Origin: Paramacrobiotus metropolitanus
Taxonomy: Eukaryota; Tardigrada; Eutardigrada; Parachela; Macrobiotidae
DNA: 64,000 nucleotides
Reading direction: 5' to 3'
Assembly (NCBI RefSeq): GCF_019649055.1
Contig: NW_026570280.1
Coordinates: 310,001-374,000, forward strand
The notes under the pieces are model-generated. The model saw nothing but the letters and a program-made list of their open reading frames with translations, had not been told where the DNA came from and made no database searches. A program made the position numbers and the translations under genes. How positions within the stretch are numbered: position 1 is the first letter of the stretch; every line of letters begins with the position of its first letter. Positions 1-64,000 of this stretch are shown here, in pieces.

Positions 1-1
1 C

Positions 2-1014
2 ACAGCAGCGCCATCAGCCACTTCACAAGCGCCATTACCAGTTACGCCTACGCCATCACCGGCCACGTCACCTGCATTACCAACCACGCCACCAGCATCA
101 CCAACGGCGCCACCGGCATTACCAGCCACACCATCGCCATTACCAACCCCGTCGCCGTTACCAGCGACAAGCAGCCTGCCTGCCGTGGATTCCATCCCTT
201 CTCAAAGACCCATCACCAGTCCTGTGACAGTGGTGACCGCGTTATATCACTTCCCGGCGCAACATCCCCACGCTACATATCTCCGCTGGATCGAGAACTT
301 TCTCGCACAGATTCCCTGTTTTCTGTACGTCTTCACCAGTTCGGCCATGGCTCCGACGCTGGCCGTCATGCGCGCCCCTATGCCAACCGCACCCGTTTTA
401 TCATCAAGGAATTTGAGGAGCTGGAAGAACATTCTAAGATGGACCTTTGGAAGCTAATTAAAAGCGCCGATCGCGAGACACATCACACACCCGAGGAATA
501 TACCGTGTGGAATCAGCGCTGGCGCTTCGTCCAACAGGCCATCCAGGAGAATGTCTTCCGTTCCGATTATTTCCTGTGGCACGACATGGACGCCTTCCGC
601 ATCCCGGAGATTGTGGCGTCCCTGCGGCGCTTCCCAGATGCGGAGGTGGTGCGGCGGAAACTGTCGGATCCCGGGAAGATCGCGGTGACGCTGATGAATC
701 CGCTGGATGCCCAACGGGATCGGATTAATGCTGACGGATCACTGTCCAGTGGCCTGCGCGAAGCACGCACCGATCACGCGGCAGCGGGAATAATGGCCGG
801 CCACACGCAGGCCTGGGGCACCGTTATCCCGGAGTACTACCGCATGCAAGCGCTCTTCTTCACCCAGGGACTCAACGCCGGCAAAGCCGCCAACGTTTTT
901 AATGCCGTGATAGCCAAGTTTCCGGGGAATTTCCAGCTGCTGACGCCCGTCAGCTATCTGAACGGCGCTGGTGATCCTTGGTATTATTTGCATTATTACC
1001 TCAGCTATGCGTGA
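2..1014 (+). CDS. HtrL/YibB-like glycosyltransferase-type protein with Pro/Thr-rich stalk (5' partial)
   Basis: The window opens inside a coding region. Frame 2 from base 2 encodes about 60 residues of Ala/Pro/Thr/Ser repeats, a mucin-like stalk, then a globular domain starting VTVVTALYHF and later FLWHDMDAFR, ending at TGA 1012-1014. The VVTALY start and the (Y/F)-x-W-x-D-x-D/G-x-F core match the HtrL/YibB family (related to LPS-type glycosyltransferases, found in nematodes and other small metazoans). The stalk suggests a type II membrane or secreted protein; its N-terminal anchor would lie left of the window. The first part is in frame 2 (to about 377) and the rest in frame 1. One extra C in the CCCC run at 375-378 would restore ...RAPYANRT..., so this is a 1-base slip, either a sequence error or a real frameshift. 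The glycosyltransferase role is inferred from the family; the substrate is unknown. Confidence 0.6.
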   Translation, partial: SSAISHFTSAITSYAYAITGHVTCITNHATSITNGATGITSHTIAITNPVAVTSDKQPACRGFHPFSKTHHQSCDSGDRVISLPGATSPRYISPLDRELSRTDSLFSVRLHQFGHGSDAGRHARPYANRTRFIIKEFEELEEHSKMDLWKLIKSADRETHHTPEEYTVWNQRWRFVQQAIQENVFRSDYFLWHDMDAFRIPEIVASLRRFPDAEVVRRKLSDPGKIAVTLMNPLDAQRDRINADGSLSSGLREARTDHAAAGIMAGHTQAWGTVIPEYYRMQALFFTQGLNAGKAANVFNAVIAKFPGNFQLLTPVSYLNGAGDPWYYLHYYLSYA

Positions 1015-3505
1015 AACCCGGAAACATGTTCATATTCACGGATTTTTATACTTTCTTATTAGTTATCGCAGCCACGAAGAACTGTTAGAAATATATTAGC
1101 AATATATTATAACACACTCATGATATGTCATCTAGTTGTGAACTATGACCATTGTCTTACTAACTGCTCTATGAGTATACGGTGCACGCAGGTTACCAAT
1201 CCGCTTTTTTATCAGATGTTTAGGTGCAGCACCTTACTAATATCACGAATGTATCTGACGTTATACAAGAAATCTGCCTGCATAACGTTGAACAACAGAA
1301 CTGACACCAGTGTGTGCGATGCTTCCGCTTTCTGCTCCCGTGACTTATATTCCTCATACAATATAAATTCTAACAAGAATCCTTTTGTCGGGTGCAAACT
1401 ATTTCAGCATGCGTCACACCGCGATAATGTCTACATTTTCGAACATTAGTTAATCTAGAAAATGAGACTGTGCTTTCTTCTGCATTCCAAAAAATCTGTG
1501 GTTATTTGTGTCGACGTAACGGCTGCTTTATACCGGCTAGTCTATTACTGCTTGAATATTAGCGTACTAATGTTATCATGGCAGTAAAGCTATTTGTCAT
1601 TTTCAAGGACGACAACGTTTCCGTGACCTACTTAACGAGCAGAGTGCCATGCGGAACGTTGCTAACGGCGCGCACAATTAAATCCCGTCTGTCTCATTTA
1701 CTGGATGATGCCTCGTGATATGTTTATCGTTGTTTACACTTTCAAAACGAGATGTAAAAATGACTGCATTATCTGCAGACAGTGTAGTGTTTAGACTACA
1801 ATGACATGTACAGATAGTCCGATACAGATCGTTCTACGAGTACCAATATAGCGTGTACAAATAAATAACTGTCGCTGTCGCCATTTGCTGTATCGACGGT
1901 GATACATGATAAGCCTTCTTTACACTTAATAATGCCATGCCGCATCACGGCCATCGGGGAATTGGGTCGCGTCCCGCGGAGCAACCAGGTAACTGCCGCC
2001 CGCATGCCTATGCAGTAACGGCCATTACTGGCCACTGTACTGCTGTTGCCTGTTGGCCTAATTGTCGGACTTTGAAATTTTGATACTGCAAGCCGGTTTG
2101 TACCTTAAATATCTTATTTTGTCATTTCTTCGTAAATCTACCCTGAATGAAAAAGGATTTCTCCAGTGACGTTGAAGAATTTCTCCCTGGCCTGCGCATA
2201 ATCAAAACGCTTCAACAAAACATTGTAGTACGGTATTGCAGCGTATGCACAGCGCCATTTGACCAATGAACCGGTCAGGAGCCCAGTCGCAGTGTGATGC
2301 ACAACGATCGCGGTGCCTGGCTGACTGCCGTAACATTGACCATGCTGACTAACGGGCATCCATCTTAGCGTCAATCATTTAACGATGGCCGCAGCCTTCA
2401 CTGGTTCCGGCCGGTGCATTATGCAAAACAAAAAAAACCGTATAATACCAAAGAGCTCGATAAACTAGTGTACTACTTATATGAATACTTTAATTGCATG
2501 TTTTTATATGTCCAGTGATTTTGCTCGAATTTATCCATTATGACAGATTTACAGTAAAGAGCCAAACAGCCTCACTGTGCAGTGGAAGGGACGACCAACA
2601 TTGTGGATAATAAGTGGTAAGCGAGCTTCAGCGGAGTCCGGAAATTTACTTGCTCCGTAAAAGTCACGGGTAGAAGTTGGCAAAAAAAAGTTTCAACTGA
2701 AAAAGCAGCAGACGTTGAAATGGATCAGAGTGCCAAACACGCCGAACATCGACAGATGCCTTATATAGCAATACGAGCGTAGTGACCCCCTTTATGTGGT
2801 GTGCCTGGATCTGAATAGCCGTTGCACAACATCCTGGTGGAAAGAATAGAATCATCTCAAGATTTGTGCCAAGTTGTCCGTGTCTTGGCCTGCCTGAATT
2901 ACAGTAGATGCAGCGGCAGTATGAATCAGGCGATTTGCCGGGTTCCAAGATTTCTGCCTGAAACTTGAAGAGGTTGTCTACGGTAGAGAATAATGCAGTA
3001 TAGAATAGTTTATTCTAAAGGCCTTTGAATTATCCTGGCACGCGTTCTGACCCCTCTGTCTGTCATGAGATTCATCAACTGCTGACAAGGAGCATGATGT
3101 TAACTAGCCGATAAAAACAGCAATCGCAAAGTACGTTACGCTGTCATCACTTTTTGCCGGACAGACTTAGCGTAATCTATTATACGTCTGTGGTTCTAAT
3201 TTAATAAATTTCTTTCTTTGCCTTGTGGCTGCCACTTCGCGTTAACTGCATCCAAACGTTTTGTGTACCTACTGCATTTTCGGCTGAATCCATGGCGGTA
3301 TCTCCAAGGACGTTAGGTACACCATGGCATTCGCCATGATCAATAGTGCACACTTTTAAATTTTTAATCCGACTTTAATTGCGGTGTGTGCTGATTTTGT
3401 ACGGTAAAGTTGTAAACCGCTTAAGGCGTGTACGCATCAGTTTATCTTCAGAACTTTTGCTTACTTTTAGTTGTGTATTCATAAATTGGACCTTAACAAT
3501 TCTGT
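1015..3505. other. Intergenic region, no supported gene
   Basis: About 2.5 kb of AT-rich sequence between the HtrL-like gene and the first CAAX gene. Only short frames without recognisable domains occur on either strand. A first-exon-like stretch, GAATCC followed by ATGGCG at 3291-3296, resembles the start context of the downstream CAAX genes and may be an old first exon. I see no RNA gene or mobile element. Confidence 0.5.
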
Positions 3506-3815
3506 GTGGCAGGAAACGCCTTTGCCGGAACCGAACCGGTGGTCTTCCTCACTGTGAGTTCTCTGGCAAAACCGGAGTTAGTTGTGAGGAGAGCAAAGAA
3601 TCTAGAAAACAAATTAATGTTGCAGTGGATTGGTTATTGGTGCAGTTTACAGTCTGGTCTTCCTGTTGCAGGACTGGGAGTACGTGGCGTATCTGAAAGC
3701 GGAGACCAATCGTCTGCTGGCCGTGTGCGAGCGCCTGAAAGTGGTGCTGGCCGCCAAACGCGCTGCTGAGCGGCGTGCACGTCTACGCAAGTACCTCTGT
3801 TGTACCATCATGTAA
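3506..3815 (+). CDS. Small CAAX-box protein, copy A (two exons, start uncertain)
   Basis: Exon 1 (3506-3553) aligns with the first exon of the paralogs: ...GNAFAGTEPVVFLT corresponds to ...GGDAEPVTFAN. It ends at a GTGAGT donor. Exon 2 (3672-3815) follows a TTGCAG acceptor, starts DWEYVAYL, continues as a Lys/Arg/Ala-rich helix and ends KYLCCTIM-stop. C-T-I-M is a CAAX box, predicted to be farnesylated because X is Met, and the preceding Cys could be palmitoylated. The joined phases fit (phase 0). The paralogs start at ATG, but the aligned codon here is GTG at 3506, so either the real start lies in an upstream exon or the gene is damaged. AATAAA occurs at 3938-3943. Function is unknown; membrane attachment is inferred from the CAAX box. 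Confidence 0.55.
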
Positions 3816-5640
3816 CGGTGGATGTGTTGGACAAAAGTGTCAATGGTTGGGGCAATACTATTTTTTTTTTCCTACTGCGTTGTTGTCTACTTCCGAATAT
3901 TGGCATGGTGCTTGCTCGCACTAGCATCGGCCTTAACAAATAAACAGACATTACAGTACTTCAGCTTTGTTTTCCTATTTTCTGTCGTTTGCATCCTAAA
4001 GAATTGGTTCACAAGTGCCATTTGGTTCCGCAGTTTTTTGCTGCGGCAAGCACCCAGACCCGCTCTTTCAGGATGTGCCCGTTGCGGCCGTAAAAATTAT
4101 TTGCCGGCCAACGCCTTCGCCAACGCTGTTGCTTATTACCTTGACGGACAGTGGAAGCACAAAGGGCCAATCGGGATGTAATTGGTGGAATGACAGTACC
4201 AGTATCAGTACAGTGAAAAAAGCCTATTTCAGATTGCATACGGTAGAGGCTCCGTACATAGAATCGCACGGCGTCAGATAAGCAGTACGTTGGCAGGATG
4301 AAGACTGCTTCAGATCTTTGTGCGGTTACACTTTGGTCACGTACGGCAACGAAAAAATTAATCGAGTCGAGTGCGCACGAGGACTTGACCACCCAGCTAA
4401 CGGTCGGCGGTCTGAGTGCTCAAAAAAGATCCACGGGCAGCATGCGCTGGCCTGCCATTCACTCATGTGTCTGAGCCGTTGCAAGCATCCGCGTAAGGCA
4501 GATAGTTTTTACGCGTCACCGCACGACGCTGGGTTACAGCTGCTAACGTCGCGAACGGACGTAAAACAACCCGGAACCGAAGGTTCCACATGGAACCGGA
4601 GCCGAAACTAACACAAACCGTGCAATCTGAAATAGGCTAAAGTCTTGTACTGTACGGTCACTGCCGTAACCAGTTACCGGTATTGCTACGGTGACGTACG
4701 GCACTTTCGTTACAGTACCATTTTTAAGTAGACGGTTGGTTACGAACTACTGTGCCGTACAGTATGCCGTATACGTTGGTTGTTACGTTAGTTGGTTGGT
4801 TACGTTGGCTCGTGTGTGTAATTTTTATTTGCGTTATGAGAATCAAAAATTTTACACAAATTCTACTGGTTGGTTGGTTCCGTACTGCTGTGCTGTACAG
4901 TATGCCGTATACGGCAGTACAGTAAACTGTTCTGGGGGATCTATTAAAATAATGTGAACACTGGGTGGATGCTTTCCAGCGTGGGTTCTCTGAGTATCGG
5001 TTAAAGCTTTGCCAGCCTTCGCGTGCAGCTGACGATGCTAACCACTGTTGCTGCTAATATACAAGACTACTGCCTCTGCTAGCAGCATTGGCTGCTATAT
5101 TGTTTCAGTTATAGGATAAATTTCTAAATATAAATTGAGTAACTCCGTTTAATAAAGCAGCCAAAACGATGGTGTAACAGCAAACGTGAGGCAGACATTT
5201 AACAAAACAGCAGAAGTGGATACGTATTATGGTAAGTATACTTCTATTCTGGTACGCATTACGTATGGACGGTATGGTATAAAGTATAAACACGATAGTC
5301 GTATGTTAGTAATGTTACTTACTACAAGCTGTACGGGCAAACAAAACGGCACGGAGACTGCTTTTGAACGGCCTCTGAAGATGAAAATAGCGACAACAGA
5401 TTACGTAATACTAGTACCGTAAGGCAAGACGGACACAGCAAATCTATAAAATTTCAGTCAGCGTCGGCGCCCGTAAAAATTTCATCTATCGCCGCTAAAG
5501 TTATTTTGCTCAAAGCGGATATGTCCAGCTCCCGGAGATCCAGTGCATCCCATCGCTGTGGAGTTCCATCCGAGAGAAACCCACTGAACCTGTTAGCACG
5601 CACAGATTACGGCAATAATCATTACATCGCACTGATTGAC
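3816..5640. other. Intergenic region with low-complexity TTGGTTGG and repeated GTACAGTATGCCGTATAC
   Basis: No gene is recognised. Around 4730-4920 are TTGGTTGGT-type runs and two copies of the 18-base word GTACAGTATGCCGTATAC (about 4756 and 4897), in the style of a decayed local duplication. A 127-codon minus-strand frame at 4009-4392 has no recognisable domain and is not called. Confidence 0.45.
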
Positions 5641-5642
5641 TG

Positions 5643-5702
5643 TTAAGGGAAATGACCCGCGTTATGGTACCCAATGTAAACGCGGATCATTTCCCTTAAG
5701 AG
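5643..5702. repeat. Near-perfect hairpin (about 21-bp stem, about 17-base loop)
   Basis: TTAAGGGAAATGACCCGCGTT is followed after a short loop by its inverted copy AACGCGGATCATTTCCCTTAA, with about one mismatch. This may be a fold-back mini-element, the remains of the two ends of a small transposon, or a structured RNA. No gene context indicates which. Confidence 0.6.
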
Positions 5703-5827
5703 TAAACCAGTGTTTACATGCGCAAAACTTTGTCACTTTCGCGCACTCGACTCAAGCACCTTACTGCATTGTTTCATGACATTCTGTAGCCAAATGATTC
5801 GCATACACAGGCATGGAAACCGTTTAT

Positions 5828-6668
5828 GCGCGCAATATCCGGTTGGGAAGTTATGGCTGTAAGAAAAACTCCGAAAAGTTCAAATGCATTCAGGTGTACC
5901 AAAACTTTCATTATGGCCGATCTCCTTCAAATTTTGCACGGAAACGCACATTAAAAAGCTGATTAATTTTACACCGAAGTACCGAACCACGCTTCTATCA
6001 TTTTTTTTCAAATTTTTCAAATTTATTTGAAATTTTTAAAAAAATATTTTATAATTTGAAAAATATGGTGCAACTCTTGTTCCGTATACAAACGATTTCA
6101 TGAACATAATTACCGTAAAATCCGATATTAACGCCCCCCCGAAATTAACGCCCCGTGCGGTTTTAAACGCCCCCTCCCGTAGGTCACGAAATAATAAAAG
6201 CCCCCCCGAAATTATCGCCCCGGGGCGTCTAATAATTTGCGGCGCCGCGCTTTTTTTTACTGTTGTCGGTACGGTCTTAGTGGTACATCTTGCTAATTTA
6301 GGTAAACTCCACTAATGCACACTCGTTAAACCATGATTTTCTAACTGATGTCTTAATTACTGAATTATTCCTTCAGTGTTCATACATATTAACCTTGCTA
6401 AAACTGACAATCATGAGCCTGTTACCCATTTGAAAAATTAGACGCCCCCCCGTAATAAACGCCCCCTGCGGTTTTAAACGCCCCCTCCCGAGGCTCTTGA
6501 AAAAATAAACGCCCAGGGCGTTAATATCGGATTTTACGGTATGCGTTTACATGCAAAAATTAAAGAGATCGGTGCATAATGCGACTTTTAGTACACCTGA
6601 ATGCATTTAAACTTTTTGGAATTTTCTTACAGCCACATCTTCCCAACCGGATGCTGCGCCAACGACCG
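5828..6668. mobile_element. Element with about 125-bp inverted terminal arms, interrupted by a MITE
   Basis: The sequence around 5828-5955 (containing ATCCGGTTGGGAAG and AATGCATTCAGGTGTAC) reappears inverted at about 6541-6668 with moderate divergence. The arms enclose an AT-rich centre into which a separate MITE (6111-6541) has inserted. Long inverted arms without a coding centre suggest a fold-back or MITE-class DNA element that is no longer autonomous. The arms appear to end near 5828 and 6668. Outside them I found no similarity. Confidence 0.55.
6111..6541. mobile_element. MITE with 24-bp terminal inverted repeats and TA target duplication
   Basis: Starts TA-CCGTAAAATCCGATATTAAC and ends with the exact inverse followed by TA, the classic layout of a Tc1/mariner-type MITE with TA target-site duplication. 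Just inside each end are CGCCCCC-rich subterminal blocks that also repeat each other (CCCCTCCCG... twice). There is no transposase. The near-perfect ends suggest a relatively young insertion, and it sits within an older inverted-arm element. Confidence 0.8.
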
Positions 6669-6861
6669 GTTCTGACGCCTAACAATAAGAAAAGGGTTTG
6701 CCGTATGCAGTATTCTCGTATCGGTACGATCTTGACTTGCACGGGAACAAAGGTCAGAATAAGTAAGGAACAACAAAATGAATTTTTATTAATGAATTTT
6801 TACTTTTTTACTAATAAAGCTTGACTTTTTTACTAATGATTTTTAACTAATAAACTTTTAC

Positions 6862-9524
6862 TCACAGATTAAGGAAGTTTCGAACGGCGACCCAGTCTTC
6901 CGGGTACGCCAGGGTTTGCCGCCAGCGCTGGTGTACATATGTTATTTTGTCAATGACGCACTGACTCACAAGTAGACAAGCGTTATTCGCTGCCAGTAAG
7001 AGGAGTCGGACGTGTTGGTCCACTGAATCCGCGGAGCGTAGCAGGAGACGATTGACTCTAACCACCCGACCTGGTTTGTCGGGGCAATAAGGCCGCACAA
7101 AAGCTTTTTCAGGCTCTGGAATCATTTGCGGCTCTCCAGAACAAAGTATCGGTCTACGAAAAAACGCTTCAGCAAATGAAAAATTATGATGGACTATCAG
7201 CAGCCGCTCGCAAACGGCCATCAGTTTGGAAAAATTTCGGCATTCGTAATTTCCACTCGTGGCTGTATTCTTGATCAACTCCGCACGCCGACTGGCGCAG
7301 TTTCTTAGGATCATTACGGGGATGCGAATTCCTTTGGCCAGCAGCACTTCCGTTGCGGTGTTGGCGCGGCTTTCGAATTCCCTGCTGCGATTAACCGCCA
7401 GATTAACCAGGGTTAGCGTTTTCGTGCGGTGAGTGATCATACGGTCCAGCACCATGGTGAGATGGTACTCATCATTCCAAGTGGAGTTCACTGATTTAGA
7501 CGCATGGAGGATGTCTTGTGTCCCATCCTTGTCCGGTTTGTCGTCCAATTTTACGCTGATATCAACTACGACGTCGGCGGTGACGAGATGTTCCGGCAGC
7601 ATTTGGTGCCATAACATGCACACTCTGCAAAATTAGTACAACATAAGGCATTCCCAAAACAAAAGTAACTAGCTGTCGGGCAGCGGATTGTAAGTCGAGT
7701 CGGCGAATTGCCGTGCTACCGAGTTTTAGGAAGTGCACCGAAAACGATGGACTGCAGCTAATGGTAGAAGTGCGCAAACGCTACACGCCGCACAACGGCA
7801 GAAAATGACCAACAATCAGAAGGGACTGTGTTGTGCACGGTCCCTTCTCATGATAATTGGGACAAATTCTTCATTTGATTGGTATCATTGAGAGAAGCTC
7901 GCTGTATACATATTGAGGAATTGTTTCTCTATCAGAAAAATGTCATATGGTATGCCGTATGGATAACGGTTCTGCCAGACTTGCGAATTGTGATGCTGCC
8001 AACAAATAAAATTTTATAAGATCTTCGATAAGTTGGCAAAGCATCATAGTTTGTAACAACAGGCAAAGTTCGTTGCGCTTAAAATTTTTCAAAATAAATA
8101 CACTGACATGGAAAACCTGCTCTGCACGGGAGGGTAAATCAGGGCAATGCGCAAACTAAAAGCCTAAAGGAATAACGAGTACAGTATATTAGTAAAATAA
8201 CGGGCTAACCAGAGTTGAAGAACAGCGAACGTCATTCAGCGGTCGTTGTGTCACTTGTGTGGCAAGCCGCAAACATTATTGTGTAGAATACGCGCACTTC
8301 TACCATTAGCCATAGTTCAAAAAGTTCGATCCACTTCCTACGTCCAACTTTGGCTTCACACGTGTCTCGCAGGTCATTTAAACCATCTAATCATCTACCG
8401 TAATTAATATACTGTAGAAATGAATTACCATGTAGTATGTACTTAAATTCGCTTAGAGCTTAAAACCCAAACGTTTGAAATGTCGTGGAACCCACCTGTG
8501 CATCATTCCTTGAGTACGCGCGTGAAAATCAAGAAGAATTTCCACCAAAACGGGGTGCGGAAGGTCGATAATTCGGCAGCCCTCCGTACTGGTGCCTGCA
8601 ATCGCTTCTTGTTAGAAAACGAATGGAATTCCTCGGGTGTGTTGCGGGTTAATGGAAAACATTGTAATTTGACTTATCCCAATGGCGCCGCGTGCCGTAC
8701 TGGTACGTCAACATCAAGCAACTAGATATTTACTTAAGTTAGTCGTTACCGTGAAACTGATGGATAAGAGTGGGCCTGTCGGGTCCAGCCGGAAGTTGAA
8801 CGGCTAGAAGGTTTTCGCAAGCCGCGAGAAGGCTGTCACGCTTCAGGGAATCCTCAACCGAAATAACTTCCTGGCTTTCTTCGGCCACCACAAAGGTGGC
8901 CGAATCCGTACCGAACTGTACGAAGAATCGACGAGCAAAATCAGTCCAGCGCACCAATCGGCGCAGCGAAGGGGGCACCGGAAAAATGCAGCCCGACACG
9001 GCATCCAGATTTCTGATCAGATACGCCTGCTGAAAAGGTATGATATACTTTTTGTACGCAAACTGTGCATGATTCCGATAGAAACACAGTTCGTCAGCGA
9101 GCGGAAACTGCGTGACAATCTGGGACTCGTGGACGAATTTACGGCCGTTGGATAGACCTTCTCCTAGTTGTACATTCCAGCATAGGGAATATTTTTCCGG
9201 TGGCACGTAGGCAATTCTGCCTGGCCGAAGTATATATGGTCCGCCGGGTTCGTTGCGCACGGCCACTTCCACGCGTTGGCCTATATACACCGCGCCTCCT
9301 TGAAAATATTCATGCCGAAAGATGCAACGAGCTTGGATCCATGATGGGCCGATGGCGCTACTGTCGAAGTTAATAAAGAACCGGTTTCTGCCAATATCCT
9401 GAACGTGTCCCAGCCACCATTCACCGTTGTCTCTCTTAACCAATACCGTATTGCCGTAATTCGTGCAGCGAGTGTCCAAACCGAAGTGTCGGAAAAAAAG
9501 CGGTGTTCCATAGACGAATACCAT
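6862..9524 (-). CDS. Lineage-specific (tardigrade-type) protein, multi-exon
   Basis: The 5' exon (9524 down to about 8750) encodes an N-terminal module with VYGTPLFFRHF, NTVLVKRDNGEWWLGHVQDI and SWIQARCIF, which looks like a chromatin-reader-type (agenet/tudor-like) barrel. It is followed by a region with FAYKKYIIPFQQAY and ends at a likely GTAACG donor. A middle exon near 7672-7790 (RRLDLQSAARQL) plus the start of the last exon (RVCMLWHQML, after a TTTTGCAG acceptor at 7625) resembles a weak F-box. The last exon, 7624-6862, ends ...VHQRWRQTLAYPEDWVAVRNFL. I recall this N-module/F-box/VHARW-LAYP arrangement in uncharacterised tardigrade proteins; that is memory, not a search. Exon limits in the middle are tentative. 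If the F-box is real, the protein may be a ubiquitin-ligase adaptor, but this is inference. Confidence 0.55.
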
Positions 9525-9811
9525 TATGTTCGGATCACAATCAAAACGATAAGCAACCGTTACCAGAAATTCCCTTAATGTTTACAATCGCTGGCATAGG
9601 TAATGAATTTAGTATAGATATATCGTATATCCTCAGACGAAACCCAGGTTCGTGGCACAACTCATCAGATTCCGCAAAAGGCGTTCAGTAAAAGTAAGGG
9701 TATTTAATTAGGGTAAGCAAATTAATTTGACATTCGATACTGTACCTGGAAACTTCGCGGCTAAAATTACTACAGGGAAATGCAAACATTAGCATACTAA
9801 ATGTGTCCGAC

Positions 9812-10150
9812 GGTCAAGTGGTAACGATAGGCTTGCACAGAAAAACTCAAGTAGTTATGTGAAAGTTCATTTTTACTTAACTGCGCGCAGCAACGCCGGC
9901 AGACTTCATAGACCTCCATGTAACCGCCGACTTTCCGATCGCGTACAGTTGGGTTGCTTCCTCATAGTGTTCAATCTCGGCGTCCATGTGGCGCGGCACC
10001 ACCATCTGCCCCAGCGTCAGTGTTGTGTCTGGCGCCCGTGCGAAAATCCCGCCAGCAGGAGGTCGGTCGGCGTCAGCAGCAGGGTCACCGTGCACATACT
10101 GTCCGATCGGATACTTTCGGCGCCGAGGTGAAAGTAAGGGCTGGGGCTTC
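9812..10150 (-). pseudogene. Relic of an alpha-SNAP-like gene
   Basis: On the minus strand at 10095-9877 a frame reads LGQMVVPRHMDAEIEHYEEA and then TQLYAIGKSAVTW. This aligns with the central TPR hairpins of the intact array members (LGQLVVPRDMDAG..HFEEAARLYEIGESAGHYH). The 3' flank (9812-9945) also matches the 3' flank of the 13.2-kb copy at 12920-13085. Only about 70 codons are recognisable, so this is the decayed leftmost member of the array. Confidence 0.65.
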
Positions 10151-10974
10151 TATAGAGTCTTACGGAGCATCACACTGCTGCGGCTCTGTGCATTCACATA
10201 CTGTACATCACATACAGACTGATTAATAGTTTTAAAATCAGTGCGCACCACCAGTACAGAACGTACAGCGCGCCTCACTACGGTGAGTGTTGGGATACAA
10301 ATTTCCGATCGGACTGTACTATGGGTGGTTGCTATTCAACCATGGAATCGTATTTGTGTGTAAGTGTGCACCGGGCAGTCCTCGTAAACGGAAATTTTGT
10401 TTGTACTGGATTAGAGAAGCTGTAAGCGATTGCTGGATCAAGCTTGTTGTTGGGAAAACCGAAACGTATGTTAGTCGTATTATCTGCACCCGGCGTTCAG
10501 TGTTGCGCATAATATATTGGCACGACGTGACCCACTGTGACAATCAGCACGTGAATCGAAATCGTCAGTCGACTCGCACATTGCTGGAGATAAGGATTTT
10601 AATTGCGTCTAATCGATGGCTCAAGCGCGGTTTGAAACATTGTGGCCCCAAAACAAACGTCCGTCCATCTAAACTTTGACTGACAATTATTCAAAACAGG
10701 CGATTATCTCTCTCCAAAACGTATCACCTCTATTATCACAATTACGATTACAGCGCAGAAATTTAATTAAGGAGAAAAGGAAACCAAATGAAAAGCGGAA
10801 CGATTGCCAGGTGCCACGACATGCAGTATTCGTCTTCAGTCGAAGAACCGTGCATCAACGAAACCCTGTCTCATCTTTGTACAGATAGGCAACGCTGTAC
10901 ATTATCGTTGTACAAACAACTGTAAGCGGTAGTTCAGTGACCAGTCAACTTCAGTGCACCTAACGGCCAGAACT
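10151..10974. other. Intergenic region, nothing recognised
   Basis: About 0.8 kb between the SNAP-like relic and the vWA gene. The short plus-strand frames (up to 130 codons at 10287-10679) have no recognisable domain, and they lack the GC-rich codon use of the neighbouring genes. The last part presumably holds the vWA gene promoter, but I see no clear element. Confidence 0.4.
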
Positions 10975-11729
10975 ATGGCCGCTTCAAGGCAACTAACGCT
11001 GCTTGGTAAGTTCTTATTTACGCAGTGCGGCGCAGCATAAACCTTCATCCCTTTAGCTGTTCATTTGCACATAAGTTCATTTGTACATAATATGCAACCT
11101 TTCCAGGATTTGCAGTGTTTATGGCTACTTGTACTGGCAGTGACATCGCTACAGCCGCCGACCAACGGCACCGCTCATCACCAACTCAAGGAACGGATAT
11201 GATTTTTGTCGTGGACGTATCCCATAGCATGTTCACATCCATGTGCGCCGTCAGACGGGTATGCCTGCAACTCTTCAGTCTGGCCAGCAGCTCTAACAAT
11301 CCGGGTGGCTTCGTGCTGGTGCCCTTCCACGGTGACGCCGTGGGTCCGGTGCAGGTGTTCGACCATTCCGGATATGGTCTGCCTACTGCGATCGACTACC
11401 TGGGCGCATACGGCAACAGCGACACACCGCAGCCGTGTCTGGAAGCGTTGCTGGCCGCCTCGGAGCGAGGCGGTAACCGCGCTCCCATCTACGTCTTTAC
11501 CGACGCCCCACCCACGAACCCCGGCTTGCTTTCCTCCGTCTTAGTGTCGGTCCTCTTAAAGCGCCAAATGGTGATTTTTATCGTGCCCACCCCGGAAGGG
11601 AATGCTATCGCCGCCGAAATGGCTGTCTACCAGACGATCGCCGATGTCACCAGTGGTCAACTAATTACAACGACTGAAACCATGCCCGACATCGACGCGG
11701 CTTGGCTGTTCGGTGCGATACGCCGCTGA
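10975..11729 (+). CDS. Secreted single-domain vWA protein (hemicentin-type VWFA)
   Basis: Exon 1 (10975-11005) starts MAASRQLTLLG and ends at a GTAAGT donor. Exon 2 (11107-11729) follows a TTTCCAG acceptor and continues GFAVFMATCTGSD. Together they give a hydrophobic signal peptide of about 22 residues that is split by the intron, which supports the start. The mature part is one von Willebrand A domain: MIFVVDVSHSM contains the MIDAS D-x-S-x-S, followed by LVPFHGDAVGPVQVF, a GGN turn and YVFTDAPPTNP. The F-x-L-V-P-F-H-D/G and Y-V-F-T-D-A blocks are those of the N-terminal domain of hemicentins (extracellular matrix). At about 217 residues it has none of the Ig/EGF repeats of hemicentin, so it is either a free-standing paralog or a fragment. 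Metal-dependent ligand binding is inferred. Confidence 0.75.
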
Positions 11730-13160
11730 TTCCATGCTGGAGCAACCTGGCGCTTTAATCTAGTTTAAAATTAGCGCTTTGTGCACATCCACCATACAGC
11801 TGCGTTCTGTCATTTAAAAATTTAAATAACGGCAAGGATTTTGTCCGCATATGAACGTGATTATGTACGTAAAGACCCAAGCCGAAGCCGCGAGGTGATG
11901 GATAAGATTTCGACGTCTGATCCGACGATGACGCTCCATAAAGTCCTGATTACTTGTATAACTAACACGAGCTTTACAAAGCAATGGAACAAAGTTATAA
12001 CATTAGATATTAGCTCTCACAAAAACTATACTCCTCTCTCATCTAATTTATCCGCTGCGTAACGCGTTTTTTATCTCGAAAGGTTATTAGCGGGGAACAA
12101 CCAGGTGTGGTATACGGTACATATGTACTGTACATAGAATGAGCATATGCCTGGGCAGTGGATAGTGTGAAGCGTACAGCGTGACGTGTGTGGTTTTGAT
12201 CAGTGTGGCTGACCTGACTGATTACAGGTGTTTGAGATGCTGCGGTAAACTGTCGGATTTACGAACGTTAATTAGTTGAGTTTTGGCCGGTCTTACGTCG
12301 TGACGGCAATTAATTTGCTAACGTGTGTGTTTTATGAATTAAAGTGTGAGCCTTGTGGCAGTGTGTGTTTTGTGTTTGTGTATGACCTTTCCTTACTTGC
12401 GCAGTACCACCAGCACAAAACAGTCGTTTTGGTCTCGAGGACCGCCTAACAAGCAATCCTCGTTGAGAGACTTGAGAGTCTCGTTTTAATATGTACTGTA
12501 CATAGAATGAGCATATGCCTGGGCAGTGGATAGTTGATACTGAACTATACTGGTGCAAATATTAACAAACGCCCTCATCTGTTTGCTCAATATTTATACT
12601 AGTATTTACAGTAGTACTTGTTGATAGAAATGTCTCCTCGGTGAATATCGTAATTCTAATTTTTCTACGATTCATCTCTTAATGGGACCCTAATGAAAAT
12701 GGCGGATGGATTCATTTTCACGAATTAAAAACAAAATACGACCAATCGACATTATTCCCAAGCGCAGTATGAGTACGAGTACAGATTTCGGAGAGCATAA
12801 AAACCGAGCCGGTTAGGAACAAACAAGATAACAATGCCATTCGGAAACTTCGCGACTTGCCGGAGAAAAATGCATTTAAGTGCAGGAGGACATACAGAGT
12901 ACATACCGTTGAAATGATCGTCAAGTTTCAGTGGTAACGACAGGCTTCGACAGAAAAACTGAAGGAATTAATTATACGATAGGATGACATACGTATATTC
13001 GTTTTACACTAACTGCACGCACCAACATCGGCGGACTCCATTGATTTTCCATGTAATCGCCGACGCTGGCGCGCGCGATACGGCATACAAACTGAACAGC
13101 TGTTGAGAAATAACGGAAATTTACAGAAGAAAAAAAGAGCGGACCGAGGAAATAGTTTAG
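11730..13160. other. Intergenic region with an exact 46-bp direct repeat (12121-12166 and 12489-12534)
   Basis: The 46 bases starting ATATGTACTGTACATAGAAT occur twice, 368 bp apart and without a mismatch, enclosing GTGTGTTTT-rich sequence. The cause could be a tandem duplication or an insertion event with a long duplication. Nothing inside looks coding or terminal. Sequence at 12920-13085 matches the region downstream of the SNAP-like relic at 9.8 kb, showing the shared ancestry of these 3' flanks. Confidence 0.6.
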
Positions 13161-13169
13161 CAAAGGCAG

Positions 13170-14918
13170 TTAACGCGATCCGTGGTATTCGGCATCACGC
13201 AGGCGCTGCAGCGCGCGGCCCAACATCATCCGGCTCCACTGGCTCAGACGGCGGCCAGCGTAGTTGAATAACCTGTCGGCAGCGTAGTCGTTGGGAAAGC
13301 CGCTTCCGGCGTAGCGAAAGAAGCCAGCATTGCTGCCGGTTCCGCGCGGGCCCGTCTCGTCGTCCGCCTGCAGGAATTTCTCCACGCTGTTGACGGTAAA
13401 CTTGTTCTGGACGGAGTCCATCGCCTGGCGCAGGACGCGGTGCTGGCTGCTCTTCACGAACTCCGGATGCTGGTCCTCGAAGCGCACCAGCGCCATCTTG
13501 GCGGCGAAGGGGCCGTCGCGGCACAGATAGACCAGGACCGCCCGGAAGGCGGCGGCGTCAGCATCTCTTAAGTAGGAGAAGCGGTTGGCCCGGGAGTAGT
13601 CGGCAGCGGAGAAGCTGGCGCCATCGCCGCCGGCATCCGCGCTCTCGACCCAGTCCCGCGTGTCAGGACGACCCATCTAGTAATAATTAGCCGCACATTA
13701 TTTTTATTATTGCACATCCTGTACAAGCTTGTCCGGTAATTTCTGACGAATCACCACAGCGAATTAAATAAATTTGTGTGTTACGCCAAACTTCACACTA
13801 CGGCGCGCCAAGCCACACTGTTTAAACACGTAACATGCATTTGGCTGACTGCTGGCTTGGTAGTTGGTTCACCACGTTTATTTTATGAGAATATTAGCAG
13901 CTGCCTGGCGGAAGGTGGCTAGAAGATGGTCGGTGCAGTAAGCGACAATCTGACTGCGGAGCGCTTTTAGGGAATTTGATAAACGTAGTGAAGTGGCCAC
14001 CGTTATAAGCGCAAACTTCGCGCTAGCTGTACCTTTACGTAGGCAATACCGGACAAGCTTGTACATGTACGTCTACGCATACGTATTATACTTCTACCTT
14101 TGTACACTGCAAAGTGTGAACATGTATCTGTGCTATTCAAAATAATTATTAATAAAAATAGGTTCCAGTAGCTTGAAACCGCAAAACACATAATTATGTA
14201 GTCGGTAGTCGTAAACGAGAACTTGCAACTTTCGAAATTCATCACAAATACCCTCGCTATAACGAGTTGGCAAATATGATGGAATAATGCAGGATTAGAG
14301 GGAAAACAACCGAATTTCTTGCCTCTTCGAAAATGTTGAGCGCGCGGCGATAGTCGCCCTGGCGCGCCGCCAACTCGCCGACGGTCAGCCACGCCCTATC
14401 CGCATAGTAGCGTTCCCACCCATTGCCGGCCTCGTACAACCGGGCCGCTTGCTCGAAGTAGGCCATCGCGCGGTCCAGGTCACACGTCATGACCATCTGC
14501 CCCATGGTGGTGTAGTGCCAAGCGGCGCCGGAGAAAGCCCCGGCCTCGGTCAGCAGCGTGGCCGCCGTCTGCAGACAGTGCAGCGCGTCGCCACGGTTGT
14601 CCACCTTGAGGAAGCAGTCACTGGCTTCCTTTAGCAATCCGCTGGCCGTGTTGTCATTGCTGCTCCAGTCTCCGAAGGTCTTCTCCGACCGATCGGTGCC
14701 TTTTCGAACGGCGCCTTGAGGCGGGCGGCCTCCTGGAAGGCGGAGCCGGCGGCCTCCCATTGGCGCTCCAGTTTGAAGAAATTGCCGGCGCGGCGGAACA
14801 GGTCGCTGGCTTCCAAGTGGTCGCCATGCGCAGCCGCCGTGCGGGCGGCGGTCAACATGCGCTCCGTCGAGCGCTTCTCGGGCATGGTGCACATAAAACT
14901 GGGTGCTGGCGCGTTCAT
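13170..14918 (-). pseudogene. Alpha-SNAP-like gene, copy 1 (disrupted)
   Basis: The N-terminal half (14918-14314) starts MNAPAPSFMCTMPEKRS after an intron acceptor CTCCAG and contains the TPR-type helices EASDLFRRAGNFFKLERQW, LLKEASDCFLK and FEQAARLYEAGNG. It changes frame near 14700, beside GAAAAGG. The C-terminal half (13676-13170) holds FRAVLVYLCRDGPFAAKMAL, LRQAMDS and LSQWSRMMLGRALQRL. Between them lie about 640 bp of AT-rich sequence not found in the paralogs. It ends in a plausible acceptor (ATTACTAG) before MGRPDTRD, so it may be a gained intron or an insertion. The frame change makes a pseudogene likely, though a single sequence error cannot be excluded. A LINE has also inserted in its 5' UTR intron. 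Confidence 0.7.
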
Positions 14919-14949
14919 TCTGGAGATTAGTAACAAATAACGTTAAGAC

Positions 14950-16610
14950 CTTTAATAAGTATCACAGTGCTAGTACAAAACTGAGTACCAAAGCAGAATA
15001 TAATTTATAATAAAAACACTTCTTCGATGCTATCCTGTTCGGGGATTGTACCCATCACGCATATCGCGTTTCCCCGTTGCATTTGAATAGATAGCCGCTG
15101 CCTAAAAAACTCTTTTGCGCGTTTTTGGCCGGTAGCAGTTGCAATTCCGTTTCCTATCTTCTGGACGAGCGTTTTAGTTCCATTTCCCCAGGGTCCGTAG
15201 ATTTCAAATGCTGCTGCCATGAAATTGTACCTTGGTTGCAGCCAGCCGTGTTTTGTCAGCTTTCCTCGCTCCGCGTGCTCGGCCGCAGCCCCGACGTTCA
15301 CCAGGGTCCGATCAATATACGAAGCCGCTAGTGTGTCTACGCAAGTCACGTCGATAGCCAGTGGCTTTCCGCGCTCCCAGGGTACGAGCGTGATCACGTC
15401 CGGCCTTTGCGATCTTTCACAGAGACCTTTTGGTTCCATTCTGGCTGGAAACCTGCGGTTTTCAGGCCGCGGGTGAACTCTCCGCTGAGGCCATCATGTC
15501 TTGGCAATCTGCCGGCTGACCGTTTACAACGGAGCCCGTGCCGCCCCAGATCATCCACTAGTCCACCGCAAACGCACACGTGAGGAGTGACGATTGGAGC
15601 TCCCAAGCGTAGCGCTATGCTTATGCGAAAAGTGTTGTTTTCCAGCAAATTTCCGAGACATGCTGCGGGTAACGCATGAATCCATACACCAGATTCGGGG
15701 ACAGATACCGCCTTTAGGTGAGCGATTTCCTCCTTTGTGGCCCGCAATTCGGTTAGCCTTGCATAAGTGTTCAGCGTTGTGGGTATGTCCCAGGCTTTTT
15801 GAACATGTCGTAACACTTCAGACGGAAGTTCATCAGTGTCAGCCAATAGTTTCCAGGCGCGCGTGGCGGCAGACAAATCGGTAGCCGTTAGCGTCGGGCA
15901 CAGCCTTGAAGTCAGCGGAAACAACGAGGAAGCCGATGCCAAGTAGGCAGAGGGAGCTAGCTTCTCGGTGCGTCTGACTCCCAAGCCGCCGAAGCGAACG
16001 GGGAGAGATGCCTGGAGCCACGTAGGATGATCCATCCGTACGTTGGTGATCATTTCCACTGCATCGCGGAACACCTGGCCGAGCCTGTACAGCTCCTGCG
16101 GGAACATCCAGGCGAGAGAGGTGCGCAAGATATGCACGATTTTCGGCACTCCTAAGCAATTTTTCAGCAGAAACAACGCTTGATGTTTAGGAATCAACTG
16201 CAAACGGCTGCACATTACCCCGAGCTGACTGATTTTCTCGTTAACAATCGGTACGACTGCTGGTGGTAACAAAGGGGATCCGAGCAGACAAAGCTTATCT
16301 GCTGTTAGCACTGTAATTCCAGGAAACAAAGTAGTGAAGTTTTCGATGACCGATAATCGCTGTACTTCAGTACCACCACAGAGAAAAAGTTCACATTTCG
16401 CAATGTTGACGGAAAGGCCAATCCGTAGGGCTTCCGTGATAAGCAGCTGGAAATTGCGTAGTACACTTGACGGGTGGCCTCCTAGCGTCCCGTCATCCAT
16501 GTACCAGGCATTCAAGTCCGTGTTGATTTTATCGATGATTAGTTGCAATACCAAACAAAACAATGCAGGGCCAAGAGGATCTCCTTGTTGCACACCGTAA
16601 CAAATTAATA
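14950..16610 (-). mobile_element. 5'-truncated LINE with RT C-half and restriction-like endonuclease (family I)
   Basis: The minus-strand frame 16600-15394 begins just before VQQGDPLGPALF (RT motif B) and continues with WYMDDGTLGG (motif C) and the thumb. A Cys/His cluster, VCVCGGLVDDLGRHGLRC, follows. After a frame change near 15440, a second frame (15439-15005) gives RPDVITLVPWERGKPLAIDV, a PD-(D/E)xK-type nuclease motif, and ends VFLL-stop. All RT parts before motif B are missing, so this is a dead 5'-truncated copy of an RLE-type non-LTR retrotransposon. It lies on the same strand as the SNAP-like gene, between its upstream donor (16968) and its acceptor (14919), i.e. inside the 5' UTR intron. 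Confidence 0.8.
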
Positions 16611-17550
16611 CCTAACAAGGTATTAAACGGGAAAAGAAATTCTTAGTATACAGTATCTGAACTGGATTACTGGAACTGAAGTGTTTCACTCGATGGTACA
16701 CTTAATAACGTGAAAAAATTGATATCATCAAATCACTAACGTGAATAATTTCTGAAAAATTAACGGAATATGCAGCTAACTGACTAACAAAATGAATAAT
16801 GCATACATTAGCGGACAAGTTTGTACTTAAATAATTTAGCGATCTGCCCATCCCAAACGCAGATAATCCAGGGCAAGCAGACTATCAGCAAAAGATTTAT
16901 ACTGTTTACCGCACAGAATTACCTTTTAAATGTACTCGGCGACTACTCGCATTCTGCGAGGAGCTTACCTGGAGACTGGGAGTGATCTCGAAGGAATTAC
17001 AGAAAAATTACGCTGCAGCGGTGACCTTTGATTGTTCTATGAACAGTTGCACTCGAGTCTGATCCACAGCAAAGATACAACGAGAAAAACCAAAAACAAG
17101 GAATTTTCGTCCTGGGATGGAGAAAGCCGTAGCCGTGCAAATGGAGCGGGGTGCAAAACGCAGAGAAGCGCCAACAAAGAAGCCAGTCTGTTTCCCTTTG
17201 TCGCTGCGGCTGTGCTCTTATGTCGCGGCAGCAGACTGGGATCGGCGCAACTTGTCGGTGTACTCGTGCAGCATGGAGTCATCAAGGAGCGAAGGGTAAG
17301 AATCTCTTTCGGTCGCATTCGGTTGCCTGCGTCTTGCTCTGCCTGGTGCGGTGGAATAACTGAAATTGCGTCCTGCTTAGTGCGAACCAGACAGGGCTAA
17401 CTTGCCGAATTTGATCTGTATGAAGCAGCGTTTAATTGTAGTCTAGCTGCTCTCTGTCTGTCTGTCTGTTCAGCTCTGTCTGTCTGTCTGTCCACTGTAT
17501 TACCACCTACTTTCATTGCTCGGCTTGAATGGAATTATGGCCAGTACTGA
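16611..17550. promoter_or_regulatory. 5' UTR exon and upstream block of SNAP-like copy 1, with (TCTG)n microsatellite
   Basis: The minus strand carries a CAG/GTAAGCT donor at 16968. It is the counterpart of donors found upstream of the other array members and presumably ends a non-coding first exon. Further right is the recurring block with GTGCAAAACGC, GCCAACAAAGAA and TCTGTTTCCCTT, seen upstream of the other SNAP-like genes. A TCTG microsatellite runs from 17451 to 17492. No CAAX gene exon is recognisable between here and 18.2 kb. Confidence 0.45.
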
Positions 17551-18294
17551 AGCGTCAGCAGAATGTTTTAATGGTCAGAACGCCGGCGAAATTTCTTGTC
17601 GCCATAACTACGCCGGCGAAAAGTTGTGGAAACATCAAGTATAGCGCATAGGTAAAAAACAAATTTTGCACAACAGTCACCAGTGGGCAGTGGATTACAT
17701 GAATTCGAGCACTCCATGGGCGCTTGCCGTTGCCTTGGCCGGTACTTGTGTGGAATTTCGCTTTCCCATCTAAAGGAATTTGTAATACACTGAAGACTGG
17801 AAGCTGAGAATTTAATATATTTTTCCTCCATTGATGATTTCGTTGTTGGGAAAACGTTCTTCATTCGAACTTTCTAACCCATGTTTATAACTTCTATGTT
17901 GGAACAGACTTTGAGATATGCAGAACTGCAGATACGATAGTGGCGAATGAATAACAACGGTCAACAGAAAATTTTATTGTAAAGTTTTTCACTGCTCTCT
18001 CAATGGGGCGTGGCGTGAACCTCCTCTGCATGCACTTACGAAAAATTGATTATTAAAGGAAGCCGTTCACCTCACAACTGATTTTCTTGCGATACCGAAA
18101 AGTCACGATTCATATTGTTAGCTGCTATGCGACGTGCAGCACACAGTAGAATAATAACATGTGGATGAAATTTCGAAAAAGCAGGTTTCCATGGCAAGAA
18201 TTAGTTAGCCCTATAATTCCGATACAAATAACTGGCGGCGAGCGCTAATATGCATTATTCAGTCCTGCATTTCATCGTCCTAGCCGCGTGCTGG

Positions 18295-19362
18295 CTAGCA
18301 ATACACGGAATAATCGTGGGTGTGGTCAGGATCGACACTATAACGCGCCCTCTCGTGCTCCGCGTTACGCAGCAGCTGCACGGCGCGGCCCAACATGATC
18401 CGGCTCCAATCGGTCAGCACCCGATACCCGCTGTAGTCGCTACCCGTGCTGTATTGCCAGTAGGTACCGGTGTAGCCGATAGGGGACATGCCGTTCCCGC
18501 TGTCCGCCCGCAGCAGCGCCTCCACGCTCTTGGCCGTAAACGTGTCCTGGGCGTATCCCATCGCCTGGCGCAGAGTGCTGCGCTGGCTACTGCTCCGGAA
18601 CTCCGGCATGCGGTCCTCGTAACGCGCCACGGCGATCTTGGCGGCCAACGGTCCATCCCGGAGCAGATGACACACCACCGCCCGGAAGTAGGCACGGAAG
18701 CCAATAGTTTGGTCGGCATACACCCGGCGTCCGGGTTCGGAAACGCGTAGTAGCCCGCCATCAACGCGGTGTCGGCCATGTTGCGCTCGGCCACCTCCTC
18801 GAAGATGGCGATGGCCCGTGTGCAGTGACCTCGGCGCGCCTCCCAAGCGGCCACCAGCAGCCAGGTCATATCGGTGTTGTAGTGGCCCACCGCCTCTCCG
18901 ATCTCGTACAGCCGGGCCGCTTCTTCGAAGTACCGGATCCCGGCGTCCATGTCCCGCGGTACCACCAGCTGCCGCAGGGACGCGTAGTGTCCGGCGGCCG
19001 TGAAGAAATCCCCGGCGGTCGTTAGGAGGTCCGCACCCGTCTGCAGACAGGTCACGGCTTCGTGGTGGGCGTCCGCTTTCAGAAAGCAGTGGCTAGCCTC
19101 CAGCAGCAGACCGCTGGCCGTGCTGAGCGGGCGCTGGTGGTCGGGGACGGGCCGGTGTTGTCGTTCACCGGCGCCTTCAGCTGCCCGGCGTGGCGGTAGG
19201 CGATGCCGGCGTCCTGCCATTGGCGGGCCAGTTTATAGAAGTTGCCGGCTTTCGGTACAGATTGCTGGCTTCCATCAGGTCGTTGCGCTCGACCGCCCTG
19301 CAGGCGGCGGTCATTAGGAAGCGAGCGCGGTGCTCCGTGGATGACATGGTGCGTGCGCTCAT
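18295..19362 (-). pseudogene. Alpha-SNAP-like gene, copy 2 (frameshifted)
   Basis: Similarity to the intact copies runs over the whole length but is spread over three frames. The first part, 19362-19250, reads MSARTMSSTEHRARF and EASNLYRK. The middle part, about 19130-18720, reads STASGLLLEASHCFLKADA, LRQLVVPRDMDAGIRYFEEA and RAIAIFEEVAERN. The last part, about 18720-18295, reads YFRAVVCHLLRDGPLAAKI, RQAMGYAQDTFTAK and TDWSRIMLGRAVQLLRNAE. At least three frame changes lie in the first 150 codons and near 18720. The acceptor before the ATG (ATATATAG/GATG) and the upstream donor at 19719 are still present. It is closest to copy 3. It is probably a young pseudogene unless the assembly has indel errors. 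Confidence 0.7.
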
Positions 19363-19759
19363 CCTATATATCACATATTAGCAATAAACATAATAATAAA
19401 AAATTATATAAAAAGCGGAATAAATATTTTAAATGCTTAGTAACGGCTGATTGGCTAATCGCTGTGCTCGGTGCAAATAATAATTAACTATCAAAATTAA
19501 TATCAATGCGAGTTTATGTTGCACATTACTTTAAAAAAATATGGAATTAGGTAATGTAAGAAAGTAATGAACTGTATAAATCAAACGCCGCGAAATAATT
19601 TGGGGCCGACTGAATGTACCTAAAATCCAGTAATTTGCTGTTTTTCCCAACACACAATAATCCGTGGAGGAAGAAAAATGTTCCCTTAAGTAAATTCGGA
19701 TGCGACGCAAACAGCTTACTTGTAATAAGCGCCAACAACAATCCAAAAATAAACTCTGC

Positions 19760-20463
19760 AAAAGATTCGAGCACGGGCAACCTATGGATTGTGACCTCTA
19801 TAAATGTACAACTGCACAGTACTGAAGTCACGGTATTATAGTCACAATAAATGGAGTTTAATCGGAAATGAAATCTGAGGAATGAGAAGGCAACTGCAGG
19901 GCAATGGAGCGGAGTGCAAAACGCATAGGACGCCAATGGAGAATGCTGTCGGTTTCCTTTTCACCTCAAATCTGCTCTTAGGTAAGAATCATCACAGACA
20001 GGGATGAGCGTAACTTGCTGGTGTATATACTTGTACAGAATCGAGTAGAATCATCGCAGGAGCGAAATGTCTTGTCATAATAATTCTCTCTCTGTGTTCT
20101 TGAAGTATGTCTTTTTCTCTGCCTCATTTATGATTCGGTAGAACAAAGCAGCCTGTCTGATGCATTGTTGTAGCCATCTTCCATGGGATTATCGCACAAG
20201 TTTACACACCGAGGCTGACTGAGCCGGCTGTCTGAGCGGTCTGCCTATTCCATAAATTTCATGGCGAATTTTTGCATTGTAGATATGACTAGAAAACTGT
20301 GCTGGCTGGTTCTTTGGCAGGCCTTGTTGGACGGAATCCGAGTCTGAGCAAGAACTCTAAATACAACCAAATTTCAAGTACTTCGTCTAAGCACGTGAAA
20401 ACGCATGGTTTATTTGCTTTTGCTGCTGTGCGGGATCGATGAGGGTGTCGGCAAGTAGATCAG
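19760..20463 (+). promoter_or_regulatory. Head-to-head intergenic block with orphan first-exon-like sequence
   Basis: This block lies to the right of the donor of SNAP-like copy 2 and shares words such as GTGCAAAACGCATAGGACGCCAA with the blocks upstream of the other copies. At its right end, ATG at 20439 opens MRVSASRS and runs into a CAG/GTAGG donor at 20464. The same layout with a related sequence occurs at 25135-25159. The phase (1) does not match exon 20784 of the SPOC gene, so it is probably the leftover first exon of a lost CAAX-type gene. Confidence 0.4.
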
Positions 20464-20783
20464 GTAGGCTTTCGCCTTAAAAAATGCCTACGAATTACGA
20501 TAATTTATTTTTATCGGCGGTCGGTGGAAATTCCGCCTGTAATTATTATTATATATCTTGTACAGATATGTCGTTACAATTATCAATATTCCATTTAGAT
20601 CCTGCGAAAGCAAGGCGTTGCCGTTTTGTTAGAGGTGCTGAGTAAAGTCACTGTTTATTCTAATGCACATTATTTGGATAATACAGTAATTAAGAAAGGA
20701 AGCTCGAACTGGAAATCAGGGTACATTAGTCTGTAGTAGCACGAGTTCTTTTTTATCTGCACAACGGATGTTTGATTTCACAG

Positions 20784-22099
20784 TTTGTACCGAACAGATT
20801 TCAACCGCATCCTAATCCTTCTCCCATGCCTATCAACCCAGCCCGCTTTGCCCCTTTGCAGGGCTTCCATCCCAATGATTCGAGTGCCATGAGTGGTGTA
20901 GCCGCCATGCCGCCTGGACCATCGATGGTGAGAAGAATGCCACCACAAACATGGTCGGCATTCGTCGCATATTCGTTACTAACGATGTTGTCATTGCAGA
21001 ATGCCTTCCCAGTCGTCTGGCGGGGACAGCTATCGCTCATGAACGACCAAGCCTGGGTTCGCATGCACATCATTTCAGGGAATCCAGAATTACCGCGGCT
21101 ATCGCTTCCTGGATGTCCGGATCCCTCTCACAATATGCTGGCGATATCGCAGCGTATGCCCATGGAGCCGGCCCACCTCGCTTGTGCCTCGTCTCGAATG
21201 AACGTACGTTCTGGAATGAATGATGTATAGAGGTGTTCGTTGAGCCGATTTGCTTCATCGGCTAATATGTATTGTAGCGATAGTATTTGTACGAACGATA
21301 AGACCACCCAGTTATGATTCATCATTCCATCGCGTTATGAATTTGTGTCCACATTACCGGCTGGTTTCCCTTCTCATGAATTTCTAGACTTCAGTCTTGT
21401 ACTCAGCTTGCTACAGCTTGCATAAACTTGATCAACATTTTCCTTATCTCTTGCCCTAAGGCTTTCTCTTGTTATTAAACATGCCTTGAGTTACGTTGCT
21501 GCGTGTAACCGCTTGGGATGAACCTGTGTCATCCCAACTGGAGCCACCTGTGTAATTGTGTTACATCAGTAAGAGCGTCCTCGGCAAGCATCGTTGCCGG
21601 CCATGGCACCTTTCATCCTAACAGCCGCATACTCGTGGTAACGGCTGATCGCCAACCCACTAGAACAGCAGCCAGATCGGCTGCTGTTACAGTATCATTT
21701 CAATTTTTTTCACAGGATGCAGACGCGCACTGTATATTAGTGGCTTGTGCCAGTGGAAATTTGGCTACGGAACAAGCTCATCAGGAGGAAAGGTTACGCA
21801 CTGGATTTGCGGAGTATCTCTCGGCAAAACAGGCAGCTGGCATCGTTTGCATGGCCCCGCACGGCCCGAATTGCCCGGTACGGAATAAGAACACTCATGA
21901 TGTCTATTGTCAGCCGCAGTGTCGATAGTGTATCTGTACAGCATCATAACAACTTATTTTGCAGATACAGTATGTAATTCACATCTTCCCACCGTGCGCC
22001 TTTTCCCGTCAGACCTTGGCCCGCTTTGGACCCAATCTTATGCAGACCATAGGGCAACTGCCGCATCTTGTTCTTGTCATCACGAAACGCATGGTGTAA
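20784..22099 (+). CDS. SPOC-domain protein (Spen C-terminus-like), four exons
   Basis: Four exons join in phase 0: 20784-20927 (Pro/Met-rich linker FVPNRFQPHPNPSPMPI...), 21000-21203, 21716-21877 and 21965-22099. Acceptors are TTTCACAG, ATTGCAG, TTTTCACAG and TTTTGCAG; donors are GTGAGA, GTACGT and GTACGG. Exons 2-4 form a full SPOC domain: FPVVWRGQLSLMNDQAWVR, MHIISGNPELPRLSLPG, LRTGFAEYLSAKQAAGIV and YVIHIFPPCAFSRQ up to PHLVLVITKRMV-stop. SPOC domains end Split ends/SHARP and RBM15 proteins and bind phosphorylated co-repressors or RNA polymerase II tails. No RRM exon is visible upstream; about 215 residues are supported. It is either a SPOC-only duplicate or a gene whose first exon I cannot place. 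AATAAA follows at 22223. Confidence 0.8.
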
Positions 22100-22958
22100 T
22101 TAGAACGCCGGCCAGCTTCCAGTGGGACTAACGATCTTGGATGCTCTTTTCAACTTGCTCCTATTGAGTAGTTCACAATTGTGCAGGCCTATTTGATATT
22201 ATGTGAACTGGCTGACGTCGAATAAAATTGCATAAAGCTCCTTTTACTCGTATGCTTTACTTTAATTTTTCTCAACAAGGAGTTCACGATTCGCAACCAC
22301 ATCCGTACTCGGGCACGCGTAGTAACTGCAGTTCGACACGTTGTCGAACTATAAACGCTATAATGGTAGATTGGTAGTCTCTATCCAAGTGAGGCTTGCT
22401 TTGCGCGACAATCCCTGTTTTTCAATGTCGGGTCCTCCATTTTAATTCTTCCTTGTCGATCTCTCGGGATAAGATTCTCTGTGAGGTTGACAAATTTATT
22501 GCCCAACAAACAAAATGCCGGTTAAGATGAACAGCTAACCGTACATAATACTGCGTCGGATGCAACAATAGAAATGCAATATAGAGCACGTTATTCAGCA
22601 GTCAGCCGCCATCGGATAAGAAAATTAATAATACACAGAGCGGCGACGGCGTTTGAGGATACTAACGATAGGAATTCAAACAGTAACGGGGAGCAGTTCA
22701 AGAACAACTGGTCTTACGGCGCTGCGGGGACATCGCGGCTCGCATTGTTGCACGACATGACACTTTAACGGCTACGCTGGATAAAAAGGTCACGATCATG
22801 GTCACGTCTCAAGTCAACGCCGCAGTCTTCGACAGCAGGAATGAGTGAGACCTATTGCACAAATACACGTAATGGAATTCGCACACGCTAACATGCGGTT
22901 CGGTATTCGGTTAGGCCAGTGCCCGGTGCCTCATTCTCCGAGGAAAATCGTGGCGCCG
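22100..22958. other. Intergenic region, convergent gene ends
   Basis: About 0.85 kb between the SPOC gene (+) and SNAP-like copy 3 (-), which converge here. Apart from the AATAAA polyadenylation signal of the SPOC gene I see no feature. The short frames have no similarity to anything else in the window. Confidence 0.45.
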
Positions 22959-24005
22959 TCATTCACGCGCACGGTCGTATTCGGTAGCCCACAGCCGCTG
23001 CAGTGCGCGGCCCATCATCATCCGGCTCCATTCACTCAGGAGGCGGTAGGCGCGGTAGTTACTCGGGGGGCTCCCCGCGGCGCACTGCGCAACGATTCCG
23101 CTGCTCGCGGCGTCGGCCGTCAGCAGCTGCTCGACGTTCTTCGCCGTAAACTGATCCTCCGCGTGTCCCATCGCCTGGCGCAAGATGCCGCGCTGCTGAC
23201 TGCTGCGGAATGCCGGCATCCGGTCCTCGTAGCGCGCCACGGCAATCTTGGCGTCCAACGGTCCATCGCGGACGAGGTGGCACACTACCGCCCGGAAGTA
23301 CGCGTAGTAGGCCATGTCCGCGTTGGCGTACAGGCGAGCGCCGACGCCGGTAGTGGGGAAGGTGAAGTAGGTGTCGGGGGCGTTGGCCGGGGTGTTGCGC
23401 TGGCCAACGTCTTCGTAGATCTCGATAGCCCGCTTGTAGTACCCTTGGCGCGCTAATAATTCGGCCACCGTCAGCCAAGCCCGGTCGGAGTGGTAGTGAC
23501 CCGCCGACTCCCCGATCTCGTACAACCGGGCCGCCTCCTCGAAGTGCCCAGTCCCGGCGTCCATGTCCCGTGGCACTACCAGCTGCCCCAGGACGGCGTA
23601 GTGCCCGGCGGCCGTGAAGAAGTCCCCGGCGAACGTCAGGAGTTCGGCCGCCAGCAGCAGACAGGTCTCCGCCTCGCGGTGCTGGTCCGCTTTGACGAAG
23701 CAGTCGCTGGCCGTCGTCAGCAGACCGCTGGCCGTGCTGAGCGGGGCGCCGGTGGTCCGGGACGGGCCGGTGCTGTCGTCCGCCTCCAGCGGCGCTTTCA
23801 GCTGGCCGGCGTCGCGGTAGGCGACGCCGGCGGCCTCCCATTGGCGGGCAATTTTAAAGAAGTTGCCGGCGTTGCGGTACAGATTGCTGGCTTCCAGCTG
23901 GTCGCCGCGTTCGGCCGCCCGGCAGGCGGCGGTCATTAAGGAGCGTGCGCAGTGCTCCGTGGAGGGCATGGTGCTGTACGCGGAGTGGGCTGCTCGCGTA
24001 CTCAT
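22959..24005 (-). CDS. Alpha-SNAP-like protein, copy 3 (intact)
   Basis: An open frame of 348 codons from ATG 24005, chosen because it directly follows the acceptor CTTTAG/G and aligns with all paralogs. The protein is a run of TPR-like helical hairpins as in NSF attachment proteins: EASNLYRNAGNFFKIARQW, TASDCFVKADQHREAETCL, AAGHYAVLGQLVVPRDMDAG, HFEEAARLYEIGE, RAIEIYEDVGQRN, YFRAVVCHLVRDGPLDAKI, RQAMGHAEDQFTAKNVEQLL and LLSEWSRMMMGRALQRLW. Alpha-SNAP bridges SNARE complexes and the ATPase NSF. Against canonical alpha-SNAP (about 295 residues), this protein has an inserted acidic/Ser/Thr linker (EADDSTGPSRTTGAP), seems to lack the hydrophobic N-terminal membrane loop, and ends ARE without the penultimate Leu. 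An upstream donor at 24561 marks the 5' UTR intron. Confidence 0.85.
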   Translation of the reverse strand: MSTRAAHSAYSTMPSTEHCARSLMTAACRAAERGDQLEASNLYRNAGNFFKIARQWEAAGVAYRDAGQLKAPLEADDSTGPSRTTGAPLSTASGLLTTASDCFVKADQHREAETCLLLAAELLTFAGDFFTAAGHYAVLGQLVVPRDMDAGTGHFEEAARLYEIGESAGHYHSDRAWLTVAELLARQGYYKRAIEIYEDVGQRNTPANAPDTYFTFPTTGVGARLYANADMAYYAYFRAVVCHLVRDGPLDAKIAVARYEDRMPAFRSSQQRGILRQAMGHAEDQFTAKNVEQLLTADAASSGIVAQCAAGSPPSNYRAYRLLSEWSRMMMGRALQRLWATEYDRARE

Positions 24006-24561
24006 CCTAAAGATTATTATAACCTTAGCAAACGTACTGTAACAAAAATATGTACATAAAAGCGTATCAACCATTTTTAAATGTAGCGGCTGGCCGTTAG
24101 CCATAGCATCTGCACCGAACGAGCTTTACATATAGATCTATATAGAGCGAGTTTACGAGAAACAGAATTATGTATTATGTACAAGCATAAATTTTAATGT
24201 ATTGGTTTAGTCGAAGTGGGAAACTACGTTTGGGTTTATTGTTGTAGATTTTCATTTTATAAAATGTGTCCTTAACGAAAGCCGGGAAAGCCTGGCTTAT
24301 TGTCCCACCTCACTGCACTCGCTCCAAAAAATAATTCACCAGCAATGCGAGCAACTTTGTATTTATGCAATAATGTAACTTGCAAAACCGTGTAACGTAT
24401 ATCAACCGAAAAAATTGCAAAAGACGTTAATCATATCAAACGCAGAGAATTCTGGGCAATCTCCAGGCAAAATTAATAAACTGTTGTTTCCAAGTGTATG
24501 TACTCCGAATAAATACGTACTATCTTGATAACAATTTTCGGGTGTGGCTCTAACAGCTTAC

Positions 24562-25159
24562 CTGTAATTAACGTCGGCAATTATGCAGAAATCACGCTGC
24601 AGTGGATTCGGACGGCCTGTGGATGATGACCTACACAAAATCAAAAATGAACGCCTTGGAATGAGAAGGCTGTAAATAAGCTCAAGTAGCAGGGCAGTCG
24701 AGCAGAGTGCAAAACGCACAGGACGCCAACCAAAAATGCTGTCGGTTTCCTTTTTCGCCTCGAAGCGGCTCTCAGGAAAGAATCATCAGAGACAGCGATG
24801 GCGCAACTTGCTGGTGCATACTTGTGCCATGCTTGGGCACAATAGAATCCATGCACAGGGGCGAAAGGCCGGTTAGGAATTCTCTCGGTCTGTGTCCTTG
24901 CTCTACCTCCTTTAATGAGTATTAATTGAGTAGTAATTGACTGATTCGGTAGAAAAAGCAGTCTGTCTGATGCAGTGTTACAGCACCAGGGTGTTTTCTC
25001 TAGAATTCATATCGAACGTGCGTGGTATTAATTACTAAATGACTACGCTGATCGGTTATTGAGCAGGCCTGGAATCCGAGTCTAAGCACTGCACAAAGCT
25101 CGTTTTTTTAAAAATATTTTTGTGCGGAATCGGGATGGCGGGGTCTGCAAGCATAGCAG
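24562..25159 (+). promoter_or_regulatory. Head-to-head intergenic block with first-exon-like sequence (25135-25159)
   Basis: Contains the recurring words GTGCAAAACGCACAGGACGCCAA, TCGGTTTCC and TGTCTGATGCAGTG, conserved with the other SNAP upstream blocks. At the right end, GTGCGGAATCGGG precedes ATG 25135, giving MAGSASIA and a CAG/GTAGG donor. The GTGCGGAATC context and the MAG start match the first exons of the CAAX genes at 33.9 and 50.6 kb. It may be the first exon of the CAAX gene whose last exon is at 27281, but phase 1 does not fit that exon directly, so an intermediate exon would be needed. Confidence 0.45.
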
Positions 25160-25160
25160 G

Positions 25161-27067
25161 TAGGCTTTCTTTTCAAAATTCTTACCATTATATGTATTTA
25201 TTCGTCCACGTTATGCGATAATTTCCACCTGCAACTGTTATCATTTATTTTCTACCTCGTTACAATTATAAATGTTTTGCCCATAATTGCTTTCCGTATA
25301 CGTAGGGGGGACCGGGAGTGCCAGTGGAGACGTCGAGCCGGCAGGCGGCAACAATGCGAACGTGAATTTCCTGTTTGTCACAACGGAAGTTAACACGGTT
25401 TAGAATTCCAGTTCATGCATGGGCGCTTTGCCACATTCGCTTTCCCGCACTCCCCAACACTTTGGTGTATGGTTTGAAGGTTTCATGACATTAGACAGCC
25501 AAAACAATTTCTGCAGAAATGATGGCGGACTGGTGCCCATAACATCCACTTGGCGGTTTCGAAGTTAGCACTTCAGAAAACCGGAACATGGCACCAAATT
25601 CGTGTACATACACGAAAACTCTCACGTTCGTGCATTCTCAAACATTTCCTTTAAGTGCAGTATTAATGCAAACGTTTAATCGCATACAGGCGTGCCAGAA
25701 GTCCCATTGCGTACCGATCTGAAATTACTGTACATATGTATAATATTACATAATAATAATATCTATATGTACAACATCGTATACAGCTGTTTTGTATTAT
25801 GGTTTGCTTGTCATTTGCCACGGTTTCTGGTGTCAGTATTTAAATCACTGACCAGGCTGCGGTATTCTAATAACGGCAATTTGCTGATCATATGCCTTAT
25901 GGTTTGTCTATTATAACGCGGGGCCGTATGGGCGCCACGCGTATCCTCGACAGCAAAACAGCGGTGAACTGACAACGGTACAATCGCTAATGAGGTGTGA
26001 TTTCGGCTCTATTGTGTCATTTGGAATGAGACATTCCGCAAGGTTAAGCATATGCGTCTATGGGAAGTGAAATCCACATCAGTGAAATCCACATTGCAAC
26101 GAGTATACCCTCTTCTACCTGTTTTTTTCTAAGTACGATCAAAGAGAACTTATTCAGCACAAAATTTACTACAAAACTAAACTAATCTTAACAATTTTAG
26201 CAATGCCAGTAAAATGTCACACTCCGTTTTCTGCAAAAGCAAACAATGTCCCAAGTTATAGCTCTTGCCATATACACGTGGCCAGGGCGGCGACTTCGCT
26301 GTACTTGAATGGCTTTTGATCTACTCTTGTACAGAACTTGTGATGTGTGAGCGTCGTTTATTTGTCGCTACAACCTTTGTGAAAAACGATTTATGACCAG
26401 TTTTTACTTTTTAGCAATAACATACATCGTATGTTCACTTACAGTTGTTAGAAATATTAAATTATATTTACGACTTATGTAATATACGATATTAGCACTT
26501 TTCTACGATTTATTACCCATTTTTGAAATTTTATACAAAACTGAACTAGTTTTGAGAATTTTAAGCAGATTGTTAGAGTGTCGAGTAGTAACAGCAAGTA
26601 CTAACATTACTCTGTAACATTAAGTACTGGATATCTCAGTCATAATCAAACTGGCTAATACAACCAAAGCTAAAAACAATCGTCGTTAATTCACATTCTG
26701 TTTAGAAAATTTACTGGAGCATACTTACTTACTGTAAGCACAATTCAAAAATACGACAACAGATTTGCACAATGTCAGTGCAGAAGCATGGTTAGATTAC
26801 TTCCATACATATGGAAGTATAACTTATTTAGCTGTTGTTATAGTAAACAACAATAAATATATATAATTAAAAGGAAAACGACATTAAGCGAAGTTGTTTG
26901 ATCTGATTCCGAATGAAGTTTTGCATATGCTTGTAAAGCAGTCCTATATGTATCGCGCTACTGTCTCATTTCAAATGACAATGGCTAGGCACGCTGCGCC
27001 TGGTATACCCTCGGCACGCCTGATTGTACGGTTGTCAACTCGGATGAGGCTTTAATGCCGAAATCTA
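25161..27067. other. AT-rich region without recognised gene
   Basis: About 1.9 kb with no supported coding frame. It lies between a CAAX-type first exon and the CAAX last exon at 27281, so part could be intronic. GAATGAGACATTCC and CATTTCAAATGACAATG surround two short similar stretches (about 26010-26050 and 26960-27000), possibly the ends of an old insertion. Confidence 0.35.
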
Positions 27068-27280
27068 ATGCGCACCGTGGCGCAGCAACACCAGACTAAC
27101 AAGGAAGGATTCTGCAGCCAGTGCAACTGTGCTGCAGATCCGTCAAAACAGCGCAGAAATTTGCGGGGTGGAAATCCCCAGAAAGAGCGAATAGCTACTC
27201 AGGAGGGCGGGGCGTCCCGCCCTTACAGAGTACACTATACCATCGCTCGTGGTTTTTACAGTGTATATGCAATATTGCAG

Positions 27281-27409
27281 GAAGATGAGGAACGGGAGCA
27301 AGTTCTTGCGGAACTGATCGCCATTCGAGAACGTTTGCTGGAGTTGGATGCGTTGTTGGACAAACACGTTGCTCGTGAGCGAAGACGCCGTCAGTGTACC
27401 ATTTTGTAG
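27281..27409 (+). CDS. Small CAAX-box protein, copy B (last exon; CTIL)
   Basis: After a clear acceptor (ATATTGCAG, 27280) the exon encodes 42 residues: an acidic-to-basic amphipathic helix, EDEEREQVLAELIAIRERLL, then LDALLDKHVARERRRRQ and CTIL-stop. CTIL is a CAAX box, and Leu at the last position predicts geranylgeranylation rather than farnesylation. A polybasic stretch just before the Cys is typical of plasma-membrane-targeted CAAX proteins. Position (plus strand, facing SNAP-like copy 4) and layout equal the other CAAX genes, although sequence similarity is low. The frame stays open leftward to an ATG at 27068, which would give 113 residues if this intron is not removed. The first exon is not securely placed. 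Confidence 0.5.
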   Translation, partial: EDEEREQVLAELIAIRERLLELDALLDKHVARERRRRQCTIL

Positions 27410-28105
27410 CGATGGATGTCATGACGGAAGGAACTGCGAACAATTTTATAGCATCTCTTTCTGTAAAAGGTTTTTCAGTGCATCACTGCGGATTTCGTTG
27501 TGGCAAATTCTTGTTGCAACTTCGGACTAATTTCTATACAATAATCCTTATTCACGCGTTTTTATAGCAATCGTTAACCGTGTTGCATAAACGTTAGCTT
27601 GGCTTTGTCAAAGATATTTTTGCCGGTTTCTCTCCGAAAAAAACAACTGATCAATAATTTTCATAAGTTTGCAAATGTTTTGTGGAACGAAACGCCTGCT
27701 TTTGTCACCGGAATGGACAACACTTAACATGCAGTAATTAAATAAAAAGATCGAAGAATGTTTTCGATTTGCGTTCTGTGCGGAGGATAATTTGATGAAT
27801 ACGGGCTGTTGTCGAAGAAATACAGACACTCGCAAGTCGCAAGTACAGATGCTACGTACTGCACTAACGCACATTACACAGCATAATTAAAAGAAATCAG
27901 AACGAGATTGACGAAAGCACATATTTGGCTTAACAATTAACACTTTATACATCCTCATTATACGAAATCGTACGTAGTCGTAATAAGATATCGGATAGTA
28001 AAGCGAAAGCGGCCCGCTTACGAATATCCCTGCTTGGCGGAAAGGTCGCAGCTCACACTTCTATCGCGCATATATATCGGAATATACAGAAAGAAGAAAA
28101 AAGCA
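27410..28105. other. Intergenic region between convergent CAAX B and SNAP-like copy 4
   Basis: About 0.7 kb, AT-rich. Parts resemble the corresponding 3' intergenic regions of the later cassettes at 31.5-31.9 and 37.6-38.1 kb (for example GATCGAAGAATG...TTTTCGATTTGCGT, GACACTCGCAAGTC). No gene is seen. Confidence 0.45.
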
Positions 28106-29125
28106 TTATTCGTTTGCTTTGCGCGTTTGTCCGTTTTCAGCATCATGAAGCTGCTCCAGCGCAGGACCCAACATCCCCCGGCTCCACTGGGTCAGGCTCA
28201 GGTAGGCCATGTGGCCGCCGCCGTGGTGGTAAGCGGTGCCGTATCCCTTCTTCGAGTTCGCGGCGTCCGTCTTCAACACCTTCTCGAGGCTCTCCACCGT
28301 GAAGGCGTTCTCCGCGCCGCCCATCGCCTGGCTGATGATACCGCGCAAAGCACTACTGGCGAATCCCGGGTGTCGGTCCTCGCAGCGCACCACGGCCATC
28401 TTGGCGGCCAGCGGTCCGTCGCGGCACAGATAGCACAGCACCGCGCGGAAGTACGCCGCGCTGGCCTTCTCCGGGTCCAGCCAGGTGTGGGCCCGGAAGT
28501 AGTCGGTGGCGAAGGTGTAACGGTCCTGGATCTCGTGGACGGTCGCGTCGCGGAGGTTGGCCTGGGCCACGCCCTCGAAGATGGTGATGGCGCGCTGGTA
28601 GTCGCTCTGCCGCGCCGCCAACTCGCCAACGGTGAGCCACGCCTTCTCCGCGTTGTCGCTTTTGAACGATTTGCTGGTGGCCTCGTACAGGCGTGCCGCT
28701 TGTTCAAAGTAGAACATCCCGCGGTCGAGGTCCCCGGCCGCCACCAGCTGGCCCATGGAGATATAGTGCCCGGCGGCCGTGTTGAAGTCCCCGGCGTCGA
28801 TGAGATGCGTGGCCGCCGCCTGCAGACAGTGTACTGCGTCGCGGTGGTTGCCCGCCTTGAGGAAGCAGCTACTGGCGCCCTGCAGGAGCCCGCTGTCACT
28901 GCCCCGTTTACGCGGCGCCAGGCGGGCGGCCTCCTGGTAGGCGGCGCCGGCGGCCTGCCACTCCCGGTCCAGGTAGAGCCAGTGGCCGGCGCGACAGTAC
29001 AGGTCGCGGGCCTCCTGTCGGTCGCCATGCGCCGCCGCGGTGCGGGCGGCGGTTAGCAGGCGCTGAATCCGGCGCTCCTCCGACGGCATGGTGTCGTACG
29101 CAGAACGGGGTACTGGTGCGTACAT
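28106..29125 (-). CDS. Alpha-SNAP-like protein, copy 4 (intact)
   Basis: 339 codons from ATG 29125, directly after ATTTTAG/G. Helical repeats in order: EARDLYCRAGHWLYLDREW (about residues 35-55), LLQGASSCFLKAGNHRDAV, AAGHYISMGQLVAAGDLDRG, YFEQAARLYEATS, AWLTVGELAARQSDYQRAI, AYFRAVLCYLCRDGPLAAKM, ISQAMGGAENAFTVESLEKV and LSLTQWSRGMLGPALEQLHD. The L-T-Q-W-x-x-x-M-L block matches the DQW-x-x-x-ML of alpha-SNAP. Its C-terminus, AENGQTRKANE, is a few residues longer than its neighbours'. A donor CAG/GTAAGA at 29554 and the acceptor at the ATG define a 0.43-kb 5' UTR intron. Role by family: SNARE/NSF adaptor; actual activity unknown. Confidence 0.85.
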   Translation of the reverse strand: MYAPVPRSAYDTMPSEERRIQRLLTAARTAAAHGDRQEARDLYCRAGHWLYLDREWQAAGAAYQEAARLAPRKRGSDSGLLQGASSCFLKAGNHRDAVHCLQAAATHLIDAGDFNTAAGHYISMGQLVAAGDLDRGMFYFEQAARLYEATSKSFKSDNAEKAWLTVGELAARQSDYQRAITIFEGVAQANLRDATVHEIQDRYTFATDYFRAHTWLDPEKASAAYFRAVLCYLCRDGPLAAKMAVVRCEDRHPGFASSALRGIISQAMGGAENAFTVESLEKVLKTDAANSKKGYGTAYHHGGGHMAYLSLTQWSRGMLGPALEQLHDAENGQTRKANE

Positions 29126-29599
29126 CCTAAAATAAATCACAGTAACATGTACAGATCGTACGCACTCCTAATACATAATTATGTATTCGTACACATAGGG
29201 GTGTTTGTTAACCACGGCCTTTGCAGCGAGTGATTTCTATACCCACTGGAAAAGCGAATTTCTTCTGGTGGGATTAAGAAAGTGTTACGGGACGCTCTTT
29301 GTGGCCATAGACAAATGTTTGCTCTAATTACGGTCCTAAGCACCTCGCTGCGCTCGACGCAAACGAACAGCCACGTGAGGAATAATCTTTAAAATATTCT
29401 ACCGGTATAGTAATTTTCCTAAGAAAAATAATTAACGGGAAAATTGCAAGCTAAAAACAAATGCAAAATGTAAAATAATTCAGCTTCGCCTTCTTCGTGC
29501 ACGATGATCCCGATACTACAAATAATCTATGTAACTGCTGCATCATATTCTTACCTGGATTTGATAACAAGATTTCCCGGAAAGCCCTCTGTATCTGTA

Positions 29600-30388
29600 T
29601 TAGAACTGGACAACAGGTGCTCTGACTGGTGACCTTTAGTCGCACAAATGACAATAGTGTCCTGTTTATAAAACTGTCGGTAATTTGTTTAGAAGCTTTC
29701 GTAACTTACAGATTAAAGCTTGCCCAGAAGAAGGCTGAAAAGCACTTATAGGCAGTGCAAATAGAGCGGAGTGCAAATTACAGCAGAACGCCAAAGAGTT
29801 TCGTCTGACTGAGTTGTAACCGATAGGGACACAGAGAGCGAACAAAGAATGGTGGTCTGCTTCCCTTCGCCTCAGTGTGCCACTGTGCGCTTGGATAAAA
29901 TAACCGACTGAGGATGATGTCATGGAGTCGACAAAGTGGAATTTTATTTCTCTCGCTCCTTCTCTTCCTCTCTCGTTCGGTTGTTCACTGTGGAGTCTAC
30001 CTAGTGTCTGTCGGTCTGCAGCGGTCTTGTAGGAGCTTCATTGTAGCGGATGAATGAATTTTTTTTTCTTTTATTCGGCTTCGGCCAGCATACATAATAA
30101 ATCGCCTGCGCAGGTTTACACTAATTAAAAGCATCAAATTTTTAAACATTAAAAAAACATCCAAAATCGTTAGTGTCACGCATGATCTTGGGACGTGCGT
30201 TAAGTGAACCCAAAACAGCTGCTGCATTTCCACGGACTACCGCTAGACTGAAACGTTACATTATGGATGAATGAATTCCTGTGCATGTGAACCATTACCC
30301 GTTTACGCAACCAGCTGCACGAAAAACAAGCAGCGTGTTGAGTGTCAAAAGGATTTTGAAAGTACTACATTTATTTTATGCGGAATCA
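29600..30388. promoter_or_regulatory. Head-to-head intergenic block between SNAP-like copy 4 and CAAX C
   Basis: Shared words with the other blocks are GGTGACCTTTAGTCGCACAAATGACAA near the SNAP side and GAGTGCAAATTACAG...AACGCCAAAGA and GGTCTGCTTCCCTTC further right. A diverged inverse repeat or small insertion with TTTTTTTTCTTTTATTCGGCTTC lies at 30058-30250. The conservation of non-coding words between the two divergent genes suggests shared regulatory DNA; no factor-binding site can be named. Confidence 0.4.
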
Positions 30389-30854
30389 ATGGCAGACGGC
30401 AGTGTAGGTTCTGCCCGGGGATCTCGGTGGGAATGCCGAACCGGTAACCTTCGCCAATGTAAGTTATTTTCTAAACCAGGAAGTTAATTGCTTCCAACCT
30501 CAACAGTCCATGTTCATCCTTATGACGACCTGCGACTTCTTCCGTATTGCCTGTAGCTGTAATTACGAGTCATATAGTTAGAAAGCAAATGCTACAAAAT
30601 TATTTAAAAAATTCGTTTCCCGAGATTGTTCCCAGTCTGCAGTCTACATGCAGTTTCCGTCCGTTGTTGCTGGGCTGGGATTATTATGTGTATCTGAATG
30701 CGGAACTGGCTCGCCGTCGGGACCTGCGCGCGATCAACGACTCCGAGCGGCTGCGAAAAAACGCGCTGCTGAGCAGCGCCGCCAGAGCGCACGCACCGGC
30801 TACCAGGAGACGATGAAAAAATGCCTCTGCTGTACGCTGTACCATCATGTTTAA
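30389..30854 (+). pseudogene. Small CAAX-box gene, copy C (decayed)
   Basis: Exon 1 (ATG 30389 to about 30458, donor GTAAGT) aligns at DNA level with the other first exons but is out of frame after a few codons. Exon 2 (30673-30854) aligns with GWDYYVYLNAELARRR..., but its acceptor is CTG instead of CAG. The frame shifts in the basic helix, and a 7-base duplication (GCTGTAC) turns the CAAX end CCTIM into CCTLYHHV. Three independent faults make it a pseudogene. Confidence 0.75.
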
Positions 30855-31958
30855 CGATGGATGTGTTTTGTCCGGATGATCAACCAAATTGCCATGCTTA
30901 ACTTTTTCACTGTCAGGATTCTCACTCTGGAGGATCAACAAGCAGTTTTTCATCCGTACTAATGATGACATTAACCAATTATTTTCAAACGATCGCTAAC
31001 TATGGTAGGTTGACCTTTATGGTTTCGTCGTTTCCTCCGTATAATAGTTGGTGCTAACAAATTTGCTCTGGCTGTAGATTTTGTTTAACTAATACTTGGG
31101 GCGCCGATAACAACTGTCGCTATCGCATAAGATTTATGACGATAAAGATTATTATGATCATTTGGCTCGTTAGTAGTCGTATACGTTCAAATCTGGTCCC
31201 GATAAAACCCAACAAAAGGAGTTTCGCGCAGTAGGAATCACGTCAGATCAAAACCATGAAATATGTATACAAGTAGCAAGGAAAACTTCGGAATTGACAA
31301 AAAGAACTTTATCCAGAGGACACTGTAGTTATTCCGCTGCGATAAAACTGACGCTCCGTGCAGTGCGGCCTCGGGGACCAGCGAACCCGGAAGTGCCGTG
31401 ACGATGCAGCAGCCCGCACGGTCTTCCAGCGCTGCCTGTGGTTCGCTGCGCTCGGCCCAGCTGCAACCGACGATGCCGTCATAAATGCATCGAGGATGGT
31501 TAGACTTTATGGTAGTACTCTTTTCTACACCGTTTTTGCCGGCAACGATTGATCGTTATGTACAGTAATTTTTCAGGTGCCTATTATATTACATAAATCT
31601 TTTGTGAACTAAAAAAACTAAATAATGGCTGCTTCCGTCAGGGTATACGGTTAACAGTTATTGAATAAAAAACTCAGAGAATTTATTTTACGATTTCGCG
31701 TCCTTTGTGGAGGCTGATTTGATGCCAACAGGCTGTTGTCAAATAATTAAATACTCGTACATACAGATACAGTTGTACAACAATAACGCCCATTTTAACA
31801 ATTAATAAGAAAGACCCGCACATTTAATATGGGATAACCGAAACAAAACTGGCAGAAAACACGAAAGGCCACGGCTAACGCTGCTATCGCGCGATAGAAG
31901 TACAGATAAAATTGTAATTTACGTGAAAGATAAGCAATTGCTGTTCGGAGTGCCCCAT
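30855..31958. other. Intergenic region between convergent CAAX C and SNAP-like copy 5
   Basis: No intact gene. Sequence 31500-31720 (TCTTTTCTACACCG, GGCAACGATTGATCGTTATG) matches the same interval in later cassettes (37580-37700 and 47960-48080). A GC-richer piece at 31350-31490, with CTGCGCTCGGCCCAG, matches part of the unknown pseudogene at 35440-35460, so a small relic of that gene lies here too. Confidence 0.45.
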
Positions 31959-32984
31959 TTAACGCGTCTGTTCTTTCTCAGCGTCCCGCAGTTTCTCCAC
32001 AGCACGGCCTAGCATCATCCGGTTCCACTGCGTCAGGCTCAGATAGGCGATGTAGCCACCGGCGTAGAGGTAGGCGGTGTCGTATCCCTTCTTCGTGTTT
32101 TCCGCGTCGGCCGTCAACACCCTCTCGAGGCTCTTCACCGTGAAGGCGTTCTCCGTGTCGCCCATCGCCTGGCGCAGGACGCCACGTTGCACGCTACTGG
32201 CGAAACACGAGAGTCGGTCCTCGCAGCGCACCACCGCCACCTTGGCGGCCAGCGGCCCGTCCCGGCACAGATAGCACAGCACCGCCCAGAAGTACGCCGC
32301 GGCGGCCCTCTCCGGGTCGTGCCAGGCGCCGGCGCGGAAGTAGTCGCAGGTGGCGAAGATGTGACGGTCGGGGGCGTCGTGGACGGTCCCGTCGCGGAGG
32401 TTGGCCTGGGCCACGCCCTCGAAGATTGTAATGGCGCGGTGGTAGTCGCCCTGGCGTGCCGCCAACTCACCGACGGACAGCCACGCCCTCTCGGCGAAGT
32501 CGTTTTTGAAACCGATGCTGGCGGTCTCGTAGAGGCGGGCCGCTTGTTCGAAATAGGCTATCCCGCGCTCGAGGTCCCCGGCCGCCACCACTTGTCCCAT
32601 GGAGACGTAGTGCCCGGCGGCCGTGGGGAAGTCTCCGGCCTCCGCCAGCACCGTGGCCGCTGTGCGGAGACAGTGCAGGGCGTCGCGCTGCTTGTCCGCC
32701 ATGAGGAAGCAGTGACTGGCTGTGCGCAGTAGGCAGCTGATGGTACCGGCATTGATTGGCTGGCGCGCCGCCGCCCGGAGGCGGGCGGCGTCCTGGTAGG
32801 CGGTGCCGGCGGCCTGCCATTCCCGGTCCAGGCTGAGCAAGTGGCCGGCGCGGCAGTACAGGTCGAAGGCTTCCCGCTGGCTGCCATGTGCCGCCGCGGT
32901 GCGGGCGGTGGTTAACAGGCGCTGGAGCTGGCGCTCCTCGGACGGCATGGCGTCATATGCGAAACGGGATGCTGGTGTTGTCAT
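31959..32984 (-). CDS. Alpha-SNAP-like protein, copy 5 (intact)
   Basis: 341 codons from ATG 32984, which follows ATTTTAG/G. N-terminus MTTPASRFAYDAMPSEE; repeats EAFDLYCRAGHLLSLDREW, LLRTASHCFLMADKQRDAL, AAGHYVSMGQVVAAGDLERG, YFEQAARLYETAS, AWLSVGELAARQGDYHRAI, AYFWAVLCYLCRDGPLAAKV, LRQAMGDTENAFTVKSLERV and LSLTQWNRMMLGRAVEKLRD, ending EKEQTR. It is close to copies 4, 6 and 7 and forms with them one subgroup (CYLCRDGPLAAK, GGYIAYLSLTQW), distinct from copies 2 and 3. A donor at 33296 gives a 0.31-kb 5' UTR intron. There is no sign of damage. Confidence 0.85.
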   Translation of the reverse strand: MTTPASRFAYDAMPSEERQLQRLLTTARTAAAHGSQREAFDLYCRAGHLLSLDREWQAAGTAYQDAARLRAAARQPINAGTISCLLRTASHCFLMADKQRDALHCLRTAATVLAEAGDFPTAAGHYVSMGQVVAAGDLERGIAYFEQAARLYETASIGFKNDFAERAWLSVGELAARQGDYHRAITIFEGVAQANLRDGTVHDAPDRHIFATCDYFRAGAWHDPERAAAAYFWAVLCYLCRDGPLAAKVAVVRCEDRLSCFASSVQRGVLRQAMGDTENAFTVKSLERVLTADAENTKKGYDTAYLYAGGYIAYLSLTQWNRMMLGRAVEKLRDAEKEQTR

Positions 32985-33349
32985 CCTAAAATCAATCACA
33001 GTATTCCAACTATGCTCTTCAAGCACCTCAACTCGAATTATTATTGTTTATCCTTAATACGCGATACAGCTCTTAAAGAGAGCAAACGATTCGGCTCTTA
33101 GAACCTCGCCGCGCTCGGCGCACATTAACATTCACATGGTGATAATTTTGGAAATATTCTGTTTGTCAGGAAAAGTTAAAGGAAAAACTGCGTGCTGCCA
33201 AACCGCAGGATAAATTCAAAATAATTCTGCGGCAAAAGGATCCAGAAGCAAAGAATAATTAAATTTTCGGTAGCACTCTACAACCATATTCGTTACCTGG
33301 AATTGGTGGCAAAAAGTCACCGAAATCCTTCGCTTCTGCAGCAGATTCG

Positions 33350-33938
33350 CACAACAGATTATAGTCAAGAATAAACTCAAGATGGTGACCTTTGCTCGCA
33401 CAATTGACACTGAGATTGTCGTAATGTAGTCTATACTATAAAATCATGGATTAAAATTCGCCCAGAAAAAGACTGAGAAAGCACTAGGCAGTATCAATAG
33501 AGCGCAGTGCAAATTACGACTGACTGTCTTCCATAGCCTGTCTTCTCTATGTACTCTGTACAGAGCGCCAACAAAGAATACTGGTCTGTTTCAACGTGTG
33601 CTCCCGGGTAACATAACAGACTGGGATGATGTGACGTCTGAAGAGGCACGGCCGAAAAGAATCCTCACAAGAGCAGCAGGCCTGTTTCTCTCACTGATTC
33701 GGTTGTTTACGTCTGAGCTTGCCTACTAATACTGTCTACCTGTCTGATGCGGTCTATCAGTCTTATAGCCTCAACTGCAGGTCTGCTGGAGCGAATTACC
33801 GTGCGCATTATTATCTGGTAGATTACAGAGTATACTGTACTTGATAAAAAATTCCTGAGCATCTGAACTCATCCGTTTTTGCAATTAACCGCTCGAAAAT
33901 CAAGCCATTTTGCAGAAGTGTTATTCTGTGCGGAATCC
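33350..33938. promoter_or_regulatory. Head-to-head intergenic block between SNAP-like copy 5 and CAAX D
   Basis: Runs from the non-coding first exon of copy 5 to the ATG of CAAX D, about 0.6 kb. Conserved words are GGTGACCTTTGCTCGCACAATTGACA, GTGCAAATTACGAC, GCGCCAACAAAGAATACTGGTCTG and TACCTGTCTGATGCGGTCTATC. The start context TTCTGTGCGGAATCC before the ATG is shared with the other CAAX genes. A shared divergent promoter is inferred from the position. Confidence 0.45.
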
Positions 33939-34780
33939 ATGGCCGGGCCCCTTCTGCCAGGGAATCCCGGTGGGGACGCTGAACCGGTAACTTTCGCCAA
34001 TGTAAGTCCGTTTTCCAAACCGGAAGTCTATTCTTCAGATTGTAATCAACTCAAAGATTTGTCAAGCGTAAGGACGTTAGCCGTTTTTTTGTCGCTTATG
34101 AATTCTCGATAAGTAGAAGTATTTCTTATAATCGAATCCTTTTAATCCTGCTTATTAATTATTGATATATTATATACATAATACAGTAGAACGATTTTTT
34201 TCATACCCGATCATTTTACATACAATTAGGATTTTTCTTAAATAGATCACCTCTACACTGAAGTATCCTAATTTCTAATTACAACAAAGTTTTTTTTAAA
34301 AAAATCGTTTTTATTGGTGAAAAACTTTGCCACGAAATTCAACCCATAACGAACGAAGTTTGTACTACTCGTAATTAGCCATCCCACAACACATACCCCA
34401 AACCCACATCTTCGGCGATTATTCAAGTAGCGCGTTACAAGGGTGGTAAACAGTACTAGTAACCGCTTGATAAAAACAAGTACAGTACATACGGAGTAGG
34501 TACGCAAACTGAACGAAACAACGAGGAAATCCGCAGTAACACTATGATTATTTTTCAAATCCGTGATTGTCGTTCGCCGTTTGAATAGTGAATGCCTTTG
34601 CAGGGCTGGGAGTATGTGGCGTAACTGCAGGCAGCACTGGCTCGCCAGCAGGCGATACGGGAACAACGACTGAAAGCCGCTGCTGAACGACGCGCTGCTG
34701 CTGAACAACGCCGTCAACGCGCACGCACCGGACCGAAGAAGACGACCACAAGCAAATATCTGTGTTGTACCATAATGTAA
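33939..34780 (+). pseudogene. Small CAAX-box gene, copy D (premature stop)
   Basis: Exon 1 (33939-34001, 21 codons, MAGPLLPGNPGG..) ends at AAT/GTAAGT. Exon 2 (34604-34780) follows the acceptor TTTGCAG and begins GWEYVA, then has TAA where copies A and F have TAT (Tyr). The rest is clean: LQAALARQQAIREQRLKAAA, a basic Ala/Arg/Glu helix, GPKKTTTSKYLCCTIM-stop. Splice sites, phases and the CAAX box are intact, so one base separates it from a 79-residue protein. It could be a recent pseudogene or use stop read-through; the downstream part shows no other decay. The same stop is in the duplicate at 44983. Confidence 0.65.
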
Positions 34781-35099
34781 CGATGGGTGTGTTGGTTCGG
34801 ATTCTCAACAAGTTTGGTACTGCATTTCTTTAGCTTTTTCTTAGCGTCGTGATGCTCAATTTAACGCATCAGCAGACCGCTGTGCGTTCTAATGGTAGCT
34901 TTAACCGATATTTCTTAAAAATCATCAAATGTGGTACTGTGACCTTTACCTGTTGTTTCTGTCGTTTGCTCCGGACAAAAATTGGTTAGAGAATTTCATC
35001 TGTTTAAATATATATTTGTTGAATTATAGTAATATACAGTATTTTGGACGCCGATGATAATTATAAGTTTCACGCCATCCAGCAGAATTTCTAATGATT

Positions 35100-35590
35100 A
35101 TTATTACTTACAACATGCGAGCAGACGACCCATTATAAATTTCGAGCCTAATGGAAGAAAAACAAACAATTTCGTGGCAATCGAAACCCAGACCGATATG
35201 CAGACTAAGCCGTGATCTAAAGGTAGGCACAGAACTAGCATCAAGAATCTTACGATAAACAGAAAGAATTTTGCCCCGAGACACTAAGCACGAAGCCATT
35301 TTCCGATAGGCGACGCTAAGGCGGAAGAAAACCAATAATCCGCACAGTCGGAATTAGCGAACACGAAAGCGTAGTGACAAAAGACGGGCACGCATGGCCT
35401 ACCGGCGTTGCCCGTGGACCTGGGCGTGCCCTGCAGCATCTGCTCTGCGCTCGGCCCAGTATCCACCGGGTCCGTTGACCTATAGCGCCACGGAAGGTGC
35501 CGGCCGAGGCCATCGCGGGATACCACCGCCCAAGCTGTTCGTGGGGATTCCGGTGCTCCATACAGGCTCAGAGTATTCATACACAAAAAT
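35100..35590 (-). pseudogene. Unknown Cys-containing gene, pseudogene copy 1
   Basis: Two minus-strand frames carry pieces conserved with 51805-52335: GKILSVYRKILDASSVPTF and IGLGFDCHEIVCFSSI on one, and QMLQGTPRSTGNAGRP and SLYGAPESPRTAWA on the other. The best-preserved relative (51.8 kb) has C..C pairs before the GKILPVYRKILDGG block, suggesting a zinc-binding module. I cannot name the family. The copy is out of frame in several places. Confidence 0.45.
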
Positions 35591-36239
35591 AGTATGGACT
35601 CATAAATTACTGTTGCTCCGTGAACATACGACTACATTTGAAATTAAATGACCTTTTCATAATATCTCCAATAGCAACAGTATGCCATGCGAACTTTGCC
35701 AGCAGATCGAACTGTATCCAGAAGAGCTCGCAGTGGGAAAACTGACAATGCAGCACCTCGGGAATTGCAGACATCCGTCACATCGCCGAACTCATGCCTC
35801 TAAATCAACATCAACATACTAGTAATCGCTGAAGGTGGCTCGCGTAACGATAGTTCCCGGCAGTCACAAAGCAGCTGAGTAAGACTAGACGAGTACAATT
35901 ATTCGACTGCAATGCCTCGCAGGGAAGGGAACAAGCATGTGCTGTCACATTGCTGTGCAGACGTACATATTTGCAGGGAAGTGTATCCCCACGTGTCAAT
36001 TACGAGTACTTTCAAACGATACGGCAGTTGTCCGAATACATAGCAGGATCATCACGTCAAAGAAACGAAACACATACTACCGAGTCGTACAACGTTCGAA
36101 TCTTTCGACAACAAATTTTGCGCTTTTTGTTTTTCCATTCGCCAGTACGAATCGGAGTTACTGCCAACCGGCAAATGGACAATTCGCCAATACTGGGACC
36201 TGCATGCTGATTGCTAAATGCTTGTAAGGCGATATGATT

Positions 36240-36710
36240 AGCAGAAGCATCGAAAAAGTTTTTTCCAATACCACACCGCTTGTTTTCGCAGACGATGGAA
36301 ACACAGACAGACGTACACCGGGTCCAAGATGGCCTGCATGCCAAACAGCACCGCAATGGCACTGCAAAACGTCTGCAGCTTCGACAGCGGAATGAGAAAT
36401 ACGATTTTGTAGTAGATCACACCCGGCAGCTAGCAGAGTGCGATGCTGACACTGAACAACGTCAGGACGACGAATGATCGCGTGCGAATTCGCGCCCGGA
36501 GTGGGCCAACCATAAAAGTGAGCTTTTCGTCAACTCCGTGCGAACCTGTTGCCATCTGGATGGCTTGTCCGGTGGCCGACGATCTCCAATGAAGCTTCTT
36601 CCACAGCAGAACAGATACGCAACTGATTAGTGATGCAGGAGTTACTGAGCATGCGAACTACGAGAATTATCCGTTTCCACACACCGCACGAGGAACATGT
36701 AAACGTGTGG
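36240..36710 (-). pseudogene. Truncated GPCR relic, copy 1
   Basis: The minus strand reads IYYKIVFLIPLSKLQTF and AVLFGMQAILDPVYVCLCF, the TM6-TM7 end of the GPCR at 54420-55442, with high identity. Upstream at about 36560-36700, remnants of the TM5/intracellular loop 3 region (CTGTGGAAGAAGCTTC = the LWRKL segment) are visible, but the N-terminal half (TM1-TM4) is missing and the frames are broken. This is a truncated duplicate of the GPCR, lying directly before the first exon of CAAX E. Confidence 0.75.
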
Positions 36711-36757
36711 AGTAGCACAAGGATTTTGTAAGTATCGCAGTATTTTGTGCGGTATCA

Positions 36758-37340
36758 ATGGCCGTGTTCGTTCTGCCAGGGAATCTCGGTGGAGATGCCA
36801 CACCGGTAACGTTCGCCAAAGTTAGTTGTTTTCTAAATGCACAAGTTAATTTTTAAGATCCTATCCTTCGTATCTAACCTGAATAATCGCCATTACGGTA
36901 CGGCTGTTTGTCCTTTTAGTGACATGCGGCTTCTTTCCTATTTTGCCTATAAACGAATCAAAAGTTAAAAATCAAATACAAAAAATCCGTAGAAAACACA
37001 GTGACAGAAATAAAAGGAAAAGCGAAATTGCATTATACGAGTATCTATCTCCGTGTTTGTAACTGTGTACAATGTTATGATTGCGCTTCCCAGTTCTTGT
37101 GCGGACTGTTCCCAGTCTTCATTCAGTGCCCAGTAATGACTGCAGTGCTGGGATTATTATGTAGGTATATCGAATGCGGAACTGGCTCGCCGTCGGGCCT
37201 TGCGCAATCAACGACTGCAAGCGGCTGCGGAGCAACACGCTGCTGAGCAACGCCGCCAAAGCGTTCGCGCCGGCCACCAGGTGACGATAAATTTATTTAC
37301 GTATACATATGCTGTACGATCATGTATATAAACGCTCGAT
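36758..37340 (+). pseudogene. Small CAAX-box gene, copy E (decayed)
   Basis: The first exon at 36758 (ATGGCCGTGTTCGTTCTGCC...) keeps the layout but lacks a good donor (AAAGTTAGTT). Around 37150-37330 the second exon aligns with copy C (GGATTATTATG, GGAACTGGCTCGCCGTCGG, AACGCCGCCAAAGCG). It has frame changes, and the end has drifted to CTGTACGATCATGTATATAA, with no CAAX box. It is clearly a pseudogene. Confidence 0.7.
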
Positions 37341-38181
37341 GCGTTTGACCGGATGATCACCAAGTTTGATTGCATTCTTACAGCTTTTTTCATCGTCATG
37401 ATACCATATTTTACAACAACCGTTAACTGTGGTAGCTTGACCTTTACGGCTTAGCCTGCTGCGTACTGGTAACAACGAAGGCTTTCTGGATATGTAAATT
37501 TTGTTGAAATCATGCTTGGGACGCCGATAACAGCTGCCACTGTCGCCCCATGAAATGTAAACGTGTATTTGCAAAATATTCTTTTCTACACCGCTTTCTC
37601 CGGCAACAACTGATCGTTAGTTTTTCATACGAGTGTGCCTGTAAACTTCTGTTAACTAAAAGAATGGCTGTTTCTGTCACGGTATGGTTAACAGAATAAA
37701 AAGATGAAAGAATCGTTTTTTTTTCGATTTCGCGTCCTTTGTGGAAGTTGGTTTGAATTTCGATGTCAACAAGCTATTGTGCAATAAAAGCACATATACG
37801 TACAGATATACACCGGTACTAGAGTAACACGCATTAGAATGATTATTAACAAGCACCCGCACATTTTAATATGGGATAACCGAAACGGGACTGAAAACAC
37901 ACGTCTTGGGCTTAACAGTTAATCCATTACAACATAATAATCATGTACGTACTATAATGTATAAATCCGTAGTATATGTGTTTGTACGTAGCCGTAAATA
38001 CTGACAACTACATTCTGGTAGTACGTAAAGCGAAGACGATTAACTGCAACTACGGCCGTACGCTGTGACCGTGGTGGCACTGCGATGCGGAAAGGTCACG
38101 GCGAACGCTGCTATCGCGCGATACAGATATGATAGTAATACACGTAAAAACAAGCAATCCCTGTTCGGGCGGCCCCGGCCC

Positions 38182-39204
38182 TTAACGCGTCTGTTCTTTC
38201 TCAGCGGCCCGCAGTTGCTCCAGCGCACGGACCAGCATCACCCGGCTCCACTGTGTCAGGCTCAGGTAGGCAATGAAACCGCCGCCGTAGCGGTAGGGAG
38301 TACCGTGTCCCTTCTTGATGTTCTCGGCGTCCGTCTTCAACAGCTGCTCGATACTCTTCACCGTGAACGCGTTCTCCGCGTCGCCCATCGCCTGGCGTAG
38401 GATCCCGCGCAGAGCACTACCGGCGAACCCCGGGTGTCGGTCCTCGCAGCGCACCACGGCCATCTTGGCGGCCAGTGGCCCGTCCCGACACAGATAGCAC
38501 AACACCGCTCGGAAATAAGCGGTGTTGACCTTCTCCGGGTCCAGGTAGGTGTTGGCCCGGACGTAGTCGAAAGTCGGGAAGGTGTAGTGGTCGTAGGTCT
38601 CGGGGGCGGTCCCGTCGCGGATGTTGAGCTGCGCCACGCCCTCGAAGATAGTGATGGCGCGCTGATAGTCGCCCTGCCGGGCCGCCAGTTCCCCGACGGT
38701 CAGCCAGGCCTTCTCCGCTGGGTCGCATTTGTGCGTTTTACTACTGGCGGCGTACAGGCGGGCCGCTTGCTCAAAGTAGGCCATCCCGCGGTCGACATCC
38801 CCGGCCGTCACCAACTGCCCCATGGTGACGTAGTGCTCGGCGGCCGTGATGAAGGTCCCGGACTCCGTGAGGAACGTGGCCGCCGTCTGCAGACAGTGCA
38901 GCGCGGCGCGGTGGTTGTCCGCCTTGAGGAAGCAGTTACTGGCCGCCTGCAGGAGCCCCGTGGCGGTGCATTCGTTGCCGCGTTTCAGTGAGGCCTGGAG
39001 GCGGGCAGCGTCCTGGTAGGCCGTGCCGGCGGCCTGCCATTCCCCGGTCAGGTTAAGCAAGTGGCCGGCGCGGCAGTACAGGTCGCGAGCCTCCACGGCG
39101 TGGCCATGCGCCGCCGCAGTGTCTGCCGCGTCCAGCAGGCGGTGGGCCCGGCTATTCTCCAACGGCATGGTGTCGTACGCAAAACGGGGTACGGGTGCGC
39201 TCAT
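38182..39204 (-). CDS. Alpha-SNAP-like protein, copy 6 (intact)
   Basis: 340 codons from ATG 39204 after GATTTCAG/G; N-terminus MSAPVPRFAYDTMPLENSR. Repeats EARDLYCRAGHLLNLTGEW, LLQAASNCFLKADNHRAAL, AAEHYVTMGQLVTAGDVDRG, YFEQAARLYAASS, AWLTVGELAARQGDYQRAI, AYFRAVLCYLCRDGPLAAKM, LRQAMGDAENAFTVKSIEQL and LSLTQWSRVMLVRALEQLRA, ending EKEQTR. I count four amino-acid differences from copy 7 over 340 residues (R/H, T/S, Y/C, V/G in order). The donor at 39518 defines a 0.31-kb 5' UTR intron. The family role is a SNARE-NSF adaptor. The hydrophobic membrane loop of canonical alpha-SNAP is not evident, and the penultimate residue is Thr rather than Leu. Confidence 0.85.
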   Translation of the reverse strand: MSAPVPRFAYDTMPLENSRAHRLLDAADTAAAHGHAVEARDLYCRAGHLLNLTGEWQAAGTAYQDAARLQASLKRGNECTATGLLQAASNCFLKADNHRAALHCLQTAATFLTESGTFITAAEHYVTMGQLVTAGDVDRGMAYFEQAARLYAASSKTHKCDPAEKAWLTVGELAARQGDYQRAITIFEGVAQLNIRDGTAPETYDHYTFPTFDYVRANTYLDPEKVNTAYFRAVLCYLCRDGPLAAKMAVVRCEDRHPGFAGSALRGILRQAMGDAENAFTVKSIEQLLKTDAENIKKGHGTPYRYGGGFIAYLSLTQWSRVMLVRALEQLRAAEKEQTR

Positions 39205-40031
39205 CCTGAAATCATTTGCATTATGAACTAATGGTGTTTGCTCACCATAGCCTTTCAACGAGCGTTTCTACAACCACGGAAAAAAACCAGTTGGTGGGAT
39301 TAGGAAAGTGTTATATCCCGCTTTTCGTGTCCACACTCACAGAGAAATGAAACTTGAATTTTTTTCAAGAGAAACATTTTATTGAAACATTTTACTTTTT
39401 TCTAAGAAAAATTAACGGGAAAATTGCGAACGACCAAGGCAGAATTTAAACGTTATGTGCTGCAGATGATCCAGATACGACGAATAATTTACGTAACTGC
39501 GGCAGCCATGTTCCTTACCTAGAACTAACAACAAGATTTCCCGAAAAGCTCTCTGTAATAGAATCGGACAACAAATACTCTGGGTGATTATTTTTGGTCG
39601 CACTGTTTACAGTCACTTTACATTACAGGTTACAATACTGTTTATTACCAGTATGATGCGCTGTAAACTGACGGATACACCTTTGCTCAGACGAAGGTTG
39701 AAAAAGCACTAGGCAGTGAAAACGGAACCGAGTGCAAAATATGGAGACGCGCCTGCTGTCTGGCTGTCTCTTAGCCCTGTAAAGTACTGTATTCCTGTAA
39801 TATAGAGAGCAAGACAGAGCGCAAACAATGAATCCTGGTCTGCTTCCCATATGGCCTCCCTTTGCTAAAAGTACAGACTGGGATGATGTCATTCATACCT
39901 AGTGGGCAGAGCCACATGGGTCGGATCAGAAGCAAAAGACCTGCTTGCTCTCTCATCTGGGTGTTTGCGTCTGCCCAATCTGGTGTCTATCTATGTGATC
40001 TATCTAATGCGGTGCTGTAGAAGCTTCGTTC

Positions 40032-43000
40032 CCCTCTATATATATCAACCTTTATTGAGTTCCGTTTGCTGTTATGCGGCAAAAAACCCCTATTCCAAAT
40101 TAGGGGAAAAGGCACGCATAACCTATTCTTTTTTAAAGTTTTGTAAACAAAACTCGCGCAACGGAAGCATCAATAAGGTAAAAGACCGCTTGCTCTCCTC
40201 TACATTACACATGAATCTTTTTTTTTGGTAATTTTAAAGAAGGAACTATAGAATATAGAGATTATAAGAGCATATTATGTGGAAAGGACGATCACAATAC
40301 AATTATGCGGGGTGTATGGCAAGCAACAATGCAACACACACCAACCACATATAAAATGAGCAAAATTATTAAACACACATCCATGCACCGTTCTTCGATG
40401 GAGACCCGGAGCGTCATTGGGTGGTTTGCGCTTGGTGGTTGCGTCGGCTGCACACTGTTACCGAGAAGCGAGTAGGGATAAAACGAGTCAGTGTGAAAGC
40501 GAGAGAGACGTAGAACAGAGATAGAGTCAGTCAAAGATTCGACGGCAGTGGAATCTCTGTGAGGTTAAACGCACTAGCTGAATACGACAAACATAAGGTT
40601 CGATTTAACTTTCGAACACTCTCCAATGTAGCAACGAAACCGATTTTTCCAACATTACATCGAAGTTTCTTCAAAAACTTAAGAAAACGTGAAAGTTTTT
40701 CAGATTTCACTGTACGACTATTTGTCAGACACCGAAATATAACTCCAGTTAAGTTTTGGAAAAAACTGAAATTTCAACAAAATATGGAATATTAATTATT
40801 AAAATTATTTTGCACGACTACTTATACAGTGAAAGGCTTAGTCGGGCCAGGTGGGAGCCACAGTTTATCGGATCGTTTATTAAATAACGCATAACTACAA
40901 CAAACAGCAATTTTAGCCATTTTCTTACAGATTAAAGATGAAGTACTAGTGTTACAGCCAGATATTTGTTTGAATAAGCAGGTTAAATTATGGCTCGTTT
41001 TTTTGGGAATCATTCCCAATGATCCCACGGCAATGTGATGTTGTTTAACAGTCCACCCTAATGCCGCGAAATCGTTTTCAAGGGAAGCGTATCGTTTATT
41101 TTTCCTTAAATCAGCATTGCTAAAACTTTTAACAGTTTCTAAAGGTATTGTTACTTCGACAAGATCAATACGTTTCAAAGATCTATTAATTACAGTGAGA
41201 TCAGGGAAGACGTTAGTTACAAGAATATCTGAAGGAATAGTATCAACATGCGAGGAATAACAGTCAGGCGCTAGATCGCAAAAGACTTCGGTGTTTTTGT
41301 CGGTGTCCTTGATTGCAGCGGTTAGACCATCAGCCAGCGCTTTAACAACACTATTATGTCTCCATGTGAAACGGGCAGACTGTAATGAAACTTGACAGCC
41401 ATTAAGAATATGTCCAAGTGTGCCCGCTGCCTGATCACATAAGGAACACAAAGGAGACACCAAATTTGCCCCATTTATGGAGATTAGTAAAAGAAGGGGC
41501 AACATTCAGCCGGGCTTGGGAAAGAAATAAGCATGTGCTGCGTGGGAGATCGAATTTCAAGGAAGACCAATAATTATCAGCGTCTTCCTCATTAGCAACA
41601 CGCAGCCAGGCACCTTGTTGTACAAGACTGGCCACGTGTTGCTTTCGCTCCAAAGTAATGATGGAATAAACATGGGAGGTTACCCTGTCTTTGGCGGCGG
41701 CACGGGCATTGTTTATTGCGGTGTTACTGCCATCACTGGCCACAACAGCGGCACGGGCTTTCTGAGCTTCGGACTGGATTACTGGGGCAAATTGGTGCAT
41801 AAGATTAGAAGGCGATTGTAACACTTCATCGGCAGCACACCGCACTACTGGGTCAGCACTGGAGATTAAACAGTCAACAATCAGACCACTTCTGGCTTGA
41901 TAAGCAATATTTTTAATTGATTCGAAATTAGCGCCTTGTGGCAAAAAAAGCGAATCAGTATTCGCACACTGAGGAAGACGAAGCCATTTTTTCAAAAATT
42001 TATTAGTTAAGCTTTGCAATTTATCGATCGCTGCAGTATTTAGGTCATGCACAGTCAGAAGGAAACGCACTGATTGAACAATATAGTTATTGTAAATCCA
42101 TAGCTTATATTCGTCGCGCAAAGAAAGCTGGTCAGTTTTTAAAAGCAGATCCATTAAACAATTGTTAACGGTTTTTTGCGCGTTTCGACGTTGGTTATTA
42201 GAGAAGACATATATATGAACCGAGAAATTTCATTGGCTCCGATTTAATATTGCGCAAAGCAGTTCCGTTAATGAAAAATTCATAGTCAGAGGCAACACCG
42301 CCCGTCAGAGAAAAAGATCTGCATTTCGAAACTTTCAAGAAAAGGCCCATATTAACCATTCGCACATTTACATCACGCAAAAGTTTATCCATAGACCGCT
42401 TATTATTTGTTGTTAAAGTCAAATCGTCAGCAAAAGCGAGCGCAACGACTTTTTTACCATCGATCTCAATGCCGCAATTGTTATTTTGTTTAAGATATTC
42501 GAGCACAGGGTTAAAACAAAGCAAGAACAGAATGCAGCTCATTGAATCTCCCTGAAATAGGCCAACCTTAAAAGGGATAGGATCAGTAATAAAATCGTTG
42601 TTCTGAACTTTCACAGATAAGCCATCATAATAAGCCAGAATATACCTTATGTAAGATGCACTGATTCCGTAACGAGAGAGAACATCCTTTAACAGCTCGT
42701 GCCTTACTGAACCATAGGCATTCGCGATGTCCAGCCATGCTACATGTAAAGCGCGTTTCAGTTTACGTTGCTTCTCAATAATGTGTTGTAATTTTAAAGA
42801 GTGTTGCCCACAGCCGTTCATGCACTCGATAAAGCCCTTTTGCACTGAAACATCAATAATGTTATTCTTTTGAACAAACGAAAGGATCCGGTTGGAAATG
42901 ACTGTATGCAAAATTTTAGCACAACAACTGGTCAGAGTAATTGGCCGGTAGTTAGAGCAATCAGCGGCGTCGCCAGTTTTATACAAAAGAACGGTGCGAC

Positions 43001-44147
43001 CGACTTTCCACGAAGCTGGTGGATTAGCAGACGATACGATTTTATTGTACATACTAGCTAAAAAATTATGTAACACCGGAAAGTTTTTAAAAATACCATA
43101 GCCAAGTCCATCGAGACCGGAGCCAGTGCGCCCTGATTTTTTAAACAGTGCCCTGCTCACTTCCCTGCCCAGAATTGGAGATTCATTAAAAGGAACACAC
43201 ACCTCTGGCATTTTAATTTCATTCAGCCAAGACAAATCGAGCGCTTCGAGATTATCCAGATTGTACGTCTGCCTGAAATGCGATTCGATCTCGGTTTTAT
43301 TCAGGCAATTTGAATTAGTACCTGAGGATTTCGAAAACTTTTCTTTTATAAAGTCAAACCGATTTTTAAGAAAAAACTTTTCATTGGACTGAATTTCAGA
43401 AGCTTTCCTTAGTTCAGCAATCTGATTACATAACCTTTTATTGAGGACGCGGAGATGCTGTAGAGCGAACACATCCTCTTCAGGTAACTGAAAACCACGT
43501 GCCTGCAGTCGCCTACGTTTGCGAACAATTTTGGCGATACGGCCAGCTATTTTAAATTTTTCGTCAAGTAACTCACGAGGAACAGATCGCTTCAAAATTT
43601 TATCAAAAAAATTTGTTTTCGTCTTACAGTTAAGAATTTTAATAAGATAATTGGCAAGGGACCAGGTTAACAATTCAATATTATCCGATGCAGAAATATG
43701 ACCCAGTAGTTCAGCATTCTTAAGCCGAGAAGTAATATCGCCCAAAAAGTTTTCAAACCTGACGGAAACTTCAGGAGAGAGCGATTCCCAATCAGGCATA
43801 AGGATTTTAGGACGGGAACAATTTTCCTGGCAAATCTGGGCAATACTTGGTGCACGATCGTCATTAGAAATGATTCCGGACAATAAATGATACAAATTAT
43901 CTACATTTTCAACGGTATAGTTAACAGTGCGGCTATTAGTGGAAGTCATTTTTTTAAAATAATAATTCGCTAATACAAACAATAATAATGATATGATCGG
44001 ATGGTAACGAACGGGAGAGCAAGGGTGATTGGGTGGAATATTGGCAAATTTCCGTCGGAAACGCCGAATATTGGGCAATCACACGTTGAACGATGAAGTT
44101 AAGCAGTCTAACCGAAAGCGAGCAGCACGGTGCGAGCGATGGTCAAG
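40032..44147 (-). mobile_element. RLE-type LINE (family II), nearly full length, frames broken
   Basis: It lies between two halves of a sequence that is continuous in the duplicate (50.45 kb). The main frame (43949 or 44078 down to 42198) has a novel N-terminal helical region and then reverse transcriptase: GRTVLLYKTGDAADCSNYRP, WLDIANAYGSVRHELL (motif A), GLFQGDSMSCILFLL (B) and LAFADDLTLT (C). Frames 42154-41435 and 41505-40822 continue the thumb, a CCHC knuckle (CSLCDQAAGTLGHILNGC) and a PD-(D/E)xK-like nuclease (FPDLTVINRSLKRIDLVEVT). This places it among R2/R4/NeSL-like elements. Two frame changes (about 42170 and 41470) separate the frames. The insertion replaced about 11 bases of target, and no clear target duplication is seen. 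Confidence 0.85.
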
Positions 44148-44317
44148 GCTTCAGTCAGTTACCTGCCAGCTGATTATTCGCTCTGGCATCTGATTAACGA
44201 ATTACTCAGCATGTAAAACGTTTCGGTTTTCTCCGCAAACTGCTCGAAGAACACGCGGTTTCATTGTGGGATATTTCAAGAGGATTTATCGTTTTGGTAT
44301 CATTCGGTGCGAAATCA

Positions 44318-45159
44318 ATGGCCGGGTCCGTTCTGCCAGAGAATATCGGCGGGGATGCCGAGCCGGTGACTTTCGCCAGTGTACGTTAGTTGTCTAAACC
44401 GGAAGTCTATTCTTCAGATTGTAATCAACTCAAAGATTTGTCAAGCGTAAGGACGTTAGCCGTTTTTTTGTCGCTTATGAATTCTCGATAAGTAGAAGTA
44501 TTTCTTATAATCGAATCCTTTTAATCCTGCTTATTAATTATTGATATATTATATACATAATACAGTAGAACGATTTTTTTCATACCCGATCATTTTACAT
44601 ACAATTAGGATTTTTCGTAAATAGATCACCTCTACACTGAAGTATCCTAATTTCTAATTACAACAAAGTTTTTTTTAAAAAAATCGTTTTTATTGGTGAA
44701 AAACTTTGCCACGAAATTCAACCCATAACGAACGAAGTTTGTACTACTCGTAATTAGCCATCCCACAACACATACCCCAAACCCACATCTTCGGCGATTA
44801 TTCAAGTAGCGCGTTACAAGGGTGGTAAACAGTACTAGTAACCGCTTGATAAAAACAAGTACAGTACATACGGAGTAGGTACGCAAACTGAACGAAACAA
44901 CGAGGAAATCCGCAGTAACACTATGATTATTTTTCAAATCCGTGATTGTCGTTCGCCGTTTGAATAGTGAATGCCTTTGCAGGGCTGGGAGTATGTGGCG
45001 TAACTGCAGGCAGCACTGGCTCGCCAGCAGGCGATACGGGAACAACGACTGAAAGCCGCTGCTGAACGACGCGCTGCTGCTGAACAACGCCGTCAACGCG
45101 CACGCACCGGACCGAAGAAGACGACCACAAGCAAATATCTGTGTTGTACCATAATGTAA
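44318..45159 (+). pseudogene. Small CAAX-box gene, copy D' (chimeric duplicate with premature stop)
   Basis: Exon 1 (44318-44380) resembles copy F (MAGSVLPENIGGD...) rather than copy D, while intron and exon 2 (44983-45159) are identical in layout to copy D, including the TAA at the seventh codon of exon 2. The donor is GTACGT instead of GTAAGT. The gene is therefore a chimera made at the duplication breakpoint between about 44381 and 44395. As with D, the CAAX end SKYLCCTIM is intact. Confidence 0.65.
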
Positions 45160-45479
45160 CGATGGGTGTGTTGGTTCGGATTCTCAACAAGTTTGGTACT
45201 GCATTTCTTTAGCTTTTTCTTAGCGTCGTGATGCTCAATTTAACGCATCAGCAGACCGCTGTGCGTTCTAATGGTAGCTTTAACCGATATTTCTTAAAAA
45301 TCATCAAATGTGGTACTGTGACCTTTACCTGTTGTTTCTGTCGTTTGCTCCGGACAAAAATTGGTTAGAGAATTTCATCTGTTTAAATATATATTTGTTG
45401 AATTATAGTAATATACAGTATTTTGGACGCCGATGATAATTATAAGTTTCACGCCATCCAGCAGAATTTCTAATGATTA

Positions 45480-45970
45480 TTATTACTTACAACATGCGAG
45501 CAGACGACCCATTATAAATTTCGAGCCTAATGGAAGAAAAACAAACAATTTCGTGGCAATCGAAACCCAGACCGATATGCAGACTAAGCCGTGATCTAAA
45601 GGTAGGCACAGAACTAGCATCAAGAATCTTACGATAAACAGAAAGAATTTTGCCCCGAGACACTAAGCACGAAGCCATTTTCCGATAGGCGACGCTAAGG
45701 CGGAAGAAAACCAATAATCCGCACAGTCGGAATTAGCGAACACGAAAGCGTAGTGACAAAAGACGGGCACGCATGGCCTACCGGCGTTGCCCGTGGACCT
45801 GGGCGTGCCCTGCAGCATCTGCTCTGCGCTCGGCCCAGTATCCACCGGGTCCGTTGACCTATAGCGCCACGGAAGGTGCCGGCCGAGGCCATCGCGGGGA
45901 TACCACCGCCCAAGCTGTTCGTGGGGATTCCGGTGCTCCATACAGGCTCAGAGTATTCATACACAAAAAT
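45480..45970 (-). pseudogene. Unknown Cys-containing gene, pseudogene copy 2
   Basis: Duplicate of 35100-35590, with the same broken frames and one extra G in a run near 45898. It adds no information on function beyond the first copy. Confidence 0.45.
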
Positions 45971-46617
45971 AGTATGGACTCATAAATTACTGTTGCTCCG
46001 TGAACATACGACTACATTTGAAATTAAATGACCTTTTCATAATATCTCCAATAGCAACAGTATGCCATGCGAACTTTGCCAGCAGATCGAACTGTATCCA
46101 GAAGAGCTCGCAGTGGGAAAACTGACAATGCAGCACCTCGGGAATTGCAGACATCCGTCACATCGCCGAACTCATGCCTCTAAATCAACATCAACATACT
46201 AGTAATCGCTGAAGGTGGCTCGCGTAACGATAGTTCCCGGCAGTCACAAAGCAGCTGAGTAAGACTAGACGAGTACAATTATTCGACTGCAATGCCTCGC
46301 AGGGAAGGGAACAAGCATGTGCTGTCACATTGCTGTGCAGACGTACATATTTGCAGGGAAGTGTATCCCCACGTGTCAATTACGAGTACTTTCAAACGAT
46401 ACGGCAGTTGTCCGAATACATAGCAGGATCATCACGTCAAAGAAACGAAACACATACTACCGAGTCGTACAACGTTCGAATCTTTCGACAACAAATTTTG
46501 CGCTTTTTGTTTTTCCATTCGCCAGTACGAATCGGAGTTACTGCCAACCGGCAAATGGACAATTCGCCAATACTGGGACCTGCATGCTGATTGCTAAATG
46601 CTTGTAAGGCGATATGA

Positions 46618-47090
46618 TTAGCAGAAGCATCGAAAAGTTTTTCCAATACCACACCGCTTGTTTTCGCAGACGATGGAAACACAGACAGACGTACACCGGG
46701 TCCAAGATGGCCTGCATGCCAAACAGCACCGCAATGGCACTGCAAAACGTCTGCAGCTTCGACAGCGGAATGAGAAATACGATTTTGTAGTAGATCACAC
46801 CCGGCAGCTAGCAGAGTGCGATGCTGACACTGAACAACGTCAGGACGACGAATGATCGCGTGCGAATTCGCGCCCGGAGTGGGCCAACCATAAAAGTGAG
46901 CTTTTCGTCAACTCCGTGCGAACCTGTTGCCATCTGGATGGCTTGTCCGGTGGCCGACGATCTCCAATGAAGCTTCTTCCACAGCAGAACAGATACGCAA
47001 CTGATTAGTGATGCAGGAGTTACTGAGCATGCGAACTACGAGAATTATCCGTTTCCACACACCGCACGAGGAACATGTAAACGTGTGGAG
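46618..47090 (-). pseudogene. Truncated GPCR relic, copy 2
   Basis: Duplicate of the relic at 36240-36710: IYYKIVFLIPLSKLQTF and AILDPVYVCLCFHRLRKQAV on the minus strand, with the N-terminal transmembrane segments missing. It differs from copy 1 by short homopolymer changes near 46632. Confidence 0.75.
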
Positions 47091-47135
47091 TAGCACAAGG
47101 ATTTTGTAAGTATCGCAGTATTTTGTGCGGTATCA

Positions 47136-47720
47136 ATGGCCGTGTTCGTTCTGCCAGGGAATCTCGGTGGAGATGCCACACCGGTAACGTTCGCCAAAGT
47201 TAGTTGTTTTCTAAATGCACAAGTTAATTTTTAAGATCCTATCCTTCGTATCTAACCTGAATAATCGCCATTACGGTACGGCTGTTTGTCCTTTTAGTGA
47301 CATGCGGCTTCTTTCCTATTTTGCCTATAAACGAATCAAAAGTTAAAAATCAAATACAAAAAATCCGTAGAAAACACAGTGACAGAAATAAAAGGAAAAG
47401 CGAAATTGCATTATACGAGTATCTATCTCCGTGTTTGTAACTGTGTACAATGTTATGATTGCGCTTCCCAGTTCTTGTGCGGACTGTTCCCAGTCTTCAT
47501 TCAGTGCCCAGTAATGACTGCAGTGCTGGGATTATTATGTAGGTATATCGAATGCGGAACTGGCTCGCCGTCGGGCCTTGCGCAATCAACGACTGCAAGC
47601 GGCTGCGGAGCAACACGCTGCTGAGCAACGCCGCCAAAGCGTTCGCGCCGGCCACCAGGTGACGATAAATTTATTTACGTATACATATGCTGTACGATCA
47701 TGTATATAAACGCTCGATGC
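47136..47720 (+). pseudogene. Small CAAX-box gene, copy E' (decayed)
   Basis: Duplicate of copy E, with the same lost donor, frame changes and lost CAAX end. The decay predates the duplication. Confidence 0.7.
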
Positions 47721-48560
47721 GTTTGACCGGATGATCACCAAGTTTGATTGCATTCTTACAGCTTTTTTCATCGTCATGATACCATATTTTACAACAACCG
47801 TTAACTGTGGTAGCTTGACCTTTACGGCTTAGCCTGCTGCGTACTGGTAACAACGAAGGCTTTCTGGATATGTAAATTTTGTTGAAATCATGCTTGGGAC
47901 GCCGATAACAGCTGCCACTGTCGCCCCATGAAATGTAAACGTGTATTTGCAAAATATTCTTTTCTACACCGCTTTCTCCGGCAACAACTGATCGTTAGTT
48001 TTTCATACGAGTGTGCCTGTAAACTTCTGTTAACTAAAAGAATGGCTGTTTCTGTCACGGTATGGTTAACAGAATAAAAAGATGAAAGAATCGTTTTTTT
48101 TTTCGATTTCGCGTCCTTTGTGGAAGTTGGTTTGAATTTCGATGTCAACAAGCTATTGTGCAATAAAAGCACATATACGTACAGATATACACCGGTACTA
48201 GAGTAACACGCATTAGAATGATTATTAACAAGCACCCGCACATTTTAATATGGGATAACCGAAACGGGACTGAAAACACACGTCTTGGGCTTAACAGTTA
48301 ATCCATTACAACATAATAATCATGTACGTACTATAATGTATAAATCCGTAGTATATGTGTTTGTACGTAGCCGTAAATACTGACAACTACATTCTGGTAG
48401 TACGTAAAGCGAAGACGATTAACTGCAACTACGGCCGTACGCTGTGACCGTGGTGGCACTGCGATGCGGAAAGGTCACGGCGAACGCTGCTATCGCGCGA
48501 TACAGATATGATCGTAATACACGTAAAAACAAGCAATCCCTGTTCGGGCGGCCCCGGCCC

Positions 48561-49583
48561 TTAACGCGTCTGTTCTTTCTCAGCGGCCCGCAGTTGCTCC
48601 AGCGCACGGCCCAGCATCACCCGGCTCCACTGTGTCAGGCTCAGGTAGGCAATGAAACCGCCGCCGTAGCGGTAGGGAGTACCGTGCCCCTTCTTGATGT
48701 TCTCGGCGTCCGTCTTCAACAGCTGCTCGATGCTCTTCACCGTGAACGCGTTCTCCGCGTCGCCCATCGCCTGGCGCAGGATCCCGCGCAGAGCACTACC
48801 GGCGAACCCCGGGTGTCGGTCCTCGCAGCGCACCACGGCCATCTTGGCGGCCAGTGGCCCGTCCCGACACAGATAGCACAACACCGCGCGGAAATAAGCG
48901 GTGTTGACCTTCTCCGGGTCCAGGTAGGTGTTGGCCCGGACGTAGTCGAAAGTCGGGAAGGTGTAGTGGTCGTAGGTCTCGGGGGCAGTCCCGTCGCGGA
49001 TGTTGAGCTGGGCCACGCCCTCGAAGATGGTGATGGCGCGCTGATAGTCGCCCTGCCGCGCCGCCAGTTCCCCGACGGTCAGCCAGGCCTTCTCCGCTGG
49101 GTCGCATTTGTGCGTTTTGCTGCTGGCCGCGTACAGGCGGGCCGCTTGTTCAAAGCAGGCCATCCCGCGGTCGACATCCCCGGCCGTCACCAACTGCCCC
49201 ATGGAGACGTAGTGCTCGGCGGCCGTGATGAAGGTCCCGGACTCCGTGAGGAACGTGGCCGCCGTCTGCAGACAGTGCAGCGCGGCGCGGTGGTTGTCCG
49301 CCTTGAGGAAGCAGTTACTGGCCGCCTGCAGGAGACCCGTGGCGGTGCATTCGTTGCCCCGTTTCAGTGAGGCCTGGAGGTGGGCAGCGTCCTGGTAGGC
49401 CGTGCCGGCGGCTTGCCATTCCCCGGTCAGGTTAAGCAAGTGGCCGGCGCGGCAGTACAGGTCGCGAGCCTCCACGGCGTGGCCATGCGCCGCCGCGGTG
49501 TCTGCCGCGTCCAGCAGGCGGTGGGCCCGGCTATTCTCCAACGGCATGGTGTCGTACGCAAAACGGGGTACGGGTGCGCTCAT
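48561..49583 (-). CDS. Alpha-SNAP-like protein, copy 7 (intact)
   Basis: 340 codons from ATG 49583 after GATTTCAG/G, differing from copy 6 by four residues that I can count: H in QDAAHLQAS, S in YVSMGQ, C in MACFEQ and G in VMLGRALEQL. All TPR-like hairpins and the LTQW-x-x-x-ML block are present. The 5' UTR intron donor is at 49900. Because copies 6 and 7 lie in the recent segmental duplication, they are the youngest pair of the array. Both frames stayed open, which suggests that the protein is under selection or that the pair is very young. Confidence 0.85.
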   Translation of the reverse strand: MSAPVPRFAYDTMPLENSRAHRLLDAADTAAAHGHAVEARDLYCRAGHLLNLTGEWQAAGTAYQDAAHLQASLKRGNECTATGLLQAASNCFLKADNHRAALHCLQTAATFLTESGTFITAAEHYVSMGQLVTAGDVDRGMACFEQAARLYAASSKTHKCDPAEKAWLTVGELAARQGDYQRAITIFEGVAQLNIRDGTAPETYDHYTFPTFDYVRANTYLDPEKVNTAYFRAVLCYLCRDGPLAAKMAVVRCEDRHPGFAGSALRGILRQAMGDAENAFTVKSIEQLLKTDAENIKKGHGTPYRYGGGFIAYLSLTQWSRVMLGRALEQLRAAEKEQTR

Positions 49584-49949
49584 CCTGAAATCATTTGCAT
49601 TATGAACTAATGGTGTTTGCTCACCATAGCCTTTCAACGAGCGTTTCTACAGCCACGGAAAAAAAAAACGAGTTGGTGGGATTAGGAAAGTGTTATATCC
49701 CGCTTTTCGTGTCCACACTCACAGAGAACTGAAACTTGTATTTTTTTCAAGAGAAACATTTTATTGAAACATTTTACTTTTTTCTAAGAAAAATTAACGG
49801 GAAAATTGCGAACGACCAAGGCAGAATTTAAACGTTATGTGCTGCAGATGATCCAGATGCGACGAATAATTTACGTAACTGCGGCAGCCATGTTCCTTAC
49901 CTAGAGCTAACAACAAGATTTCCCGAAAAGCTCTCTGTAACAGAATCGG

Positions 49950-50635
49950 ACAACAAATACTCTGGGTGATTATTTTTGGTCGCACTGTTTACAGTCACTT
50001 TACGTTACAGGTTACAATACTGTTTATTACCAGTATGATGCGCTGTAAACTGACGGATACACGTTTGCTCAGATGAAGGTTGAAAAAGCACTAGGCAGTG
50101 AAAACGGAACCGAGTGCAAAATATGGAGACGCGCCTGCTGTCTGGCTGTCTCTTAGCCCTGTAAAGTACTGTATTCCTGTAATACAGAGAGCAAGACAGC
50201 GCAAACAATGAATGCTGGTCTGCTTCCCTTATGGCCTCCCTTTGCTAAAAGTACAGACTGGTGTGATGTCATTCATACCTAGTGGGCAGAGCCACATCTG
50301 TCGGATCAGAAGCAAAAGACCTGATTGCTCTCTCATCTGGGTGTTTGCGTCTGCCCAATCTGGTGTCTATCTATGTGATCTATCTAATGCGGTGTTGTAG
50401 AAGCCCAATCTGATTTCTGATCTATCTGTGGTCTATGCGGTGTTGTAGAAGCTTCGTTGCAGCTCTGCTTCAGTCAGTTACCTGCCAGCTGATTATTCGC
50501 TCTGGCATCTAATTAGCGAATTACTCAGCATGTAAACGTTTCGGTTTTCTCCGCAAACTGCTCGAAGAACACGCGGTTTCATTGTGGGATATTTCAAGAG
50601 GATTTCTCGTTTTGGTATCATTCGGTGCGAAATCA
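49950..50635. promoter_or_regulatory. Head-to-head intergenic block between SNAP-like copy 7 and CAAX F
   Basis: Duplicate of 39560-40031 plus 44148-44317, here uninterrupted. Conserved words are GTGCAAAATATGGAGACGC, CAATGAATGCTGGTCTGCTTCCC and TCAGTCAGTTACCTGCCAGC. The start context TTCGGTGCGAAATCA directly precedes the CAAX F ATG. It is the best-preserved example of the divergent intergenic region in the window. Confidence 0.45.
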
Positions 50636-51467
50636 ATGGCCGGGTCCGTTCTGCCAGAGAATATCGGCGGGGATGCCGAGCCGGTGACTTTCGCCAATGT
50701 AAGTTAGTTGTCTAAACCGGAAGTCGGTTTTTAAGATTGTAGTCAATTTAAAACTTGAAGATTCGTCTTGCGTAAGGTCGACGGACGTTTTCCGCTTTTG
50801 CAACTTATGCCTTTTCGATATTGGCTACAATCGAATTCTTTTAATCCATGCTTATTAATTTTATTGATATAGTTCGATTTTTTGATATCCCGATCAATAT
50901 GCGTAGGCTTCTTCGTAAATTGGTCACTTCTATACTGAACTATCCTAATTTCGATTTAATTACAAGTTTTCAAAAAAAATCACTTTTACTGGTGAAAAAC
51001 TTTGTCCACGAAATTCAATAAAGAATGAAGTTAGTGCTCGTAGTTAGCCGTCTCCAGCTCCACAACATACGCCGAAACCCACATCCTCGGCAATTATTCA
51101 AGTAGCGCGCCACATGGGTGGTAAGCAGTCACCGGCTTATGAAAGCTGATAGGTCCGCAAAGCGACAGAAACAAGTTCAAACGACCAGGAAACCGAAGTG
51201 ATACTATAAAAATTTTTCACGTCCGAGGGTCCGTGACTGCGCTTCCCATGGGGACTGTCGTCGCGATTTAATCCATAGTGAATGCATTTGCCGGGCTGGG
51301 AGTTTGTGGCGTATCTGCAGGCAGCACTGGCTCGCCATCAGGCGATACGTGATCAACGACTGAAAGCCGCTGCCGAACGACGCGCTGCTGCTGAACAACG
51401 CCGCCAACGCGCACGCACCGCCCCGAAGAAGACGACAAGCAAATATCTCTGCTGCACCATCATGTAA
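50636..51467 (+). CDS. Small CAAX-box protein, copy F
   Basis: Exon 1 (50636-50698) encodes 21 residues from MAGSVLPENIGGD to FAN and ends AAT/GTAAGT. Exon 2 (51294-51467) is fully open: GWEFVAYLQAALARHQAIR, then a basic Ala/Glu/Arg helix (KAAAERRAAAEQRRQRART), APKKTTSKYLCCTIM-stop. The predicted product has 78 residues. The CAAX box (CTIM, farnesyl type) is preceded by a second Cys, as in the R-SNARE Ykt6 (CCAIM/CCIIM). The stretch HQAIRDQRLK resembles the complexin central helix (RQGIRDKYGIK); this is a short match and only a hint. The position aligned to the CAG acceptor reads CCG here. An in-frame alternative AG nine bases later (GGGAG/TTTGTG) would drop three residues. Membrane attachment by lipid is inferred; function is unknown. 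Confidence 0.6.
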
Positions 51468-51804
51468 CGATGGGCGTGTTTGTGCGGATCACCAGCAAAT
51501 TTAGTACTGCATTTCTTCAGCGTTTTCTCTGCATCGTGACGCTCGTTTTGAAGCATCATCAGACCGTTGTTCTGATGTTAACAGTAGCCGATATTTTGAA
51601 CAAATTGGTAACTGTGCTACTGTGACCTTTACGTGTTTTTCTGTCATTTACTTCGTACAGAAATTGGTAACAAATTGGTTATTATTACTGGTAATAACTG
51701 GTTAAATTTCGCTTCCCACCTGTTTAAGTAAATTTTTGTTGAACTCGTACTGTATTTCGGACGCCGATAACAACTATATATAACTGACAAACACGTCTCA
51801 TCTC

Positions 51805-52335
51805 AATTTTTAGTCTCATCTAAGACAAAAACAATTTTGCGGCAGTCGAAATCAGAACCGATATGCATGTATTTAAAGGCGCGCACAGCACCACCATCAA
51901 GAATCTTACGATAAACAGGAAGAATTTTGCCCCGCCGACACTGTGAGCACGAAACTTGGGAACGAAAGCCATTTTCCGACAGTCGGCGTTGCGGCGGGAT
52001 GTACAACCAAAACAGTCCACATTAGTGGCCACGGAAGCGTAGTGGCGACAGATGACCACGCAAGGCCTATACCAGCGCTGCCCATGGTCCTCGGCGTGTC
52101 CTGCAGCATCGGCACAGTATTAACCTGCTGCACTGACCCCGAGAGCAACACGGGAAAGGGCCGGCCGAGGCGGGCGCGGGAATTACCCCTCGCCTGAGCG
52201 GTTCATGGGAATCCCGGTGCTCCCCTCGTACGGCGGCAGGAGCTACCCAATGGTCTCGGCGGTGAAGGTGACCAGGCCGTCATCCGTCGCCTTCCACAGC
52301 AGCGCTCCGCTTGGAAGCGTACCATACTGGTTGTC
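51805..52335 (-). pseudogene. Unknown Cys-containing gene, pseudogene copy 3 (best preserved)
   Basis: Minus-strand pieces in order: MCFDNQYGTLPSGALLWKAT, then DDGLVTFTAETIG, PYEGSTGIPMN, CRHYASVATNVDCFGCTSRR followed by NADCRKMAF, CSQCRRGKILPVYRKILDGG and FDCRKIVFVLDETKN-stop (51806). They lie in at least three frames, so the gene is broken, yet each piece is coding-like and conserved with the copies at 35.1 and 45.5 kb. The C-x2-C pairs suggest zinc binding. The family is not recognised. A LINE fragment has inserted upstream of it. Confidence 0.5.
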
Positions 52336-52343
52336 GAAGCACA

Positions 52344-52665
52344 TACCTAATGGCCTATTTTTTCCAGTCTGTGGTTCTCGAAACTACGGGGAGTTACGGC
52401 GGTAGCCCCCGTCAGTTCATCAGTGAAGTTGGCCGTCGTATCAGAGAACAAACAGGGGAAGCACGAGCTACCGATTTCTTGTGGCAACGTATTAGAGTGG
52501 AAATTCGGCGCGGAAACGCGGCTTCTGTTTTAGGAACTGTCGGCTGTTCTACGGAGTTAGAAGAATTATTTCACTTGTTCTAGTTTATGGAATATTTTTG
52601 TCTAAGTGTTAATTGGCATTGCTTGTACAAATGAAAAGAATAAAAATAAAAATACCTAATGGCCT
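52344..52665 (+). mobile_element. Short 5'-truncated LINE (family I) with 13-bp target duplication
   Basis: The insert 52357-52652 encodes the last about 75 residues of the RLE element (FFQSVVLETTGSYG, FISEVGRRIREQTGEAR, VEIRRGNAASVLGTVG, stop at 52583) and ends in an A-rich tail (AAAAGAATAAAAATAAAAA). It is flanked by direct repeats TACCTAATGGCCT at 52344-52356 and 52653-52665. The intact duplication and tail indicate a fairly recent target-primed insertion. It is the same family as the fragments at 15.0 and 61.0 kb. Confidence 0.85.
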
Positions 52666-52799
52666 GCGGCATGGTGGCCACCGGCCCGTACATCGGCCGG
52701 TGGCCGCTACGCGGCGTGGGTCGTGGCCAGACATATTATCTAGCTGGATCACGAAGAAAAGAAAGCGGACGCACCAATGCCGGTACCCGGCAGACAGAA

Positions 52800-52930
52800 C
52801 AGGCTGACACCGCTGCTGTAATCGGAAAACCCACGTTCTGAAACGCGTACGCGGCCACACAGTGCCAATTTTTGTTAAAAGATGAATTAGCGCGATGGAA
52901 CAGATCACTTGCATATTTCGGGTCTGCCAT
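52800..52930 (-). pseudogene. Fragment of an alpha-SNAP-like N-terminus
   Basis: The minus strand from 52930 reads MADPKYASDLFHRANSSFNK and NWHCVAAYAFQNVG, aligning with EASDLFRRAGNFFKLERQWEA of the array members (first TPR hairpin). The similarity stops after about 40 codons. It may be a relic of the SNAP-like gene expected in this cassette. It directly precedes the unknown Cys-containing gene on the same strand, so an exon donated to that gene is an alternative. Confidence 0.45.
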
Positions 52931-53089
52931 AATTATAAAGACTGAGAGTATGTTACTACATAAAAATGGTATGGACTCACACATTGCTTACTGAAATTAC
53001 TACTGCTACGTGATAATACTATTTGCATCACAATCTTTACATCACACGCAAATGAAAAATCTAGGAAAGAAGGTTATAATGCAGTGCAA

Positions 53090-53760
53090 CAAAAGATTAT
53101 AATGCAACGCCTAAAAGTACGGAAGTCACAGCTGCTCGTTGTGATAAGCGCAATACCGGCATGGGCAATCGGGGTCCTTACTTGATCGTAGTTTCATTAG
53201 GTGGCTACAGTAGTCAAACTAGCAAGTATTTCTAAAACCATATTTAACCACCAGCCCATGTTGCAACAGTAAAATTTTGGTATTTTGTCGGGAAAGTTAT
53301 CGCAGTCAGCTTCAACGGGAACCAAGTAAAAAAGATTTAGGCTCGTTATCAGATTTCTCGTAAATCGAAAAGGAGCAAGTATTATCCAGCAACACGTCTA
53401 TACAACCGGCAAAACCATCCCTACACCGGCTCAGAGCTACCTCCACCGTAATTTAAACCGTAAATACGTATTTCCCTCTCTTTAGGTTTTAGAAAATATT
53501 AACTCTTTCAGTACGGTTGGCACACAAATCCCATCCATTATTTTTATTACGTTCTGAGAACAGCGGAATGTTCGTCGGTCCGGGAGCTTCCACTGGTTGC
53601 AGGATTTTGCTCTAAATATCTCATACACTCGTAACGAGAATTCGACCAATATTTGCTACGAAGTAGATAAAAATTGATTATAAATTCACTGCTGCGCTTC
53701 GGTCATACAGTGCCCGCCAGAAGCGACTGCACTTTCCTAGTACGGTTACATTTGAAATTA
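53090..53760. repeat. Diverged duplicate of 60340-60850
   Basis: Words shared in the same order with 60340-60850 include AAGCGCAATACCGGCATGG, GGTTGCA-GATTT and CGCTTCGGTCAT-CAGTGCCCGCCAGAAGCGA-TGCACTTTCCTAGTA. The pair is in direct orientation and flanks the GPCR-minisatellite interval. It is probably the trace of an older duplication that also gave rise to the SNAP-like genes on each side. Confidence 0.6.
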
Positions 53761-54419
53761 AAATTTATTGACCTTTTCAAATTACTCGTATGCCAAATAG
53801 CAAGGATGCCATATGACCTTAGCCAGCGAATTGAATCGTAGCCAGATGAGCCCGCAGTGGCAGAACTGATAATGCAGCACCTTGCGAATTGTAGCAAGCC
53901 TTTAACACTCGTTCACGTCATCGAACAAGTAAACAGAACCCAGGTGTATTTTCTGGATAAAGTGATTATAAGGTACTTCAGCTGAAATTCATCGTGGCAG
54001 AAAGTGTCTCGCGTAAATTAGTGTAACGAGAGTTTCCGTCGGTCACGCGAGGCAGGGAACGGAAGTCGAGCGTGTGCTGTTACACTGCTGTGTTACAGGG
54101 AAGGCATCCCCTTATATTAAAATACCAGTGTTTGAAACTTTAAACGATACGGCAGTTGTCTGAATAAACTGACACGAACATAATCAAGCTTTAATTTAGC
54201 TTACAAAAATTAAGAAAATTCATTAACTGGAGCATCACGTCTACGAAACGAAAGTAGTAGAAAACTCGCATCGTTCGACAACATAACAAACTCCATGATT
54301 GATGTTGGCCCCGTTTGCCAACACAGAACGGGTTACTACCAACCGGCAAATAGACAGTTCACAATAATGTGAATAATGGGACATGCTAAATGCATTATGC
54401 TTGTAAGGCTATATGCCTA
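53761..54419. other. Intergenic region homologous to 35690-36240
   Basis: Shares stretches with the recent duplication (for example GATAATGCAGCACCT-G-GAATTG, AACGATACGGCAGTTGTC, CCAACCGGCAAAT), showing that the whole block 51.7-54.9 kb is an older copy of 34.6-36.7 kb. No gene is seen apart from the 3' end of the GPCR. Confidence 0.5.
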
Positions 54420-55442
54420 TTAAAAGCATCGAAAAAGTTTCTTCCAACACCACACAGCATGTTTGCGCAGACGACTGAAACTCAGACACACGTACACGGG
54501 GTCCAAGATGGCCTGCATGCCGAACAGCACCGCAATGACATTACGGAACATCTGCAGCTTCGACAGCGGAACAAGAAAGACGATTTTGTAGTAGATCACA
54601 CCCGGCAGCCAGCAGACAGCGATGCTGACGCTAAACAGCGTCAGGACGACGAAGGATCGTGAGCGAATTCGCGCCCGGCGTGGGCCAACCGTAACCGTGA
54701 TCGCTTCGTCTCCGGCGGCCACATCTACTCCGGAACCTGTCGCCGTTTTTGATGCTGGTCCGATGGCCAGAAATTTTCTTCTTCTGCGAAGCTTCCTCCA
54801 CAGCAGAACGGGATACACAACGGGAATGACCACTTTCGGCACATCATGCACCAAGATGCGAATTACACCGAACACCTCCACCCCCGCTTGTGCTGTCTGA
54901 TTCAGCCAGCATCCTTTATGCATGATGGCACTGTAGTGCAGCGCATCCAGGATCACAACGGGGAGGAGGAACATGTGGACGTACGCCACCACTCCTGTGC
55001 ATAACAACGCGGCAGTCTTCGTATTATGTCGTTCTTTATACGACACCGGGAAGAACAACGCCCACGCCCGGGTGACGGTAATTAAGAGATGCATGTGGAC
55101 GACCACCCCGGCGATGATGGACAGGCAGTAGGTGTGGACAACGCAGCTGGAGATCCACCAGGCCGGATGCAGTGTGGACACCGCCAGGGCAGTCGCGTCC
55201 AGTGCGGCGAAGAGGAGGTTAGTGGAGAGTAGCACCATGATGTACACGCCGAAAGCGTGGTATTGCCGTTTTCCCTGGACCAGCATCAGAAGGACCGCCG
55301 CGTTCGTGATCAGGCTGACGATGGTCGGTGTGATGACGGAGATCAGTAAGGAATCGTATGCGGCTCCCAGGATGGATGCATTACGATGAGGGAACGACAG
55401 ATTCTGAACATTATGGATGGTGGATGCGTTGAACGTGGCCAT
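54420..55442 (-). CDS. Orphan rhodopsin-class (class A) GPCR, intact
   Basis: 340 codons, start MATFNASTIHN with N-glycosylation sites (NAS, NLS, NAS) before TM1. Seven hydrophobic segments follow: ISVITPTIVSLITNAAVLLM (TM1), FGVYIMVLLSTNLLFAAL (TM2), a Cys-bearing TM3 ending VTRAWALFFP in place of DRY, TM4 VAYVHMFLLPVVI, TM5 VVIPVVYPVLLW, a basic loop with RRRRK, TM6 FSVSIAVCWLPGVIYY and TM7 GMQAILDPVYVCL (the DPxxY form of NPxxY). A Cys-containing basic tail (WCWKKLFRCF) could be palmitoylated. The T-R-A-W replacement of D-R-Y is unusual and matches orphan receptor expansions I recall in tardigrades. The ligand is unknown. Two truncated copies lie at 36.2 and 46.6 kb. Confidence 0.85.
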   Translation of the reverse strand: MATFNASTIHNVQNLSFPHRNASILGAAYDSLLISVITPTIVSLITNAAVLLMLVQGKRQYHAFGVYIMVLLSTNLLFAALDATALAVSTLHPAWWISSCVVHTYCLSIIAGVVVHMHLLITVTRAWALFFPVSYKERHNTKTAALLCTGVVAYVHMFLLPVVILDALHYSAIMHKGCWLNQTAQAGVEVFGVIRILVHDVPKVVIPVVYPVLLWRKLRRRRKFLAIGPASKTATGSGVDVAAGDEAITVTVGPRRARIRSRSFVVLTLFSVSIAVCWLPGVIYYKIVFLVPLSKLQMFRNVIAVLFGMQAILDPVYVCLSFSRLRKHAVWCWKKLFRCF

Positions 55443-56150
55443 TGAATACTGTTCGATGATCGAATGTCATGCGCCTGTGAAGTAAAACTCTGCGGAGCGG
55501 GAAGGAAAAGTAGGATACCTAGCTTTTTACTACTTGAACACGAGGCCATTAGTGACTCTCTCCTGCGTCCAGGAAGAGCTCTGCGACGTCTGCGTATTAA
55601 CGGCATATGGGGCTTTCCCAGTTACCGTATACTCATAACAAGGTAACGGTATAATTGCCTTAATTTAAGGCATGCTGGTGACGACGAAAAAGGATTAAGG
55701 GCAATATACCCGTTGTGGTGAAAACGAGATGTTTGGATAGCAGCTGTGCACAGAAACGGTGGGCCGATAAAGAGAAAGCGGAAACGACTGTGGTTTACGG
55801 TCTGCTAATTAATTACAGCGGTCGGCGCGTGCCGAAGCGCCTGCCAATTATCCACTCCGCTTGCTGACGTTGCCAATCTGCAGGTGTTCTACTTGAACCA
55901 AAACGCTACGTGACACTTCGTACGGAAATAGCTCCTTCAGGCGTAGATGGGAAATAATCGGGGTTAACAAGAACGCGATACAAACCACTGGGGATTCTAC
56001 TAAACTAGGCTATTAGCGGTTAGCCCAACCAGTATTCCACAATAGCGATAGCAATGCACAATGCGCGAATGCCCCGTATTAACAGGCATTGGTATATGCC
56101 TATTAACAGGCATAACAGGCATCTTTGGTTGCGATTGTATTGGTTGATAA
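55443..56150. other. GPCR upstream region, no gene recognised
   Basis: About 0.7 kb that presumably holds the GPCR promoter and 5' UTR. A GCATTGGTATATGCCTATTAACAGGCAT-type repeat lies at about 56075-56125. No coding frame is supported. Confidence 0.4.
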
Positions 56151-56402
56151 TATTAATAAGAGCTTATTAATATTTCCGTGTATCTTCCGCAAGTCAGTCC
56201 AGATATTAATCTGCTGACGTGAGTTAGGTTGGTCGTGTATGCAATATTGTGAGGACAAGTATTGCAGAGCATGTCACGGTGGACGCCATGACATGCTCTG
56301 CAATACTTGTACTCGCAATATTGCGTTCACGACCACGCTGACTCACGTCAGCAGAGGACTGACTTGTGGAAGATACACGGAAATATTAATAAGCTCTTAA
56401 TC
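56151..56402. repeat. Long palindrome (about 120-bp arms)
   Basis: The left arm (about 56160-56282; AAGAGCTTATTAATATTTCC, GTGTATCTTCC-CAAGTCAGTCC, CTGCTGACGTGAGT, ACAAGTATTGCAGAGCATGTCA) is repeated inverted at about 56288-56402 with roughly 10% mismatch and almost no spacer. It has no coding content. This could be a fold-back MITE or the hairpin end of an inverted duplication. It ends about 45 bp before the minisatellite. Confidence 0.8.
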
Positions 56403-56446
56403 GACCGAAGCGTAGCGAAGGTCCTCTATGTTCAGCGTTCATGAAA

Positions 56447-59400
56447 AATGTGGTGTCTGTCGGTCACCGCCACCTAATGCACAAATGCGCGGCCTTCTAC
56501 TATCAAATGCACACAAGCGCGCTGGCTGTATATACTCAAGGCGCTTGCAAACTGTGGTGTCTGTCGGTCACCGCCACCTAATGCACACATGCGCGGCCTT
56601 CTACTATCAAATGCACACAAGCGCGCTGGCCGTATATACTCAAGGCGGCTTGGCTGTGGTGTCTGTCCGTCACCGCCACCTAATGCTCACATGCGCTGTG
56701 CGTATGCTCAAGGGCGGCTTGCAAGCTGTGGTCTTGTCCGTCACCGCCACCTAATGCTCACATGCGCGGCCTTCTACTATCAAATGCGCACAAGCGCTGT
56801 GCGTGTAATACTCAGGGCGCGCAGGCTGTTGATGTCTGTCCGTCACCGCCCCCTAATGCTCACATGCGGCGTGGTATGCTCAAGGCGGCAAGGCTGTGGT
56901 GTCTGTCGGTCACCGCCACCTAATGCACACATGCGCGGCCTTCTACTATCAAATGCACACAAGCGCGCTGGCCGTATATACTCAAGGCGCTTGCAAACTG
57001 TGGTGTCTGTCCGTCACCGCCACCTAATGCTCACATGCGCGCTGGCCGTATATACTCAAGGCGCTTGCAAACTGTGGTGTCTGTCCGTCACCGCCACCTA
57101 ATGCTCACATGCGCTGGTAGTATACTCGAGACGCAGGCTGTGGTCTGTCCGTCACCGCCACCTAATGCTCACATGCGCGGCCTTCTGCTATCAAATGCAC
57201 AAGCGCGCTGGCCGTATACTCAAGGCGCTTGCCAGGCTGTGGTGTCTGTCCGTCACCGCCACCTAATGCTCACATTGCGCGCTGGCCGTATATACTCAAG
57301 GCGCTTGCAAGCTGTGGTGTCTGTCCGTCACCGCCACCTAATGCTCACATGCGCGCTGGCCGTATATATCAAGGGCGCTTGCAAGCTGTGGTGTCTGTCC
57401 GTCACCGCCACCTAATGCTCACATGCGCGGCCTTCCTGCTATCAAATGCTGGTAAGCGCGCTGGCCGTATATATCAAGGGCTTGCAGGCTGTGGTGTCTG
57501 TCGGTCACCGCCACCTAATGCACACATGCGCGGCCTTCTACTATCAAATGCACACAAGCGCTGGTAATATACTCAAGGCGCGCAGGCTGACCAGTTGTCT
57601 GTCCGTCACCGCCACCTAATGCTCACATGCGCTGCTGGTATATCTCAGGGCGGCTTGCAGGCTGTGGTGTCTGTCCGTCACCGCCACCTAATGCTCACAT
57701 GCGCGGCCTTCTGCTATCAAATGCACAAGGCGCTGGCCGTATATACTCAAGGCGCTTGCAGGGCTGTGGTGTCTGTCCGTCACCGCCACCTAATGCTCAC
57801 ATGCGCGCTGGCCGTATATACTCAAGGCGCTTGCAAACTGTGGTGTCTGTCCGTCACCGCCACCTAATGCTCACATGCGCGCTGGCCGTATATACTCAAG
57901 GCGCTTGCAAACTGTGGTGTCTGTCGGTCACCGCCACCTAATGCTCACATGCGCGCTGGCCGTATATACTCAAGGCGCTTGCAAACTGTGGTGTCTGTCG
58001 GTCACCGCCACCTAATGCTCACATGCGCGCTGGCCGTATGCTCAAGGCGCTTGCAAGCTGTGGTGTCTGTCGGTCACCGCCACCTAATGCTCACATGCGC
58101 GCTGGCCGTATATACTCAAGGCGCTTGCAAACTGTGGTGTCTGTCGGTCACCGCCACCTAATGCTCACATGCGCTGGTGGTAGTGCTATACTCAGGCGCT
58201 TTAAAGGCTGTGGTGTCTGTCGGTCACCGCCACCTAATGCTCACATGCGCTGGCCGTATGTATGCTCAAGGCGCTTGCCAGGCAATGGTGTCTGTCGGTC
58301 ACCGCCACCTAATGCTCACATGCGCTGGCCGTATATACTCAAGGCGCTTTAGGCGCAATGGTTGTCTGTCCGTCACCGCCACCCTAATGCTCACATGCGC
58401 GCTGGCCGTATATACTCAGGCGCTTGCAAGCTGTGGTGTCTGTCGGTCACCGCCACCTAATGCTCACATGCGCGCTGGCCGTATATACTCAAGGCGCTTG
58501 CAAACTGTGGTGTCTGTCGGTCACCGCCACCTAATGCTCACATGCGCGCTGGCCGTATATAGTCAAGGCGCTTGCAGGCTGTGGTGTCTGTCGGTCACCG
58601 CCACCTAATGCTCACATGCGCTGGCCGTATATACTCAAGGCGCTTGCAAACTGTGGTGTCTGTCGGTCACCGCCACCTAATGCTCACATGCGCGCTGGCC
58701 GTATATACTCAAGGCGCTTGCAAACTGTGGTGTCTGTCCGTCACCGCCACCTAATGCTCACATGCGCGCTGGCCGTATATACTCAAGGCGCTTGCAAACT
58801 GTGGTGTCTGTCGGTCACCGCCACCTAATGCTCATGCGCTGCTGGCCGTATATGCTCAGGGCACCAGGCTGTTGTTGTCTGTCGGTCACCGCCACCCTAA
58901 TGCTCATGCGCTGCTGGCCGTATATAGGTCAGGGCGCAGGCTATTGATTGTCTGTCGGTCACCGCCACCTAATGCTCACATGCTGTGCGTATGCTCCGGG
59001 CGCTTAGAGCTGTGGTGTCTGTCGGTCACCGCCACCTAATGCTCACATGCGCTGGCCGTATATACTCAAGGCGCTTGCAAACTGTGGTGTCTGTCGGTCA
59101 CCGCCACCTAATGCTCACATGCGCGCTGGCCGTATATATCGGGCGCTTGCAGGCTGTGGTGTCTGTCGGTCACCGCCACCTAATGCTCACATGCGCGCTG
59201 GCCGTATATACTCAAGGCGCTTGCAAACTGTGGTGTCTGTCGGTCACCGCCACCTAATGCTCACATGCGCGCTGGCCGTATATACTCAAGGCGCGCCAGG
59301 CTGTGGTGTCTGTCGGTCGCCGCCACCTAATGCTCACATGCGCGCTGGCCGTATATAGGCGGCGCAGGCTGTGGTGTCTGTCGGTCACCGCCACCTAATG

Positions 59401-59945
59401 CACACAAGCGCGCTGGCCGTATATACTCAAGGCGCTTGCAAACTGTGGTGTCTGTCGGTCACCGCCACCTAATGCACTGGCCGCTGGCCGTATACTCAAG
59501 GCGCGCAGAGCTGGTGTCTGTCCGTCACCGCCACCTAATGCTCACATGCGCGCTGGCCGTATATGCTCAAGGCGCTTGGCAAACTGTGATTGTCGTCGGT
59601 CACCGCCACCTAATGCACACAAGCGCGCTGGCCGTATATACTCAAGGGCGCTTGCTGAGCTGGTGTCTGTCGGTCACCATACCTAATGCACACAAGCGCG
59701 CTGGCCGTATATCAGGGCGCTTGCAAGCTGTGGTGTCTGTCCGTCACCGCCACCTAATGCTCACATGCGCGCTGGCCGTATATACTCAAGGCGCTTGCAA
59801 ACTGTGGTGTCTGTCCGTCACCGCCACCTAATGCTCACATGCGCGGCCTTCCTACTATCAAATGCACCCACGCGCGCATACAGGCATACTCAAGGCGCTT
59901 GCAGACCGCGGTGTCCGTCGGTGAACGCCACGAGCGTCGGTGTAA
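56447..59945. repeat. Minisatellite array, 74-bp unit with a 104-bp variant
   Basis: About 45 head-to-tail units. The unit core contains GTGGTGTCTGTCGGTCACCG, CCACCTAATGCTCACATGCG and CGCTGGCCGTATATACTCAA, then GGCGCTTGCAAACT (74 bp). Some units, mostly at the left and scattered to the right end, carry an extra 30 bp (GGCCTTCTACTATCAAATGC...), an internal near-duplication, giving 104 bp. CGGTCACC and CCGTCACC variants alternate in patches, showing local homogenisation. 74 is not a multiple of three and each frame soon meets TAA, so the apparent frames are not genes. Confidence 0.95.
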
Positions 59946-61019
59946 AATGTGGTATGTGGCATCCATTGGCCACCGTCTCTCTTTATAAAGTGTCCGGAGG
60001 CACGGTAGCTGTATACGAGTACAGATGCAATTGCTGCGTTGCCTACTGCCGTTTCAGAGATATACTTCTTTGATATAATTCTAGGTTTCCATTTTGCGTT
60101 CCTATCTTTTATACACCATACCGGTCCATACGTAACGATTGCATTTTCTCATCGGTCACCACCACCTTACTTAAATACGTAAAAGGCGCAAGTCAGTTTA
60201 TACTTGTGGCTTGCGACAACCATGAGTGCTTTTTTTGGTTACCTGCTTTTTCTATACAGCGGTTTTCTTCTACCATTACACAATTTGCTGCTAAAATAAC
60301 TCTGAATGCTTGAACCGCTCCATGAATTTGAATACAAAGCCCGGAAGTACGGTAACAACTGCTCAGTGCAGGACAAGCGCAATACCGGCATGGACAAGCT
60401 ATCAAACCGCATTTAACAATCACTTAATGTAGAAACGAGCAAGTATTTCGTCGAAAAGTTACCGTCATCTACTCGAATGGTAACCGGGTAAAACAAACTA
60501 GAAGATACACGATTCGTCAAAGATGAAATTTGGAAACTGCATTAAATATTGTCCAGAAAACGTCTACAGATGGTGAACTCATGCATCCGCCGGCAGTTGC
60601 CGTAACTCAGACAGCAATAATTTTCCTCGAAGTAGACTTTGGAGAAATTTTTCAATAAACCCTGCAAAAATGACTCATCCGAAATTTTTGCCATGTTCCG
60701 AGAACAGCGGAATATTTATATGTCTGGGAAACCTCACCGGTTGCATGATTTATCTTTGCATACTTCATAATCGTATAAATTTACCGCTACGCTTCGGTCA
60801 TGCAGTGCCCGCCAGAAGCGAGTGCACTTTCCTAGTATTAATTCGAGTCAGGGGAGGTAGCCCATTTCCGGGGAGGATGACAGTCTAGCATGGGGTTTCA
60901 AACCTATCTGCTGAATGGACACCACGTCTTACAGATACATGGTATTCGTTATTAATTAAGATTCACTGCAAATATTCCTGGGCGTCAAAAGCCAAGGAAG
61001 GTTCAGGAGGCATGCGAGT
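59946..61019. other. Region between minisatellite and LINE fragment; includes duplicate of 53090-53760
   Basis: 60340-60850 matches 53090-53760 in direct orientation. The remainder is AT-rich, without recognised genes. A 76-codon Cys-rich minus frame at 60193-60423 is not supported by any domain. Confidence 0.45.
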
Positions 61020-61612
61020 TTGAATAGCGTGATTCAGCGTAGCCTCGGATCAGCAAAGGTCCCGACAATCTTGGAGCCTCCTGGACTGAGCACATTGAAC
61101 GGGAAGCTTCCAAACGGCTTATCACTCTTCCCATGGAGAAATGGCCTCCCTCTGATATGGGATGTGACAGTTTCTGACACATTCGCTACTTCGTATATAG
61201 CTGGCTGTTCAGAAGCAGCGGGATCGGCTGCTGAAGAAGCGGAAGTGCGGAAGCGGAACTTCTATTCCGAACTCATTGATCGGCATTTTTTCCAGCCAGT
61301 GGCTCTCGAAACTATGGGAAGTTGTGGCGAAAGTACTCGCCAGTTCATCAATGAAGTCGGCCGGCGTATCCAAGAACAAACAGGAGAAGCGCGCGCTGTT
61401 CAGTATTTATGGCAACGTATAAGTGTGGAAATTCAGCGCGGAAACGCGGCTTCAGTCCTGGGGACGGTCGGGCGGATGGGGCCCTGCTGAGAGGCCGATC
61501 GAAGAACGCGTTGCACGTCAGTGTAAACGTAACGGCCGCGAGCATCCCCAATGTACCACCATGCAACCACCACACAGCAAGATGGATATCTTCTTAATAA
61601 AATAATTTTACC
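61020..61612 (+). mobile_element. 5'-truncated LINE (family I), endonuclease end
   Basis: The plus-strand frame 61020-61490 reads VPTILEPPGLSTLNGKLPNG, LSLFPWRNGLPLIWDVTVSD, TFATSYIA, FINEVGRRIQEQTGEAR and VEIQRGNAASVLGTVG. This is the C-terminal restriction-like nuclease domain of the same LINE family as at 15.0 and 52.4 kb. The catalytic PD of the 15-kb copy (RPDVIT) reads LPNG here, so the motif is lost. The copy ends near AATAAAATAATTTTACC. RT is absent. Confidence 0.75.
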
Positions 61613-61912
61613 AACCTAGAAACTGTTTTTGATCTTTGACTGCGACGGGGAACTATCGCGAACGCCAAACGCTGACAGAACAGGCTGAAACATGGTGAAC
61701 GTTTACAATAGCGAAGCAAAAACTTAATAAGGCCATTTGCATGGGTCAGCGGTACGACTATACGAAATCAACAATACTATGCGGTGGTGCAACTTAATGC
61801 AACGACCACAGTCAATAACGGTTGCAGATAAACGTTGCCAAAACAAAAGAAGGGAAAGATTCAGTGCACCCGCTGTTGCAGTTAAATGGGTGTACGCGTC
61901 TGATGTACTGAG

Positions 61913-63073
61913 TCAGACGTGGCGTCTGGCCTCGTGCCCCATGTCACGCAGCATCCGCAGCGCCCGGACCAGCATCATCTCGGTCCACGGTGTCAATTTG
62001 CGGCTGCCGTCGATACCCGTTCCGTCATCCTTCTTGGCCGTGCTACCGCCCCGCATATCCTGGAGCTGCTTGTTGAGGGCAACGAGACCAGCCAGTAGGG
62101 CGTCGTATGTCGCATCCCTGTCCTTGCCGGTGTACCCTCCGAAACGCGGACCATAACCGCCGCTGGGAGAGCGCATAGCCGGCTGCTGCAAGGTGCGCTC
62201 GATGTTCTCCGCGGTGAAGCGGTTCTCGGCATATCCCATGGCTTGCCGCAGGATCTCCAACTCCCCATCGAAGTCCTTCCATTTGTTTGTCGGCAACAGG
62301 TTCGCGAACCGGTCCACGGCTCTTTCAGCGGCCGACGGACCGTCGCGACACAAATAGCACAGCACCGCCCGGAAGTGACCTTTCCGCATTGTCCCCACGT
62401 CGCCGTTCCACCCCAGATGGACGACCTCATCGCCCGCGTTGAATTTCGGGGCGTTACGGTGGACCAGCCATTCGAAATGATTAATCGCGGCGGTATAGTC
62501 ATACTTCTGCGCCAACAATTCGCCCACCGTCAGCCACGCGGTGTTGGCGTAGTACTTCGTGCTGCCGACGACATCGTGCAGTCGCGCCGATTTTTCGTAA
62601 TACCCGATCGCTGCGTCGACGTCCCGCGGCGCCACCATCTTCCCCATGGAGGAGTAACAATTCGCGGCTGTGAGTAAATCCCCGGCTTCCGTCAGCACTT
62701 CAGCCGCCAAATGCAAACAGGCCACCGCCCCGCGGGTGTTGCCCGCTTTGACGAAACAACTGCTGGCTTCCTTCAGTAAACCAGCGGCCGTGTCGCTGGG
62801 CGTAGCGTCTTCCTTTCCGTATGGTAAGTTGCCGGTATCGTACGGGTCATTGTGGTTGTCGGCCGCCTCGAGCGGCGCTTTCAGCTCCCCGGCGTCTTGA
62901 TAGGCGGCGCCGGCCCACTGCCAACAGCCGTCCAATTTGAAGTGGTCGCCGGCATTGCGAAAGAGATTGCTGGCAGCCAACGGGTCGCCCTTCGCGGCCG
63001 CTGCGCGGGCGGCGGCCAGCAGGGTGCCGGCGCAGTGTTCCTCCGCGGTCATGGGGTGGCGAGCGCTGTTCAT
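61913..63073 (-). CDS. Alpha-SNAP-like protein, copy 8 (intact, divergent)
   Basis: 386 codons from ATG 63073 after TGTGTAG/G; MNSARHPMTAEEHCAG. It has the same hairpin order: ASNLFRNAGDHFKLDGCW, LLKEASSCFVKAGNTRGAV, AANCYSSMGKMVAPRDVDAA, YYEKSARLHDVVG, AWLTVGELLAQKYDYTAAI, GHFRAVLCYLCRDGPSAAER, LRQAMGYAENRFTAENIERT and LTPWTEMMLVRALRMLRDMG. It is the longest member. Extra residues lie in the linker after the first repeats (DNHNDPYDTGNLPYGKEDA) and before the C-terminal helix (a Gly/Lys/Asp-rich loop with STAKKDDGTG). The conserved QW of the LTQW block is PW. It is the most diverged member, with no CAAX gene upstream in the window, where a hAT-like element begins instead. It is probably functional, since the frame is clean. 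Confidence 0.8.
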   Translation of the reverse strand: MNSARHPMTAEEHCAGTLLAAARAAAAKGDPLAASNLFRNAGDHFKLDGCWQWAGAAYQDAGELKAPLEAADNHNDPYDTGNLPYGKEDATPSDTAAGLLKEASSCFVKAGNTRGAVACLHLAAEVLTEAGDLLTAANCYSSMGKMVAPRDVDAAIGYYEKSARLHDVVGSTKYYANTAWLTVGELLAQKYDYTAAINHFEWLVHRNAPKFNAGDEVVHLGWNGDVGTMRKGHFRAVLCYLCRDGPSAAERAVDRFANLLPTNKWKDFDGELEILRQAMGYAENRFTAENIERTLQQPAMRSPSGGYGPRFGGYTGKDRDATYDALLAGLVALNKQLQDMRGGSTAKKDDGTGIDGSRKLTPWTEMMLVRALRMLRDMGHEARRHV

Positions 63074-63237
63074 CCTACACATTTGGTATTCATGATTAAA
63101 ATCGTATCTTAATTTTCTTGATGATATCAAATAAAATTTTTTTCTCAACGAAAATATTAACTTGAAGGTTCCTAAATAGCTGTAACTCCAGGTTTCCTAA
63201 ATCGGCGATCGCTCTTCAAAAGTTGATCGATCGCAAT

Positions 63238-64000
63238 CAGGGGCGAATTTAGGGAGGGGGCACGGGGGCACGTGTCCCCTCCGGAAGTTTTGGAAAAATG
63301 GGTACTTCAAAAAAGTAAAGGGGAGTACTGCTTGAAAAATTTACCGGATTTGCAAAAAACTGCAGAAACTGCTATTTTTTATTGAATTTCTAGCGATTTT
63401 TTCAGTCAAACCTGTTTATTAGCTTTGCGCTCCGCGCGAAAGTGCCTGTACAGTTCACGGTCTTCCACGAAGCACACATTATCAGAGGATACATCCTAAT
63501 CTTTTGTTAATAGACCATGTTCCTAAAGGAGTTTTATCACAAACTCGTAATATTCTACTATTTTTTATCGAATTTCTAGCAGTTCCAGGTGTAAAAGCGT
63601 GCATCGGCTTCGCAGAAAAATTTCAGTCACGTATCCGTAGTTAACTTATTTTTACTAATTTTTATACAATTTCTAGCAATTTCTACGATGAAATCGTGCG
63701 CCGTCTTCGCGCTTCGCGCGAAAGTTCACTGGTTTTCTGAACTCTGTACATAAAATATCGCCTTTTTACACCCATTGAACAATTGTTCAAATTATTTCTG
63801 GTATTTTTTACTGAATTTCTAATAATTTCTGTAGTGAAAACGTTCGTCGGCTTCGCGCTTCGCGCGAAAATGCTCCTGGCTCCATTTATCATGTACTGTT
63901 GACATCTGGCTTTACCAACAATTTTCGTTCAATTCCTACTTTATACAAAATTTTTTATACGTTTTGTAGTAAATTATCTTGCTGTCTTTGGGGTTCTTGG
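63238..64000. mobile_element. hAT-like non-autonomous element (start) with diverged internal repeats
   Basis: CAGGGGCGAATTTAGGGAGG at 63238 has the form of a hAT terminal repeat (CAGGGGCG...), followed by GGGGGCACGTGTCCCCTCC. Inside, a unit of roughly 140-150 bp recurs at least four times with decay. Each copy has TTTTTTA-TGAATTTCTAG and ends GGCTTCGCGCTTCGCGCGAAA (63424, about 63608, 63700, 63850). No transposase is seen before the window ends, so size and right end are unknown. Confidence 0.5.

Follow-up and report, generated by a model that had tools for sequence, protein, structure and literature searches.

A tandem array of alpha-SNAP-like genes interleaved with CAAX microprotein copies in the tardigrade Paramacrobiotus metropolitanus

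Introduction

Alpha-SNAP/Sec17, the TPR superhelix protein of family PF14938, is a conserved housekeeping adaptor. Its SNARE-contacting basic residues (K122, K163, K203 and R239) and its NSF contacts (D217, E249, E252, E253 and D290-D293) are listed in PMC11532144. The text of an NSF structure paper (10.7554/eLife.38888) contains none of the six residue names sought. In a sperm study, alpha-SNAP carrying L294A bound less NSF than the wild type, could not be released from syntaxin by NSF and inhibited exocytosis (PMC3138754). At the soybean locus Rhg1, alpha-SNAP copies with an altered C-terminal NSF site, the alteration being a C-terminal polymorphism, stand in tandem, neighbouring genes are co-amplified and a retroelement lies within the locus (PMC6712407). 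Multiple alpha-SNAP paralogues also occur within one species in Giardia lamblia, where there are three; one of them showed no binary interaction with NSF in yeast two-hybrid assays, hydrophobic residues are present in a loop, and the available portion of that paper mentions no tandem array (PMC6172762). HAP40 (F8A; structure 6EZ8) is a SNAP-family TPR protein diverted to a non-SNARE client (PMC7725122).

The window analysed here is a 64,000-nucleotide stretch of P. metropolitanus DNA (NCBI RefSeq assembly GCF_019649055.1, contig NW_026570280.1, positions 310,001 to 374,000 of the forward strand; position 1 is its first letter). Like Rhg1, it combines tandem alpha-SNAP-type genes with altered C-termini, co-duplicated neighbouring genes and a retroelement, which encodes a reverse transcriptase between two near-identical duplicates (Table 1). 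Unlike those of Rhg1, the tardigrade copies are strongly diverged among themselves, and their SNARE face and membrane loop are lost as well. None of the literature searched links tardigrades with the NSF attachment protein, and the sex transcriptome paper on P. metropolitanus (PMC11191345) does not use the word SNAP in its main text. Searches for RNA families and tRNAs returned none in the window.

Table 1. Coordinates of the features in the window
Feature	Position	Strand	Details
S0, SNAP-like relic	9877..10149	-	tblastn match 9910-10050 to S3, 51% over 47 aa
S1, broken SNAP-like	13170..14922	-	frame change and insert of ~0.6 kb
S2, broken SNAP-like	18340..19374	-	several frame changes
S3, intact SNAP-like, 348 aa	22959..24005	-	PF14938 91.9 bits; ORF 22959-24125
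S4, intact SNAP-like, 339 aa	28106..29125	-	PF14938 102.3 bits; ORF 28106-29167
S5, intact SNAP-like, 341 aa	31959..32984	-	PF14938 95.8 bits; ORF 31959-33047
S6, intact SNAP-like, 340 aa	38182..39204	-	PF14938 111.5 bits; ORF 38182-39267
S7, intact SNAP-like, 340 aa, near-identical to S6	48561..49583	-	PF14938 111.6 bits; ORF 48561-49646
S8, intact SNAP-like, 386 aa	61913..63073	-	PF14938 76.6 bits; ORF 61913-63196
CAAX microprotein gene, 69 aa, ending CCTIM	3292..3815	+	exons 3292-3316, 3513-3553, 3672-3815; gene model with splice sites; no lesion seen
CAAX-family last exon, ending CTIL	27281..27409	+	acceptor present; upstream exons not found
CAAX-family copy, broken	30389..30855	+	acceptor and frame both lost
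CAAX-family copy	33939..34780	+	in-frame TAA early in last exon
CAAX-family copy	36758..37325	+	CAAX-end frame lost
CAAX-family copy	44318..45159	+	in-frame TAA identical to that in 33939-34780
CAAX-family copy	47136..47703	+	CAAX-end frame lost
CAAX-family copy	50636..51467	+	last-exon frame open; splice acceptor AG to CG
Tandem duplicate, copy 1	33923..40024		98.85% to 44302-50404
Tandem duplicate, copy 2	44302..50404		98.85% to 33923-40024
Reverse transcriptase ORF between the duplicates	42198..44078	-	RVT_1 E 2e-26

The SNAP-like genes

The preliminary description counted eight SNAP-like genes and two relics; the array itself is real, while the tally becomes six ORFs that are intact, two copies that are broken and a single relic, all on the minus strand. 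Nine intact SNAP-like copies were found on the whole contig, beside no fewer than eight that are broken or fragmentary, and the two canonical alpha-SNAPs of P. metropolitanus are encoded on a different contig. A profile search bears out membership in the SNAP family, with PF14938 scoring 76.6-111.6 bits in all six intact window ORFs (curated cut-off, 25 bits). Descent from alpha-SNAP is supported by a profile of the array proteins, which matches alpha-SNAP chains in the PDB at E 6e-30. In the alignment, the homology covers most of the protein, last helix included. The profile reaches gamma-SNAP (2ifu) at just E 0.0027, which led us to reject a gamma-SNAP origin, and a HAP40 origin was rejected as well, no HAP40 chain being present among its 24 PDB matches (E up to 0.1). 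A tree sets the nine array proteins apart from the two canonical ones, with support of 100/100. Lineage specificity, also proposed at the outset, is upheld within the scope of the searches: none of the 8000 candidates scored in each protein search is a close relative from outside P. metropolitanus, and as canonical SNAPs of other species lay beyond those candidates, this result speaks to the absence of close relatives alone. A CDC48_N profile search of the genome returned a single partial match, which does not identify NSF itself.

Alignment with alpha-SNAP indicates which functional features are lost and which are kept. The absence of the membrane loop and of the penultimate leucine, noted by eye in the preliminary description, holds for all nine intact copies: the 15-residue N-terminal hydrophobic loop between helices 1 and 2 is missing and L294 has no counterpart (0/9), whereas both canonical proteins retain the two features. 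S5, S6 and S7 do end in EKEQTR, as described. On the SNARE side, five of the six basic positions examined are lost across all nine proteins; K122, K167, K203 and R239 (rat numbering; the K203 column adjoins an insert and is less certain) are changed in every one of them and retained by both canonical proteins, while the K163 position holds K or R in six of the nine and A in one of the two canonical proteins. On the NSF-facing patch, D217 and E252 are retained in 9/9 array proteins. The E249 position is G in the array and T or G in the canonical pair, the E253 position is N in eight array proteins and D in the ninth, and little of the C-terminal acidic set is left unchanged. The array proteins also carry inserts relative to alpha-SNAP, one of them preceding the D217 helix. 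With D217 and E252 kept throughout, and K or R at the K163 position of six copies, the proteins may still touch NSF or SNAREs to some extent, although the two acidic residues may instead be retained for structural reasons.

Among the 36 pairs of array genes, dN/dS is always below 1 and ranges from 0.40 to 0.75 in 35 of them; the exception is S6/S7, the youngest pair, at 0.08, where 16 differences are synonymous and 4 nonsynonymous (binomial p 2.7e-7). The canonical pair gives 0.06. Nine array ORFs of 332-386 codons are still open at pairwise dS of 0.36-1.16 (0.07 for S6/S7). Judged by these substitution patterns, the array SNAP-like genes are fast-evolving yet not dead.

The CAAX microprotein family

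Small prenylated proteins, such as the G-gamma subunits, have about 70 residues, a helical look and a C-terminal CAAX box. The CAAX microproteins resemble them in length, helical look and box, with prenylation predicted, and differ in that the family has no Pfam match (none for the four sequences tested, nor for 27056-27409) and in that its matches to PDB entries reach E 0.36 at best. None of 899 protein-database candidates at E up to 10 is a counterpart, and on these three grounds identity with G-gamma, complexin or paralemmin was rejected. Family members were found on contigs C1, C70 and C111, which makes it more than a product of chance.

Eight loci lie in the window, all on the plus strand, with last exons at about 3.7, 27.3, 30.7, 34.6, 37.2, 45.0, 47.6 and 51.3 kb. 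Only that at 3292-3815 is complete by a three-exon model common to three genes outside the window, and the CAAX box CCTIM ends all four complete gene models. The CCTIM or CTIL ends that had been ascribed to the family occur in the helix frame in five of the eight window loci; in the other three this frame is lost. Lesions are present in six. The copies at about 30-51 kb begin with a distinct first exon, apparently a fusion of the first two, and were for this reason judged by lesions and not by exon number. At 27281-27409, tblastn matched the exon to itself alone, so its kinship rests on base similarity past the stop and on its place. Comparison of the last exons at 34.6 and 51.3 kb gives 9 changes that are synonymous against 4 that are nonsynonymous, which indicates protein-level constraint on these two genes until recently. 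AG dinucleotides past the lesions at 34.6, 45.0 and 51.3 kb are candidate in-frame acceptors.

Do the two families form a unit?

A functional membrane module made up of SNAP-like and CAAX proteins appears quite unlikely. Several units do place the two genes head to head about 1 kb apart, including one at C60:157-160 kb, and a conserved block of ~80 bases is shared by four array spacers and that unit; the low number of nonsynonymous changes between the CAAX exons of one pair points the same way. However, part of the block also lies upstream of a SNAP-less CAAX gene, and the 3' flanks of S4, S5 and S7, taken as a control, have stretches in common too. Around the CAAX genes on C1, C70 and C111 the search for the block gave no match better than E 0.034, which spans 16 bases, and it gave none in the spacer adjoining a broken copy at 376 kb. 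The state of the genes themselves also argues against a module: the CAAX copies that adjoin the intact S4-S7 have lost acceptors or carry stops or frameshifts, an open exon being seen solely on the right-hand side of S3, no CAAX copy was found right of S8 up to the next SNAP copy, and the nearest SNAP piece to the single complete window gene is a relic 6 kb off. The preliminary description had proposed that the two act as a pair and had set beforehand, as evidence to the contrary, CAAX genes without SNAP-like neighbours in related genomes; such genes were seen within P. metropolitanus itself, complete on C70 and C111, contigs without a SNAP match. Nor is the alternation it reported strict: the families are interleaved, but CAAX copies follow each other directly at 33.9-37.3 kb and 44.3-47.7 kb. 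Going by their sequence, the array CAAX genes resemble passengers in decay more than they do partners.

Discussion

With moderate confidence, we favour the reading that the array encodes alpha-SNAP-derived, lineage-specific TPR scaffolds that no longer act as SNARE adaptors, accompanied by a co-duplicated and mostly decaying CAAX family. Homology and dN/dS show a tandem family descended from alpha-SNAP whose TPR superhelix is maintained by selection, and the alignment shows the loss of the membrane loop, of most basic residues that contact SNAREs and of the C-terminal tail that activates NSF. Such proteins would no longer bridge SNAREs to NSF, and may be soluble helical scaffolds for some other client, as HAP40 is for huntingtin, a likeness of role that is an analogy alone. 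The CAAX microproteins are a separate, dispersed gene family, copies of which were carried along as SNAP-CAAX units duplicated; the lesions observed in most array copies suggest that these have probably lost function.

Divergent yet working SNARE-NSF adaptors for a special membrane step are very unlikely: the homology does run over most of the protein, but the loop, the penultimate leucine, K122, K167, K203 and R239 are gone from every copy. A modified disassembly module, as first suggested, is likewise unlikely because the SNARE-contact lysines have gone too. A brake on NSF, the other early suggestion, is possible through an NSF-binding decoy, as D217 and E252, both among the NSF contacts listed in PMC11532144, are kept in all nine proteins while the tail has changed. 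The decoys would dock on the NSF N-domain through this patch, neither holding SNAREs nor activating NSF, and so sequester it; the exocytosis block by L294A alpha-SNAP (PMC3138754) lends this some plausibility. We nevertheless consider it rather unlikely, given the mostly changed C-terminal acidic set, the N at the E253 position in eight of nine proteins, the possible structural role of D217/E252, and an L294A block that depends on binding to syntaxin, an ability that the array proteins probably do not have. An extension of it, also unlikely, would make the array an animal counterpart of Rhg1, in which decoys keep the NSF patch, shed nearly all SNARE and membrane features and set NSF activity by their dosage, possibly at membranes via intact CAAX microproteins. 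Least probable of all is a non-functional array whose copies decay after duplication; it would account for the broken copies and for dN/dS values well over that of the canonical pair, but not for nine long frames still open at such dS, for dN/dS below 1 in every pair, or for the mainly synonymous S6/S7 changes.

If the array encodes such scaffolds, a selected family that keeps the fold but sheds membrane, SNARE and NSF-activation features would provide a natural series on a SNARE-free SNAP superhelix. It would also offer an animal comparison for soybean Rhg1, whose altered-tail SNAPs contribute to nematode resistance, and the CAAX family adds a set of short genes with no counterpart among the protein-database candidates compared.

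A divergent family of SNAP-like genes

In the Paramacrobiotus metropolitanus assembly (169.8 Mb), profile analysis with PF14938 reports hits for six minus-strand ORFs of the window, S3-S8 (76.6-111.6 bits, cut-off 25; 339-386 residues from the first methionine), and the SNAP-family assignment proposed in the preliminary description therefore stands for all six. The whole-genome search returns at least 17 matches, 15 on contig C60, of which the window is a part (C60:310001-374000), and two on contig C45. The C45 pair are canonical alpha-SNAPs, each in one open frame (345.7 and 336.8 bits). Searching the genome with one array protein at E up to 1 adds one weak match, on contig C8 (two stops, E 0.068). 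In total, C60 carries nine intact SNAP-like copies and at least eight broken or fragmentary ones. For the published assembly, parts of its report name ONT and Illumina data and a longest scaffold of 4.48 Mb (PMC11191345); single frameshifts could be errors.

The nine intact array genes are maintained by selection and evolve faster than alpha-SNAP. Pairwise dN/dS (Nei-Gojobori count) lies at 0.40-0.75 in 35 of the 36 array pairs; the exception, S6/S7, gives 0.08. For the canonical pair, whose dS is saturated at 3, it is 0.06. Between S6 and S7 there are 16 synonymous and 4 nonsynonymous differences, against ~5 and ~15 predicted from site numbers (binomial p 2.7e-7). Among the nine array proteins 62 columns are invariant, 41 being common to a canonical protein and 21 array-only. 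A midpoint-rooted tree separates the array from the canonical pair (support 100/100) and groups S4-S7 (100/99) and S8 with S11-S13 (96/98).

Searches of 5.8 billion proteins, with 8000 candidates scored in each, return five matches with S6 and seven with the array profile, all on one 930,367-base contig, the size of C60; since canonical SNAPs fell outside the scored candidates, these counts inform on close relatives only. In the library of papers searched, none has both "tardigrade" and "NSF attachment protein".

Features lost and retained

The nine intact array proteins and the two canonical ones were aligned, rat numbering being transferred by structure alignment. The preliminary description had noticed by eye that the hydrophobic N-terminal loop and the penultimate leucine (L294) are missing, and the alignment confirms both: a single 15-residue gap removes the membrane-touching loop between helices 1 and 2 from all nine array proteins, the loop being present in both canonical ones, and the penultimate leucine is found in both canonical proteins and in none of the nine. 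Seven of the damaged or partial copies have a legible N-terminal part, and by our reading of the alignments they lack the loop as well; its loss therefore probably preceded expansion of the array. Among six basic positions examined, R116 and K167, which we take to be contact residues, K122, R239 and K203 (the least certain of the aligned positions, its column adjoining an insert) are altered in all nine. At the K163 position six array proteins have K or R, whereas one canonical protein of the two has A. As for the NSF-facing acidic residues, D217 and E252 are retained in all nine, the E249 position is G in the array, the canonical proteins likewise having T or G there, and the E253 position is N in eight proteins and D in one. 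Roles of the other residues follow passages of a review (PMC11532144) and portions of the studies of the K122E,K163E and F27S,F28S mutants (PMC6353594) and of L294A, for the penultimate leucine (PMC3138754).

Array organization and the CAAX genes

Features of the window and related loci (positions without a contig prefix are window positions)
Feature	Position	Strand	Remarks
S0	9877-10149	minus	SNAP-like relic
S1	13170-14922	minus	SNAP-like, broken: frame change and ~0.6 kb insert
S2	18340-19374	minus	SNAP-like, broken: several frame changes
S11, S12, S13	C60:432.9-440.2 kb		intact SNAP-like copies, outside window
SNAP-like broken copies/fragments	C60 near 159.0, 376.3, 386.5, 408.9, 413.2 kb		outside window
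Complete CAAX gene	3292-3815	plus	no lesion seen
Complete CAAX gene	C60:157305-157817		outside window
Complete CAAX genes	C111, C70		one on each contig
CAAX relatives	C1, two places		one without first exon by pattern, other seemingly frame-changed
CAAX relative	C60:380736		outside window
CAAX-family exon	27281	plus	open, good acceptor; no first exons found; kinship based on place and similar bases past stop codon
CAAX copy	30.7 kb	plus	acceptor and frame both lost
CAAX copies	34.6, 45.0 kb	plus	early in-frame TAA
CAAX copies	37.2, 47.6 kb	plus	frame lost
CAAX copy	51.3 kb	plus	acceptor lost
Non-coding spacer block, ~80 bases	29703-29780, 33439-33516, 39662-39746, 50044-50128		upstream of CAAX copies
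Part of spacer block	2658-2711		upstream of CAAX gene without SNAP partner
36-base part of spacer block	17123-17158
Reverse transcriptase ORF	42198-44078	minus	RVT_1 E 2e-26; in 40024-44302, between duplicates
Second reverse transcriptase piece	15394-16611		E 3e-6, slightly under cut-off
von Willebrand A ORF	11091-11729	plus	PF25106 E 1e-21
SPOC-domain ORF	20730-21230	plus	marginally above cut-off, E 1.7e-5
348-residue ORF	54420-55466	minus	nematode-type chemoreceptor GPCR profiles match weakly, below cut-off
Fragments of the 348-residue ORF	36244-36612, 46640-46990		related pieces further left on C60
Inverted repeat	56210-56355		70-base arms, 89% complementary, 6-base gap
Minisatellite	56445-59845		~3.4 kb; units ~74 and ~104 bases

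The CAAX genes encode microproteins and are interspersed with the array. Eight plus-strand last exons of this family lie in the window, and six of the eight loci bear lesions, some of which are copies of one, since the 34.6/37.2 and 45.0/47.6 kb loci lie in a tandem duplicate. This recent duplication (33923-40024 against 44302-50404) shows 98.85% identity; of its 61 mismatches, 20 fall in SNAP coding sequence and a single one between 34.25 and 38.0 kb. That interval is nearly identical to about 44630-48380, divergence at the duplicate ends being about 2-6%, a pattern suggestive of gene conversion or of an assembly effect within the interval.

The four complete CAAX genes share a three-exon structure, encode 69-74 residues and all end in CCTIM; an alignment of the family returned no match in the protein database. 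The genes at 3292-3815 and C60:157 kb (dN/dS 0.81) show little constraint, over a short length; among the other pairs of complete genes, three give 0.25-0.36 and two are saturated.

The preliminary description suggested that the SNAP-like and CAAX proteins may act as a pair at membranes, as a modified disassembly module or a brake on NSF. What speaks most strongly against an obligate pair is that intact S4-S7 stand beside damaged CAAX copies. This argument is softened by the 9 synonymous and 4 nonsynonymous differences between the 34.6 and 51.3 kb last exons, which indicate a protein constrained until recently, and by AG dinucleotides that directly follow the 34.6, 45.0 and 51.3 kb lesions and could serve as in-frame acceptors. 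Nor are the CAAX genes tied to SNAP neighbours in this genome: C1, C70 and C111 return no SNAP match with PF14938 or with an array protein (E up to 1), and the SNAP piece nearest to the complete gene of the window is relic S0, 6 kb off. A head-to-head order is seen in several units at 0.95-1.26 kb spacing and also at C60:157-160 kb, a unit that pairs a complete CAAX gene with a broken SNAP copy. Duplication of whole units accounts for the alternation of the two families, and a shared function is not needed. The ~80-base block is common to the spacers of S4, S5, S6 and S7 and to the C60:157-160 kb unit, is absent from the spacer of the 376 kb SNAP copy and did not turn up around the C1, C70 and C111 CAAX genes. 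Its partial copy upstream of a SNAP-less CAAX gene hints that it belongs with the CAAX gene; as a control, the 3' flanks of S4, S5 and S7 have common stretches too.

Possible functions

The retained D217 and E252 are the ground for reading the array proteins as NSF decoys, which we consider unlikely; such an array would resemble soybean Rhg1, where altered-tail SNAPs are, in the portion of the study cited, impaired in promoting NSF function (PMC6712407). The array consists of alpha-SNAP-derived TPR proteins, which have most likely ceased to join SNAREs to NSF. Their superhelix may instead bind a new client, a pattern that we liken to HAP40, which passages of a published analysis trace to a SNAP-like ancestor (PMC7725122).
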